NCBI GenBank assembly: GCA_951230915.1
Contig: OX579639.1
Coordinates: forward strand, 6,076,001 to 6,140,000
DNA: 64,000 bases
Direction: 5' to 3'
DNA from: Antitrichia curtipendula
Taxonomy: Eukaryota > Streptophyta > Bryopsida > Hypnales > Leucodontaceae
The notes below the pieces were generated by a model. The model did no database searches. It was not told the DNA's origin and saw nothing but the letters and a program-made list of their open reading frames with translations. Position numbers and translations under genes: made by a program. Shown here piece by piece: positions 1 through 64,000 of the stretch (positions are counted from its first letter, which is position 1; every line of letters starts with the position of its first letter).

Positions 1-969
1 TATTCCGTCAGCCGCAAGAGCTCCAGGAGTTTGTGCGTGCAATGGTTGTCGTCTGCCCGCCATTGCAAGGGTTTGCATGATTGGTGATTTCACAGCAATG
101 CCGGCACTCCGAAGACTCGTCATGTAGTCCCTTTTGACGCTTCACCATTTTGATGTCTGTCAGCATGTCAAGCTACGCTTTGAATGTCGGCGGACGGAGG
201 GTTGATGCATTTCTCTTCAAGGGTGCACATTGCGCTAAATTTGACCACCGATGGGCCTGGTATGTAAACGTGACCACTTTCTAGGGCTTATTGCGATATC
301 CTTTTGGCCTGAAGAGGTGTTTTAGAGCTCTTTACATGATTTTGTATCGACTTATCCTGGTGATGAATACTTTGAGGTGTAGCAGGTTTGTTCGTTGTGG
401 TTGCTTCGGCAAAGAATAGGGAATGTGCTCGACAACTCTTTTGGCTTACGAACAATCATTTTATGCAGATTCCACCGACATCTCGGACTTGTCAGTAAAA
501 CTTTCAATTGTCCACTGAGATGAGCCTCGTTTGAGCTGATAAGTTCACAGACATCAACTGATGCGTCAGCGGGTTTGAATCAGTGGTTTTGAATTAAGTA
601 CGAGTACTTTTTCTCTCTGGAATCACCAAGATTGTTGTCTTTTTGTTGTCACCAAGAAATGTAGATTGTGCGTATGTGTTGCAGGTAGGATTTCTGATCT
701 CGTTCTGTGCCTCTATTCTGAGTGATGGCTTGCTGTGAGGAAGGTAGACTCTTCGCTGAAGTCTTCTGAAAGCAAACGCATCTTGAACCGAGATTAGGTT
801 TGCAGATGCTTTCTCAGACTTGGAGATGGAGATTATTTAACGCTTTTTTCCAAGAGTAATCTAATGTACAGAGATGTGATGAATTGCACATGTGTTGTGC
901 AGATCAAGATCAGCATTTCTTTCGTGGATAGGCTCATTCAAGCTGTGTCCCGTTTTGAATTAGGGCAAC
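1..969. other. No gene recognised; leader region of the small ORF at 970
   Basis: I see no convincing coding exon here. Base composition is mixed and T-rich, with several possible 3' splice sites (for example a TTGTGCAG ending near 902). It could be 5' UTR or intron of the ORF that starts at 970, but nothing in the sequence proves transcription. Confidence 0.4.
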
Positions 970-1242
970 ATGGGAGACAGCGGAATTTTCGAGGACTTGT
1001 CCCTGGACCATCTTCCGGAGTGGACCAATCTGCGGGAGCTTCTGGAGGCCATTGAAGAGCAGCTCGGGAGAGAGGTGCGCGAGCAGATTGAAGACGCGCT
1101 GGACCGCGACCCCAGCGAGAGGATCAACGTGCGGGAGCTCCTGGGCGACATCCAGAACGAGCTCGGTGGCTCGTACTTCGACTCCTTGCTGCAGGACGAG
1201 GATGGGGAGAGTGGCTTAACGAGTCAAGATTCCCGAAGTTGA
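970..1242 (+). CDS. Small acidic hypothetical protein (90 aa)
   Basis: The ORF starts at an ATG in a good plant context (CAACATGGG), and an in-frame TAG lies nine bases upstream at 961, so this is the first possible start of the frame. The segment is clearly GC-richer than its flanks, which is typical of a coding island here. The predicted protein is acidic and Leu/Glu/Asp-rich, with amphipathic helical stretches such as LRELLEAIEEQLGREVREQI and a second one around INVRELLGDIQNEL. It has no Cys, signal peptide or membrane segment. I do not recognise the family and assign no function. It could be a stand-alone small gene, or the coding part of a gene whose 5' UTR intron lies upstream. Confidence 0.5.
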   Translation: MGDSGIFEDLSLDHLPEWTNLRELLEAIEEQLGREVREQIEDALDRDPSERINVRELLGDIQNELGGSYFDSLLQDEDGESGLTSQDSRS

Positions 1243-1426
1243 TGAAGTGAAAATTAGGGCTTGTCCGAGCTCGCGCTTAGTTGCTGCGCCACATTGCCCC
1301 GGCCGACGTCGCCGCGTTATAGTGCTTCGTGATGGTGCGGGAGCTTCAATGTGCGCACAGAGGCAAGCATACTTGTGACTTGAGTTTCGCGCTAGAGTCT
1401 GCTACTCTGACACTCCCTTAGTGCAT

Positions 1427-1464
1427 CCCTAAACCTTAAACCCTGAATCCTAAAACCCTAAACC
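1427..1464. repeat. Interstitial telomere-like (CCCTAAA) motif cluster
   Basis: Four degenerate copies of the plant telomere unit CCCTAAA (reverse complement TTTAGGG) occur in about 38 bases, interleaved with CCTTAAACCCTGAATCC. Such clusters are common in plants near promoters (telo-box) or as interstitial relics. It lies about 185 bp downstream of the small ORF. Confidence 0.6.
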
Positions 1465-2148
1465 GATGGCTTCTTCTGCTGTAACGTGACCAGACCATCC
1501 AGCAGCAAAAAGACCTTAGCCAACTTATCTCGTTGTTGTTGATTCCTCTCCCACTAGAAAGGGCTTTATGGAATCCTCTGACCATCTTTTGCACCCCCAC
1601 CCCTAGAGGTGTTGTAGCTTGCTAACCTAACTTTTTTACAGTCAACAACGTTTTCATTAGAGATCAGCGTTGCAATCGGCAAAGATTGATATGAGAAACT
1701 AGCGTTTCAATAAGCATTAAAAGCAACTAGGTTTTCTTGATGGGAGATGTTTTAGACTTTTGAGTTCTAGGATGGTCCCAAAATATAGACATGGGTTAAT
1801 CTTATAGACATACATTATTTTTTGTGTTCAAAGGAGAACTTGAAGTAATGTCTAGGAGAGGGTTATTGAATTTTAAGATACGAGTGCATTGTCACCTGAT
1901 GTTAGAATTAGAGCATGCCTCATGCTTTGGCTCCCTTGCATTGTCTAGGCGAATCTTTGCATCTTAGAAGTAGACCATGTAACAAGAGTGGAAACCAGAT
2001 GCAGTAGAATACACATTTATAATTTTGATTTGAGACTGGTTCACATGAGAAGCACTTATTGCCATTATTAAAAATGTTGACAACTTTCTTGTGACCAAGC
2101 AGAGAATACTATTTGTGTCCAACGGTAAGCATTTAAACCAATTTGTAG

Positions 2149-2730
2149 GAGTTGTACTTTCATTGGGAGATCACTCATTGCAGTTCACTAGAGAGCTTGC
2201 ATTGGAGGTCGCTTTGGGTAGTGCAAGAATCAAACCAACTTGAGGTCAAACCTTCTTTATTGGTATGTAAAGAATTTTGTATACAATTGATCAAAGTGGG
2301 AGGTTGTAGGCCACCATCAAAGTGCACTAAACACCCCCATTGCAATGTAAGTACTTACCAAAGTCCGAGTGAATAAATAGATGAGATGTTGTTTTTTAAC
2401 AGGGCTTGGTATTAGAAACGGGATCTGGTCACAAACGGCTTTAGTATCCCCATTTCACACTCCCATTTCACTCTCACCATTTGTCAAACTAACTTGAAGT
2501 TCATTAGTAATGGGTTAACTCATTTGGAAATCTTGTTTGTCCTTTTGGCTTGCTTGTATTATCTTTCACACAGGCATTGCTTGTGCAATTGATTCTAAGC
2601 AGCAACATGGATAAGAAATGTCTGTTTCTTAGTCAATTTTTCTTCTCTATTTTTCCTTTCCAAGAGTATGATGCACAGCTGTTGACTGAGTACCTTCCAA
2701 TTGGGCTCGTTCGCTATGCTCCAATGGATG
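2149..2730 (+). pseudogene. Two consecutive orphan exons of an unrecognised gene
   Basis: Exon a (2149-2217) follows TTTGTAG and ends before GTAGTG. Exon b (2665-2730) follows TTTCCAAG and ends before GTGAGG. Exon a reads VVLSLGDHSLQFTRELALEV and onward; exon b reads YDAQLLTEYLPIGLVRYAPMD. Exon a ends in phase 1 and exon b begins with the two bases that complete the codon (Glu), so they join without a shift. I found no convincing partner exons on either side, hence the partial or pseudogene label. I do not recognise the family. Confidence 0.35.
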
Positions 2731-2898
2731 GTGAGGGCTTTGGCACAACGTGTTTTCTGTTTTCTAAGTGAACAAATGCCGTTTCAAATAGGTTACCACT
2801 ATTGGTTTAAAAGGTACAGTGTCATCTGTATGCCTGATGACTTGCCAGTCTTCTACACTGGATTGTTTGCTCCAGATAATCTTTTCTTTCAAATATAG

Positions 2899-3505
2899 AC
2901 GAACCCTCCAAACTCCACGTACCCTCCAAAACGATTCTCAAAATTGTGGGTCACTGTAGAGAGAATGCATCACACTTTCATCATGCTTGGATTATGACTT
3001 CATCATGTTAGGATTAAGCCTTGCTACACTTCAGAAGTAGGAACGAGCAAAGGTTGTGACTGGTGGTCGCAATAATCTTGATTAACATCTCTACCCTTGG
3101 CAAGTCACAGCTTAAACCGTGAGTTAAATACGGTGCCCAACCAATCTCCAACTTCGCTTCTCCAGGGTTCTTGAAAATATTTGTGAAATCCACAGGAAAG
3201 AGGAGTCAAACCTAACAACATCATCTGAGCACTTGATTGAATGCTTTTTGGAAACCAAATCATATATCCGAGGCAGACAATTATTCTGCTACCACCATCT
3301 TCTGCACCTGTCTTCTTCCCGTAGCTGTTGCTACCTCCCACACAAGATTGTGTACACGAACATAATCTGGATTGCTTCTTTAAGGCAGTTGAGGCAGCTC
3401 TTCAAGAATTTTACGAACCGGTGTAGGAAAAAATTCCAGTACAAGTGAATTACATTCCCATTTGCAAGAAGGAGGAATTCACAAACCCGGCCGCCACGCT
3501 CACAA
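2899..3505. other. 3' flank of the acyl-activating enzyme gene; no other gene seen
   Basis: The interval lies downstream of the minus-strand acyl-activating enzyme stop codon at 3506. It probably holds the 3' UTR of that gene in its right half. Short ORFs on both strands have no family features and I regard them as chance. Confidence 0.4.
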
Positions 3506-5747
3506 CTACAACTTGCTTGCATGCTTCACACTGTTCAAGCCCTTCGCCATCTCCCGAAGTTTGAATTTCTGCACCTTCCCAGTGGACGTCTTGGGCAGGA
3601 CGCCGAACACCACCGTTTTCGGCACATAGAATCTTGGGAGACACTTCCGACAATACGCCACAATTTCCTCGACACTCACATGAGCCCCGTCTCGCAAAGT
3701 CACGAACGCGCACGGCGACTCGCCCCACTGAGCATCCGGGCGAGCCACCACTGCGGCTTCCAGCACCTCCGGATGCTGGAACAGCACGGATTCAATCTCA
3801 ATCGAGCTGATGTTTTCACCTCCCGATATAATGATATCTTTTGATCGATCCTTCACTTCCATGTAGCCATCCGGGTGGACGACGCCGAGGTCGCCCGTGT
3901 GGAACCACCCGCCCTCAAACGCTTTCCGCGTCGCGTCTTCGTCTTTGAAGTACCCTTTCATGATCGTGCTCCCGCGGGCCATAATCTCGCCCATTGTTTT
4001 CCCATCTCGCGGAACAGGGCGCATGGTGATGGGGTTCAGGACGTCCACGGATTGAAGCCCAATGTGCTGCACTCCTTGTCTCGCTTTGATCTTGGCTCGG
4101 AGGTCGGGATCCAAGTGGTTCCATTCAGGTTTCCATGTGCACACGAGCGCTGGGCCGTAGGTTTCCGTGAGGCCGTATGAGTGCAGGACGGTGAAGCCCT
4201 GAGACTCCATGCTGGAGAGGACTGATGGAGGGGGTGGGGCGCCGCCGGTGTAAGTGGCAACGACGTGAGATAGGGGCTGCTTCTCCTGCGGTGATGCATT
4301 CGCGATCATGTTGAGTACTACTGGTGCGCCGCAGAGATGCGTTACGCGGTGTTGGACGATGGCGTTGTAGATGGCCTTGGTGTCGACGTTGCGAAGGATG
4401 ATATTCGTGCCGGCTACTAAGGCCATGCCCCAGATGAAACCCCAGCCGTTGCAGTGGAACATGGGGAGCGTCCAGAGGTACACCGCTTCATCTCCCACGC
4501 CCCAGAACTGCGCTTGGATCAGTGACGTCAGATACGCGCCCCTGAATATACAATTGCATTCTTTAGTCCTTTGGCAGCTTGCTGCACCCGTTACATTGAG
4601 AATTGGAACAGGCTGTACATTCTGACATGACTAGCTGGCTCTCTATACTTGAATCGTATCAAGCATGTTTCTACTCCAATACAGGTCCTCTTAGACTCTG
4701 AGCAAACACTAGCATAGTCCTGGACGTCATCTACGTAAATATCCTACTGGAAACATTCTTACGACGTGCAACACAGGAGGTCGCAATAATGCAATCTACC
4801 TGACCATTTGTTACGTTATTAATGGCAAGATAGCAAGCCTGCATACATATAGCTCAACATATTGATAAAATCAGAATGACGAATGCAGATTATTGGGGGC
4901 AGCAGAGGCTGAATGTTATAAGAATCACGTCGTCAAACCCTAATTGCAAAACCCCGAAAAGTTCATGTTGAGCTAGAATTCAGAGACCAACGATGGCGTA
5001 ATAGTGGTACCTGTGATGGTAGAGCACGCCCTTGGGTCTCGCCGTGGTGCCCGAAGTGTAATTCAAAGCGATGGTCTCCCAGTCATCAAGAGGCCACTGA
5101 ATGGGAAACGCCGGGTCGCCACTTTGAAGAAACTCCTCGTACTCCACGAGCTCGCCATACCCAGGAAGAAAGCTCCTGAAATTCACCTTTCCTGGGTTCA
5201 AGCTGTCGTCGACGACGATGATTAGCGGCTTTTCCGACGGGGACCACAGCCCAAGCGCTTCTTGGATGACGGGGAGGTACTGCGAGTCCGCGAACAAGAC
5301 CTTGGTTTCGCTGTGGCTGAGCAGGATGGAGATCGAGCGCGCGTCAAGCCTGGAGTTGATCGAGTTCAGGACCGCCCTCGCCATGGGGATCCCAAAGTTC
5401 ACCTCGTAAGTTGCAGGGCAATTGGGCGACAAGATAGAAACCTGAGTTCATCCACGCATTTGTTGCAGAATTCACCATAAGGAACAAGAATTAGGGTATT
5501 CTTGCACATTACATCGTGAAGGGAGCTTGCTAAGGTTGGAATTGTTGCGAATTACCGTCTGGCCGACGGAGACGAGCTGCGAGATTTGGGATGCGAGGCG
5601 GCGGCAGCGCGCCATGGTCCTCGCCCACGTGAAGCGAAGCTCGCCGTAGACGATGGAGGTTCGGTTGGGATAGAGCACTGCCGTCCGCTCCAGAAACATT
5701 ATGGGAGTGAGGGGCGCGTAATTGGCCGCGTACTTGGCCATCTCCAT
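3506..5747 (-). CDS. Peroxisomal acyl-activating enzyme (acyl-CoA synthetase, AAE1/benzoate-butyrate ligase type)
   Basis: Three exons: 5747-5556, 5441-5011 and 4541-3506, with GT-AG introns of 114 and 469 bp. The joined frame is 553 codons, 552 aa, the usual length for the family. The start at 5747 gives MEMAKYAANYAPLTP, typical of the plant AAE N-terminus. Visible motifs are the AMP-binding P-loop YTSGTTARPKG (about residues 192-202), YGLTET (330-335), the adenylate-binding TGD (about 423) and the C-terminal A10 motif STGK with the catalytic Lys near 530. The last residues are SKL, a canonical type-1 peroxisomal targeting signal. The enzyme would activate a carboxylic acid with ATP and CoA inside peroxisomes; the substrate (short-chain, benzoate or cinnamate-like) cannot be told from sequence. 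All key motifs are intact and there are no stops or frameshifts, so this is the best-preserved ordinary gene in the window. Confidence 0.93.
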
Positions 5748-6600
5748 GATCGCCAACCCACTCACTCTGCAAACCCCACCCACTCTGCAACCGATCCTCA
5801 AAGCCACCGATCAAGGAAATAGGACAAGCTACAATCCGAAGACCATCTCCCAAAGCTGCCGATCGATCAAGGGACAAGCTATTCTACGAAAACCATTAAT
5901 TGATGGATTCGCAGTTGGTCGATTGGCAAGCACACACAGCTCCACAATCACCAAACGAACGTTTCTAGTTACGAGACCCAGGCGAGCTCTCTCGTCGGCA
6001 GCATTCTGAGGTCGCCGCTTTGACGTTGACCACGTCTCATCTACATTCAACTCCGGCGTCTCCGATAATTATTTATAAGTTTCTGGGAGATTAACAAATC
6101 ATCTGATGACCCGGCCATAGTAAGGATTTGGTTTTGAACTTCGTATCAGCGATCTTGAAGCTAAGGATCAGCAAATCTTGAGTGTTTGAATGAAGTGCCC
6201 TAAGCCACATTGGTGTCGAACTAATCGAGAAGTAGAAGACTTGCATGCGCGCAGAAGTATGACAATGCTCACCAGAAAGCCACCGAGTGATCGGGGCGCT
6301 CCTCCTTTTTGAAGGAACACTGTTGCTTTTCGTTTGTCGTTGTCAATGGAGCTTTCGAGACAGTCAACCACACAGCACACTTCGTCTTTACGTACACACT
6401 TGGCATTAACCCCTTTAGGATTGTCCACGCCAACGGTTTGGAATATAGGCCGATTCTAAGAGAGCTTGACCAAGGTACAGTACGAGGCTCTAAAGGCGAC
6501 CCATTTAAGGGCTGGTCCGCCTTTTCCATAGGTTTCTGTAGACACAAATATTTTTATATCATTTTTCAGAGAAAGAACAAGACGTGTGGCCCCTAAAAGG
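5748..6600. other. Upstream region of the acyl-activating enzyme; no further gene
   Basis: This interval probably holds the promoter and 5' UTR of the minus-strand enzyme gene. A frame upstream of the chosen start is open for about 20 more codons (Arg/Cys/Gly-rich), so a slightly longer N-terminus is possible but does not resemble the family. Beyond about 6100 I see only short unrelated ORFs. Confidence 0.4.
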
Positions 6601-6609
6601 TCTCCTTCA

Positions 6610-6701
6610 ACATTTGTTCACAACATGTCTACACAACCCAAGTGCAGACACACAATTGCACACACAATCAACCACAATGTGGACATGTTGTGAACAAATG
6701 T
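6610..6701. repeat. 20-bp inverted repeat hairpin
   Basis: ACATTTGTTCACAACATGTC at 6610-6629 is repeated exactly as its reverse complement at 6682-6701, with a 52-base loop rich in CA dinucleotides. The perfect arms suggest a small foldback element or the end of a MITE. Confidence 0.7.
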
Positions 6702-6729
6702 ACACATCTCAAATAGTGTAGAATAATAC

Positions 6730-6800
6730 CCCTTCCGTCCCAAAATGATCTTCCGATTGGCCTTGATTTCTTGTCCCAAAATGATTTTCCTACTATGACT
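6730..6800. repeat. Possible Stowaway-like MITE terminus
   Basis: The sequence TACCCCTTCCGTCCCAAAAT at about 6729-6748 resembles the Stowaway terminal consensus (CTCCCTCCGTCCCAAAAT) and follows a TA. A second copy of GTCCCAAAATGAT lies about 35 bp downstream. No opposing inverted terminus was found, so this is at most a fragment. Confidence 0.35.
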
Positions 6801-6871
6801 AAGACAAATAACCCACGAAACGAATTCCCCTGTAATGGACAATTTTGGTCTCTGCAGCCATTATGTACAGT

Positions 6872-6994
6872 GGGATGCCTCACCACAAGGGCGTCCTGTC
6901 ATGTGAGGGCCCCTGCCACGAGGCCGAGGGCGCGAGCCCGAGGCTGAGGGGCTGGGCCCTCACATGACGGGACGCCCGAGTGGTGAGGCGTCCC
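6872..6994. repeat. GC-rich long hairpin
   Basis: Two arms of about 41 bp (6872-6912 and 6954-6994) are near-perfect inverted repeats, beginning GGGATGCCTCACCAC and ending GTGGTGAGGCGTCCC. The 41-base loop (GCC/CGAG-rich) can itself fold. The hairpin is far more GC-rich than its surroundings. It may be a MITE end pair, a structured RNA or a recombination-prone palindrome. Confidence 0.75.
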
Positions 6995-7028
6995 GCTTCG
7001 TTAAGCCCTGTCGGGGCAGTAATGAATT

Positions 7029-7061
7029 CATGTGTAATAGTGCCTGGCACTATTACGCATG
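7029..7061. repeat. Short perfect-stem hairpin next to the GC-rich hairpin
   Basis: CATGTGTAATAGTGCC is followed almost directly by GGCACTATTACGCATG, giving a 15-16-bp stem with one mismatch and nearly no loop. It lies 35 bp beyond the large GC hairpin and probably belongs to the same element. Confidence 0.65.
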
Positions 7062-7582
7062 CTTTATGGCCTATAATGAGGGCAAATTTCTTAAAGACCC
7101 TGCCCCAATAGTGCTTAACGACAATAACGATGTTGGGCCCAGAGAACCTGTTAATAAGGAAATATTTATGAGCGGAAGCTTCACGACAGCTTCAACTGGG
7201 AGTAAATGAGTTCGGACTTCGTGGGTCCATCGATTACTTGGGAATACCTGCTTGATTCCATTTGCTTGTTGGTTGGGAAGGGTGTTGTTCCTTCCTTTTG
7301 TCCCTCTGGGGCATGTGTGCACAGTTCTTTTGCTACGAATTGCATTTCAGGTAATGAAAATTGTCCATGTCCAAAAGAAATTGCGTTTCAGGGTTGTTAA
7401 TAAAGAAAAAAAGAATTACAACCGTGTGGTTGGTTCATTGCTATTTTGATGAAATCTTTTCATGTGCAATATTTTCAAATGTAAAAATACAACCGCATTC
7501 AATGGGCCACTAATCTAGATGAAATCGTATGTACGGCCAAAAATTGTAAAGTTATGCAAGGTATCAATTGAACACTTAATCC

Positions 7583-8536
7583 TTAACCCCTAAAGGACCA
7601 AACACCGTTTTTTGACAACATAGCGTTTTTGGGCAGCTCACCACAAATGGAATTTTTTTTTTTTTTCTTTGAAATTTTCGAACAAGATGTGCCCGAGGAG
7701 TAGCTTTAGAGCCCAACAATTTTCATAACTTTTGACCACATGGTTAAAAAGTTATGGTATGATATGTAGTTTTCATTGTTCGGTGGGCAGCCCGGGCAGC
7801 AAAAAAAACTTCTTTAAAAATCATTTTCTAGAGAAATAAAAATTTGAAATTGGTTCTCTAGATTTATGTGCACAAGGAAAGCTTTGAATCATTCCACTTT
7901 GATTTATGAGATGAAAGTTATGAGGAATTTTAGTTGTGGGTAGTTTGCGGGTAGTTATGGAATCTCTACTCTAAAATAAACTTTGAAGTCCTTTATTTAA
8001 CTCAATTTTCAATATTTTGGGAAAAAAATATAAACACAAGGTGTAGATTGTTTATTACAACATTACAATCGTTTGGATTGACATTTTTCAATTCCATAAT
8101 TAAATCCTTAACAATTTAGTGTTTTGAATCATTTTCTACTTCTTTCTACTTACTATTTTTTTCCTATGTGTTGTACAATTCCAAATGATCTGAAAATTTT
8201 CAAGCATGTAGCTAACTTGCTTTAAAAAATTAGTCCAAAGAGTTACCACCATTTTGGACATTTTTTCATACAAATGTGACCATGTGAAGTGCAGCTGCCC
8301 GGTTTTTCGCAGGGACAAAAAAAGGGTTTTTGTCACTTCAAATGCTTATTTCTTGCAATCTACATGGTGGAAATTTCTGAAATTTTTTCCACATTTTATT
8401 AAACTAGTTTACTACAAGATCCTACGGTTACATGTGTCCAAAAATGTGTTTTTTTCCAAAATTTGGTACATGTACTAGAAATGGCAGTTTGGGAGCGTTT
8501 TTTGTGAAAATATAGTCAAAAACCTTTAGGGGTTAA
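7583..8536 (+). repeat. 954-bp MITE-like arm (left copy)
   Basis: The unit starts TTAACCCCTAAAGG and ends with the exact reverse complement CCTTTAGGGGTTAA, so it has its own terminal inverted repeats and TA (or TTAA) flanks. It is repeated in reverse orientation at 14047-14999 with high similarity through its whole length. Inside lies a core (about 8335-8420) whose reverse complement reads GATTGCAAG(A)-ATTTGCATTT-like and is shared with other repeats of the window. Confidence 0.85.
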
Positions 8537-9654
8537 TCCCTAAATGACAGACCCATGACCATTGATTCAGGCCTGCCTCTTACTCAATTTGTTGCCATTT
8601 TGCAATAGATACGAATGGTTTGATGATCGTGGAATTCCTTCCTTTAAGTATTGTGTAAATCATTGGCTTAAAAAAATTCAAAAGTCTAAAAAATTTTAAT
8701 TTATTTTTCAGAGATGAAATTATATGTCTTCTTTACAAATTTTAGATTTTTTTTGTAGAAAATTGATTTCTTCAAGAACTTTTGAAGAAAAAGTGAAGAA
8801 AAATCACATCAAATAGAAAATTATTTCAAAAAATCTGAAAATTTCACCATGTGTATATATTATAATGACAAACATCATGTATAAATTTAATTTCCGTATC
8901 ATTCTATAATTAGAATATAATAGACATTAAGAATACATCCAAAGTTCAAATTGCAATAAAATATTCAATATTAGTTTTTTTTCAAAATTCAAATTGGAGT
9001 AGAAACTAGAGTAGAAGACCTTGAATTCATTTTGTTAGTTGGGCTCAAACTCAAAAAATATCATTTTTGTGGAGAAATTTCTGATTTCAAGCAAGGGGCA
9101 ACAACTTTCCAAAATACACAAAAATAGCATATTATGTGATTCGTTTTTTTAATAACTTCTCATTTACATGAAGACAAACACTAGCAAGACTACCAAAACA
9201 ATTGGATATTCTTCATAACCCAACATGAAAGGTCAACAAGGGAGAAGAAGATGGAAAAGTGCTTCCAATCACTTTACATCTCCCTGGATTGTCATCCAAA
9301 CGCCACAAAGTGGCGCTGGCGGCATTCTAGGGTTAAAGGACGTAGGCTTCTATTACCAACATCATCACCAACATGCTCCGATTATTGAACCAATAGGTGC
9401 ATTCTTTCTTTCTACATTAAACAATGAAGTCATCTATCGGATACTTATGATGCTTGGTATCATAAAAGTCAAACAAATTCTAAAAAGAAAAAGAAAAAGA
9501 AGAAAAATTACTTTGAAAACATAATCAAGTTGTTTCTGTACTATGATAAATCTACATCTTAAATTAGATTGATTGTTTGTTTTATTCGTTTTGTTTTATT
9601 TTATAGACTAAGACTAAAATCTAAAAAAATATGAGTTTCCTATGCCTACGTTCT

Positions 9655-10160
9655 TAATACCATTAGAAAGCTCCCCACAAGGAGGGGTGCACGGACTTTG
9701 TTTTGTGACATTTGGACCTATGGTGTGAAAGTTTTTGAATTTCAAAGTTATGAATTAGAATTTCAAATTAAATGATCTTTTATATTGGAAAAAACATAAC
9801 TTTTGTATCACATGTTAAAACACCACAATACAAAACCTTACACTCTTTTGTCCATAAAATTTTCTATTGAAGTTAGTTTTGTAGCATTTGGAACTACTAT
9901 GTGAAAGTTATACAGAGTGGTTTTTAAATCAAAAAAATAATTAAATTATCTTTTATTTTGAAAAAAACATACAAGTTATTTTTACATCGTATACCCAAAC
10001 GCCACAAAATAAAGCCCTTCAACTCCTTTGTGCATAAAACGTCCTATTTGTACCAAGAATACAATCTCTCATACTACAGTGTGAAAGTTATTAGGAATTT
10101 CAAAGTTTTAATGAATTAAAATTTTAGAAAATTATATTTACTTCTTTTTGGTTGTGGCAA
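9655..10160. repeat. Three degenerate tandem copies of a 160-bp dispersed repeat
   Basis: Each copy carries a core such as CCATTAGAAAGCTCCCCACA, then a 'ggacctatggtgtgaaag' type segment followed by a TTTCAAAGTT-like A/T stretch. Copies start near 9655, 9820 and 9985. A further copy lies at 25565-25745, which shows that this is a dispersed family. Confidence 0.6.
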
Positions 10161-10742
10161 CGGCACATCACACAACACACAAAGAAAGTCGTACTCGGAG
10201 CAATGGACCAACCTGACTTTTGTGCAACAATGCTATGGTATATTTGGATGACTCTATCTAAGATTGTAGGATGGAATAAAATGTTTGTTCATCCAATTTG
10301 TTTTTAAAATTGCATGAGTATATTTCTAGTGGAATATTATAAATTCTTTCATTATTATATTATTGACTTTTCTATTGAAGGAGATTTTTTTATCTTTAAA
10401 ATTCCAAGGCCCTTTTTCCATCTAAATACACTCAAAATTGCTAATTCTACAATAGACAAGAAACTAAAAATTATTTTTTTTCCCTATTTAACTATAGGAT
10501 CTTGTATTACACGATTTCAGAATGGGGTTGAAGAAATTTCAAAAACTTTAGTTTTGTCCATTGCAAGATATTTGCATTTACAAAATAAAAAAGGAACCTT
10601 CTTGTACCTTGATGAACTAAATTTTTTTGCTTTCAATGTTCTTCACCTACAATTTTTGCACTACAAATTTTTTTTAGTAAAGAAATCAATAGAAAGTTGG
10701 AGGAAAATAATTTTAAAACATGCACTTCATTTTCATTCTTTA

Positions 10743-11540
10743 ATCCCTAAATGCCCAAGGCCTTTCTATTGAGCTTCTCTGAATTTGCTCTAAATTAAAC
10801 AAGAAGTCATCATTTTGATAAGGTTCATCAATTTTTTTTTTTAAAACCGTACAAATTCAAACTAGACTATTAGAAATTATATGGGAAAAAAACAACACAA
10901 CAACATCATTTATAGATTGAAAGATTATAATATTTGAAATATTACAATACTTGATCATGAGGGTTTCTAAAACTATGAAAGTGATTTGAAGTCTTTCAAT
11001 CCTCTTTTCAAAAGTCACATTTAGAAAATTTATGACCAAAAAAACATAAAGTTCAGGGGCCATAATATGCATAAACCCAATTATTTATATCTTTTAAAAA
11101 ATGTACTATACACTATTTTTAAATAAATTTCTAATGTGATTTTTTTTCCAAGATCCTTGCCAAGATCTGTAGATAGATTGATTCCAATACAGTTTTCTTG
11201 TAGTGAAACACTTGATTTTGAAAATTATAATCATTCATTTTCAAAATGAAGTGTTTCACTAAAGAAAACTATATTGGAATCAATCCAATCTATTTGATGT
11301 TCTCTTGTTTCAAGTGCAAAATTTCCTATTTCTAGTGCAAAAATGTTGCGTTGGAAACAATAAAACATGAAGTAGATTATGTTGACTTCAATGCAATTTT
11401 CTTCTAATGTTTGATGCTAAAACTAGACTTCATAAAGAATTTTTCAAAAATATAAACTACTTAAAACAACATTTTAGTAAGGTTTTATTTAACTTAAAAG
11501 TACTATCGACACCAAAGTTTGGTGCCTTGAGCATTTAGGA
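10743..11540. repeat. Diverged copy of the ACCCCTAAATGCCC MITE family
   Basis: The left end ATCCCTAAATGCCCAAGGCC follows TA and the right end reads GAGCATTTAGG. The internal sequence matches the copies at 41194-41832 and 47539-48185 in many places. The copy is about 150 bp longer because of the hairpin at 11175-11291. Confidence 0.65.
11175..11291. repeat. About 50-bp-arm hairpin inside the MITE copy
   Basis: The left arm, AGATTGATTCCAATACAGTT and onward, pairs with the right arm that ends ACTATATTGGAATCAATCCA. The stem includes GTGAAACACTTGATTTTGAAAA-type pairing, with a loop of about 10 bases. It is absent from the sister copies, so it is a nested insertion or a local inversion duplication. 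Confidence 0.65.
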
Positions 11541-11939
11541 AGTAAAAATTTATAGAACAAAAGTAAGTATAATATTGAGCCAAAAACTAAACCGTTAATA
11601 GCTCTAAGATGGAATTGAAACACAATAATCCCAACTGTGAGCCTAATGTACCTATACAATCCAACCTTCTCTAAAAATTATTTTGAAAAATTGTAAAAAT
11701 TGCATTCAAAAATCAAATTTTAAGTTATTTTTTCATAAAGATGCTTATATTGTCCAAAATTTAAAATTGTCTACAACTTTCTCATCACTTGTCCAAATAT
11801 GATGTATAAGAGCTTTATATATAGATAAATTATAATTTTTGAGAAAAAAATTTAAAATTTCATGTTTTGTGATTTTTAGGTGGGTGCCCCTTAAATTGGT
11901 TCTTAGACTTGCTTTCTTCCTTCAAAACCCATTAAAAAT

Positions 11940-12200
11940 GCCATTTCCATTGCAAAGAAGCATTAAAGATTTAAAGATTGTCTTCTTTACATATTTGACC
12001 ATAGAACCTAGAATTATAGTACTGAAAAAATGTGTGGAAGAAATTTCAAAACCATTCATTGGATACATTGTAAAATATTTGCATTTAAAGTGAAGAAAAA
12101 AAATTCGAAACCTTGCCTAACTAGATTTTTGGACTTCAAAATTTTCCACTACTGATTCTGAATTTTGATTTTTTTATTGATGGATTGAGTTCAACATTTA
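11940..12200. repeat. Fragment carrying the shared MITE core
   Basis: The segment around 12010-12095 (ending GCATTTAAAGTGAAG) matches cores at 10495-10590, 14166-14260, 22840-22910 and 61760-61840. All share an order of GAAGAAATTTCAAAA, a short spacer, and a stretch resembling GCAAGATATTTGCATTTAAA. I read it as a remnant of the TA-flanked MITE superfamily. Confidence 0.5.
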
Positions 12201-12667
12201 AAAAATAACTAAACACCTACTCCGTACTGAATTTGCACTCATCAAAAAATTGCAGATTAAAAACAGATTCAAAATAAAAGGAAAAAATGCATAGTTAGTA
12301 GCTTTAATATAGAATTCACACACTAATTCCAACAATGAGATTATTCTAGTGAAACATCTTAACCTTGTGAATTTTTTTAATTTTTTAAAAATTAAAATAA
12401 AAAATGAATTGGCTACAAGTTCTTTTTCCAAGAAAATGTGATGGTTGTCCCCCCCCCCCCAAGATTGTCCAAAACTTTTACATCAATAATCTAAATAGAA
12501 TGAATCAAAGGTTCACATATAGATGAAAGTACAATATATAAGACGCAAATTTAAAAAAAATATTATTTCAAGTTTTTGGATTTTTTTTTCTATGTACACC
12601 AAACTAAAATTCTAGATATTGTGCCATAATTTTTTCTCTCCAGTGATCTACATGTCACAAACAACAT

Positions 12668-13942
12668 CTAGGGCCCCTTGTAATATGTCGGCAGGACCGC
12701 AGGACATTGTAGATTTATAGGAAGACAACCTAACCTTGCTAATCTTGCTTTGCCCATATGAGGGAGCTTATAGTTGTTGCCTCCATGAGCTTTTATGACA
12801 CTAATGAGGCAGTTTTGAAGAGAAAGAAAGACGTCATTCAATTTCTCCTTCTCCATCTCATTGAATGAGGCAACTACTGCACTTACTAGCTCATCAATCA
12901 CATTAGGTGCCTTTTGATGCTGTAGTAATTGGATTGCCTGAAAAAATCCTAGGTCCAATACATTTGTATCTAGACTATTTGGTGGTTGGCAAACCAAACA
13001 AATTTTAAGTCCGTCCTTATCACCTTCTTCAATCAGAATTGGGTCATCTGGACTTGGATGTGGTTTTGCATTATCCTGTTGAACAAATACTTCAACAGGT
13101 CCCGGTCCTGAGCTTTGTGGCCAAACCGACCTGATGTCCGGAAACACTTTCTCTATCAAAATCTGTTTTGTGACCTCCTTTGTAATTGCGGCAATTGGCT
13201 TAGTCTCCATTATACCGATTGGACAATTCTTGCTATATCGTTTGGCAGGTTCTTGAAATACGAGGGGATATATTCCAATCTTGCCATTGAAAAATTTATT
13301 CTCTAAGTAATCAAAGTGAGGGCGCGCAATGGCAGCAAGGAACATCACCTTCAAAATGAAACGCTTACTTTTAGCAGTATGTTGTGGCTCTTCTTCGTTG
13401 GGTACCAAATAGAAGCTACCGCTTTATTGAGTGAGATAAAATCATTTCTCATCAATATGAATACGGTCGAATGAACCCTTGAATGTGGACAATTCCGTAT
13501 TCAAGGATGATGGTTCCATCATAGACAACGCGTATTGAAGCCGAGATTTTTTATTTGCTTCGGTGAGGAATGATTTGAGCACACTCGAATGGCGGTAGAG
13601 CTTCCCTTCTTTTATACGTCGATGCAGCGTTGACTTGGAGACATTCATGGCAAATGCCAAAGATCGAATGTTCTTTTGTTGCCTCAATGGAATATTCTTG
13701 ACTGTGGATACGTCAATCTCCTTCCTCTTTCGTCCCGAATTTCCATGAATACGAGAAGAAACATCTGCAAAGTCATTTCCATTTAGTATGGATGCTTGAC
13801 CCCTTCCCCAGACATTGCTAATTGTTCGAGTGGTGAATTTGAACCGATCTGCTGCAATTGTAATTGATCCTTTCTTCAAGGTTCCGTTGGTGCTTTCAGA
13901 CAGTAAAAACTCATAACATAATCAACATTCTGATTCAGTCAT
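12668..13942 (-). pseudogene. Plant mariner-like (DD39D-type) transposase, inactivated
   Basis: A single frame runs from an ATG at 13942 to 12668, interrupted by three stops: TGA at 13924-13922, TGA at 13444-13442 and TAA at 13426-13424. The N-terminal part has the HTH-like segment (TLKKGSITIAADRFKFTTRT, then a second HTH). The catalytic motifs are HIDEK (first Asp; the usual Trp after it is the TGA stop), QQDNAKPH (second Asp) and NVLDLGFF (third Asp), in the spacing and context of plant mariner-like elements. The C-terminal NNYKLPHMGK block is also typical. No frameshift separates these parts, so decay is recent or slow. It lies between the two inverted 954-bp arms and is the natural candidate for the enzyme that once moved them and the TA-flanked MITEs. 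Confidence 0.92.
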
Positions 13943-14046
13943 GTTTGCCCTTTGAACTGGTACAACAACTTCAGGTTGTGATTTTCCTTACATCCCTCTA
14001 GATGATTGAAAGAAAATTGAGAGCAAAGGGCGAGTTAAAGGCAAAT

Positions 14047-14999
14047 TTAACCCCTAAAGGTTTTTGACTATGTTTTCACAAAAAACGCTCACAAACTGCC
14101 ATTTCTAGTACATGTACCAAATTTTGGAAAAAAAACATTTTTGGACACATGTAACCGTAGGATCTTGTAGTAAACTAGTTTGAGAAGATGCGGAAAAAAT
14201 TTCAGAAATTTCCACCGTGTAGATTGCAAGATATTAGCATTTGAAGTGACAAAAACCCTTTTTTTGTCCCTGCAAAAAACCGGGCAGCTGCACTTCACAT
14301 GGTCACATTTGTATGAAAAAATGTCCAAAATGGTGGTAACTCTTTGGATTCATTCTTCAAAGCAAGTTAGATACATGCTTGAAAAATTTCAGATCATTTG
14401 GAATTGTACAACATATAGGAAAAAAATAGTAAGTAGAAAGAAGTAGAAAATGATTCAAAACACTAAATTGTTAAGGATTTAATTATGGAATTGAAAAATG
14501 CCAATCCAAACGATTGTAATGTTGTAATAAACAATCTACACCTTGTGTTTATAATTTTTTCCCAAAATATTGAAAATTGAGTTAAATAAAGGACTTCAAA
14601 GTTTATTTTAGAATAGAGATTCCATAACTACCCGCAAACTACCCACAACTAAAATTCCTCATAACTTTCATCTCATAAATCAAAGTGGAATGATTCAAAG
14701 CTTTCCTTGTGCACATAAATCTAGAGAACCAATTTCAAATTTTTATTTCTCTAGAAAATGGTTTTTAAAGAAGTTTTTTTTGCTGCCCGGGCTGCCCGCC
14801 GAACAATGAAAACTACATATCATACCATAACTTTTTAACCATGTGGTCAAAAGTTATGAAAATTGTTGGGCCCTGAAGCTACTCCTCGGGCAGATATTGT
14901 GTGAAAAATTCAAAGAAAAAAAATAAAAATTCCATTCGTGGTGAGCTGCCCCCAAACGCTATGTTGTCAAAAAACGGTGTTTGGTCCTTTAGGGGTTAA
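14047..14999 (-). repeat. 953-bp MITE-like arm (right copy, inverted)
   Basis: This is the reverse complement of 7583-8536 along its whole length, beginning TTAACCCCTAAAGG and ending CCTTTAGGGGTTAA. Differences from the left arm are scattered single bases and a few short indels. High similarity suggests that both copies are of similar, not very old age. Confidence 0.85.
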
Positions 15000-16230
15000 A
15001 GGCAAGTTACTTTGCCAATGCAACAAAGCAAAAACTTCAAAACCATTTCAATAGCAAGTACTGCATCATCACCAAAATTAATATGCACAAATGCTGAAGA
15101 ATCTATTATAGAACATCTAAAAAAAATTAAAATTTTAAAAAATTAAAAAAATTAAAAAAAATTAAAATTTTTTGATCCTTCTAAATTTTTGCAAGTTGTA
15201 TTTATATGTCAATTCTTTGGTTTATTGGAACCTCTTTTCATTTACCAACAACAAATGTCAAAATTTTATTAGTCTAAAAATACTCAGTAATAAAGATGCA
15301 GAATAGATAGAAATGGTGATTTTGGGGATGCTCTTTTTATTCAATAAATTTATGAACTAAGAAAATTAATCCTAGTACCTCTGATAATTCCTTGGTACTC
15401 TGATGAGATCCATAATGTATCTCCTTTACTTAACAATGATTGTCAAAAGCAATCTGTCCTTGACTCTTCTAATTTTTCAAGACCTACTGACTAATAAAAA
15501 AATTAGTATGCCGAGTTCATGGATAAATTGACTAAAAAACTTAAGAGGGACAAGCTGAAGGTAGTAGTTTTGGAAAAGAATATATTAAAATCATTTTGCA
15601 AAGGTGTCGAGGTCAATTTTTTAGAAGACTATAAGGTAGGTTCACCTAAAGTTGCATCCTTTCTAAAATCACCTTCATCACTTTGGGTACATTTCCAAAA
15701 TCAATATGCACATCCATGTTTTTAAAAAAAAAAAAAATTTAATTTAAAACCAATATACATGCATATGAAGGAACAATTTTAGAACATCTACCAAAGAAAG
15801 CTTTGACTCTTCATAACGTTTGCATACGGTATTCAAATGTTGTGTTCTTTGGTGCATTTGAACCTCCTTTCACATTCCAATAAGAAATTTAGAAATTTAA
15901 CTAGTACGGAGTATGATAATAGTAATTCAAAATAAGCCAAAAGTGACATTTTTGGGGATATACATCTTCATCTCTATCATGGCAGGAAGGGTTTTCATTG
16001 CTCAAACAAAGAATCAATATCTACATACAAACCAAACGAATGAGAGGACAATTAAAAATTACGGTTAAATACCTGTGAGGAAGAATCCTTTCTTTTCGAT
16101 CCTATTGATGATGTCTCCAATCTCCAATCTCTAATCTGCACATTCAACATTTCAATTTAAAAAAAGTGAGAATGTATAAATGAGGCACAATACATGGAGG
16201 AAGGCAACCAAATTAAAGCATGAGACGTAA
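15000..16230. other. AT-rich DNA without a recognisable gene
   Basis: The interval contains low-complexity A/T (15120-15180) and one short plus-strand ORF at 15519-15725 without family features. I see nothing else to annotate. Confidence 0.5.
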
Positions 16231-16345
16231 CACTACAAGAGAAAGGGGTATTTTAAGTGTGTTTTTAAGTATAGTCCTAGAGATAAGATATTAAGTAATG
16301 ACCTTTATGGAGATTTTCAGTAAAAATTTACTAGAAATACATGTG
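16231..16345 (+). repeat. Half-copy of the CACTACAAGA foldback family
   Basis: It starts CACTACAAGAGAAAGGGGTA and matches the left arm of the complete element at 20122-20322 for more than 100 bp, ending near TTTACTAGAAATACATGTGG. A third copy is at 21778-21905. The opposite arm is missing. Confidence 0.6.
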
Positions 16346-16869
16346 GCTTTGGTGGTTTCTTTGTGCAATCATCTTGATTCCGAGAGTTTTGGGATGAGGC
16401 CAACAGAAATAGGGATATTCTCGAAGTGGTTCTTGGTGAGTGTCAATGGAATGTATTTTATATTTGTGAGGGTTTGGTCATTTAAGTACCTTCTCAGTTG
16501 ATTTTAGGAATAGTGGTTATTGAGTGCTCTATCTTCTATTGTTAGCAGAATGAAACCTTTCCCTTTTGTGGTGGGCACCCTCTGAAATTTGTTTTGTAGA
16601 ATTGCCCAGAAGATTTATTCAGTCACCCTACACTGAGAGTTTGGTGATTGCAGGATTTGAGCAAGCCAGCATTCAGCAACGTGTGTGCCCAGAATTCAGA
16701 AACTTACTTCAATTGCGTATCCAAGATTTGTTAAAACAAAGACAAGAAAAAACTAAAAGAACAGCTCAAACAGTTCATTCTTAGATACAAAAAAACAAAG
16801 AATGTGAAACAAGCAGACAAAACTCCACATAAACAACTCCATCCACTTTATTGCAACTACCCAAGAATC

Positions 16870-17650
16870 TTAAAAACTGAGAATGTGAAACAAACAGAGT
16901 AAAACGAAGCAAAAAGACTCGCACGGGGAGTTGACGACAATTATCGGCCAAGACGCCAACTTGAATCCCACAAGGCTCCCGTAGTGCGACTTGAGCAACT
17001 CCAGGCGCCAGAGCAAGTCTTGGGCGAGCTTTAGAGCGACGTCGCCATCAGAGCCAAGCGGGACCCCTTGCGGCAAAGCTAACCTTAAGGCTGCATCACT
17101 TGCTACATTGTTGTTTGTGTGCGTGACAGAGACTCCATCGTGCGTTGCAAGCAATACGAGGCCAGGGTGGTCATCAGCTCCAAATTCACAATCGATCCCA
17201 TTGTGCAACGATTTGAACATAGGCTTTGGTTCCACCCCTGATTGGTGAGAGAAAAAGATTGGTCGTATCGTTGGAAATCTATCCATGACACATGATGCTG
17301 CGCAATTCTAGTAGCTAGGAAATTGTCGCCGCAGAAATGGTTGAAATTTTTGCAATCCTTGAAATGCTGGGGATGCTTGAGAAGCTTGAAATGTTGAAGG
17401 TACTAGAGAATTGAAATTTTTGTAAGGAAAACTAGCCCGCCTGTACGACCTCATAAGCTCTTTGAATGGTGAACACATTCAAATGCTCAGGCGTGCCCAA
17501 ATTCTCCATGCCCTTGAACTTGGATAACGACAGCGAGCTCATCTCCACCAGCGGTCCAGCACATTCTCGTCCAAGTTCACAGGATCCCGAAAGTTCCGCG
17601 GCGGCGCTACGGAAGTTCTTGAATTCAGAGGAGCGTCACCTTCCTTAGAC
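16870..17650 (-). pseudogene. Decayed coding sequence of unknown function
   Basis: A GC-richer island reads as protein on the minus strand in three blocks. Block 1 (about 17632-17440) includes SLSKFKGMENLGTPEHLNVF and ends at TAG after YEVVQAG. Block 2 (about 17403-17230) includes HPQHFKDCKNFNHFCGDNFL and DFQRYDQSF. Block 3 (about 17230-16870) includes GIDCEFGADDHPGLVLLATH and GDVALKLAQDLLWRLELLKS. The blocks are in different frames and no good splice sites join them, so at least one frameshift is likely. Composition and residue use look coding, unlike the surroundings. I do not recognise the family. Confidence 0.45.
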
Positions 17651-17667
17651 AGGGCCCTTAAAAATAG

Positions 17668-17790
17668 ATGTGGAATCTAACACAAGTGGTTTTGTATTTT
17701 TCCAAGCATTTTTGAATTACTTATAAATTTTCAAAGATTTGGGGTATAGGCACCTATTTGTGACCGTAGGTGTCAAAATCCATTCACTTG
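17668..17790. repeat. Copy of a dispersed repeat (also at 27659 and, inverted, at 42390)
   Basis: The segment GGAATCTAACACAAGTGGTT to TTGAATTACTTATAAATTTT recurs at 27659-27720 and as the reverse complement near 42390-42445. It directly follows the decayed gene at 16870-17650. Confidence 0.55.
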
Positions 17791-19150
17791 CAAATGCGAG
17801 GAAATCAAAAACAGTGAAATGGCTCTTGCAATAGAAAAATAATTTTTCTTCAATTCATTCAATTGCTAAATTGGTCCACCTCCATTCTTGCCCTAATAAT
17901 AGGGGTGATTTCAAGGAGAGGGGCGCTACTAGATTCTCCTACCTTATGTATTTGCAAAATCTTGATTCTACAACTATATCCGCAATGGTGGGAACTAAAT
18001 TACTATAGAAAAAAAATAATTAATTGAGCAAAGATATAAGAATTGTGCCTACAAGAGTATGTGTTTAATGTATTTTGGCTAGGGCTTGGCTTGTGTATGA
18101 CTCGGTGTACATGTTCTAACAATGAAATTTTGTATGCAAACACGTTGCTATGCTGATTGGCCCAACTAGTTTAGAATTTTGACTCAGGTGTCACGGTAAT
18201 ACACCAAGCTTGCACAACAATGATGGGGGTTCTCTATGAACATGTACATGAGCAATTAAGGGTTAAGAGGATGACTTAAGCATAGCCGGACCTTTAGGTC
18301 TACCTAGCTAGAATTGACCTACGGTTTACTATATATTGGAATTTTAGCTTTGAAAGTTCGTTCTACTTCAAATGTTACAAATTGCAACATTGTTGGCAAG
18401 ATTACAAACAAACATGCTACCCTCTAAAACTCAAGACAACTTTGCTAATTTTGACAATTCATTTTAAAAAATATTTGTGTTGTCACTACTGTTAGTGGAT
18501 GACCCTTTGATATCAATTATTAGTGTTCTACTTGAAATGAATTCTAAAAGTCAGAAAGGTCCAAAATAAATATATTCTTTTGCAAAATTTGACAATTTAT
18601 TTCAACATAAAAGTGGACTTTTTATAAGGTAATAAGAACTTGAAAAGGAAGAAATTTCATAAACTCAAATCTAGTCATATATTTGCTTTTAATTCACATG
18701 TCTAGTTCATCCAATTGAAATCCAACGACACTTTTGAAGGATGTTGAGAACCACCATATTCGTTCACCTCTTAGAAAATAAAAACTATAAACAATGTGCG
18801 TGAATTTACAATTCCAGAAGTATTAGTATTTTGAATTAAACCACAACTATCAATTAGGAAGTTTTTTGTTAGATAGTGATGGAAACTTTGGGAGTTTAGG
18901 GTGAAAATCTAAAAATGAAACTAGAATAAAACAAAGGAAAAAATCTAGAGAAGAAATAGGGATTTTAAACTAAGATGACTTTAAGCAAGATTTGGTTAAA
19001 TAACCAAATTAGGCAAATGGTAACATGGTGATAAAATGAAAACCAAAATAAAAATAAGTTGAAAAATGAAATTATAATTAAATAGGAAACCCAAAAGATA
19101 CCAAACACAAAAATAAAAAATAAAAATAAAAACAAAATACTACAAGTAGG
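17791..19150. other. AT-rich DNA without a recognisable gene
   Basis: Only short ORFs and A/T-rich low-complexity sequence are visible. No motif or repeat partner was found by eye. Confidence 0.5.
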
Positions 19151-19522
19151 AATTGTATTCAGTGTAGAACTTTAGACCTCATTTTTGCATAGTCTAATAA
19201 CCTTTTTTTAAATCATTGAATCAAGAAAAGTTGGAAAATGAAGCTAATTTTCATCTCCAAAAATCCGTTTGAGATTCCAAGATTCCAATCAAAAGTTATG
19301 GACAAAATTCAGAGAGGGATCGGAAGGAACATTTTATTTAACATTTTCAAACATCCTCTCTGAATTTGTCCATAACTTTTGATTGTAGTTTCAAAATCTC
19401 AAACGGATTTTTGTCAAGTAAAAGTAAGCTTGATTTTCCAACTTTTTTTGGATCAAAGTTTTTTATAAAAAGTTATTCTACTATGCTGAAATGAGGTCTG
19501 AAGTTCTACATTGAACACAATT
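19151..19522. repeat. 372-bp foldback MITE
   Basis: The element starts AATTGTATTCAGTGTAGAAC and ends with its near-complement GTTCTACATTGAACACAATT. Arms of about 150 bp stay complementary through TCCATAACTTTTGATTG and CAAACGGATTTTTG-type segments to a short centre at about 19320-19345. It has no coding capacity and would form a long RNA hairpin if transcribed. Confidence 0.8.
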
Positions 19523-19754
19523 GCTTTGTCTTGACAATGAACGGTCATGGTCTCATCTTCAAATTGTCCCATATCTTCTGAGGATTCACAATGGACAATG
19601 GATTTCATTATACAAATGACCTCTCCACCCTATATATCACAATTGGATTTTTTTGGATGTTGTGCTTTGCATTTTTTCTTGAAGGATATCATTATTTTCA
19701 CTCGAAATGGAGTCAAAAATGCCATCAAAGAATTCAAAAATGCCATCAAGAATT

Positions 19755-19985
19755 TTTTTTATACAACCTAGGTTTTTGATTTTTTTTTTCTTCCGAAGAA
19801 GGTAGTGTTTGGATTCATTTTGTATTTTTGTAATAAGCTAGGTTCTGGATTCTTTTTTTTCACAACAAGCTAGGTTTTTGAATCTTTCATTTTTTCGTAA
19901 CAAATTGAATCCACATTCTTTTCTTATTTTCATAACAAGTAGATTTTCAATTTTTTATTTTTTGTTATAAGCTAGGTCCTCCAGT
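19755..19985. repeat. Degenerate tandem repeat with AAGCTAGGTTTTTGA units
   Basis: Four to five imperfect units of about 45-60 bp carry AACAAGCTAGGTTTTTGAAT-like cores separated by T-tracts. This is a local tandem expansion in non-coding DNA. Confidence 0.5.
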
Positions 19986-20121
19986 GAGCTTCAATGGAAA
20001 AAACTAGTTACAAAACAAAGTCTTTTGTATTACAAGGGCATCTACAATGTAGCAATGCATGTTTTTTCAAGGAAACCAACAATTGAGGCAATGTCAAGCA
20101 ATGAAGCACTGAAGCTTTACA

Positions 20122-20322
20122 CACTACAAGAAAAAGGGGTGTTTTAAGTGAGTTTTCAAGTATAGTCTGAGACATAAGATTATAAGTAATGATCTTTGGG
20201 GAGATTTTTAGTAATGATTTTTAGTAAATTTTTACTAAAAATTTCCTAAAAGGTCATTATTTATAATCTTATGTCTAGAAGTATACTTTAAAACTCACTT
20301 AAAACACCCCTTTCTCTTATAG
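20122..20322. repeat. Complete CACTACAAGAAAAA foldback MITE (201 bp)
   Basis: The left arm CACTACAAGAAAAAGGGGTG pairs with the right arm ending CACCCCTTTCTCTTATAG; arms of about 80-95 bp continue through GTTTTAAGTGAGTTTT and ACATAAGATTATAA. The CACTACAAG terminus is typical of plant CACTA (En/Spm) elements, although the right terminus is eroded to CTTATAG. Half-copies lie at 16231 and 21778. Confidence 0.7.
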
Positions 20323-20329
20323 AAACACT

Positions 20330-21777
20330 CTCCTTAGCTTTCTAGTTGACTGCCAAGTCATTTTCTATCCAATTTGTGTAATTGTCTTGTCGATTTTACT
20401 TATTGCTTGGGTAGAAGGCCACACACTAACATGGAAGTATCAACTTTGTAGAATGATAAGCAACAGTTGCCTTGTCAATTTGGTACATGGTCATTATATT
20501 GCCACCGTTTCTTTTTCAAACCATATTTTTCTGAGACGGCTACATATTTCTAGTCTTCAAGAATTATGGCTTATATTTCATGAATTAGCTCATGACAAAT
20601 TCAACTATGCAAAGCCCTTTTAAAGGTAGTAGAGAAAGAAAAATAAATAAAAAATAAAAAATGCAACTTCTAAGCCTTGTTGAGTATTGAAATACAACCA
20701 AATATGGCATTCACATAGTACACAGTATACCAAAAATTTCCCATGAACTTTGAATCAATAAAAAAAAGGATAATTTTTTTTTGTTGCTATTCAACTAATA
20801 CCATCTTCTATTTTAAAAAAATAATCTCAAAAACACCTCAAGGAGGTCAAGCAATGAGGTCTTTGGAGTTGTATTGAACATCCTAAAGGGATAATCACGA
20901 CCTTTTGTTACACTATCCATTAAAGGTGTTTGATACCCTAGGTGTGTGTATTAAACTACAATAGAAGTAGATGGGACTATAGGAACTCCAATTATGGTAA
21001 GGCATCCTAATAGAGTGCACATGCAACTTAGAGCTAGCTCCACAATTGGAATTTTTTTTTCTAATGATCTATGTAGTTTGAAGCTACTTCAATGGATGGT
21101 TTTTGTTGAAAAAATGGATCCTTTGTTAAAATGAAACTAGAATAGTAGAATGTGGACATGCCACGTGGCAACCACACAAGTTGTTTTACAACTTCAATTT
21201 TCTTTATAGTTGTCATCAAAAGTTCTTGTTGTGGCTATGGCTTGTAATTAAGGCTTGTGATCAAACCTCTAAACTCTTAGAGACCTCAAGGTCCAAAATT
21301 GGGCCTTATATTTTTGTGAAGTTGTGTTGAATTCAACATAGAGGGACTTTCTTTTACTCCAATCGTTGTGATTTATTTCTAAACCATACAGAATGTCCAT
21401 CAATGTTAGTTAATTATATAGAGATTTTTTTTATTCCAATTGTAATTATATCCCATGTGCATCAAAAAAGCCTTTATATTATAATACATTGATTTTATTG
21501 AATGTTTATTAGGAAAATTGTCATTTTTGAAAGCAAAGATGGAAAAAAGAAGCAATTACTACTTTCCTAATTGTACAAAGACCTAGTCTAGGAGTTGAAC
21601 CTAGGTTTAGGGTTTAAGTCTAGACCAAGCTAGCAACATCACTACTAATACTTCTAGGATTTTTGCACTTGACAATTTACTAGTTCCAAATTTCACTTGT
21701 TTACATAACATTACTACATTAGTGTCTCATTGTACATATGCCTCCTCTTTGTCAATTTATTGTTTTTTTGTTTTCAT
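20330..21777. other. AT-rich DNA without a recognisable gene
   Basis: Only chance ORFs (for example 20387-20623) and simple A-rich stretches are visible. Confidence 0.5.
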
Positions 21778-21905
21778 CACTGTAAGAGAAAGGAGTGTTT
21801 TAAATATGGTCCTAGAGATAAGATTTTAAATAATGACCTTTTTAGGAGATTTTCAATAAGAATTTACTAGAAACACATGTATTTATAGTAAATTTACTAT
21901 AAAAA
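21778..21905 (+). repeat. Half-copy of the CACTACAAG foldback family
   Basis: It starts CACTGTAAGAGAAAGGAGTG and follows the left arm of 20122-20322, then runs into TTTACTAGAAACACATGTAT as the 16231 copy does, so the 16231 and 21778 copies share a longer common ancestor than the complete element. Confidence 0.55.
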
Positions 21906-22758
21906 AAAAGATAAAGTAAATTTTCTTTAATTTTATAGTAATTTTACTATAAAAGAAAGTCTAATACAAATTTATATGGTTAAAATTTTTTATTTTTTTT
22001 TCATATTTCAATTATGGTCAATGCACTAGAAAGTAGCAATTTGAGATATTTTTTGAAAATAACACCCTGGTCCTTTCCGAGGTATACAACTCCTATATTA
22101 TATGGTCTTGAATATAATCACTTATAATTCATTTTAGTTGAGTTTTAAAGATACAATTTGTTTTATTATAGAAAATTTTGGTAGCTTTTTTCACAAGGAA
22201 TTCAAAAATGGAATTATATAAATGAAATGAATATTTTTTGAAGACGATAATAGCATCAAAAATCTAATTACATGAATATTTTTATACATGTACAATAGAC
22301 CAAGCTATCCATTTGGGGGGGATTTTTAATTTAAGAAAATTATTTATAAAAAAATAAAACTGTGCAAATGAATTTTAATTTTAACTAGAAGGAACTTCTT
22401 GTATGGATTTTAAAAACTATGTACAGGTGATTCAATTCTTTATATATACTATATTGTAAAGTTTTTTCTAGTAAATATAAAACCCAACATTTTCTAAATC
22501 TCATTTTATTTAATTTAGTCTTCACTTAAACTTTCGAGCTTTTTAATTTGATATAATTGTTACAAAAGCAGTTGTCTAAGTTTTTGAAATAACAAAGACC
22601 CTTATGTATAAGATGAGAGTTGAGTACTCAGGAGTCCTTCAGGGTTTAATTTAATTTAATTATTATTTTTTCAAAAACTCATGATACTTCTAATACCACC
22701 TTCATTTGGTGTAGATTTAGATAGTATGACTGAATGTGGAATTCAACAAGTTTGTATA

Positions 22759-23608
22759 ACCCCTAAATGTCCAAGCCTTTTGAAGTGTGTCTTTGTTATG
22801 AAAAAAGAACATGGACTTATATATATCCCATTCAGCAATGAAGCAAATTGTTTTTTAATTCATACCAAAATGACCTTGTGGATTGCAAGATATATACATT
22901 TAAAGTGAAGGAAACAAGTTATTTTGCACCTAGCTTGAGTAGATTTTTTGGCTTTGAATCTTCTTAACTTAAATTTTTTTGGCACTATAGATTTTGAATT
23001 TCTAATTTTTAATGTTGTAGAATTGAATTGAAAATTTAGAAAAAAAAGAAATTAATAATTTTTATTCATTAAAATTTTATTTAGTAAAAGAACATTCACG
23101 TTTGAAGGAAAAATTAAACCATTAATAGCTCTAAGATGGAATTGAAATACACCAATCTCAATTGTGAGATTGTTCTAGCAAGAGATTTTAACATTGTTTA
23201 AATTTTTTTTAAATTGTGAAATTTGAGCTTAGAAATGAATCCAACAAGTTATTTTTTTGAAGAAGATGCTTTGATTGCCCGAAAAACAAAATTATTCATA
23301 ATATTCACATAACAAATCCAGATAGAATAAATCAAAGCTTTCAATATAGATGAAAATACAATCTATGAGAAACAAATTTTTAAAATTTAAAATTAAATTT
23401 TTTTCCTACCCGTTGAATTAAAATTTGGACTTATTGTACTAACTTCTGCTCTTGGACACCAATAGAAATAAAAATTATATTCCCCAAAAGCTAATGTGTT
23501 TTTTTATCTTCACTAAAAGTTTTAAAAAATCAAGACAAATATTGAGACTGTACTAGGACTATGTCCAAAATCCATTTTGTCCCTTGAAGAGAGACAATGG
23601 GACTTTAG
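22759..23608. repeat. TA-flanked MITE, ACCCCTAAATGTCC subfamily
   Basis: The left end ACCCCTAAATGTCCAAGCC follows TATA, which supports a TA rather than a TTAA target. The right end GACAATGGGACTTTAG matches the right end at 62410-62428, where it continues to TTTAGGGGTTA. The internal core near 22880-22910 (TTGCAAGATATATACATTTA) is shared with the other copies. Confidence 0.6.
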
Positions 23609-26600
23609 AAGACAACATTTGGAACCAGTTACCTAGCAAAACATAATACTTTTATAGCATGAAGACAACCATTGCCTAGATATACAATACATTGTATTAG
23701 TACCTTAGTTAGGGTTTAACTTCATAAAATAGAAATTTAGCAAATAGATTTGGTTACCAAAATGCCACACTTAAGTACTATTGGACTATTCAATGAATTA
23801 TTGACAACACATTAGTAGATCTCTAGGTAATAATATCTGAAAATCTTCAGATGTTTATATAGATCTTTGGATGTTTTGTAGTGATCTCCTAATGCTTTGT
23901 ATTATCTCCTAATGACCATTTTTTTCTTCCTATGACCCTTATTAATTATAGACTTTCAAAAGTCTAAAAGTAGTTAAATGTGGCATCAAAGAAGATAGGA
24001 GAGTTATTCTTCTTGTCACTCTATACTATTACTTACAATTCATGTGGACCAAAGTAATTCAAAATAAAGTCTTTGTCACTTTCTTAGCAATATGTTTGAA
24101 CTAAAGAACAATTTATAACTTATTGACTTTAAACTACAAGAGAAAAGCTTGAATAGGTACCTTACTCAAAAAGTGTGCCACTGCTACAGGGACATGGCCA
24201 CAGAGCAAATCATAGTGTAGGTTCTTGTTTGTAGCAAAATGAGTGTGTATTAAGTCATATTTGATTCAGTATTTGATAAATTATATATTTTTTATTATGT
24301 ACAAGTGAATGTTACACCAAGGTATTAACCTCTCAAGGCCTATTTGTAACAACTTCTTGACAAAAGAAGTTTTCAATTAATTGATCCTTTTTGATATATT
24401 TTTGCACGTGGATGTCCTTGAAATTTTTAATTTTAAACATACAAAAGTATAGACTACTACTTGTCTAGTATGCATGGAATTATTTGTGGAAAATATTGAC
24501 CTTTAGATTTTAGATTATAACAATTTTGGATATCATTTTGTAGGAAAAAAAAATGTAGCTTTGGAAGAAGAAAAATGATAAGAAGATGAACAATAAATTT
24601 TTACCTTCCAAAAAAATTGTATTGGAATCTAAGGCAATTAAAGTATTTTTAATTTTTTTAAATGAAAAAAAACTCTTTCAAATTTATACACATTTTCAAA
24701 CAAAAAGAGTAGAAAGCCAAATTGACCAAATTGGATTCATTCTAATTATTTTGAAGATTGAACCTTGTATTTTAAAAATTGCTAAAAATACAAGTTTGAA
24801 TTTTTTTCCCTCTAGACCCACTTTATTTGTATAGACAAAAGACCAAAACTTTCCAAGAAAAAGTTTTTTTGCCATCCACACTATTCTTTTCATTGTAAGA
24901 AAATTGTATTTGCTCCTTTTTTCCACAAGACTACATTTCCTAAATAAAATTTCAAATATTTCTCACATTAAAATTCTGAAAACAAAAAAATGCAACAAGT
25001 ATGTCAACTTGTTATTCTATAAGATCCTAATTTATAAAATTTTGAGATTTGTTTCACCCTACCGAGAATTTGCCATTGAAAATTTGAAGAAAATACATTG
25101 TGTCACTTTTTAGTCCTTGGGAGTTAACTCCTAAAGGATCAAGGTATTGTTTTTGTTATATGATATAAATTCCGGTGTACTCTATAATCTAAATAATCTA
25201 ATTGCCCTAAAAAGTAAAGTGAGAGCGTGGAAGCCAAGCTATAATTCTTCATTATTGTTTGCTCCCATGAAGATGATGGAGGAAATGTAGGTATCAAATA
25301 TTTAACATTGCCTCAAATTCTAAACCTACATTTGAACCAAAAAGTATCACAAAATCTAGATATAGATTATACAAGATGTAGACAATCAAAACATGAAAAT
25401 CTATGAGTGCATAGTAAGTCTTGTTTTTTGGTACTTTTAGAGACAATTTTTTGAAAGCTTGAAACTTATTCCTACGTTGTTCAAGTTATTCATACCTTAA
25501 GTTGAGTTGTTTGTTCTGTTTGTTATATTGAGATCTCTCGAACCGTACATCCTCCAGTTGCGTTCTTGTTACCATTGGAAAGCTCTTTACAAGGAGGGGT
25601 GCACAAGCTATGTTTCATGGCGTTTGGACCTATGCTGTGAAAATGATTGAATTTCAAAGTTTTTGTGAGTTAAAAATTTAGAAAATTACTTTAACTTTTA
25701 ATCTGGTTCTTAGCGATGGCACAAGGCACAATAGTGTATGCTAAAGTACGTTAAAAATACTCTTTCAGTTGGCAATACAATTCAATAAATATGTTTTATG
25801 TTTAAAAATACTAACTATGCTCAGTTGCAATTAATCACAATTATAGATTTGCATATCTTAAATGTCTCACCAACCCCATCGGACTAAATTTTCAGTTCAT
25901 TTTGAAGTGTTAGTAGTTCAATAAGTCATTTACAGATGAAAGTAGAAGTCCAGAAACTTTAGGACTATTGGATTGGGACCCTGGTTGTGACTCCCTATGG
26001 ACCACAACGCATAATATCAAACCTGATTATTACCAAGGACAGTTGGATATTTCAGACTCCTAAATCTTGGACCAACAATGCTTGCGTTCTTTGATTATTC
26101 TTCAAAAGCTTTTGTCCTTAAAGATGAAACCTCATCTCAGACGCACATTGAAAACAACAAAAAACACTGTTCGGTGAAGCCAATGCTGTTAACTAAGGTT
26201 GAAGCAAAACCATTCTTCAAAACCTAGTATCAAATCAAAGGAGTGATTGTCATGTTCATTAAAACTGGCAAAAAATTTCAAGAAATTGGACTTAGTTTGG
26301 ATCAAACGACTGTATTTGACCTTGGATCAATTCTGTCCTAGACTCTGTGCGCTTGAATGTCACAAGCTTCAGAGCATCTCGTGTTAACAAACATTACCAC
26401 AATGCCTCCGTTTTCAATTGGTTGGTGTCCCAGGAGGTTGTCTTCCACAAATTGCACTGTACTAGCGAAGCGTATGATTTTACGCATACGTAGACAGAAT
26501 TTGTGCTTGTGATGAAGGATTTGATTTCATTTGTTTATTTCCTTCAAGCGTTTGAAAATCTCTGACTACTCGTTTAATTTGTAATCCATTAAGCGATTTC

Positions 26601-26831
26601 TGGAGAGCTCTGCCTCGACGTACACTTTCGGATGAAGATTGTTCAAACTGGTAGAACGATCTTGGTGCGTTAAAAAAGTATTTGAATGCATATCCACTAC
26701 TTCAAACTGGTACATGTATGGAACATTATGAATCCTGATCTTAGATAATGGAGGTTATGATAGCTAGTTTAAATTGGAGGATGTCGAATTGTCAATCTTG
26801 ATATTTTATTTCATGACAAAATAAAGTCAAT
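23609..26831. other. AT-rich DNA without a supportable gene
   Basis: One dispersed repeat copy is annotated separately at 25565-25745. A possible MITE end, TTAACTCCTAAAGGATCAAG, lies at about 25124. ORFs here are short and Lys/Ile/Asn-rich as expected by chance in AT-rich DNA. Confidence 0.5.
25565..25745. repeat. Dispersed repeat copy (family of 9655-10160)
   Basis: CCATTGGAAAGCTCTTTACA is followed by AGGAGGGGTGCACAAGC and TTTGGACCTATGCTGTGAAA, closely matching the three tandem copies near 9.7-10.1 kb. Confidence 0.65.
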
Positions 26832-26862
26832 ATGGGCAATTTCGTTAAATTGGCGGTATTCC
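26832..26862 (+). repeat. Left terminal inverted repeat of the 27.6-kb candidate element
   Basis: It begins ATGGGCAATTTCGTTAAATT and ends GGCGGTATTCC, preceded by CAAT. The motif GTTAAA(A/T)TGGCGGT is repeated immediately inside at 26863-26876, followed by GGTTTAGG, an octamer that is also found just inside the right end. Confidence 0.65.
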
Positions 26863-26920
26863 GTTAAAATGGCGGTTTAGGGGCTTGAAGTAGGTAGAAA
26901 AACTATCAAAAGATTGTAGC

Positions 26921-27459
26921 ATGGGTGGGGAATTGTGCACATTACTGTTGATTTCGATAATTCATAATGAGGTGTCCTATGAAATGATCATGTCGCTTGC
27001 AGATGGAATTTGGACTAGCAATGGTTCCTATAAATTTTATGAGCCATTTCCCATAGAAGGGAGTTCGACAGACTATGTTAGAGGGTCCTACATTCGAAAA
27101 GAAAAATTTCCTTCAAAGTTCAATACCAGGGAAAGTTGTGCAGAGATTGCACCGTTTTTTGGATTGGTAATTTGTGGAGCATTTGCACTGACGTCTTCAA
27201 AGGGCCTCACAACGTGCCCTCAAGAAAATGCGACAAAGAGGGTGAAAAGTCGACAAATGAATTAAAACCGGGAGAGAAAGTTGTGGATGCAACTGTGAAG
27301 TTGGGAGTTGCCAACAAAATGATCACAACATACAAAAAACTTAACCTTGGATGTGATACATTCTTATGTACTTGGCGAGTACACAAAGATTTTTCCAAAG
27401 GGCCGTTAGTCCTTTTGGATGGTTTTGACATGCTCAAAAATCTTTTCCCTTATTTTTGA
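26921..27459 (+). pseudogene. Gene-like remnant just inside the left TIR
   Basis: Two overlapping frames look protein-like. The first (26921-27265) carries SYEMIMSLADGIWTSNGSYK. The second (27136-27459) carries DVFKGPHNVPSRKCDKEGEK and VVDATVKLGVANKMITTYKK. A shift between frames near 27130-27180 would give one longer product, so this may be a broken gene. The family is not recognised. It sits 60 bp inside the left terminal repeat and reads inward. Confidence 0.35.
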
Positions 27460-27600
27460 GTTGAAGATACTGATGCAACAAGGGAAGTGGCTCAGCAACC
27501 CTTTAAGGTTTGTTTGGCCTTTTTATTTTTCAGTTGAAGATATAGATGCAACAAGGGAAGTGGCTCAGCAACCCTTTAAGGTTTGTTTGGCCTTTTTGAT
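27460..27600 (+). repeat. 73-bp tandem duplication
   Basis: Two copies, 27460-27532 and 27533-27600, differ at only a few bases and each reads VEDxDATREVAQQPFKVCLA in one frame. The second copy follows TTTTTCAG, so the duplicate may have been an exon copied with its acceptor site. Confidence 0.75.
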
Positions 27601-27658
27601 GTGTTTCGAAAACCCAAAAATATTTTCCCTTATTTTCCACTTAGAAGAAAAATTGATG

Positions 27659-28400
27659 CGGAATCTAACACAGGGGCTTTCATATTTATTGGAGCATCTA
27701 TGAATTACTTATAAATTTTTTGCAGGAGTCTGTCACTGGCAACTACTTGTAATCCTAGATGTTACAAAATAGACATGCATGTAGTCTGGAAAAGGGATGT
27801 CTCGACCAAAAACAAGCATTATGGTATTCTAATTGTAATACACAAGGTTCCTAAATGTGACCCTTACAAAACTGAAACGGACCTTACATTCTTTTTAACA
27901 TTTATAAGAAGGCAATTGGACAATCAAATCGCATCTAGAAAAAATATGTGAACACACCCTACCTTTAAAATGGATCCTCTCTAATTCTTAATCCATCCAT
28001 TGGCGAAGTATGAAGCAATAAATGACAGATCTTCATTATGCTCTGACATTGTTGGCAGTCCACTTAATGTCCATTTTAGAATCACCTACACGACCGGTTG
28101 AAAAGAGGGTCGCTCTGAGAACCACAGACCATATGGTCGATGTCTAAGCATTTTTGAGTTCCCTGGTGAATTTTGCAAAGGATTCTATGTCTGGCATATA
28201 ACCTTGCAAAACCCATGCATGCTCGGTTTGGAAAAAGATATGGCTTGATCATAAACAAGTATTACGATTTTCAAATAGTAGTGTACGAGGTTCTTCCATG
28301 CGACCAATGGTAACCTGAAATGGACCCTACGTTCTGTCCGTAGGCAAGCGGTTGGGCAACCAATTCAGTAAGAAAAGATATGGGCACACCCTAACACTAG
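27659..28400. repeat. Diverged copies of a dispersed repeat
   Basis: Segment 27785-27961 (GGGATGTCTCGACCAAAAAC to ATGTGAACACACCCT) is repeated in diverged form at 28227-28395 (AGATATGGCTTGATCATAAA to ATGGGCACACCCT). The same sequence appears inverted at about 42218-42325. The leading 27659-27720 part matches 17668-17730. Confidence 0.55.
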
Positions 28401-28689
28401 AACAAAACTCTCTCTGTTGATTATGCAGTCGCTCCATCCATCCATCTAGTGGCCGTTTTGATTTGTGACACAACAAAGCACTTAATATCGACACTTCATA
28501 AATAAACAAACGGAAAAATGCTTTATTGAATTGAATGGGCACACAGGGGGACATTCCATATAAAGGAGGTAAGACAGACGCGTCTAGAGTGAGGTACAAT
28601 CTTAAAAAAATAGTTTCAAGTGACATCTACGTATTCGAGGGGAGAGTAAATAGAACAGAAAGCCTACATCTACATCTATAAAATATTAT

Positions 28690-31260
28690 TTTGTGGTGCG
28701 ATGTTTGTTGTATCTCCACCTTGCACCTCCTTGCTTGCATCCCGCAATGTGTAAGGGAAGAGTCTTGAACTTGATCAACGGAAGCAAACTTCTACTTGAC
28801 AATCAAGTCGATGGGGGGCTTCACAGGGCACTCCAAGGTTCGCAGTCAAATGCTCATCAAGCGCAATGCAGCCCAATGTGGACGTCGCCTCTTTGCCTAA
28901 TGGATGGATGCCGAACCCCTTGGGTTGTGTAGAGTAGAAGTTAGAATAATGACAACCCCTCTCCAATCACGTCAGGAGTGTTTATAGGAGAAGCCAAGAT
29001 CCTCTTTGAGCTACACTGCGCCTAAAGAACAATTGTCCAAGGTTTCTAGAGTGCCCTACAAGAACCTCCCACAACATGGTTAAGAAGTAGAAGCCTGTTG
29101 ACGTTGATGAAATGGTGATCCGTAGATCACTGTTTTTAATTGCAATAGTCCTACATCCTCTCATTGAGGGGGGTTACTATGCTATAATTAAGACACCTAA
29201 GAGGGACTATCGCTTGAACAACGTGGGCGGGGGTTTGCATGTCTATATTGCATAAGCGTTTTATCTAGAGTATGTAGTTTACAAGAGAATCCTAAGGAGC
29301 CAATGCTTACGAATCCTAGTCATCTACATTCCTAAATTTCTTCTAGGCTTTTGAATTTCTCCGATTCAGTATACAATTGAGACAACATAGTCCTCAATTT
29401 CCGTGTGAGGCCAGTGGAGTGTACAGCTTGACACATGGAAGCAAGGGTGTATTTCCCAACCGCGCCGCCAGGATGTCTTTACAGGGCTTTCAGAGGTTCT
29501 CGATCAAATGCTTGTCAACTGCAATGAGGACCCGTGCCGGCGTTGCCTCCTTGCAAGATGGACCACTGCTGAACTTGGAGCTCATGCAGAGCAGAAGCAT
29601 GATTGAAGACAACCCATCTTCGGTCACGTCAAGAATGTTCATAGCGGAAGTCAACTTCCTCCACAAATTATGTTGGCACACGACACTGGAATCTGGAGAT
29701 CCATCGCACAACAGATTGCCCTGGCATTCACGGAGCTTGCATGCACATCCAAGGGAGTCATCTAAAATGAATGACCTCTCCAAAGAAGTTCAAGGGTGCG
29801 TATGGGAGCGATCGCAATCCATCTACCTCGTCCAACAGGTCCTCCGTTTCTCAGGGTTAGAGGCAGAAACGATCAACTTTCGCCGGGATGGAGATGGTTG
29901 AGAACAGAGTTTCTACTTGAGCACCTATTGGCTGCTCATAATAGAAGCCATCAAGTTGGAAGCAACTTCTAGGTCTTTTTGACTCGTAGGTTTATATTAT
30001 GCGCAGCCAACAAGTGCTCAAATGAGAACCCCTCCCAACAACCCCCATGCCGACAATAGTAGACCGGTTTCGCGACATGCCCAAAGAAATGAAGGACGCA
30101 ACGGAGAAGGCCGACGGATGACAGTTGCTGGCACAATATACCCTTGAACTTTTTTGAAGAGGTTGTTCATTCCAAACGACTCTTCTAGATGCGCATGAGA
30201 GCTCCGTGAACGCTTGAAGCATCGCATCTACTAGTGCAACCCCGATTTCTAGTGGCGTGCATCAACAGAGTTCGAAGAGGAAGTCGGCTTCCTCTATGAA
30301 TATTCTTGACCGACCAATGATGAGCTGCCTTCGATTTTGCTTCCGATCTACACCTGCACCAAGCTCAACCGTGTCTCATCCAACACCGAGACAACGTTCG
30401 AACAAATCCACACAACGGTTGAACAATTGCTCGAGGTTCTCCTATTGCGCTGCAAGGACCTCCTAACGACGCAGTTGAAGAATACACGATTGTTGGTGAA
30501 AAGGCTGACACATGGATTATTTTTGGTAAGCGGACTCTAAACATGCAAAGAAGGGAGAAAGGTGCTACGATTTGGACAATAGTGTCGTATAGCTACCTAA
30601 ATGTTATAATTTGTATTTTCTATATTCAATGAGGGTATATTGCTTGGAAGAATGAAGTGAAAATGTACCTACCATCCTATAGTCTTAACTCTTAAAGCAT
30701 CTCTAATATTTCAGCAACGTTCTAGGGGGATGCCATCCATGGGTCATCCCGTGTTCACAACATCGTCAATGTGTTGATCCATCCCTGAAAAGTGTTGAAG
30801 TCAATCTGTGACACGAAAGGATGTCTCTGGAGCAAACCTTGCCGCCTGACCTGCGGGAGACCACCTGAGCAATGTCGCGTACAGTTCAGAGCGGCCGCTC
30901 TGAATCGTGAGCAGGGACATTATAACCTGCAAAAGTGTTTTATTCAATTGTTGCGCCGAGAAGAGACCATCTTGGCCTAAACGACCGTAGGACCAAGAAT
31001 CCTGCACAATAGAGCCAACGATTACAATTCTTCGGTTAGGATTGAGGACTTCCTGATGACAATCTCCAAGGAGAGTGGAAAGAAAGAGCAACAGACTATT
31101 TGGACAACCAGTTGCTATCCATTTTAAATTGTTAGTGCGACGAAGATAAAGATCTGTCTAGCCCTATGCCAAGTTGTCCGTCGGACTCTACTTCAATCAT
31201 GCAACCATCCATGGTAGGAAAGAGCTTGCCTTCACAATATATGTGGCCATCGAGTTTTAT
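28690..31260. other. Degenerate multi-copy sequence, possibly a decayed gene family
   Basis: Three stretches (about 28750-29030, 29430-29800 and 30010-30480) share diverged segments, best seen on the minus strand: KEATSTLGCIALDEHLTANL in the first and KEATPARVLIAVDKHLIENL in the second, with a shared NIL/SRI-FxEEADFL-like block in the second and third. No long intact frame spans a copy. The 174-codon plus-strand ORF at 29377-29901 lies antisense to the second copy and I regard it as a shadow. One 20-bp palindrome occurs at 30885-30904. Confidence 0.4.
30885..30904. repeat. 20-bp GC palindrome, exact copy (leftmost)
   Basis: TTCAGAGCGGCCGCTCTGAA, a perfect palindrome centred on GCGGCCGC. This is the leftmost copy seen; it lies about 560 bp beyond the stop codon of the FCP1-like gene. 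Confidence 0.95.
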
Positions 31261-31467
31261 TTTTCCTCGTCAGAGTTGAGCGGAGGTGATATCCGCGCCC
31301 GCCTCCTCCAAGGCCACGCAGCCTTCCGAGGAGCCCACTCCCTCCGACATCCGGGTTCGATGGCGCTTCAAGCGCCTCAGAAGCGGTCGAGAAGTGTTGG
31401 CTGCCCTCCGATCAGAAACGCCAATGCGACGACGAGTCTGTACACGCACAAATTCCACAACTGGGCA

Positions 31468-32948
31468 TCATTTTTTTTTTAATTCCCTTTTCTCTTTGGC
31501 CTTTCGAGCGACAAAGAAATCATTCCCGGTTTTAGTGTACATGCCCATGAACTCTGGATACTCCAGGAGGAGGGATCTATCCTGCCATCTAGCACACGCG
31601 CGCACTTTGAGTTCCAGACGCGTCTGTCTTAGGGGAACCGTGAGCTCCCATAGGAACGGATTTTGAGAGACGAATTGCGACACGCTAAGACCCGACAACA
31701 ACAGTTTGTGGAGATATTGGCGCAATGACCCGTGGAGGATGGAATCAAAGTCGCTGCCCGTGTATGACAAGGGAAATATGGCGTTGTACAAGGGATTGAG
31801 GATGCTACTCTCGGGGGAGGAATCGATGAGCAATGTGTTCGTCGAGTTCGCCCTGAAGTTGTTCGACCTGAACAACTCACTGTCCCAGACGCCCTTGTGG
31901 AGGACCTTGAGCCGCAGCTGCCCTCCCGGGTGTTCGGGGAACTGGACAAAGGTGTCTTCCGTGAGGTCCGGATCAGATTCCGAATGGACGGGGTGCGCGG
32001 GACAGGGTAATTCTGGGAGATGCGGGAGGGGTCTGCACTTGCAAAATCTCCACGCTCGTCTCTCGACAATGGAGGTGCAATCCTCTAGTGCGAGGACGCG
32101 CATGGTTCCACACTCTATGCCGCGGAAGAGGAAATCCACAATGGACTTGGCGACCTTGGACGGTAGCCTGGTCCACACGGACACGTGGAACTTCTTCGCC
32201 ACATTCCTGAGAAATTCCCGCAAGTCCGGGCGACAGTGAAGGGTGTATTCGTCAAAGACATGGCGCCTCCTTGGTTGGTAATCCGCCTCCGTCCCTTCCA
32301 TGGGCACCGGATTGGGTAGGATGTGCCCGACGTTCTCAATTCTGCTCAAGATCCCCTCTAATTCGAAGATCAAGAGATAACTGCATGATGGCAAAGCCAC
32401 GGGACCGGGCGGCTCCGGCGGCTCGGGCGGTGGCGACGGTGCCTGCGTACGCTATACCCCTTGTTCAAAGTCGATTCTATGACAAACGAATGGAGTCCAC
32501 AATATCTAACATGTGACTCTCTACACCCGAGAAGACGTGCCATGGTAACCGAGAGCTATCCCCCCCCCATTTCCTCTTTGCCTTGATCCTAATTGTAGGA
32601 GAGATCCATGCCCGTCTCGTGCAGACAATCTAATTGACCAAGGGTCGCCTATAGTGAGCAAGGAGGTGTTGCAAGGAAATTAAGACTCACCTTCTTCGCA
32701 TCCGTGGAAGGGGCAGGCGCTACTTGTCGCTTGGCCGTTACAACTTCTAGTGTGATTGCGGGATTGACCTCGGAAGGGATCGGAGGGCCCAAGTCGGCAT
32801 CCATGCGAGCGTCGACTTGAACGTGCATAGCCGGAGACTCCACTGCGATTGGATGGCGCGAAGAGCCGGTACTCGATCGACGGGGCGTTGCATCCGGACC
32901 GCTTGTGGGCAACGGGGACTTGTGGCGCAGCGAGAGAGCATTGTCATC
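31468..32948 (-). CDS. FCP1/HAD-like protein with degenerate catalytic motif
   Basis: Two exons are supported: 32948-32691 (86 codons, after TTCGATTCAG, ending AAG before GTGAGT) and 32442-31468 (324 codons plus stop, after GTACGCAG); they join in phase 0. The second exon opens with a Pro-rich linker and then an FCP1-homology (NLI-interacting factor) domain. Visible are YLLIFELEGIL (motif I), HCRPDLREFLRNV, FHVSVWTRLPSKVAKSIVDF and LLIDSSPESSILNPLYNAIF. Active family members need DxDx(T/V) in motif I and dephosphorylate Ser/Thr, classically the RNA polymerase II C-terminal domain. Here both Asp positions are Glu (ELEGI), so a pseudophosphatase or altered activity is likely. The C-terminus is basic (KAKEKRELKKK). 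These exons may be the 3' end of the large gene upstream (33261-39177, same strand, 310 bp away) or a separate gene whose first exon is not evident. Confidence 0.78.
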
Positions 32949-33260
32949 CTGAATCGAAAATGCAAAGAATGCAATTTGAGTGCCCCGATTTACTCGGAAA
33001 GACAAACACATATCCAAATGGACCGCAGTCACCCAAACATGATTACAAAAAAGAATCCAATATATTACAAGTAATATACAATGTTTTTATAGACCGAGTG
33101 GTTCTTTCTAGAATGGTTCACAAGCTACATCTACAAACTATTCTAGCTAGGAGTCACTACAGGCTTTATGCTTGGGCAGACTCGAAGGGACGACCTTCGA
33201 TCGACCCGCCGTATTACCCTCACACAGCGTCCATCCGACGACAGACTAAAAAGATGGGAG

Positions 33261-36200
33261 CTATGTGGAGGGGTTACCCACAGCTGGATCCTGGTCATCC
33301 CTGGGCGGTGAATCCACCGGAGCTTGCTCCTCAACCCTCGCACGGGACTGCACCGGAACGATTGCGTCCTGCACGGGAGCATATTGTTGGGTGAGGTTAG
33401 CGAAGGAGGCCTCTACATCTCCTAAGTCAACTTCCAGGCTGTACAGATCATCGTCGTCCATGCTCGCACGATGCACGGGTTCAGTGACATGCACAAAAGG
33501 AAATTGACTGAGGGCAAGGTCATCCAATTCTGGTTCACAAGTGACACTCACCGAGGTATTGGGAAGGTCCAAGGCACCCAGCATCCGTAGCCCTGACGCT
33601 GCGGTTTGCGTCGCGGAGGCCGAGTTCGTCGTGGACACGCCGGATACGTTCTGGAGTTCGATCGGATGGGGTGGAGTAAGAGCGACTGCAGGGGAGGGCG
33701 TGGACTGGATCGGTTTCGCCATCATCCTATCTATGCTCTCCTTCATGCTCTTGATCAAATCCCGTTGCTCTTGCTGCTCCAACTGGTATTTCCTTTCCCT
33801 GTCCGCTTGCTGCCTCCTCTCTTCCGCCGGCTCCCTCTCCTTCCTCTCTTTCTTGGCCTTCCGCTTGGCCTTCTTCTCTTCCTCTCCCCGCACCCTCTCC
33901 TGCTCTCTCTCCCGCTCTTGCCGCTCCCTCTCCCGCTCCTGCCGCTCCATCTCTTCGTTTTGCTTGTTGAGCAGGTCGATGGTTTGGGTACACTTCTCCA
34001 CCACCCCCGAATGCTTCTTCCTCTGGCGTTCCGAGATCCTCTCCACGAACGCGAGGCTGATGTTTGCCTTGGAGTCCATGACGTCGGGCTTCGCCTCTTC
34101 CGCCTCCACGCTCGAGCTCGCCCCTGCCTGAGTTGCGGTCCCCGTGTCCGAAGTCGATCCGCTTGCAGCCGCCGCCTTGGCCATCGCATTGTACTCCTCC
34201 CTCTTCAACGCTGCCTCGGCCAGACGCTTCACCAGAACCTCGTCATCCTCCTCGTCCAAATCAATCGGGTTGTTCTGGCTACTCCTCAGAGCCTCCTCGA
34301 GTCTCTTCTGCATCGCCCGAGTATGGGCCGCATATGCCAATTCCTCATCGGTGGGGGGAGAGAGTTCTGACATCAAGTTGTCGATGGTCACCTGTACCAC
34401 TGTCAACTTCTTGAGACTCTCGCTCTCGGCAACACTTGACGCCGGGCGAAGGGACTTCAACTCCAGCAGAACACTCCTCCTCCTGCCAATCCTCTGCGCC
34501 CTAGACTCCGTTGAAGAATTCCGCGGGGAACTTCTGACATCCATCCTCACCTTCTCCAGATCCACATGCTGCTCGTTCGAAAGGAGGACCTTCAACGGGT
34601 CCAACTGCGTCTGCAGATCTTCAATCTGCATTCTGGTGGGAGGCGGAGGAAGTGCATGCTCTGCGTGAGCTGAAGTCGATGGCGTCGTCGGAGCACGAGG
34701 AGCGGGAACCCGGAAGACGTTAGCAGTGGCGCTCACTTCAGAGCGGCCGGTCTGAACCTCACCGACGGGAGCGGGGGAATCAAAGGAAAGAGAGACAACG
34801 GCTTTGGACTGCGCTCTCTGGTTTGGGGGAGTGACAGACTAAGAGCCAGAGAGGGGGGAAAGCGATGGTGTATGGTAACGCCCGCTCAGGACTGCAGCAA
34901 GCGGAGAGGAAGGATGGCAAATGGGAAACTGGGAATCCAGTTCAAGGCGGTCGCTCTGAACTGCGACAGGAGGAGTTGGAGGGGGGGGATGAACGGGAGG
35001 TAGTGGAGAGTCCAGTTCAGAGCTCTCGCTCTGAACTGCAGGGATGGGAGATCTTGGGGGATCGGGGGATCGAGTAGAACCTGGAGCAGACAAGCCTGTC
35101 TGGTCATACTCGGACGAAGGCAGGTTGTCTCGGGACTCCACAGCAAGCGAGACTATTTGCACTTCATCTTCTCCAGGGACGAGGGGGGGCTCCATTGGGG
35201 AGAGCGGCTGAACCAATTCAGAGCGACCGCTCTGAACCGTGCTTGGGACTTCCATCCGAGAGGGAGATGAGTCGTCAGGTCGCTCCGACTGCACAGTGGC
35301 ATCGCTTTCTGCGGGCATCTGCGCGGACCTCCCCCCGACGACAGAATCGATGACGTCATTGTGAACCGAAGCTGATGGATTTGGTCCGATCTCATCATCC
35401 TCATCGTCTTCCTCGTCGGCATCGTCTTCCTCTTGGTCATTGTCCTCGTCGACGTCATCGTCCTGTCGGTTTCCGTCATCATCTGATTCATCGTCATTGG
35501 ACATGTTCAGGGGCTCGTCCGCCATCGACGTTTCTGCGTTGGGGGCGAGTTCCTCCTCCAATGCGGCAACGCCCTTCTTCGCCTTCACCTGGTCCTCATA
35601 GGTGTACCTCAATTTCCACCCCGGGACCAAAACATCAGGCCACATTTGGGCTCCAATGCGGTTATGCGTCGAGTGACGCGCCATGGACTTCTCTGTGGCA
35701 AGCATGAGGGAGACGGAGCTGCGGGACAACGTCTGCAGGCACAAATGGCGTTAATGACTCCGAACACATGAGATGCACAAATAAATCTGGACAAGCACTA
35801 TATACAAATGCGTGAGTCGTCGGTAATTACCGTGCATGCGGAGATGGCCTTTGCCCCAGCAAAGACGAGCATTGCGGTCCCTTGATCTCTACAGAACTTG
35901 TCGATGAAGCGGAGGTAGACTTCATACCGAAGTTCGTACTTCGAGCTAATCTGTGGATTATCGTGACGGCAGGTTTCACGGGTCGCGTACAGACTTTCGT
36001 CATTTTCGAGGTCTACGTCTTGTTCTGCTGAGAGTCTTGGCACACGTTCCGCAGCATTCACAATGTCAGAGTTTGTGAACTGCTTGATGTTTCGCTGCAA
36101 GTACATCACCTTGTTCTTGTTCCTGTCCTTGAAGCCCGGTTCGCCTTTGGCACACACATAGTTGCACTCCCGCCGAATAGCGTGATCCGGGAAGAACTCC

Positions 36201-39177
36201 TTCACAAGCTGATCCACCGCAGCCAACCGCTTGGAATTGAAGATCAACATCCACGTGTGCACATTCTTCGACATCACGGACTTGGATACCCTCTCGACCT
36301 CCTCCACGATCTTCCTGATTCCATAGCTGATCTCCATGTTCTCGATCTTCGGGAAAAGTCGGAGATCCATGATGCCTACCTCGCAAAACTGGAGGTTGGC
36401 GGGTGAGTTGGCGTCGCGGAGGACAGACCACGTCTTCCTCTTCTCAAGGCATAGATAGTCCTCGAAGTTGGAATCGTCCCGAATCCATCGACAAATACTC
36501 GCCCGCGAGCAATTCTTGACGTACTTGAATCGCGCGGTATTATTCACGACTCGGTCCAAGGCCCTCACCAACCTTGCGGAGGGCTCATCTTTCTTATTGC
36601 CCGACCGCACCTCGGACTTCAGGTACTCCACATCGATTGTCTGGAGGTGCCACATGTGAAACCCGCAGATGTTCAACGCGGCCTTGTAGTCCCTCCAGCC
36701 TTTGGGGTCCAAGTCCCCATTCTCGAGGAAGACACTGGCTGCTTCTATGATGCCCATATCCTTGCCCCTGTCCACCAACTCCTTGTACAGCACATTCTTG
36801 TGCTTCCTGTTTGTGCACCACGCGGCGACGGGAAGCGTCTTTGCCCATGTCGAAGGCTTCTTTATGATGTACACCTTTGGGGGGACGTCCAGGATCTTCT
36901 GAGCCAGCTCCCCGACTGCTAAATCGTCCAACCCGTGCAGACTCTTCATCATATTGTTGGTGATGGGTTGGAATTTATACGGCTTCGTGCTACCATCGGT
37001 CGTCATGATTTCGTTGAAGGGACCACCGGAGTCGATGTCGTATAGGGATCCCGACTCGTGACACAAAAATATTCTCTGCCACAGGGACCAAGTCTCCTCC
37101 GAGGCCATGATGAGTTTCCGCTCCCCCATCCGGTCCAGGTCATACGACGCTCTCGACTGCCCCTTCAGCACGCCGGTTGATTCGAAGCTTTGCTCAGCCT
37201 TCTCCCTAAACTCCTGCACGATTAAAACGATGTAAGATGAGAATATCGATACAACAGGAATCACTTCAGAGCGGCCGCTCTGAAGCGTATGATGAGGACA
37301 ACTGTGGATGAAATCACTTCAGAGCGGCCGCTCTGAAGTTAGACAAGCCGATTGTTGAAGTCGCCATAGCAATCAAAAACACTTCAGAGCGGGCGGTCTG
37401 AATTGCTTACCTCATAGGCCTTGAAATTCTCGCCTTGCTCCTTCGCCCTCGTGTTCTTGCGGCACTGCGCTGGCTTGCGTGCGTCTAGCCAGAGGTATCG
37501 GCAATGCTTGATTGTAGTCGGGAGGGACGACAAGTAAGGTCCGGTGACGTTGCCATCGTTGCACTTGCAGGACAACGCGTGCAAATGATTCTTCTCATTT
37601 GACCAAACGATCTCGCATGTCCACTTCTGCACTCGCTTCTTGACCTCTTTGTCGTCCACGCATGCTGTCCCTGAGATGATTTCCTTGGAAGCTTTCCATG
37701 TGTGCTGGCCGTTGATGATCTTCATGGGGAAGACATTCACGCAGTCTTGCCAACACCTTGGTCTCGTCGACGTGTTGGGCATCACGGTCAAGATCTGCTT
37801 GCTGAAGTTCACCTTCACCATTCGCTCCTGCACAGCCATGACACCTTTCTTTTCCAAGGGCCTGAATATCATGCCCGAGTCGTCGTCACACGGACTCATG
37901 TCGTCCACATCAAGCTCGAAGTATTTTCCTCTCCCGAAGATGTACATGTAGCTGGAGAGCTCCTTGAATTTCTTGTTCGCCACTGCTTCGGCCTTTAAGC
38001 GTTTCCTCGCCTCCTCTTCGTCACTTCGTCTTGGCTCCTTCTTGATTTCCAGTTCGACGAAGAGCTTCTCTGGAACGGAGGATTTGTTGAAGGGCACTGT
38101 TTCCGGGTTGTCCACCCAGTGACCGTTTACCTTCTTGATCGCTTGTTTGTGCGCCTCCTCTTCGGACACCTCGGTGGATTCCGGGATATCGCTTTGTTGG
38201 GACGAACTGGGCACACCTGCAGTGTCTTCGGCATCAGTCTCCCGTCGCTGCCGTCGATGCCTGCCCTCCGTTTCTTCCTCCAGCAATGTTTCCGCGGGGG
38301 TACGGTTGGTTTTCCTCTTCACCTTCTGCTTGGGGCGTGCCAACTTTTTGGGTTTAGACGCAGTGGTTGTGGATGGCGGTGGAGCCATGACGTTGGCTGA
38401 CACCACGGCACCTCGTTCTGAAGTCGCTTGGGAGCGGGCAGCAGCCGTATCGTTGATTGGCTCCGCGGCACCTACTGGAGGAGGCGCAGAGGCCCGAGCG
38501 GCTGCCGTGACTGGGGCGCCTGCGAGAGCTGACGACGCCGGAGGCCGTGCACGGGTGCCTGCTCCGGAACTGGAGCCTACTGACTTCTTTGACTTCTTGG
38601 GGGGCCGGTTTTGCGAATCCATGGGGGTGCTTCCTACGTCCTGCGTGTCAGTCGTACTCGTTAGCGATGCAATGTGGAGGTTGTTTGCATTGTTCAAGTA
38701 CGTCTTCACAGCGAAGCCGGTTTGTACGAAGTTGCCTCCTAGTGCTTCGCATATCGATTTGGTGTCCATCATCAGGGCTTGGAAATGAGGTGGAACATTA
38801 TCGTAGTTCTTGATTATTCTTTCGTGGGAGAAAGTCATTTCATCTTCTACGCGGATGACGATGACACCGAAGGTGCTGTTTGTTGCATTCACTACGTCTA
38901 TAAGAATGGCCTCCTGAAGCACATTGATATTAATGACTATGATGTCCTTGAATGATTTCCATCTAGGGTCTCCATGCTTCGTAAATCCCAGCGCTAGACT
39001 GAAGACAGGTGAGTCGTGATGGTAGCTCATCTCCACCGTCCACAAGGCCTTCGTCGCCAACAACTGCAGCGGAGTTTTCTCCTCTATGTGAGCTTTCCAG
39101 CACTCGTGCACGCGGTCAAGCGCCAGCCGTTTTATATAGCCTATGAGTGGTGGCTTGCTCTCCAAAAAGGACTCCAT
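33261..39177 (-). CDS. Large nuclear-type protein of unknown function (three exons, one in-frame TAG)
   Basis: Exons are 39177-37411, 37213-35831 and 35732-33261, all joined in phase 0 by GT-AG introns of 197 and 98 bp. The start at 39177 has an excellent context (GCCATGG). Exon 1 (589 codons) has a globular N-terminus, then a Ser/Ala/Pro linker and basic patches (PPKKSKKS; KPKKLARPKQKVKRK) that look like nuclear localisation signals. Exon 2 (461 codons) is globular and unrecognised; its end joins exon 3 as AMLVFAGAKAISACT-TLSRS, faintly like a SAM-binding glycine loop (weak inference). Exon 3 carries a Glu/Asp-rich tract (about 35385-35500), Pro-rich linkers with in-frame copies of the 20-bp palindrome, and a long Arg/Glu coiled coil (about 33720-34010). 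A TAG at 34841-34839 interrupts exon 3; the same frame then stays open for 525 more codons, so the product is 1351 aa if terminated, or about 1876 if it is bypassed or is a mutation. CTCTTAG there could also be a splice acceptor, but no good donor was seen. Confidence 0.72.
34737..35236 (-). repeat. In-frame exonic copies of the GC palindrome
   Basis: Copies lie at 35217-35236, 35016-35035, 34941-34960 and 34737-34756, with a more diverged fifth near 35290. Starts are 201, 75 and 204 bp apart, all multiples of three, so every copy is read in the same frame and gives VQSGRSE, VQSESSE, VQSDRLE and VQTGRSE. They sit in Pro-rich linkers of the large protein. Confidence 0.85.
37265..37402. repeat. 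Three intronic copies of the GC palindrome
   Basis: Copies at 37265-37284 and 37318-37337 are exact TTCAGAGCGGCCGCTCTGAA; 37383-37402 has two changes (GGGCGG centre). All three lie within the 197-bp first intron (37410-37214) of the large minus-strand gene, the third just inside the donor site. Confidence 0.95.
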
Positions 39178-39204
39178 GGCACTGTCCACAGGAATTTGTA
39201 CGAA

Positions 39205-39399
39205 TTAGACCACGCGGTCTAAATTGGAATTTGCAATAACGTTCTTTTATCCGCGTCAGCGGAAATCCAACTTAGAGCGCGCGTTTTAGAACTTACATTA
39301 CCCGAAGAGTTCATTAGAGCGGGCTTTCTGATCCTTTCCGAACTAGTGCAACGAATATACCGAGGAAATGACGCAACGGTTCAGTGCGACCGCTCTGAA
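39205..39399. promoter_or_regulatory. Degenerate palindromes immediately upstream of the large gene
   Basis: TTAGACCACGCGGTCTAA at 39205-39222 lies 28 bp upstream of the start codon and has the same architecture (TTAGA-C/G core-TCTAA). Weaker relatives follow near 39271 and 39312, and TTCAGTGCGACCGCTCTGAA at 39380-39399. Their position fits operator-like sites, but function is inference. Confidence 0.5.
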
Positions 39400-39715
39400 T
39401 CATATGCGACTTCTGACTTTTACATTGGTTCCTTTGGAAGGGATTCATATTTAGTAGGTTTCTATTCTAACGAGTTTTAGCTAATCGATGGAGGGGTTCC
39501 TAGATTAGTGAGGGTACTCTATGCTAGTCTAGATGACTATCGTTTCTATTAAATGAATGTCTTGTAACTTCTAGTTCGTGATCCCTATGCCTTATTAGAC
39601 ACTGGATATATCCAAACGAACGATACCCTGCGATCTGTCGTACTTCTAGCCCGTCCTTGTTCTAGTAGTGGATTAGAATGGGTGATTTGATTGTATCCTC
39701 GTTTGCTGCAGTTGT

Positions 39716-40140
39716 TTCAGAGCGGCCGCTCTGAACCTCTATGCTCATCCATGGTGGATATGCACATTGATGAGGTTCAGAGCGGCCGCTCTGAACCTGT
39801 GCTCGTCCATGGTGGGTATGCACAATGATGAGGTTCAGAGCGGCCGCTCTGAACCTATGCTCATCCATGTGGGGTATGCACATTGATGAGGTTCAGAGCG
39901 GCCGCTCTGATTCTCTTCAATTCCTATAGTTCAGACGACCAGGCAACAGTTCAGAGCGGCCGCTCTGATCCTCTTCAATTTTCATAATTCAAACGTCCGA
40001 TGAGATCAGAGCGGCCGCTTTGATCCTATTCGCATCCGAGAAGTTGGGCTACATTAATCGAGTTCAGAGCGGCCGCTCTAATCTATAATCTAGTCATCCC
40101 TTTTATGGAATTCGTAGAGGTTCAGAGCGGCCGCTCTGAT
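39716..40140. repeat. Cluster of eight GC palindromes upstream of the large gene
   Basis: Copies start at 39716, 39776, 39834, 39892, 39950, 40005, 40063 and 40121, spaced 55-60 bp. The first four are embedded in a tandem unit containing CTATGCTCATCCATG(G)TGG and GTATGCACATTGATGAGG. Several are exact; some have a changed outer base (CTCTGAT, CTTTGAT, CTCTAAT). They lie 540-960 bp upstream of the minus-strand gene start. Confidence 0.95.
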
Positions 40141-41193
40141 CCTTTAGAATGACCGCGGGTATAGGCTACCTTTCTAAAATGTACCTAACGGAGACATGTG
40201 TAAGTGTTATTTTTAGTACCTGAATGAGAACGACTGCTTCCTTCGACTGTTGCGTCCGGATTGAGCACTCCCTCCTCCGCACTGCACTTAGGAAGTTGTT
40301 TTTCAAATGAATCTGGTTGCATGACAATTGATATGCACTTCTTAGGGCCACAATGTGAAGCATTGCACACATAATTGTATGGTACACTGATACATTCAAA
40401 GGAAACCATAACGGAGCAAATCAATGATGCAAATGAACTCGGCAAACTGCACACGTTCAAGCTTGCAAGAAATTGAACTGAAACCCTAGAATTGCCATGG
40501 AATTGAAGAATTCACAAAGGTGATGGAACTGAGACTTCAGTGGCTTGAGAAATACCTGGAAGCACACGCACAATCGACTGCACTCTTCGTCGTGGAGGAT
40601 GAAGCACCGCGACCGCAATGACAAAGGCTCCACGAAGGCTCCACAATGTCGCTGAAATTTTAGGAGAAACCTAATTAGCTAGCTGTACATTCTATCTGGC
40701 TTTCAATAAACCCAAAGACTGCACCAAAGTAAAGCTATACAACGAAAGAATCAAGATACAAAACACAACAGAGCACAAAAACACAAATGAAAAAACAAGG
40801 GAAAACAAAAACAAAACAGAGCACCGCAAACAAAAAACGTACCCAGTGTGGAGCTTCACTGACGATTGGCAGGGATACACACTTCTTCACACAGCGTTGA
40901 GCGGATGAGCGCACAAGTTGCCAAGACGCGCAGCAAATCGCAAATCGTAAAACAAAACAAAACACAATGGAAGGCGCGCGGCAGTGCGGGACGAGAGCAA
41001 ACACAAGAAAGTGGACATTCAACGCCCGCGCTGGTAACCCTCGAAGGAGCGACGACGACGACCAACCAAGGCAAGATTGACGGACCTCATTCCGAAGCTA
41101 CACCGACCCTCTGTCAAATCTGGAGCAGTCCCGAGCCTCCACGAATTCACCAAACCTGCCATGCATCTACTAAGTACATGTTCATTCATGTTA
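40141..41193. other. Intergenic DNA between palindrome cluster and MITE
   Basis: There is an A-rich tract at 40735-40840 and short ORFs on both strands (for example 40866-41201 plus, 40735-41022 minus) with no family features. It could include promoter or upstream exon sequence of the large gene, but I cannot support an exon. Confidence 0.4.
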
Positions 41194-41832
41194 ACCCCTA
41201 AATGCCCAAGGCCTGTTTCGAGCTCCTTGAAATTTGCTCTAAATTGAACAAAATGACAACATTTTGATAAATTGTATCAATTTTGTTTGAATTGTAACCG
41301 TATAAATTCAAACTAGACATGTTAGAGATCTCATAGAAAAAGAAAACACAACAATATCACTTACGGAGTGAAAGATTATAATGTTTGACCATGAGGGTGT
41401 TAAAATTGCACAAATCTTTCAATCCTCTTTTCACAAGTCAAATCTAAAATGTTGGTGACCAAAAAAATATGATGTTAAAGGACCTAACATGTATAACCCC
41501 AATCAATTTATAACTTCTTAAAATCTACTCTATAACTTTTTTAAATGAATTTTGAATGTGATGTTTTCTCCAAGATCTAGTGTATTTGAGGCTCATTTCC
41601 AAGAGCTCTCAACACTACGGGAGGTCAAGATTGCAATGGGTACCCTTGCACAAAATCTTGAATAGAGAAAACACTATCATTTATTTTCAAGATCGGATTT
41701 TTAATGCTAAAACTAGACTTCGAGAAGAACTTTCCAAATACATAAACTACTAAAAATAGCAATTTGATTAGGTTTTATTTAACTTCAAAGTTTTGCAAAC
41801 ACCAGATTTGGGTGCCTCGGGCATTTAGGGGT
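41194..41832 (+). repeat. 639-bp TA-flanked MITE, ACCCCTAAATGCCC subfamily
   Basis: Ends are ACCCCTAAATGCCCAAGGCC and the inverted GCCTCGGGCATTTAGGGGT, with TA on both sides (TTAA left, TTAC right). It is roughly 90 percent identical by eye to 47539-48185, in the same orientation, and related to 10743-11540. No coding capacity. Confidence 0.85.
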
Positions 41833-44751
41833 TACGGTCTACTAGGAAGAATGACTGGATTATTCATTCTAGTTGAAGCCAATAATTTGAAATTTTTTTC
41901 TATGCAATGATTGTTGTGAAAATTTGTTACCAATTCTTGATTTTGCTGCTTAATTGGTCCAAAAAAATTTCTAGACTACGATAAGTGACTCAAACAATAA
42001 TCCTCTTTTTCAAACTGCTAGGTGTTTTGGAAATGGACATTATGTGGAGTCGTGGACTACCAACAATGTGAGAACATAATTAAGACTTGCCAAATATTGC
42101 TTAATACTTTACCAATGGACGGAATAAGAACCATAGTTGTGGGTCCATTTTAAAGCCAGAGGGGGCCACTCCATTTTTCTAAATGAGAATTGATTGTCCA
42201 ATTTCCATCTTACACATGGTAAAGAAAGTAGGGTCCGTTAAAGTTTAATATGGGTTGCATCTAAGAACCCCTGTATATTATTTTTTAAATGCCACACTTT
42301 TTGTTTTTGTTCAAGCCATATCTTTTTCTAGATTACACGCATATGGTTTTTGTGAAACTCAGAATCATAAATACTTGCATACAATGTAATTCTCTAGAAA
42401 TTCATAAGTAATTCACAAATTTGTTACAAAACATGAAACCACTTGTGTTTCATTCCATTTGAATTATTCTTCAAATGAAAAACAAGGGAAAATGTTTTGG
42501 GCACTCGAAACATAAATTTTGTAAGATATGTATCTGTGGAACTGTACAATTGAAAGTATATAAATATGTATTACGCTCCAACATTATGTTTCTGATTCTT
42601 GAATGTATCTTTTAAAAATAGATTCAGTATATGAATAAGTACGTAAATTAAAAACTTGAAAATATTAATGAACGATAACAAAATTAGCCATGATGATAAC
42701 AAAACTCCCCACGTCGTTGGTTATTCTTTTTTTAACAGTGTGTGAACTTTAATTCAACTCTAAGCTTTAAAAATACTTGTCTCCATCCTTTAAAGTTATT
42801 TTAGATCGTGTAAACACCAAAAATGTCTTCATTTTCATTTCAAGAGTAACATTGAATGCTTGATGAAAAAGCCTAATTATTTTCTGTATGTGACATTTAA
42901 AACTTTTTAGAAAATAGAAAACAATATATTGTCATCCATAATTTATGGAATGCTCTAGATGCTTCTTTCCAGGATTTGACCCCAACAATTTGAATTGCAA
43001 TTAACAAAGTTGAGCTTCTACTCTAATTCCAAATTTTTCAACAACGCTAGTTTGTGAGGCTCAAAATGCGAGCTTAAGAGCTGTGAGCGTACATTTTGTG
43101 AGCCCAAAGATTGACTTTCAAAAAGTTTCAAATTTTTCAGTGTTAGGAAAAAAAAATCCGAATATATTTCAAAGTTCTAGGTAGGAAATAGTGAATCTAC
43201 AAACTTTTTATAGTGGACCTATGACTGCGGACCTGGGGCCATGGACCTATTATCGTGGACCTATAAATAGTTCAAAATATTAATTTTTTCATTCCTACAA
43301 TCTTTATAGGTATATTCAATACATAGAACGGTGACCTTTAATTATCCCATATCGATTGAAATTACCAATATAAGCTAATATAAGAATACTTCAGATACAT
43401 GAATAGGCAAGCTAAAGATCGACGTAAGTTGATTGCCACGCATCATTGTAGTAGACTACTACGTCCGTCTTTAGTTTTTGTACTTCATTCAAATTATAAT
43501 TCTAAAAATTATTTCTGGTGATGACGTTTACTGCCATTTCATTTACTAATAGGGATACAATAGAGAATTGGAATTTCCAAAATAAACTAATATAAAAAGA
43601 CTTGGAATAGTTGTTTACAATACCTAGGGATCAATGTTAACCCTATGTAGCACTTGGGACCCCAGATGAGACATTTGGGACCCCTAAGTGTAGTACTCGG
43701 GGCTCCAGATGAAACACTTGGGACCCTCAGGTGTAACACTTGGGGCCCAAGATGAGACACTTGGGACCTTGACGTGTAGTACTTGGGGCCCCTGTTGAAA
43801 CTTTCTTTAAATGACCATCATTTCCTTAAGGAACCAAAGGATTTTGGTTTGGATCCTATAACTTCAATTTTGAATGGTACTTTGGGTTTTTTTTGTAAAG
43901 ATAGAAAATTACAATAGCTTTTTTGAAATATTATTTTATTTTTATAGATGCTCAAGAGCAAAAGTTATACCATAAGAAGACAAAAAATGACTTCAACATG
44001 CCCTCACAAAAAAAAAAAAAAAATTGAAATAATTTTTTTGATAACTCTATCTTATAGACTGTATTATTGTCTGCATCAAAAGCTTTTGTTCATTCCATTT
44101 GAATTTGTATATTAAAACTTATGGTGCATCTTCTTTTGCAAGCAATCACAACATCTTCTTGAAATTTTTTTGTATACTTAGCTAGGATTCATTTATAAGC
44201 TCAATTTTTATTGTTTTCCAAACAAAAGATTCTATAGGATTTAATTTGATTTTAGCACAATCTCACCATTGGAATCAATGTCTTTTGATTCCATCTTAGA
44301 GCTATGAATTTGGATCTTGTAACCTACAAACTATTTATCTAATATTAATTTTACCCGACCTTGTTGCATGACAATACCTTCAACAAGTGTGATTGCTTAA
44401 AGGTCTAAAATTTAATCCATTATGAAATAGTCAAATATCATATTAGAGCTAGTTCTTTTGTTTTAAATTGTGTTTAATTATCAATCTTATATTTCTATTA
44501 TGTGACACTATAACTATCATTCATTATGAAAATTTTCACTTTGTGCGATTCAAAATTGACATAATTATAATTTTTGGGACTAAAAGTAAAAATAAATTTG
44601 TAAATATAATAAAAATAATTCAATTAATTTGAAATATTTAAAAAAAATACAAAGAGCAATAGAAATTAGTGTGATAACTTCTCAATTAGTTATTTTATTT
44701 TGTACATCCAAAACACACTTGGCAATGACTTTCAAGTCAAATTTACTATTA
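41833..44751. other. AT-rich intergenic DNA between MITEs
   Basis: It contains an inverted copy of the dispersed repeat found at 17668 and 27659-28400 (here about 42160-42450) and the tandem repeat at 43645-43800. GGACCTAT-type short repeats occur at 43208-43262. No gene is supported. Confidence 0.5.
43645..43800. repeat. Tandem repeat of GTAGCACTTGGGACCCCAGATGA-like units
   Basis: Six units of about 25-29 bp alternate between ACTTGGGACC and ACTTGGGGCC versions (for example CCAGATGAGACATTTGGGAC and CCAAGATGAGACACTTGGGA), so a 55-bp higher-order pair is visible. It is GC-richer than its flanks. Confidence 0.75.
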
Positions 44752-46060
44752 ACCCTTTAGTGACCATGGTTGATTTGGGGGGCGGGCGTATTTTTTCAAG
44801 AAAGTGAACTTTGTGGCCACTCTAAAGATGTAGTCTTAGATCAAACCATACAAGGTGTTTCCATGAGGGAGATTCTCCAACCTTACAAAAAATCAAACTC
44901 ATCCAACGGTACAAATCTCTATAAATAAGGTAGAAGGTCCATAAATGAACCTTTTAAGGGCTAAAATTGAATTTTGGGGAGGTGAAACATCTTTTAATAT
45001 TTTTTAGTAAATTTTCCACAAAAGACAAGTAGAATAGGCATCTAAGGTAGAACAGCCCAATTCCGTCAGTTTCCCAATTCCGTTGCCTATGCTTTGGCCC
45101 CAATTCCGTCAACTGTAAAATCTATATGCATTCACTTTCCTGACAAATTTCAGTGCATTAATGCCTAAAGGACTAACGTGTCAATCCTTCACTGGTGGGA
45201 ACTTAAGTGCCAATAGATACATGTTAAGATGGTAATGGATTGTTCATGAGACAATTTTGACCCGACTCTATGCACAGTTTTGAACTTTTTAGGGCAGCTT
45301 ACTTTGAAAATTCACAGAAATTACAATTTTGATCCGAAAATTATAATTCCACTTGGGTTTGATTTGTGAAACAACCACACAACTCTGAAAAATATGTACC
45401 TCTCTCGAAGTTGGCCCAAAGATAGTCAGATTGCAAATCAGTATGGTAATAGGTTGTTCTACCTTAACCCAAGTAGTTTCATATTTTTCAAGCTTTGTGA
45501 AATTAGTTACAAATTTTTGAAGTTCACAAAAAATAGTCATCTGTGGTCATCAATGCGAATACCCTTCTAAAATGTGCAGATTTGGTACATTGAAGAAAGT
45601 GAAATGTACCTCTACATCATGTTTGCTTCTAGAGCCTTGTTCGAGTTTGAATTGCTTTTCTGATAAATCAAAAATCAATGATTTGAATGTCCCTTTAGAA
45701 TTTGCGCTACATAAATACCAATGCATAAGTTTACTTTGGGCATTCATGAGATTACAAAGAAACACTTATGCCTTGTCAAGACATGAAGTTACAAAAAAAT
45801 CTCACAATGTGGTTGACATTATTTTGTATTTTTGTTGAATACTTTCCATTTGAAGGTCCAGGCCATTTGAGTTTGCAACCTCATTGCTAATTCATCAAAT
45901 TGAATGCTCCAACTCCCTTAAAATTGGTTTTGTTTGAAGCGCATGAAGACACTCTAATTGCGTTACTCTTTGAGTTTTTTGTGATCAAATGTATTTGGAA
46001 TAGCATTAGACCAAGAGTCCCAAAATCGACCACAAAATGGTCGACCGGTCACTAAAGGGT
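44752..46060. repeat. 1.3-kb TA-flanked element with ACCCTTTAGTGACC ends
   Basis: The left end ACCCTTTAGTGACC and right end GGTCACTAAAGGGT are perfect inverted repeats flanked by TA (TTAA on both sides). The right end contains the palindrome GGTCGACC and a GACCATTTTGTGGTC inverted pair. The interior lacks a long ORF. It resembles the ACCCCTAAA families in design but has a different end sequence. Confidence 0.75.
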
Positions 46061-47538
46061 TAAGCTAAATTCATCCTATTATATACTTAAAGTATAATGA
46101 AAAATATAAAGTTTATATTTTTCATGGGTGAAAAAGGGTGTTTTCTATTGACAATTATTTTTCTATAAATCTTGCAAAAAAAATCAAGTAACTATAATTT
46201 AAAAAAATAGAAGATAGAAATAAAATTATATCAATTAGAAATTAGATTTAGATTTTTTTTTCTTTTTAACATAAATGAAAGTTAGAATGAAAAATATCAC
46301 TTTGTAATTGAAGTTTAAAATAAACATTTTGAAAGGATAAAAGTTGAATGAAAAAAACACAATATAATGAAATACGGATCTTAATACTTGGAGCTTGTGA
46401 TTGCAATAGTTTTTGGTAAATATTGAGAAAGATTAGAGTTTATAATATGGACTTCTTTTTGTTTCATAATGTCAAGATAAATTCTAAACTTGTGAAACGT
46501 TAGAAATAGTCATTTAATCTTCAGAGGATGTAGTCCCCACGAAAAAGAGAGCCACCAAAATGCTTTATTATTGGACGGATAGTTGCATTCCTTGTTTATT
46601 TAAGTGAGCAGGCATGTCATCTATTGATCACTTTTGGCCTTGGCGTCTTTTTAAGGGTTAAGTTAAACAAAGGAACATGTAGGACTATTGTGTATTTTAA
46701 CAATTTAGCTTTTGAAGGATAGATTTGATATTCTAAGACTTCAAGAGTACAAATTTTCACAAATGTAAAGTGCATTTGAATCACATCATGTATAGTTAGT
46801 GTACTATTTTGTGATAGAAATGGAAGGTTTACATTGCACAATTCTAAGGAGAGAAGCCTAAAAACTCTTCTATAAATGGTACACCACAAGTCCAAAAAAA
46901 GGGTGAAAATGCACTTTTATTGTCATTTAATCAATGCACTTGGTCAAGTGCAGCATTTACAAATTGTATGTTGTTCATAGTTCACCATCTTTACACTCAA
47001 CTACATAAAATTGCTCCTTTTAATTGTGTGTAAAATTCATCTCATCACCAATAAAGGGTTTGTACTTTACCCCATGATGCACCCCAAACACCTGCACCAC
47101 CACCTCCCAAAAAACCAAAAAAAAATTTGGGTTCTATTTTTCCCTCATCCTAAAGGCTTCCTGTCAACCCGCAAGAGGTCCATAAAAACAAGAAGACAGT
47201 CACTATATAAATCTCAATCTCAATCTCAATGGACCAACTATATTTGATTTTAAACAAACCCATCTACAATTTCTGTTTTTCTTAACATTTAGATCATCAA
47301 ATGAAGATGAATCACCCTGGGAGGTCCCACAAGAGGACAATAATCAACTAATCAATAATTTGTTATAATTAAGGTCATTCGTGCCAGAAATAAAATTTAT
47401 TGTGACAAAGATACTATTAGATATAAAAATAATCCATATTCAATAATCCAATTTGGCAAGATTTAAAAAAATTAAAATAAAAAAAATCCAACAGCAACAC
47501 ATCAAGATGAAATTATCATTACCCTTTTGTTGGTCTTA
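46061..47538. other. AT-rich intergenic DNA
   Basis: Only short ORFs, a (AATCTC)n microsatellite at about 47210-47230 and A-rich tracts are visible. No gene is supported. Confidence 0.5.
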
Positions 47539-48185
47539 ACCCCTAAATGCCCAAGGCCTATTTTGAGCGTCTTGGAATTAGCTCTAAATTGAACAAAATG
47601 CCAACATTTTGGTAAGTTGTATCAATTTTTTTGAATTGTAACCATACAAATTCAAACTAGACATGTTAGAGATCTCATAGGAAAAGAAAACGCAATAATA
47701 TTACCTATGGAGTGGAAGATTGTAATGTTTGACTATGAGGGTGTTAAAACTGCAAATGTGATGTGAAGTCTTTCAATCCTCTTTTCACAAGTCAAATCTA
47801 AAATGTTGGTGACCAAAAAAATATGAGGTTCAAAGTCCTAACATGTATAACCCCAATCAATTTATGGCTTCTTAAAATGTAATCTATAATTTTTTTAAAT
47901 GAATCTGATTGTGATTTTTTCTCCAAGCTCTAGTGTATTTGAGGCTCATTTTCAAGAGCTCTCAACACTACGGGAAGTCAAGATTGCATTGGGTACCCTT
48001 GGACAAAATCTTGAATAGAAAAATCACTATCATTTATTTTCAAGATTATACTTTTGATGCTAAAATTAGACTTTAAGAAAAGCTTTCTAAAAATATAAAC
48101 TACTAAAAATAGCAACTAGGTTAGGTTTTATTTAACTTCAAAGTTTTACAAACACCAGATTTTGGTGCCTCGGGTAATTAGGGGT
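47539..48185 (+). repeat. 647-bp TA-flanked MITE, ACCCCTAAATGCCC subfamily (second copy)
   Basis: It starts ACCCCTAAATGCCCAAGGCC after TTA and ends GTAATTAGGGGT before TTAA. It aligns with 41194-41832 in direct orientation along its length. The two copies bracket 5.7 kb of AT-rich DNA. Confidence 0.85.
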
Positions 48186-48974
48186 TAATACCTGAAATTC
48201 CGGCTGCAGCGCCAGTGAAAGCCATGATTTTTCTACTCAGCCGCCAAATATTGAAATGCAATGTCAGTTCCCTCCTTAAATTAGCCTATAGCACAATGGC
48301 ACGAGATAGACACGCGGCAAAAAAACAAAACTCTGCCACAAGATTGAAGGACTGTCAGAAGACACCGTACCGAAAGGAATTCCATAGCCCATGTCCGTGG
48401 CACCCGGAAGACGTGGGTTGTATCGAAATGACTTCGGTCGGCGCTCCTTGTTTCATTTTTCTTTTGCGAATCATGTCGTCGTCGTGTTGAGGGACTTTTT
48501 TCACCGCTTTTTCCATTCATGTTCGACGTCGCTGCGCTGTCCTTCAGTACCTTCTCCATTGCTCCGAAGTTGCCGGCGACATTGGAGCGTTTCACTCAGG
48601 TATGATTCACTTCACATTGGACCTTGAATTTGATTGTGATTCTGCTCAATGATTGTGCAGAAACGTTCCATCGCCGTGAATGCACGTTGTCGTCTGCATT
48701 TGTGGGAAGGGTGAAAGTCACAATGCCTTACTTGATTAGTGAATTTATGGTATTTACTAGCATCATTGTGATTTTCTTCTGTATGTGATTCATTCTCCAT
48801 TCTCATTGTATAGCAGTCTGTACGAATGCACATTGCAACGGTTGAATCAGAAATTCATACGATTATGTTATTTAGTGTAGCTCTTATGAATTATTGTGAC
48901 CTTGGTTCCCAATCCTGGAGACCTTGCATTCAACTATCGTTTTGTCCCTATCAAATCGTGAACTAAGCATGTCC
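48186..48974. other. Intergenic DNA left of the minisatellite
   Basis: Mixed composition with a GC-richer patch at 48290-48600 where ORFs are open on both strands (Lys/Ser-rich on the minus strand). I cannot decide whether it is coding; no splice pattern or family match is evident. Confidence 0.35.
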
Positions 48975-50215
48975 ATAACAGTTCAGAGCGGCTGCTTTGA
49001 AGTGATTTCTGAAGGTCGATTTTACCTGAACTAACTTCGAAATCCCTTCCTGCTTGCGTACGTGAGGTCTCGAGTTCCCAGTAACACTTCAGAGCAGCCA
49101 CTCTGAAGTGAATTTTAGTTGTGGATTTCACTCTTCAACGATCCAATACCTTAACCATGTAGTCTTGTTCACGGTTCAGAGCGGCCGCTCTGAAGTGAGT
49201 TTCAGTTGTGAATTTCACTCTTCATCGATTTCTTACTTTAATCTTGAAGTCACATTCACGGTTCAGAGTGGCCGCTCTGATGTGGATTTCAGTTGTGAAT
49301 TTCACTCTTCATCGATCTCTTACTTTAACCGTGCAGTCTCATTCACGGTTCGGAGCGACCGCTCTGAAGCGAATTTTAGATGTGGATCTCTTCACAACGT
49401 TCACTTACTACGTCCGTGCAGTTTCGTTCACGGTTTAGTGCGGCCCCTCTGAAGTGAATTTCAGATGTGGATTTCTGTTTTTAATAATGTCGTACTTCAT
49501 CCTTGGAGTCGCGTTCACGGTTTAGCGCGGCCCTTCTGAAGTGAATTTCAGATGTGGATTTCTCTTCTCAACAATGTCGTATTTCGTCTTTGGAGTCACG
49601 TTCACGGTTTAGTGCGGCCCCTCTGAAGTGAATTTCAGATGTGGATTCCCTTCTCAACAATGTCGTATTTCGTCCTTGGAGTCGCGTTCATGGTTTAGCG
49701 CGGCCCCTCTGAAGTGAATTTCAGATGTGGATTTCTCTTCTCAACAATGTCGTATTTCGTCCTTGGAGTCGCGTTCACGGTTTAGTGCGGCCCCTCTGAA
49801 GTGAATTTCAGATGTGGATTCCCTTCTCAACAATGTCGTATTTCGTCCTTGAAGTCGCGTTCACGGTTTAGTGCGGCCCCTCTGAAGTGATTTTCAGAAG
49901 TGGATTTCTGTTTTTAATAATGTCGTACTTCATCCTTGGAGTCGCGTTCACGGTTTAGCGCGGCCCCTCTGAAGTGAATTTCAGATGTGGATTTCTCTTC
50001 TCAACAATGTCATATTTCGTCCTTGGAGTCGCGTTCACGGTTTAGTGCGGCCCCTCTGAAGTGAATTTCAGATGTGGATTCTCTTCTCAACAATGTCGTA
50101 TTTCGTCCTTGGAGTCGCGTTCACGGTTTAGTGCGGCCCCTCTGAAGTGAATTTCAGAAGTGGATTTCTTTTGTCAGCCGTGTCGTACTTCATCCCTTGA
50201 GTCGTGTTCGTGGAT
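48975..50215. repeat. 86-87-bp minisatellite seeded by the GC palindrome
   Basis: About 14 units share the order TTCACGG, the palindrome-derived block, GTGAATTTCAGATGTGGATT and a TCTTCTCAACAATGTCGTAT-like spacer. Starts of TTCACGG fall at 49168, 49255, 49342, 49427, 49514, 49601, 49687, 49774, 49860, 49947, 50034 and 50120, giving spacings of 85-87 bp. The first units carry near-intact palindromes (49175-49194 exact; 48982, 49088, 49262 and 49349 with changes), whereas later ones carry the eroded form TTTAGTGCGGCCCCTCTGAA. The array ends about 390 bp upstream of the DUF7869-type gene. Confidence 0.92.
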
Positions 50216-50604
50216 GACTGCGTTAGTGTCTAATGTGTTCATAATGCGTTCCTCTTGGATTGGTTGGTACTCATATTCAAAATGGTCGTCCCGTGAAGCT
50301 TGTGTTTCACATCCAATCGTTGATGGAGTGCCTGAAGTCTTCCGTTTCATGCCATGCATTATTATCCACTCTATGTGAGGCATGCCGTCACTTCTTTCCG
50401 TGACAAAATGATTGATGGGGCTTCTAGGACCACCTACCTTATGTCTTAATGCGACATATTTTCACTCGTCTTATGTTTGGCAGGTTGCGGAATTCCTAGA
50501 GCCTGAAAGGAACTGCGGATCCCAGTTGTTCAACGTTTCACTCCTGTTATCACCGTGACTGCAATTGTCTAAGCATTGCATACCCCTCCAGACTTTATTC
50601 TCTT

Positions 50605-53600
50605 ATGTCTACTTTGAGCGATTTTCCTTCCAGCGAGTCTGACGCTGATGAGGTGAACTATTCATGATTCATTTCATTTGTCGCGAAATTGTCGGCACTT
50701 GCAATTCTGCATTCCGTTGTATTATTGTGGAAATGTCATTTCATACATGTTTGACGCGTAGGGCTTTGAAGAATTCGAGGAAGAAGATATCGACTTGGAG
50801 GCATTTAACGCGATAGGCGAGGACACTAGTCCCATCCCAGATTGCGAGGGCATCGGCCGCGACGGATGGCTTGGCAAGGCCCTTCTCGCGAGGCATGCGG
50901 ACGGTTCTGACTTTGCTGACGTGATCATTATTACTGTCGATCCCAATGCATGTGTCGATGGACTAAGTAGGCTGGGGAATGACGATGTGGGCATTGTCGT
51001 ACTCGAGGTCCACAACGGTGACCCGCGCATCGGTGACATGTGTCTGCGGTGGCCTATGCGCCAGGTATTCTACGAGGATGAGAATGGCTATGTAAGTGTT
51101 TATGATCACGCCCGCAAGCGTGAAGCCATTGATAAGCATTTAGAGGGAAATCGTAGAAGAGTGGGCGTGAGACAATATCGCTATGATAGGAGAACTCGAG
51201 CAGCAGCGGCTCTAAACAAGAGGACGAAGATGGTATCACACGAATCTATCGCAGCAGTCTTCATGCAACCTTGTTGCAAGGAAGAGTGCACACGGAAATT
51301 TCCCCCTTCCACCATTCATGCACTTCGAACGGAAATGCACATGCAATCCTTCCAAGTGAAGTCCTCCAAAAATCTGGACGTCCACCGGACAATGCACAAA
51401 GTTTTAGAAGGGCGGAGGCAGTTTGTCACGGTCGAAGGCATAGACATCTGCCGAACTGCGTGGCGGATTCTCCACAACATTCCTCTCCGCACGTTCGAAA
51501 GGTACAAGGCCAAGGCCAAGGACGGCGTTAGAGGCGCTCCACACGGCAATTTGAACCGAGCAAAGTCGAGGAGTGCAACCATTCAAGCCATTGAGACATT
51601 GCACTCATTATTAGAGGCGGCAGCTGACCACATGCCCCATTTATCACGCACCTTGCGCGGCGGCGAAAAAGTTGGCTTGAAAGTTCTCCCTGTCGGTACC
51701 GAATGGAAACAGTTATTGGCCACCGTCAACGAGGTAAGACCAGCACTTGCGTGGAAAGCCGTCTACTAGACTGATATGACAAGGACACGCTTGTATTGTT
51801 CCATCACTCATGACGTAGATGAAGTCCATTAGTATTCACAGTGATACCTATTCAATGTAAATTGTAAAGAGTGGCCACGTGGGTCCCGTTGTTTGCCGGC
51901 AAACGTGGAGCTTGGTCTCCCTCCAGTGTCGCAATCATGCTTTAGTAAAATTCGAACTAGACATTTTGCAGAATACGTCATCAAAGGAAGAGGAGATTCC
52001 TTTGCAAGGTGTACCATTTGCGACAACTTGAAGCAATTACGAGCATCCTTTGCACCCGGATCAGAGGACTATCAACGAATTCAAAGGCGTTTCGAGAAGC
52101 ACTTGTTCTTGCAAGAAGCCTGTCGACATGCCTACTACCGTAGTAGGCAATTGTCCAAATTAAGACCGACGCAATTACTATCCATCATGCATGACAAAAT
52201 GGACCATTCAAAAACTGCATGTCCTGCATTAGCGAGGAAAACAAAGGCACTAGATGGACTCAGGAAGTTGCCCGTGAAAGTGTCAGGAATTTTTGCACAT
52301 GGGCACGGCGATGGCAAATATGCACATTACAATTTGGATGTGTTTCCAAGTGATAGCAACTTCACGGTGGGCTCCATTGCCAAATTGTTGCGAGATTTGG
52401 AACAGCCACCCGTGAAGTCTTCGCGATGCTTGTTTAGTGGCGCCGGCAGCACCGAGTTGTATCGAGCGTTGCTCAAGGGAAGCGAGATTTGCATGCAGTC
52501 TTTGGGAGATGTTCCATCACAACTAATGGAAGCTCGACCACTACCACCAGTGCTACACATTCAAATGGACAATTCATGGAGGGAAAACAAGAATCGGTAC
52601 GTCTTTTGTTTTTGGTCCCTTTTGGTTGCAAGGCGAATTGTGAAAGAAGTGGTCGTCTCCTTCATGATAGTGAGACACACACACGATGACCTAGATGCGT
52701 CGTTTGGGCAATGGAGCATGCAACTCCGCGAAAAAGACCATCCTACCTTGCCATCGTTGATGCAATCATACCTGGAAATGGAGCAAGGCCCCTTCATTCC
52801 GCACCTAATAGAAGAAGTGCCCGACTTCAAGGCCTACGTCAAACCATACATCGGGATGAAGAAGAATCAATTGGTGGGTCACTCCAATGGAAGGCAGTAC
52901 AAATTCTTCATGAACGACAATGGTTGGCCGATCATGCAATACAAAATGGCATGTACCGACATTCCATGGTTGCCCGAGCAAGGGTTGCAACTATGGAAGG
53001 AAGGTGAGGATCACAAACCTCTCCTTCCACAAGGTGATCCTATCCGTGTGACTCCCAAGAAAATGCCCAATGAAGTTGAGATTTTACGTGGACTTCAAGG
53101 ATACATCCAGCATTGGATGGATGCATCTAAAGAAGACGGGACAACAGAGTATAAGGACTGCATGTCGAACTTGGTCACATATTGGACTGCCGTGACAAAT
53201 GCCCTACGCAATGGAGCCAATGAAGACCCCCCATAGTCCGAAGTATAAAAGGACGGATTCTGGCCTCAAACTCGCCAACCTGGGGATCTTTCGACGGATT
53301 TCATGCAAGACGGCAGGATGCGCGAAGAACTCAAGGAAGAAGAACCCTACATTGGCACTCTAGAGGGGAGACCACCGCCAGCTTACAATGTGGCCAGAGA
53401 TCTCCACGAAGGATTCTACTTGTTTGTGAGGCCAGGATTGGATTGTGAGGAGCCCGTGTGGGTCGGTAGGGCAGTAGAGCAGCCACAATTTGATCCAACG
53501 GTAGAGCACTTTCGCGAAATTCTTGTGCAATGGTGCACCCCATGTGGATCATCCAAGGACATGCGACGATTATACGCAGGGTGGGACACAAAACCCGGTT

Positions 53601-53776
53601 TCAGATGGAAGATTGACCCCACCGCTATTCAAGCCGACTACGTTTCCACGGATAGCATTATGGCATCGTGGAAACCAAAGAAGAACGAAGGCCGTAGCTT
53701 CATTGCACCCCGGCAACAAGTTCAATTTGCAGCCGAGCATTTGCGTCGAATTGCAGCAGAAGAACAGGACATGTGA
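50605..53776 (+). CDS. DUF7869-type protein, putative DDE-like transposase (two in-frame stops)
   Basis: Exon 1 is 50605-50652 (MSTLSDFPSSESDADE), exon 2 is 50762-51733 and exon 3 starts at about 51872; all junctions are GT-AG and phase 0. Exon 2 begins very acidic (GFEEFEEEDIDLEAF). Exon 3 holds a Cys pair (FARCTICDNLKQLRA), then SIMHDKMDHSKTACP, a VPSQLMEARPLPPVLHIQMD stretch followed by NSWRENKNRY, and VRHTHDDLDASFGQ. These match the conserved blocks of the family known to me as DUF7869 (family name recalled, not searched), found in multicopy in plants, algae and corals; the spaced Asp residues (DKMD, QMDN, HTHDDLD) suggest an RNase H-like DDE fold, which is inference. A TAG at about 53234 and a TAA 12 bases later interrupt the frame, which then runs on to 53776 with a plausible family C-terminus (VQWCTPCG, DTKPGFRWKI). 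Thus either a pseudogene, or a protein ending NEDPP. It lies 650 bp inside the right TIR. Confidence 0.75.
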
Positions 53777-54426
53777 ATATGAAGTCTTCAAGGGCTCTCA
53801 AAGACAACGTTGCTCAGGGAGTGAAACAACGGTAGCGTGTGTTCTAGAAGGGGAATTTTTTCAATGAACGCAACAAGTTTTGATAGTTCGTCTAATCCAA
53901 CAACAAAACCTTTGATGGCCAACTCCTTTGCAGTCTCTGACGAGCAAAGAGTGCATACTCGTCAATATTTTGTACCTTTTTTGTTGTTTAATCCAAAAGA
54001 TCAGTGCTTTTCCTGCTACTTCTTATCCATTTGAACTCCGCCCATTCTGGATTTATTTTTGGTTGACCTCACGCTCATGTACAATGCCAAGCCTAAACAA
54101 TCACCCAAATTTGAACCCATTGTCACACTGGAGTCCAAGTGCACCCCCTCCTTTCCATTATTTTTGGGAGCGACAACACATGCTTCAATCACAAAAAGAT
54201 TCCACGAAAATTCTTCCATCTCTTGGCCATTAGTACGACCCTCAGATCCCAATACTAGCTCCATGTACATTAACTATCTTCAATGAACGTTCTACGTAGA
54301 AAACTAGAAATCCATGCACTGGTATTCTGGGGTTCAATTTGCTACACACCGCCATTGATGACATCCAACCAACTACAAAGCAAAACAATTGACCACCTCC
54401 TAAACCATCACGTACAAATGGCACAT
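53777..54426. other. 3' flank of the DUF7869-type gene up to the right TIR
   Basis: No coding exon is evident; the sequence is AT-richer again. It should contain the gene's 3' UTR and the subterminal part of the candidate transposon, including GGTTTAGG (as CCTAAACC near 54400) that matches the left subterminal octamer. Confidence 0.4.
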
Positions 54427-54457
54427 GGAATACCGCCATTTTAACGAAATTGCCCAT
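54427..54457 (-). repeat. Right terminal inverted repeat of the 27.6-kb candidate element
   Basis: Read on the minus strand it begins ATGGGCAATTTCGTTAAAAT and ends GGCGGTATTCC; one base differs from the left repeat. CAAT follows directly outside (54458-54461), matching the four bases outside the left end. Confidence 0.65.
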
Positions 54458-56200
54458 CAATTTGCTTAAATGGGTGATATTACATTATTTAGGCACGGTT
54501 CACCTGAAACCCAAACCTATATCCGTCTAATTTGTGGCATGAAATTAGACCTTTGTGAAGATATATGTTACAATTTTTGACTGTGTGAGTATCACCAATT
54601 TAACGAAATTTGACGTCAAATGCTCTTTGGTGACTTCAGAGGTCGCACTTCCATTCACTGTCTTGATGGCCAAGGATTGTCTGCTAGTGCTTGAACATCA
54701 GTTCGCCATCGTAAACGATTACAGCACGGCATGTAGCTGCACCTTATATCACGGTATACACGAACCAGCAGCTCACCTGGTTGGAGAGAATTGGAAAAGA
54801 ATGTCTCTGAAAACAATGTGCAAGTACAGCCTGACCTCTTTAATCCGACTTACCTGGGGTCCCAGAACATGAAACCTATAACACTGTGACAAGTGTGTTA
54901 TAGTCAATGATAATTTGACAAGTGTGTAGGATATTTGAGCACATCAGAGATTTTCATATTAAAGAGGTCTTTAAGTGTAAAATTTCCACTAAACATTCTT
55001 ATCTGCCTTTTATCCATTAATTAAAAAATGGAAGACGTCAGTGAAATTCTTAGTTGCCCATGTGAAAACTCCGCCATATCTAAACAAGTCTTTAGAGTTC
55101 TGAACATGTAAAACTTCCAGTTTCCAGAACTCTAGGCACTTGAACATGACTATTCTGGCACTCTGAATGTACACGTCTAGCAAATATGACCATTTTTCTA
55201 TTTGCCAGCGTTGGTTATTTTCCTTCCACCTTGAGAATCATTCATCAAATGTGAGTTGAATGAATCATTATGGTGCAATTTGCCATAGATATCATCTTCC
55301 AATGGGAAAAATTAAGCACTGCTATGTGAGAGAAGTTAGTCTGCTTCTATTGAATTCATGAAGACATACGCCTCTCTAGTCAGGTCGCCTAAGGCCATTT
55401 TGGCGATAGAAACTTCCAATGTTTTGAAACTCGGCAGAATGACAACATTCAACTTAGAAGGCTCTCTGAAGTCAAAATTTTCCTGAATTGAGGTAAAGCC
55501 TATGGCAAACTTGCCCTGTGAGATGCTCATAAAAAGACCCGGAGTTGCATGATTTCATCGTAGCAATATCAGGGAGTATCACTGGAGAAATGATATGGCC
55601 TATACGCTAAAATGGCTTTGTTTTCCAGCCTCAAATCATAACATTCAAGTGCACAAACTCGAAAAAACTACGACCAGTGTAGATCTTGGCTACCAAATTT
55701 TCTTAAAAATAAACCATTTTAACGAACATAGCGATCCCTGAATCACATTCTCAGGGATACATCGAACGTAAATCAATCGGGCGATCCCGGATACACGTGC
55801 ACAAAACTCCGAAAACTAGGACAGGTGTAAATTTGAGGCCCCAGAGAGAGGTCTCTGGAAAGTGCCAATGTCTTGAAACGTCGCCAAAATAACGAATATG
55901 ACGGTCGAGAAGAATCTCATTCTCGGGGATATCCATTCCAAATGTTGGGGAATCCCTGATCCTTCGGGCTTTCAAAGTGCCAGTGTTTAGAAGTCAAGGC
56001 AGGGTGAAGAGGAACCGGCAGAGAAAGAGGGGTGGAAAACTAATAAAAAAAAGGTGAACCACGCGGTGTACTTAATAGCACGTCAAAGGCGCCTTTCCCA
56101 CCATCGTGCCCACCATTCGAAGTTTCTCCAGTCTAGCGCATCATCTTGTCTACTCCTTTTCTGGAACGAAGTGTGTCTGCAATCCACCAAGCGAGCAGTC
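54458..56200. other. Non-coding DNA with diverged repeated segments
   Basis: Phrases such as CAATTTAACGAAATTTGACG (54597), ACCATTTTAACGAACATAGC (55716) and CGCCAAAATAACGAATATGA recur, together with paired TCAGGGATA/GGGGATATCCATT segments at 55750-55950. I read them as diverged copies of one unit of about 190 bp. The right end is the probable promoter and 5' UTR of the secreted-peptide gene. Confidence 0.4.
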
Positions 56201-57092
56201 ATGGCGTCTGGAAGAAACTCAGCGACGCTGCTCTGCGTTTGCAGCCTGCTGGTCCTCTTGCTCGCGGCAGATGTCGCCGTTGCGCAAGCGGATCTGCCAG
56301 AGCCGGCCAAGGCTCCCTTCACAGGTTACCTCACAAACATTCGGGCACACATTGTTACAAAGAAACTTCGGAATGATATTCTCCAGATTTCGGGACTGCG
56401 TTACGTTTGTGAACAGCAACCTAGTTTTGTCTGTCTTATTTCAACTTGTTTAATATATAGTTCGTGCGCTTCAGCTTCTCAGATGTATTTGCAAAAGATG
56501 AAAAAACTTTCATATTCTAGGACGCCGTTCTTCGTAATTAAGCTTCAATAGCATGTCAATTGTGCAAGTCTTATGAATCGAATGACTGCGCATGTGACCC
56601 AAGTTGAGGTCCAACGGTTCTTAATACCGACTCTATTAGGTTTGTAACTTATTTCGGGTGATCGATGAGCTGTGACGTGTTTAGAATGGCGCAAGTCAGA
56701 GTCTTGTTGGCTAGAGTGAATCTGTGATAAACATTTAGCCAGCGGGTGTAGATTTCACCTTTCTAATGGACGGTGCATTGTTGGTCTGTGTGTGCAGGCT
56801 CGAGGAAACATCTTCGTGGGAATTGGGTAAGCATTTCGAGTTTCGACAACTTAGAAAAGTTGATAGAAGGCTTGCGACACTTCTAACTGTTCTGCTGTTG
56901 TGATGTTCATTCAATTTAACTTTCAATGAATGCTCGTGTGTTACTCTATTACCAGGAAAATAATCGGTTGAGCTCTTTCTTTTACAGATTAAAACTGCGA
57001 AGGAAAGCCTCGAATCCTTCGCACGACGGGAATTGTCAGATTACGGGTCGAACCCCAGCGGATCCAACTGCTCTGGCAACTGCAAGAAATGA
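56201..57092 (+). CDS. Small secreted peptide precursor (85 aa), three exons
   Basis: Exon 1 is 56201-56324, exon 2 is only 29 bp (56798-56826) and exon 3 is 56988-57092. All introns are GT-AG (CAG/GTTACC, TGTGTGCAG, TGG/GTAAGC, TTTTACAG), and the phases fit exactly to 86 codons including TGA. Exon 1 encodes a classical signal peptide: MASGRNSATLLCVCSLLVLL, then LAADVAVAQA with likely cleavage after AVA or AQA. The mature part is short, with a basic stretch (SRKHLRGNW) and a C-terminal tail with SDYGSNPSGSNCSGNCKK. The Asp-Tyr pair resembles the tyrosine-sulfation site of plant peptide hormones (PSY, CIF classes), but the two Cys and the lack of the Pro/His tail argue against a simple assignment. 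It would be secreted to the apoplast. The family is not recognised. The window's longer plus-strand frame across exon 1 reads into the intron and is not the product. Confidence 0.68.
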
Positions 57093-58779
57093 AGGTGTAC
57101 TCGTGGCAGGCGCGCAGCTCTAGAAGCTCTTCCTGGATTAGAGCCTGGCTGGTGTTGATCGGCATACGGTAGTGATCGAGAATTACAATGGATTTCACAG
57201 AAAAATATTTATTTGTGTGCATTAGAGATTTGGAGATAGCCGGGGAGCGGAATTTGGATTTTACTTCTAGCTTCCGGAATTCTGAGCGAATCGAAGCCAT
57301 ACTGCAAATAATAATTCATATGCACCTCTGAATTCTATATACCAGCAAACATCCGTTACAATATATATACTTGTGAACGGTGCTGCATTACGTTTTCTCT
57401 GGCTTGCATATTTCTCACTGATGGAATGTAAGGGAGAACTTTATATGGCAGTTCACAGTCAGATTGGCGCAGTGCCAGTCGCCCCAAATGGTCAGAATGG
57501 TGAGTTTCAGAGTGTTAAAAATGTGACACTGAAGTGCATAGCTCTGAAAACTAGGGTTGGTATTGATCTGAAGATCTAGACGAGCATCTGGAAGAGTGCC
57601 AATTTCTTGAAATTCTACCATTTTAGTGCACGAGACAATCCAACTAACAGTCAAATCTGTATTGATCAGTCGTAATTAAAGCTCTGGGCACGTGAAGGGA
57701 CGCGATTTGGACACATATGTTGTCGTTCTAACCAATTTGACGTTGAAGATCGATCCCACGTTGTGAATGCCGGAACTAATATCGTCATAACTGTTAAAAT
57801 GGCCATGTTCGAAGAGATCGGTACTTTTCCAGAGGCTACTCTTGAACGTACTCTTTAGAGCTCTGTGCACTACAATTTTGATGCTTTGAAACATACCTTT
57901 TTAACAAATAATTAAGACCTTTAGAACTCTAAAAACAAATCGGGTACAACCCCCTGTATAGATCCCCTGTGAGGGTCACAAGAACCTCGGAATTGTTCCG
58001 TTGATGGTCCAGATTTGCGACCTCTTTACTGCCCTTGATCGACTGCCCGGCCTTGACTTCTTTTCTAAAGTCAACTGGCATATTTTCAACAAGCGTGGAA
58101 CCAGGCAACTGGGAGGGATGTATACGTGGGATGGAGAGCTGCTAGAGTTTCGTGATTTATTTTAGGATTGATTGAGAGAATCATTATTGACTTCTCCAAC
58201 TTCACTGATTTGTACTGGCAAACTGATTCCTCACTTCCAGCACTTTCCAATGCCACTCACTTCCAAAGTTCTAGTACGATTATACTTTGTTCTTTTTAAT
58301 TTGCAAATGAATTGGATCAGTTCAGTTGAGTTCCCCCAGAAAACTGGTTCTTGGAATCCAGACACGACATGCGCTCATTATTCAATGTCACCACACTTTG
58401 ACATAGCAAATTAAAAGAGTGTATTCTTTCCAGCGATGGAAGTTTAAAGCGCCGACTTCGGGTTGAAAATTACACGACTATTGACTTGAATTAATCGTGT
58501 ATGAAAATGGGTCACTCACTGTAGCAGAGTGACACTCTGTTCTTCCTTTCGGTGGCCGAAGGCTGCATGGAAGGCAAGTGTCAGTACGCCATTTGTACTA
58601 TTTGTACAACAGTTGTACGGCGAGTTAGTGTGAAGTCTTACGCAATACAATTGTGCAATTTAACTGCAAAAATCACATGTAACAATTTGCAAAAAAGTGA
58701 CCTCAAGGAAGAGTAAATTGAAATCAGAATGCGGCAATTGAGTTGTGATAAGGTTGAAGCAGCAGTAGTCGATCATTTC
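57093..58779. other. 3' flank of the peptide gene and non-coding DNA
   Basis: Segments near 57490-57660 and 57740-57900 resemble the diverged repeats of 55.4-56.0 kb (for example CAATTTCTTGAAATTCTACC and CTGTTAAAATGGCCATGTTC). No further exon is supported. Confidence 0.4.
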
Positions 58780-59409
58780 ACCCCTAAAAGCCCAAGGGGT
58801 TTGGACAAATGTATTATAAAATATAAGTTTTACAACTTTTTTGAAGTTTACATCAAAGAAGATAGTATGAAGCATGAAATGTAGAAAGGACAAAACACAA
58901 ATGTGTTATAAAATATAAGTTCTATAACTTTTTTGAAGTTTACATCAAAGAAGATAGTATGAAGCATGAAAAGTAGAAAGTATATGACTATATGTATGGT
59001 CAAAATTATAAAAATATTTTAAAATTCTCTTCAAATTGAATTTTGAAGATATAACTTCAAAAATTCACCAAAAATACAATTTCTGTCACTAGCATTTGCA
59101 TTCTTTTTTGATTGGTCAAAATTGTGGTTTCTATACATTTGTGAGAAAATGTATAAGATTTAATAATGAGAACACCAACACTTTTCTGAAATAGTAAGAT
59201 TTTCAACACTAGGCCAATGTAAACACTTTATGCTATTTCTCTTATAATTTTGTTTGACCGTAGCGATCTTTGTTTTGAAAACAAACATTGGAAGACAATT
59301 CAATCTTTAAAAATAAAAAATAAAAAAATTGAAAAAATAAAAAATTTGCCGAAAAATTCTACCTAAAGTCAAGCAGTGACCAAAAAATGGTTGTTTGAGC
59401 GCTTGGGGT
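58780..59409. repeat. Possible MITE with ACCCCTAAAAGCCC end and internal 105-bp duplication
   Basis: The left end ACCCCTAAAAGCCCAAGGGG and right end GCGCTTGGGGT before TA resemble the TA-flanked families, though the inverted match is short. Inside, a segment of about 75-85 bp (TAAAATATAAGTTTTACAAC to GAAGCATGAAATGTAGAAAG, from about 58815) is repeated with few changes about 105 bp further on. Confidence 0.5.
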
Positions 59410-61759
59410 TAGGTGATTTTGGAGCATATAGTGAAGAATATGAGGTGGTGAAAATTTTTCCTACGTAGAAAGATGGGAAATATAGGGATAAAAAAGAATT
59501 TAGAATTTTATTCCCAAATTTGAAATTACTTTGAGGTTTTGGAGCCAAAAAGTGCACTTGTATACTGGCCAATGTCTAGAGTCCTCCAATTCCGATCATT
59601 CAAGAACTACTCTCTTGCTCACTACTTCCTACTTTCTTGCTCACTACTTCAGGACATGTGCCATAACCTTATTAGTTCCAACCTTGACAAGGACAAAAAA
59701 AATTCATTCCTAACTGAGTTCCAACCTAAGGTTGAAAATAGCTCATCCTACAGGTTGGGAACTAGGCGTAGTTGATAACCGGTGCCTCTACCTTATAACT
59801 AAAGTAACTCAACTAGGATTTTTTAATTAGTTCCCTCCTAGATTTCTATGTTGGATAGTTTGTTCTCTTACACCCTATTTCCTTGAAACACCAAGTGCTC
59901 ATTGATTGACCAATTGAAAACTTCGATTGGTTACTACAAAGTCAATTTTGAGTGGATATTTTTGAAATTTTGACAGGTACCAAAAATAAAATTAAAAAAT
60001 GATTTTTTTTTTCATTTTTCCTTCAAAATAGCACTTCTTGACAAAAAAATTCCTAAATGTGCCATGATTCTTTTAGGGGTTCACTCCACTAATTCATTCA
60101 TTGAAAATTAAAGGTTAATTTTGAATAAATTTTAAGTTCTCTAGTCCCCATTAATTCTCAAAATTTAATTGGTGGAGAGTGAAAAATTGGAGCTTAGTGA
60201 GTTCCACACTAATTTCCAAGTTTTGAGGCTCAATGTACTTTAAAATGCCTACATGACAATATGTTTTGGAAGTTTAGGCACCAAAGAGACATGACTTGAC
60301 GCTTGAGTTGGTTCTACCAATAATAAAGACTTAGCTCGATGTTCCAAATATTATTTCATCTTCAATCTGAGAAAAACAACAATAAATCAAGCATATTCGT
60401 TGACTTGTTTTGTCTACAAATTTATCCACTACAAATTTTATAATTCAATAAGTGCCTCAAAAATATGTTTGTGACTTTTTGACATGTATTCAGCTATTTT
60501 ACATATAATAACATGAGAAGAATGTTGATGAAGAATATTGAAAATTTCACATTAAATATTTTCTTCACCTTCTACAATCTAAGGAAGTAAGAAGTTGGCC
60601 TCCAATATTGGGCTTGATGTGGGGTGACAACTGACCTAAATACATTTAGGTCAAATCAAATATTGAATATTTCTTTTAAAAATAATTACATCTTTCTAAA
60701 AGCTAAGTAAATCCATATTTAATTACTAATATTCTATTTGAAGAATCTGTAAAATCTCAAAAAATTCACTGAATTAATCCCTAAAATTTCAAGGCCTTTT
60801 TTCCATAAAAAATCACTCAAAACTAAAGACCAAATTATTTTTTAAAACTTTTTATTTTCATATCTAACTGTGAGGATCTTGTACTAAGGTAGAAATACCC
60901 ATATCCAATCATTTAAGCACTTTTATGACACATGATGAGCAATATGAAGAAATGCATATTTCCTCTGTAGAAAGATAGAAATATGGGGACTGCAATTTTT
61001 CCATAATTTTATTTTTTAAATTGAAATTGGGTCAAAGCACACTAATAGGAGCCACTAGTAGATGTTATTGAGGTGCTTATGGAGGTCCTTATTGGATTAT
61101 TCCACCAAAAAGTTGTTGCTTATTCATCTAAAATAGTCCTTGAGTCATCTATAATGGAGTCTTATTGGAGTATTCTACCCAAAATTGTTGCTTATTCATC
61201 TAAAATAGTCTTTAAATCATCCGTAATGGGTCCTTAATTCATCCAATTAAGTAGTGGTTACAATTACATTTTGGCCCTTTTAGTATTTTAAAATTTAACA
61301 TAATTAATTTTGTTTTGCATTATGTCAAATACCCATAATTAAAAAACAATGCATTGTCTACAATTTTTTTTCCATATTTCAACTCATATTTAAGAGTTAG
61401 AATGAAGGTTCTTAAAAAAGAATCCAATGGTTACGACCATGTTGGCTTCTTTTAGCGTGCTTCCACCTGATTACTATGTTTTTTGGGAGCCAAAAAGTAG
61501 TCCTTGCCCATAGCCAATGTTTAGAATCTTCCAATTCCGATCATTCAAGAACTACTTTCCCGCTCATTACTTCCTACTTTCTTGCTCACTATCTGGGGAC
61601 ATGTGTCATCACCTAATTAGTCCCAACCTTGAACAAGAGAAAGAAACGTATTTCAAGATTTAGTTGGAAACCTGTTCCAGCCATGGTCGGAAATAGATGC
61701 ACGTTACAAGTTGGGTATGAGACTCTGGTTGGGTATAGGTGTTTTTATTTTAGACTAGT
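59410..61759. repeat. AT-rich repeat region with a 150-bp direct repeat pair
   Basis: 59541-59690 and 61490-61640 are direct copies: both run from GAGCCAAAAAGT through TCCAATTCCGATCATTCAAG and ACTTCCTACTTTCTTGCTCA to a TTAGT(T/C)CCAACCTTGA segment. Between them, 61090-61240 holds two tandem units of about 72 bp (TTGTTGCTTATTCATCTAAA and TTATTGGA(T/G)TATTC). No gene is supported. Confidence 0.6.
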
Positions 61760-62428
61760 GTAAGAATGTATGGAAGAAATTTCAAAAAATTTGACTGTGT
61801 AGATTGCAAGATATTTGCATTTAAAGTGAATGAAACAAGTATTTTTCTTGTTGCTTGACTACAATTTTGGCTTTGATTCTTCTTAACTTCGAATTTTTAT
61901 TCTATTCAATTTGAATTTCTAATTTTATATGATGAAGAATTGAGTTGAAAGTCTAGGAAGAATAATTTGAAGAAAAAACACTTCGTTTTCACTCATTAAG
62001 AAAAAAAAAAACTTTCTTGAAAAAATGTGAAAATTGAGTTTAGAAATGAATTCTACAAGTTATTTGTTCAAGAAGATGCTCTAATTGCCCCCAAAAGAAG
62101 ATCATCCATAACTTTTGCATAGCAAATCCAAATGGAATGAATCAAAACTTCTTATACAGATAAAAATACAATCTATAAGAAAAAAAACGTTTAATATTAA
62201 TTTAAAAAATTTTAAGATTTATTTTTGCCAGTTGAACCAAAATTTGGATATTTTGTGCCATAACTTTTGCTCCCGGGCATCAATTGAATAAAAAATTATA
62301 TTTATGGAGAGCTAATGTAATTTTTTAAGCTCATAAAAACATTCAAAAAATCAAGACAAGTATTGTGACTATAGGAACCTGTCTGAATTCCACTTTGTCC
62401 CTCGAGGGGACAATGGGACTTTAGGGGT
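61760..62428. repeat. TA-flanked MITE fragment, sister of 22759-23608
   Basis: The core GTAGATTGCAAGATATTTGC at about 61799 and the right end GGACAATGGGACTTTAGGGG followed by TTA match the 22759 copy over several hundred bases. The left terminus is eroded or lies further left, near 60775 (ATCCCTAAAATTTCAAGGCC after TA). Confidence 0.55.
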
Positions 62429-62738
62429 TAAATTGCAATTGCATTAGTATTAGCCTATTAGGGGGCATTATGGTTTTGATAACCACGCCAAATTTCAGAG
62501 CATTCAAATCTCTATTTTATAGTAGAGAAGTATTTAAATTTTGCCTATGCAATGATTGGCAAGTTACTCTAGGGGTGTTGGAAAAACATTGGGTTTCCTC
62601 CCATTCGAGGTGAACCATCCATTGGTTGTCATCTAATACATGAGTTTTCTCAAAATCCACCTTCAAGGGTAGGATTTTGACATTAGAGAAAATCTAGACT
62701 CTCTAAAAAACCAATTTTGGTCTAGCCAGATGTACAAA

Positions 62739-62995
62739 TGTTACAGATCGGCTTGACCAAGAAGTCGATGCTCTACTTAGATTGCATTCAAAGCAAACCA
62801 ACACTAAATCACCACCAAGTTACAATAATGACAATGAGAATCACACTTACACATTGTATCCAAAATCATATTATCTTCATTACACAAAATGTCAAGTGAG
62901 GAACAAGCCTCCTCACTTGACTATTAAAGGGAAGGGAGAGGCCAACTAACCCTAACCGTTACAACCGTTCCCTTGTTACGAACGGGTTCGTAACA
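62739..62995 (-). mobile_element. 3' LTR of the Ty3/gypsy element (257 bp)
   Basis: On the plus strand the segment begins TGTTACAGATCG and ends GTTCGTAACA, so the ends are TGTTAC...GTAACA inverted hexamers with canonical TG/CA. It lies directly 3' of the element's polypurine tract. It contains a perfect 12-bp inverted repeat, GTCAAGTGAGGA (62891-62902) and TCCTCACTTGAC (62910-62921). The other LTR is outside the window, so the target duplication (possibly ACAAA at 62734-62738) cannot be checked. Confidence 0.75.
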
Positions 62996-64000
62996 TTACC
63001 CCCCCTTCTAGGTTGGGGCCCCGGTGCCGTTGGATGGAGTTTATGAAAATCAGCAATCGCCTCCGGTGCGTTTTCAAGATTGTCCACCGGCTCCCACGAA
63101 TTCTCCTCCGGGCCATAGCCCTCCCATGACACCAAGTAGTGGAGTTTTTTCCAACGACCGAATAAACATGAATCAATAACCTTGTGCACCTCCCACTCCA
63201 CATCTCCAATTGGGGTAATAATCGGCGGAGGTGGTATGCGGCGACGTTCGGGAATGGTATCCTCACGGTATTTTTCAAGTAGAGAAACATGGAAAACATT
63301 GTGAATACGCAATGTCTTAGGTAGTTTTAATCGGTAAACGAGATCGGAGAGTTTAGCTATTATTGAAAACGGTCCAAGAAACTTAGAAGCTAATTTATGA
63401 GAGGGCTCTGTAGTTGCAATATTTTCATGGCGCAAGAGGACTTTGTCACCTGGTTGAAAGGTCGGTTGTAGTTGTACCCCTCGGTCGTAATTTCGCTTAG
63501 CTTGTTCCCCCGCAATCAAAATCATAGTTTTGAGTTCCTCATGAACTTGTTGTAGATGTCGAACCCGGTCCTCGGCCGCTGGAACAGTGGATGTTGTAGG
63601 TATAGAAAACGATAATGCCGGGTGGTAACCGTACGTGGCATAGAATGGAGAGAACCTTGTTGCCGAATGGCAGGCGTTGTTATAGGCAAATTCGGCTAAT
63701 GGCAATAGATCCGCCCAATTATCTTGACGCTTTGTCGTGAACATTCGAAGAAATTGTTCAATTACTTGATTCACCCTCTCTGTTTGGCTATCCCCTTGGG
63801 GATGAAAAGCCGTCGTTGGTGATGGCTGGATCTTAAGGAGTTCACATAGTCTACGCATAAATTTTGACACAAAAACGGAGCCCCTGTCTGATATGACCTC
63901 CTCCGGCATGCCATGATATTTCCATATATTATTTAAATATAACGATACAGTGTCATTGGAGTCAATGGTCTCCTTTGTAGGTACAAAATGAGCTAGTTTA
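62959..64000 (-). CDS. Ty3/gypsy polyprotein, integrase C-terminus with chromodomain (partial)
   Basis: The frame is open to the window edge, so this is only the 3' part of pol. Visible in order: the integrase core (VISDRGSVFVSKFMRRLCEL with the second catalytic Asp; HPQGDSQTERVNQVIEQFLR with the catalytic Glu), a GPF module (KFLGPFSIIAKLSDLVYRL), and a chromodomain (YLVSWEGYGPEENSWEPVDN). Integrase inserts the element cDNA; the chromodomain is known in chromoviruses to steer insertion to marked chromatin. No stop or shift is seen in this part, which suggests a young insertion. The stop codon lies inside the LTR by about 37 bp. Relatives with this layout occur in mosses, seed plants and fungi, so the clade is not decided. 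Confidence 0.93.
   Translation of the reverse strand, partial: KLAHFVPTKETIDSNDTVSLYLNNIWKYHGMPEEVISDRGSVFVSKFMRRLCELLKIQPSPTTAFHPQGDSQTERVNQVIEQFLRMFTTKRQDNWADLLPLAEFAYNNACHSATRFSPFYATYGYHPALSFSIPTTSTVPAAEDRVRHLQQVHEELKTMILIAGEQAKRNYDRGVQLQPTFQPGDKVLLRHENIATTEPSHKLASKFLGPFSIIAKLSDLVYRLKLPKTLRIHNVFHVSLLEKYREDTIPERRRIPPPPIITPIGDVEWEVHKVIDSCLFGRWKKLHYLVSWEGYGPEENSWEPVDNLENAPEAIADFHKLHPTAPGPQPRRGGNVTNPFVTRERL
62996..63009 (-). other. Polypurine tract
   Basis: On the minus strand AGAAGGGGGGGTAA directly precedes the LTR start TGTTACGAAC. This is the expected plus-strand priming site for LTR retrotransposon reverse transcription. It overlaps the end of the coding frame. Confidence 0.8.

Follow-up and report, generated by a model that had tools for sequence, protein, structure and literature searches.

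We consider it likely that the interval from 26832 to 54457 of the window, by which we mean the whole 64,000-nucleotide stretch of Antitrichia curtipendula DNA that was analysed, is a single 27.6-kb cut-and-paste DNA transposon swollen by later insertions. The original prediction of one mobile unit is supported because a 20-bp palindrome is confined to the interval (31/31 copies) and the gene layout is alike in related loci, and because one of these loci (L020) is bounded by terminal inverted repeats (TIRs), has duplicated 4 bp of its target, and has a clean empty site. The palindromes, and two in-frame stops in the predicted transposase gene, are additions to that prediction, which was made from the sequence alone.

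Ends of the element and its relatives

The proposed 31-bp inverted repeats are where they had been placed, with the left TIR on the plus strand at 26832..26862 and the right TIR on the minus strand at 54427..54457, complementary at 30/31 positions. CAAT lies outside both of them (26828..26831 and 54458..54461) in direct orientation, as is required of a target duplication; because the frequency of CAAT is 0.7% per position, it is weak evidence when taken alone. In 20 windows simulated with a second-order Markov model, we found no inverted pair matching at 29/31 or better and more than 3 kb apart, and by the same criterion the real window gave pairs from two places only, one being the TIRs themselves and the other a roughly 950-bp dispersed repeat outside them (copies at 7580-8537 and 14046-15002). 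The predicted common octamer, GGTTTAGG, is present inside both TIRs, at 26874-26881 and, inverted, at 54399-54406, and it is not counted as TIR because its distances from the two ends differ.

We compared the window element with eight related loci that come from bacterial assemblies, where they are apparently contaminants; its relatives seem to include a fern's. A palindrome array precedes the DUF7869 gene in 7/8 of them, with a palindrome sequence that differs among loci. All four loci that extend far enough have, on the other side of the array, a partner gene in divergent orientation. The L020 element is 7.7 kb long and has TIRs of 33 bp, the 4-bp duplication AACA, and an empty site that restores a reading frame. 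TIRs flanked by a target duplication are found both there and in the window element. The ends of two other loci, L016 and L021, have no matching target duplication, the comparison of TIRs between the window element and its relatives was not significant, and the viral contigs scanned contained no relative.

The DUF7869 gene and the Sola superfamily

The transposase-like gene is on the plus strand at 50762..53776, with exons modelled at 50762-51733 and, after an intron, 51872-53236 (the catalytic core); its start codon and first exon are provisional. Pfam family PF25273 (DUF7869) matches the ORF at 51845-53236 with an E value of 6e-46. Two in-frame stops, at 53234-53236 and 53246-53248, cut the gene ahead of its last, C-terminal ORF of 175 codons (53249-53776), and three related proteins (P0001-P0003) read through this region. 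With these two stops the window copy is damaged, and it is probably immobile unless helped in trans. The modelled protein (pLDDT 80.8) has a DDE-transposase-like core of RNase H-like type in which there are three acidic residues, including conserved Asp, and both this fold and the context support the earlier suggestion that the protein is the transposase. Its likeness to a DDD transposase in modelled fold and conserved acidic positions is well supported. Its best E value among PDB sequences did not fall below 0.1, and it matched no Mutator family in Pfam. The name DUF7869 was absent from the literature searched, a scope within which few subscription papers fall.

The original prediction of an undescribed type is unsupported, since a DDD transposase, 4-bp duplications, lengths above 15 kb in some members, and presence in the moss Physcomitrella are all features of the Sola superfamily in the available parts of one published account (PMC10741241). 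By its likeness to these descriptions, the window element probably belongs to Sola rather than to a new type. We lean towards it being an ordinary large Sola member, in which case DUF7869 would be what Pfam calls the Sola transposase, and the element would stand out in nothing but its size and cargo. The 4-bp duplications of the window element and L020, the conserved Asp in the DDE-like core of the DUF7869 protein, and the existence of a related Physcomitrium protein (P0016) all point this way. So do the duplications of Sola2, the group most alike, which the parts available of a second account describe as AT-rich, with AWWT in one species (PMC3627910), although CAAT and AACA are an inexact fit to AWWT. 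A methylase partner and palindrome arrays, in contrast, go unmentioned in the available portions of both accounts (PMC10741241, PMC3627910). The Foldseek and VIA lists contain no Sola transposase and are uninformative on membership.

The partner gene and the palindromes

The predicted protein of more than 1300 residues corresponds to a large partner gene on the minus strand (34841..39177) that, with modelled introns, splices from 39177 to a product of 1347 aa with relatives P0080-P0091. Exon 1 (39177-37411) encodes a ParB-like GxH box, and the exons at 37213-35831 and 35732-34841 have a methylase-like order of strands with degenerate motifs. The protein matched no Pfam family, PF01555 included, and its remote similarity to methylases appears only through relatives; direct comparison of the window protein with methylases by hhalign was not significant and was dropped as an argument. 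The AF2 model of exon 2 is poor (pLDDT 45.1), and exon 1, exon 2, and the methylase-like piece had no match better than E 0.1 among PDB sequences. In L020, the partner at 1442-1777 on the minus strand matches the DNA methylase family PF01555 at 33.9 bits against a curated cut-off of 26.7. By its sequence, the partner of the fern-like relatives is a recognisable methylase, and the partner in the same position in the moss-like branch reads as a remote, degenerate homologue of one. Membership of the partner in the DNA N6/N4-methylase family is probable.

Next to the partner gene on the minus strand is a charged ORF of 525 aa (33261..34838) with a coiled-coil-like look and no Pfam match at E<=1; it may be one more exon of that gene. 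The FCP1/NIF-like phosphatase domain ORF (31468..32451, minus strand) matches PF03031 at 9.9e-10, best from profile position 33 onward, and may have an upstream exon, placed by eye, at about 32690-32950. Upstream of the matched stretch, the protein reads ELEGIL at what we take to be the place of the catalytic DxDx motif, and it seems, as was predicted, to lack the catalytic Asp pair. Among PDB sequences it had no match better than E 0.1, with a CTD small phosphatase at 0.36.

The palindrome, TTCAGAGCGGCCGCTCTGAA, occurs 31 times in the window with up to 5 mismatches allowed, never outside the TIRs; copies form arrays upstream of each of the two main genes and also lie in an intron. Fourteen copies with a period of about 87 bp lie upstream of the DUF7869 gene (48982..50146), and eight with a period of about 58 bp lie upstream of the partner gene (39716..40140), where a ninth is found beside the array at 39380-39399. 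Intron 1 of the partner gene holds three (37265..37402), and one perfect copy lies beyond the FCP1-like ORF (30885..30904). Four diverged copies at 34737..35236, spread over the low-complexity stretch of the partner gene and the beginning of the 525-aa ORF, translate as VQSGRSE, VQSESSE, VQSDRLE, and VQTGRSE.

In the mechanism we infer, the predicted transposase would join the TIRs and insert with a 4-bp stagger, and the partner protein, as a dimer, would read the promoter palindromes. The bound partner would keep the genes of the element active or mark its DNA as self, as VANC does. By analogy, the partner and its arrays may serve VANC-like anti-silencing or ParB/parS-like self-marking. VANDAL elements (Mutator-like, Arabidopsis) also have private dense arrays of short, element-specific motifs, in introns and upstream of VANA, that differ between related families, according to the parts available of two studies (PMC5735166, PMC10398659). 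Their motif is directional and of 9 bases, whereas that of the window is a 20-bp palindrome, and their partner is VANC, whereas here it is methylase-related; the transposase (a DUF7869 match rather than a Mutator type) and the duplication length (4 bp) differ as well, so the likeness is one of function only.

Self-marking of the ParB/parS kind, in which the partner would be a fusion of ParB-box protein and methylase, loading on the palindromes and modifying the element, is a possibility to which we give rather less than even weight. Bacterial ParB/parS and phage DNA methylases share with our elements the GxH/R box, palindromic sites, and the PF01555 domain, which the L020 partner carries. The ParB-like box in exon 1 of the window family aligns to phage ParB (hhalign, P 0.0015, reached by 0/80 shuffles) over only 22 columns, and VIGGSHSAEARRQL is present in the fern-like partner. 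However, the fern-like partner compared with phage ParB is not significant (58/80 shuffles reach the hhalign score), the partner has no ParB match in Pfam, with DUF6551 only at 0.02-0.08, and the methylase motifs of the window partner are degenerate. The ParB-like piece found nothing better than E 4 in phages by tblastn, and the fern-like ParB-like part found nothing better than E 0.1 among PDB sequences. Unlike the bacterial system, to which the ParB similarity is weak, ours is a TIR element with a DDE-type transposase in apparently eukaryotic DNA. A broader proposal, which we make tentatively, is that a family of moss and fern transposons carries a centromere-like control of its own. Here a ParB-box methylase, or a protein descended from it that no longer catalyses, would nucleate on private palindrome arrays, spread over the element, and mark it or shield it from host silencing, with palindrome and reader co-evolving fast so that each family recognises only itself.

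It is unlikely that the palindromes are binding sites of the transposase itself, in the manner of subterminal repeats, rather than of the partner. One large array does adjoin the transposase gene, both in the window element and in the relatives, but the outermost 4 kb at each end of the window element are free of palindromes, and in L016 and L020 the palindromes are between the two genes, away from the TIRs.

Base-modifying enzymes are used by or against other eukaryotic transposons, as seen in the available parts of studies on fungal TET/JBP transposons and bdelloid rotifer N4CMT (PMC12730594, PMC8885841), but TET/JBP dioxygenases are demodifying and belong to other superfamilies, and N4CMT is a host gene. 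The literature searched, with few subscription papers, contained no transposon-encoded adenine methyltransferase and nothing related to a combination of ParB, DDE transposase, and methylase. The partner gene and palindrome arrays look new. Arrays of long palindromes beside a probable methylase-family gene are kept from moss-like to fern-like elements as the palindrome sequence changes, and the pairing of a transposase with a bacterial-type DNA-marking enzyme in some relatives hints at a self-control system. To our knowledge, the main plant example of anti-silencing encoded by a mobile element is VANC in Arabidopsis. If true, our reading would describe an independent anti-silencing system, simple enough for direct testing with one protein and a single 20-bp site. 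It would also give DUF7869 a biological meaning and suggest a possible route of bacterial-type DNA methylases into plant genomes.

The middle stretch and probable later insertions

Between the two gene and array blocks is an AT-rich, palindrome-free middle (41191..48187) bounded by two MITE copies, with a GC content of 0.31 and a CpG observed/expected ratio of 0.39, as against 0.92 and 1.05 in the flanking blocks. It looks like one or more later insertions. We dropped the CpG level as a sign of hypomethylation, since other parts of the window are equally high. That the interval is a chance association, in which unrelated elements (at least two) and host DNA happen to lie between chance repeats, is already disfavoured and highly improbable: the middle 7 kb is host-like and MITEs are present, but the 20 simulated windows gave no comparable inverted pair, the two gene blocks have one private palindrome in common, and L016 and L020 have the two genes together without such a middle stretch.

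A weaker TIR-like site (23/31) lies beyond the right end at 54586-54616. Its local alignment scores are 32 to the right end and 36 to the left, and the maximum of 100 shuffles is 35. We rejected this site as an older relative hosting the insertion, since its flanks align over 24 bp only, near the shuffle level.

The predicted invasion by MITEs is borne out by two 650-bp copies inside the element, at 41191-41834 and 47536-48187, and a third relative outside it, at 10728-11539. The paired copies are not the LTRs of a nested retroelement, since their termini are inverted. The second copy is flanked by TTAA on both sides, and the first by TTAA and TTAC.

Ends, genes and repeats of the element

As the original prediction had claimed, the 31-bp terminal inverted repeats (TIRs) at 26832-26862 and 54427-54457 agree at all but one position (30/31) and are each flanked outside by CAAT; the two CAAT copies are in direct orientation. 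Inverted pairs with at least 29 of 31 matches and more than 3 kb apart were absent from 20 simulated windows; the real window has two, the TIRs and a ~950-bp dispersed repeat found in inverted orientation at 7580-8537 and 14046-15002. Aligned over 954 bp (7583-8536 and 14047-14999), its two copies are 96% identical. This repeat starts with TTAACCCCTAAA, like the window's ~650-bp MITEs (41191-41834, 47536-48187 and 10728-11539), which are mostly TTAA-flanked, have the termini CCCCTAAATGCCC..AGGGG and are presumably piggyBac-like. A weaker TIR copy (23/31) at 54586-54616, 129 bp beyond the right end and in the same orientation, may be another insertion's relic or chance.

All three predicted genes were found: the transposase-like DUF7869 gene (profile match 6e-46), an FCP1/NIF-like ORF (1e-9) and, on the minus strand, the large gene, claimed to encode more than 1300 residues and modelled as 1347 aa in three exons with its start at 39177. 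The element also contains a 1-kb imperfect inverted palindrome (29447-30487, 66% to itself). Also in the window, all on the minus strand, are an AMP-binding enzyme gene of at least two ORFs that is probably a host gene (3506-5447), a piece of a mariner-like transposase that matches DUF7769 and HTH_Tnp_Tc3_2 (13442-13921), and the end of a Gypsy-type integrase, which carries SH3-like and chromodomain parts and continues past the window edge (62959-63999).

Published accounts describe Sola elements as having a DDD transposase and 4-bp duplications, being mostly 2-9 kb with some above 15 kb, and occurring in Physcomitrella (PMC10741241), with AT-rich duplications in Sola2 (PMC3627910). Compared by description, the window element fits all of these published features that were tested, so it is expected to be a Sola superfamily member, and the suggestion of an undescribed type is not supported for the transposase. 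A literature search found no partner gene or palindrome arrays of this kind.

Palindrome arrays in the window and in related loci

With up to five mismatches allowed, the window has 31 copies of a 20-bp palindrome, TTCAGAGCGGCCGCTCTGAA, every one of them between the TIRs; none turned up in five shuffled windows. Fourteen copies form a tandem array of 87-bp period upstream of the DUF7869 gene, eight a 58-bp array upstream of the large gene with one more closer to the gene start, three lie in the large gene's first intron, four in its low-complexity part and one past the FCP1-like ORF. Because the palindromes are common to both gene blocks, we conclude that the blocks belong to one element despite the 7 kb of AT-rich, MITE-bounded DNA that now parts them. 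A looser count (arms of at least 9, one mismatch) gave 45 palindromes, of which 31 are inside the TIRs and the other 14, outside them, differ in sequence from the element's palindrome.

DUF7869 proteins are common, with at least 79 matches (one named Physcomitrium patens) when the 7993 candidates sharing most words were scored. Relatives of the large protein were rarely found by a search that depends on shared exact words: 10 matches with a 730-residue stretch and six, two of them new, with an exon-2 profile. A DUF7869 profile scan of prokaryote assemblies gave at least eight loci, those listed (L014-L021) coming from one cyanobacterial bin and, in seven cases, a Trichormus bin, where they are apparently contaminants. 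They are likely of plant origin, because Trichormus inhabits the fern Azolla and L020 interrupts the reading frame of a gypsy retroelement.

Seven of the eight listed loci have, upstream of their DUF7869 gene, a group of three or more related palindromes, each roughly 19-43 bp long (shuffled loci: 2.2 palindromes per 10 kb); most loci also have a few unrelated ones. The types are GTCGATGC..GCATCGAC in L015-L018 and L020, AATCCGATGCAGTGCATCGGATT in L019 and TTTAGCTCGA..TCGAGCTAAA in L014; L017 packs 14 into 770 bp, with two types in partial alternation, and L020 has two fused into one of 66 bp. L021 has no array upstream of the gene, and the ORFs of both sides overlap there, as if the intergenic space had been lost.

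All four loci that reach far enough upstream (L016, L017, L020 and L021) have a divergent partner gene on the far side of the array, or of the position where the array would be. When the methylase ORFs of L020 were scanned, one matched PF01555, the DNA N6/N4 methylase profile, at 4.1e-8, above the curated cut-off; corresponding ORFs are present in L016 and L021, and the L017 contig stops before this position. With their methylase parts joined, L016, L020 and L021 matched phage methylases at 98.4% in hhalign.

Of six loci checked for ends, three have recognisable terminal repeats and three are on contigs that end before the left end. The L020 element is 7724 bp long, with 33-bp TIRs (26 matches) and AACA on both sides, and joining its flanks restores an open retroelement frame; L016 and L021 showed no matching target duplication. 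Since tblastn at E 1 found no match in the eight loci to the FCP1-like ORF, that gene looks like an addition in the window element's lineage; the large gene's exons 1 and 2 and the 525-aa ORF likewise gave none.

The partner gene and a possible role for the arrays

VANA21 is the transposase gene of its VANDAL element. Two papers describe VANDAL elements as having short private motifs in tandem arrays in VANC21/VANB21 introns and upstream of VANA21; VANC binds these motifs, methylation is lost, and motif and VANC protein change together between families (PMC5735166, PMC10398659). This placement, as described there, is strikingly like that of the window's palindromes, and the length of the palindromes points to a dimeric reader. 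ParB loads at parS and then spreads. The parS site is palindromic. The ParB match of window-family exon 1, however, covers a box of just 22 columns (P 0.0015), and a profile comparison of the fern-like partner (the L016/L020 type) with ParB was not significant. We therefore prefer a role in regulation, anti-silencing or self-marking, and the chance that one of these applies would be about even.

The large protein and the fern-like partner occupy the same place in the same orientation. Exon 1 of the former has IINGQHTWxA and later CEIVW and KCNDGN, with the fern-like counterparts VIGGSHSAEARRQL, CKIYV and DHNNDN; exon 2 ends FCRDQGTxMLVFAGAKAISAC, with the counterpart FSNVDDWVLDLFSGTGTTLAC. In pairwise tests, 3 of 28 scores for the first part (all with P0089, a relative of the large protein) and 1 of 21 for the second (another relative, P0080, with L016) were reached by none of 200 shuffles, and the best alignments of both parts fall in this motif register. 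The window's own large-protein sequence was not significant in these tests, nor were the profile comparisons. We would give common origin a somewhat better than even chance. If this is right, the catalytic motifs would be gone from the moss-like branch, where IMDLRLFP replaces the DIPY motif and FAGAK replaces FSGTG, and its partner may keep DNA recognition alone.

Two moss-like relatives end in residues that look like read-through of a flanking intron, FGPRGPN at the C-terminus of P0087 and QTAQSEV at the N-terminus of P0081. Each could encode a palindrome, so that private palindromes in this intron may also exist in other moss-like relatives.
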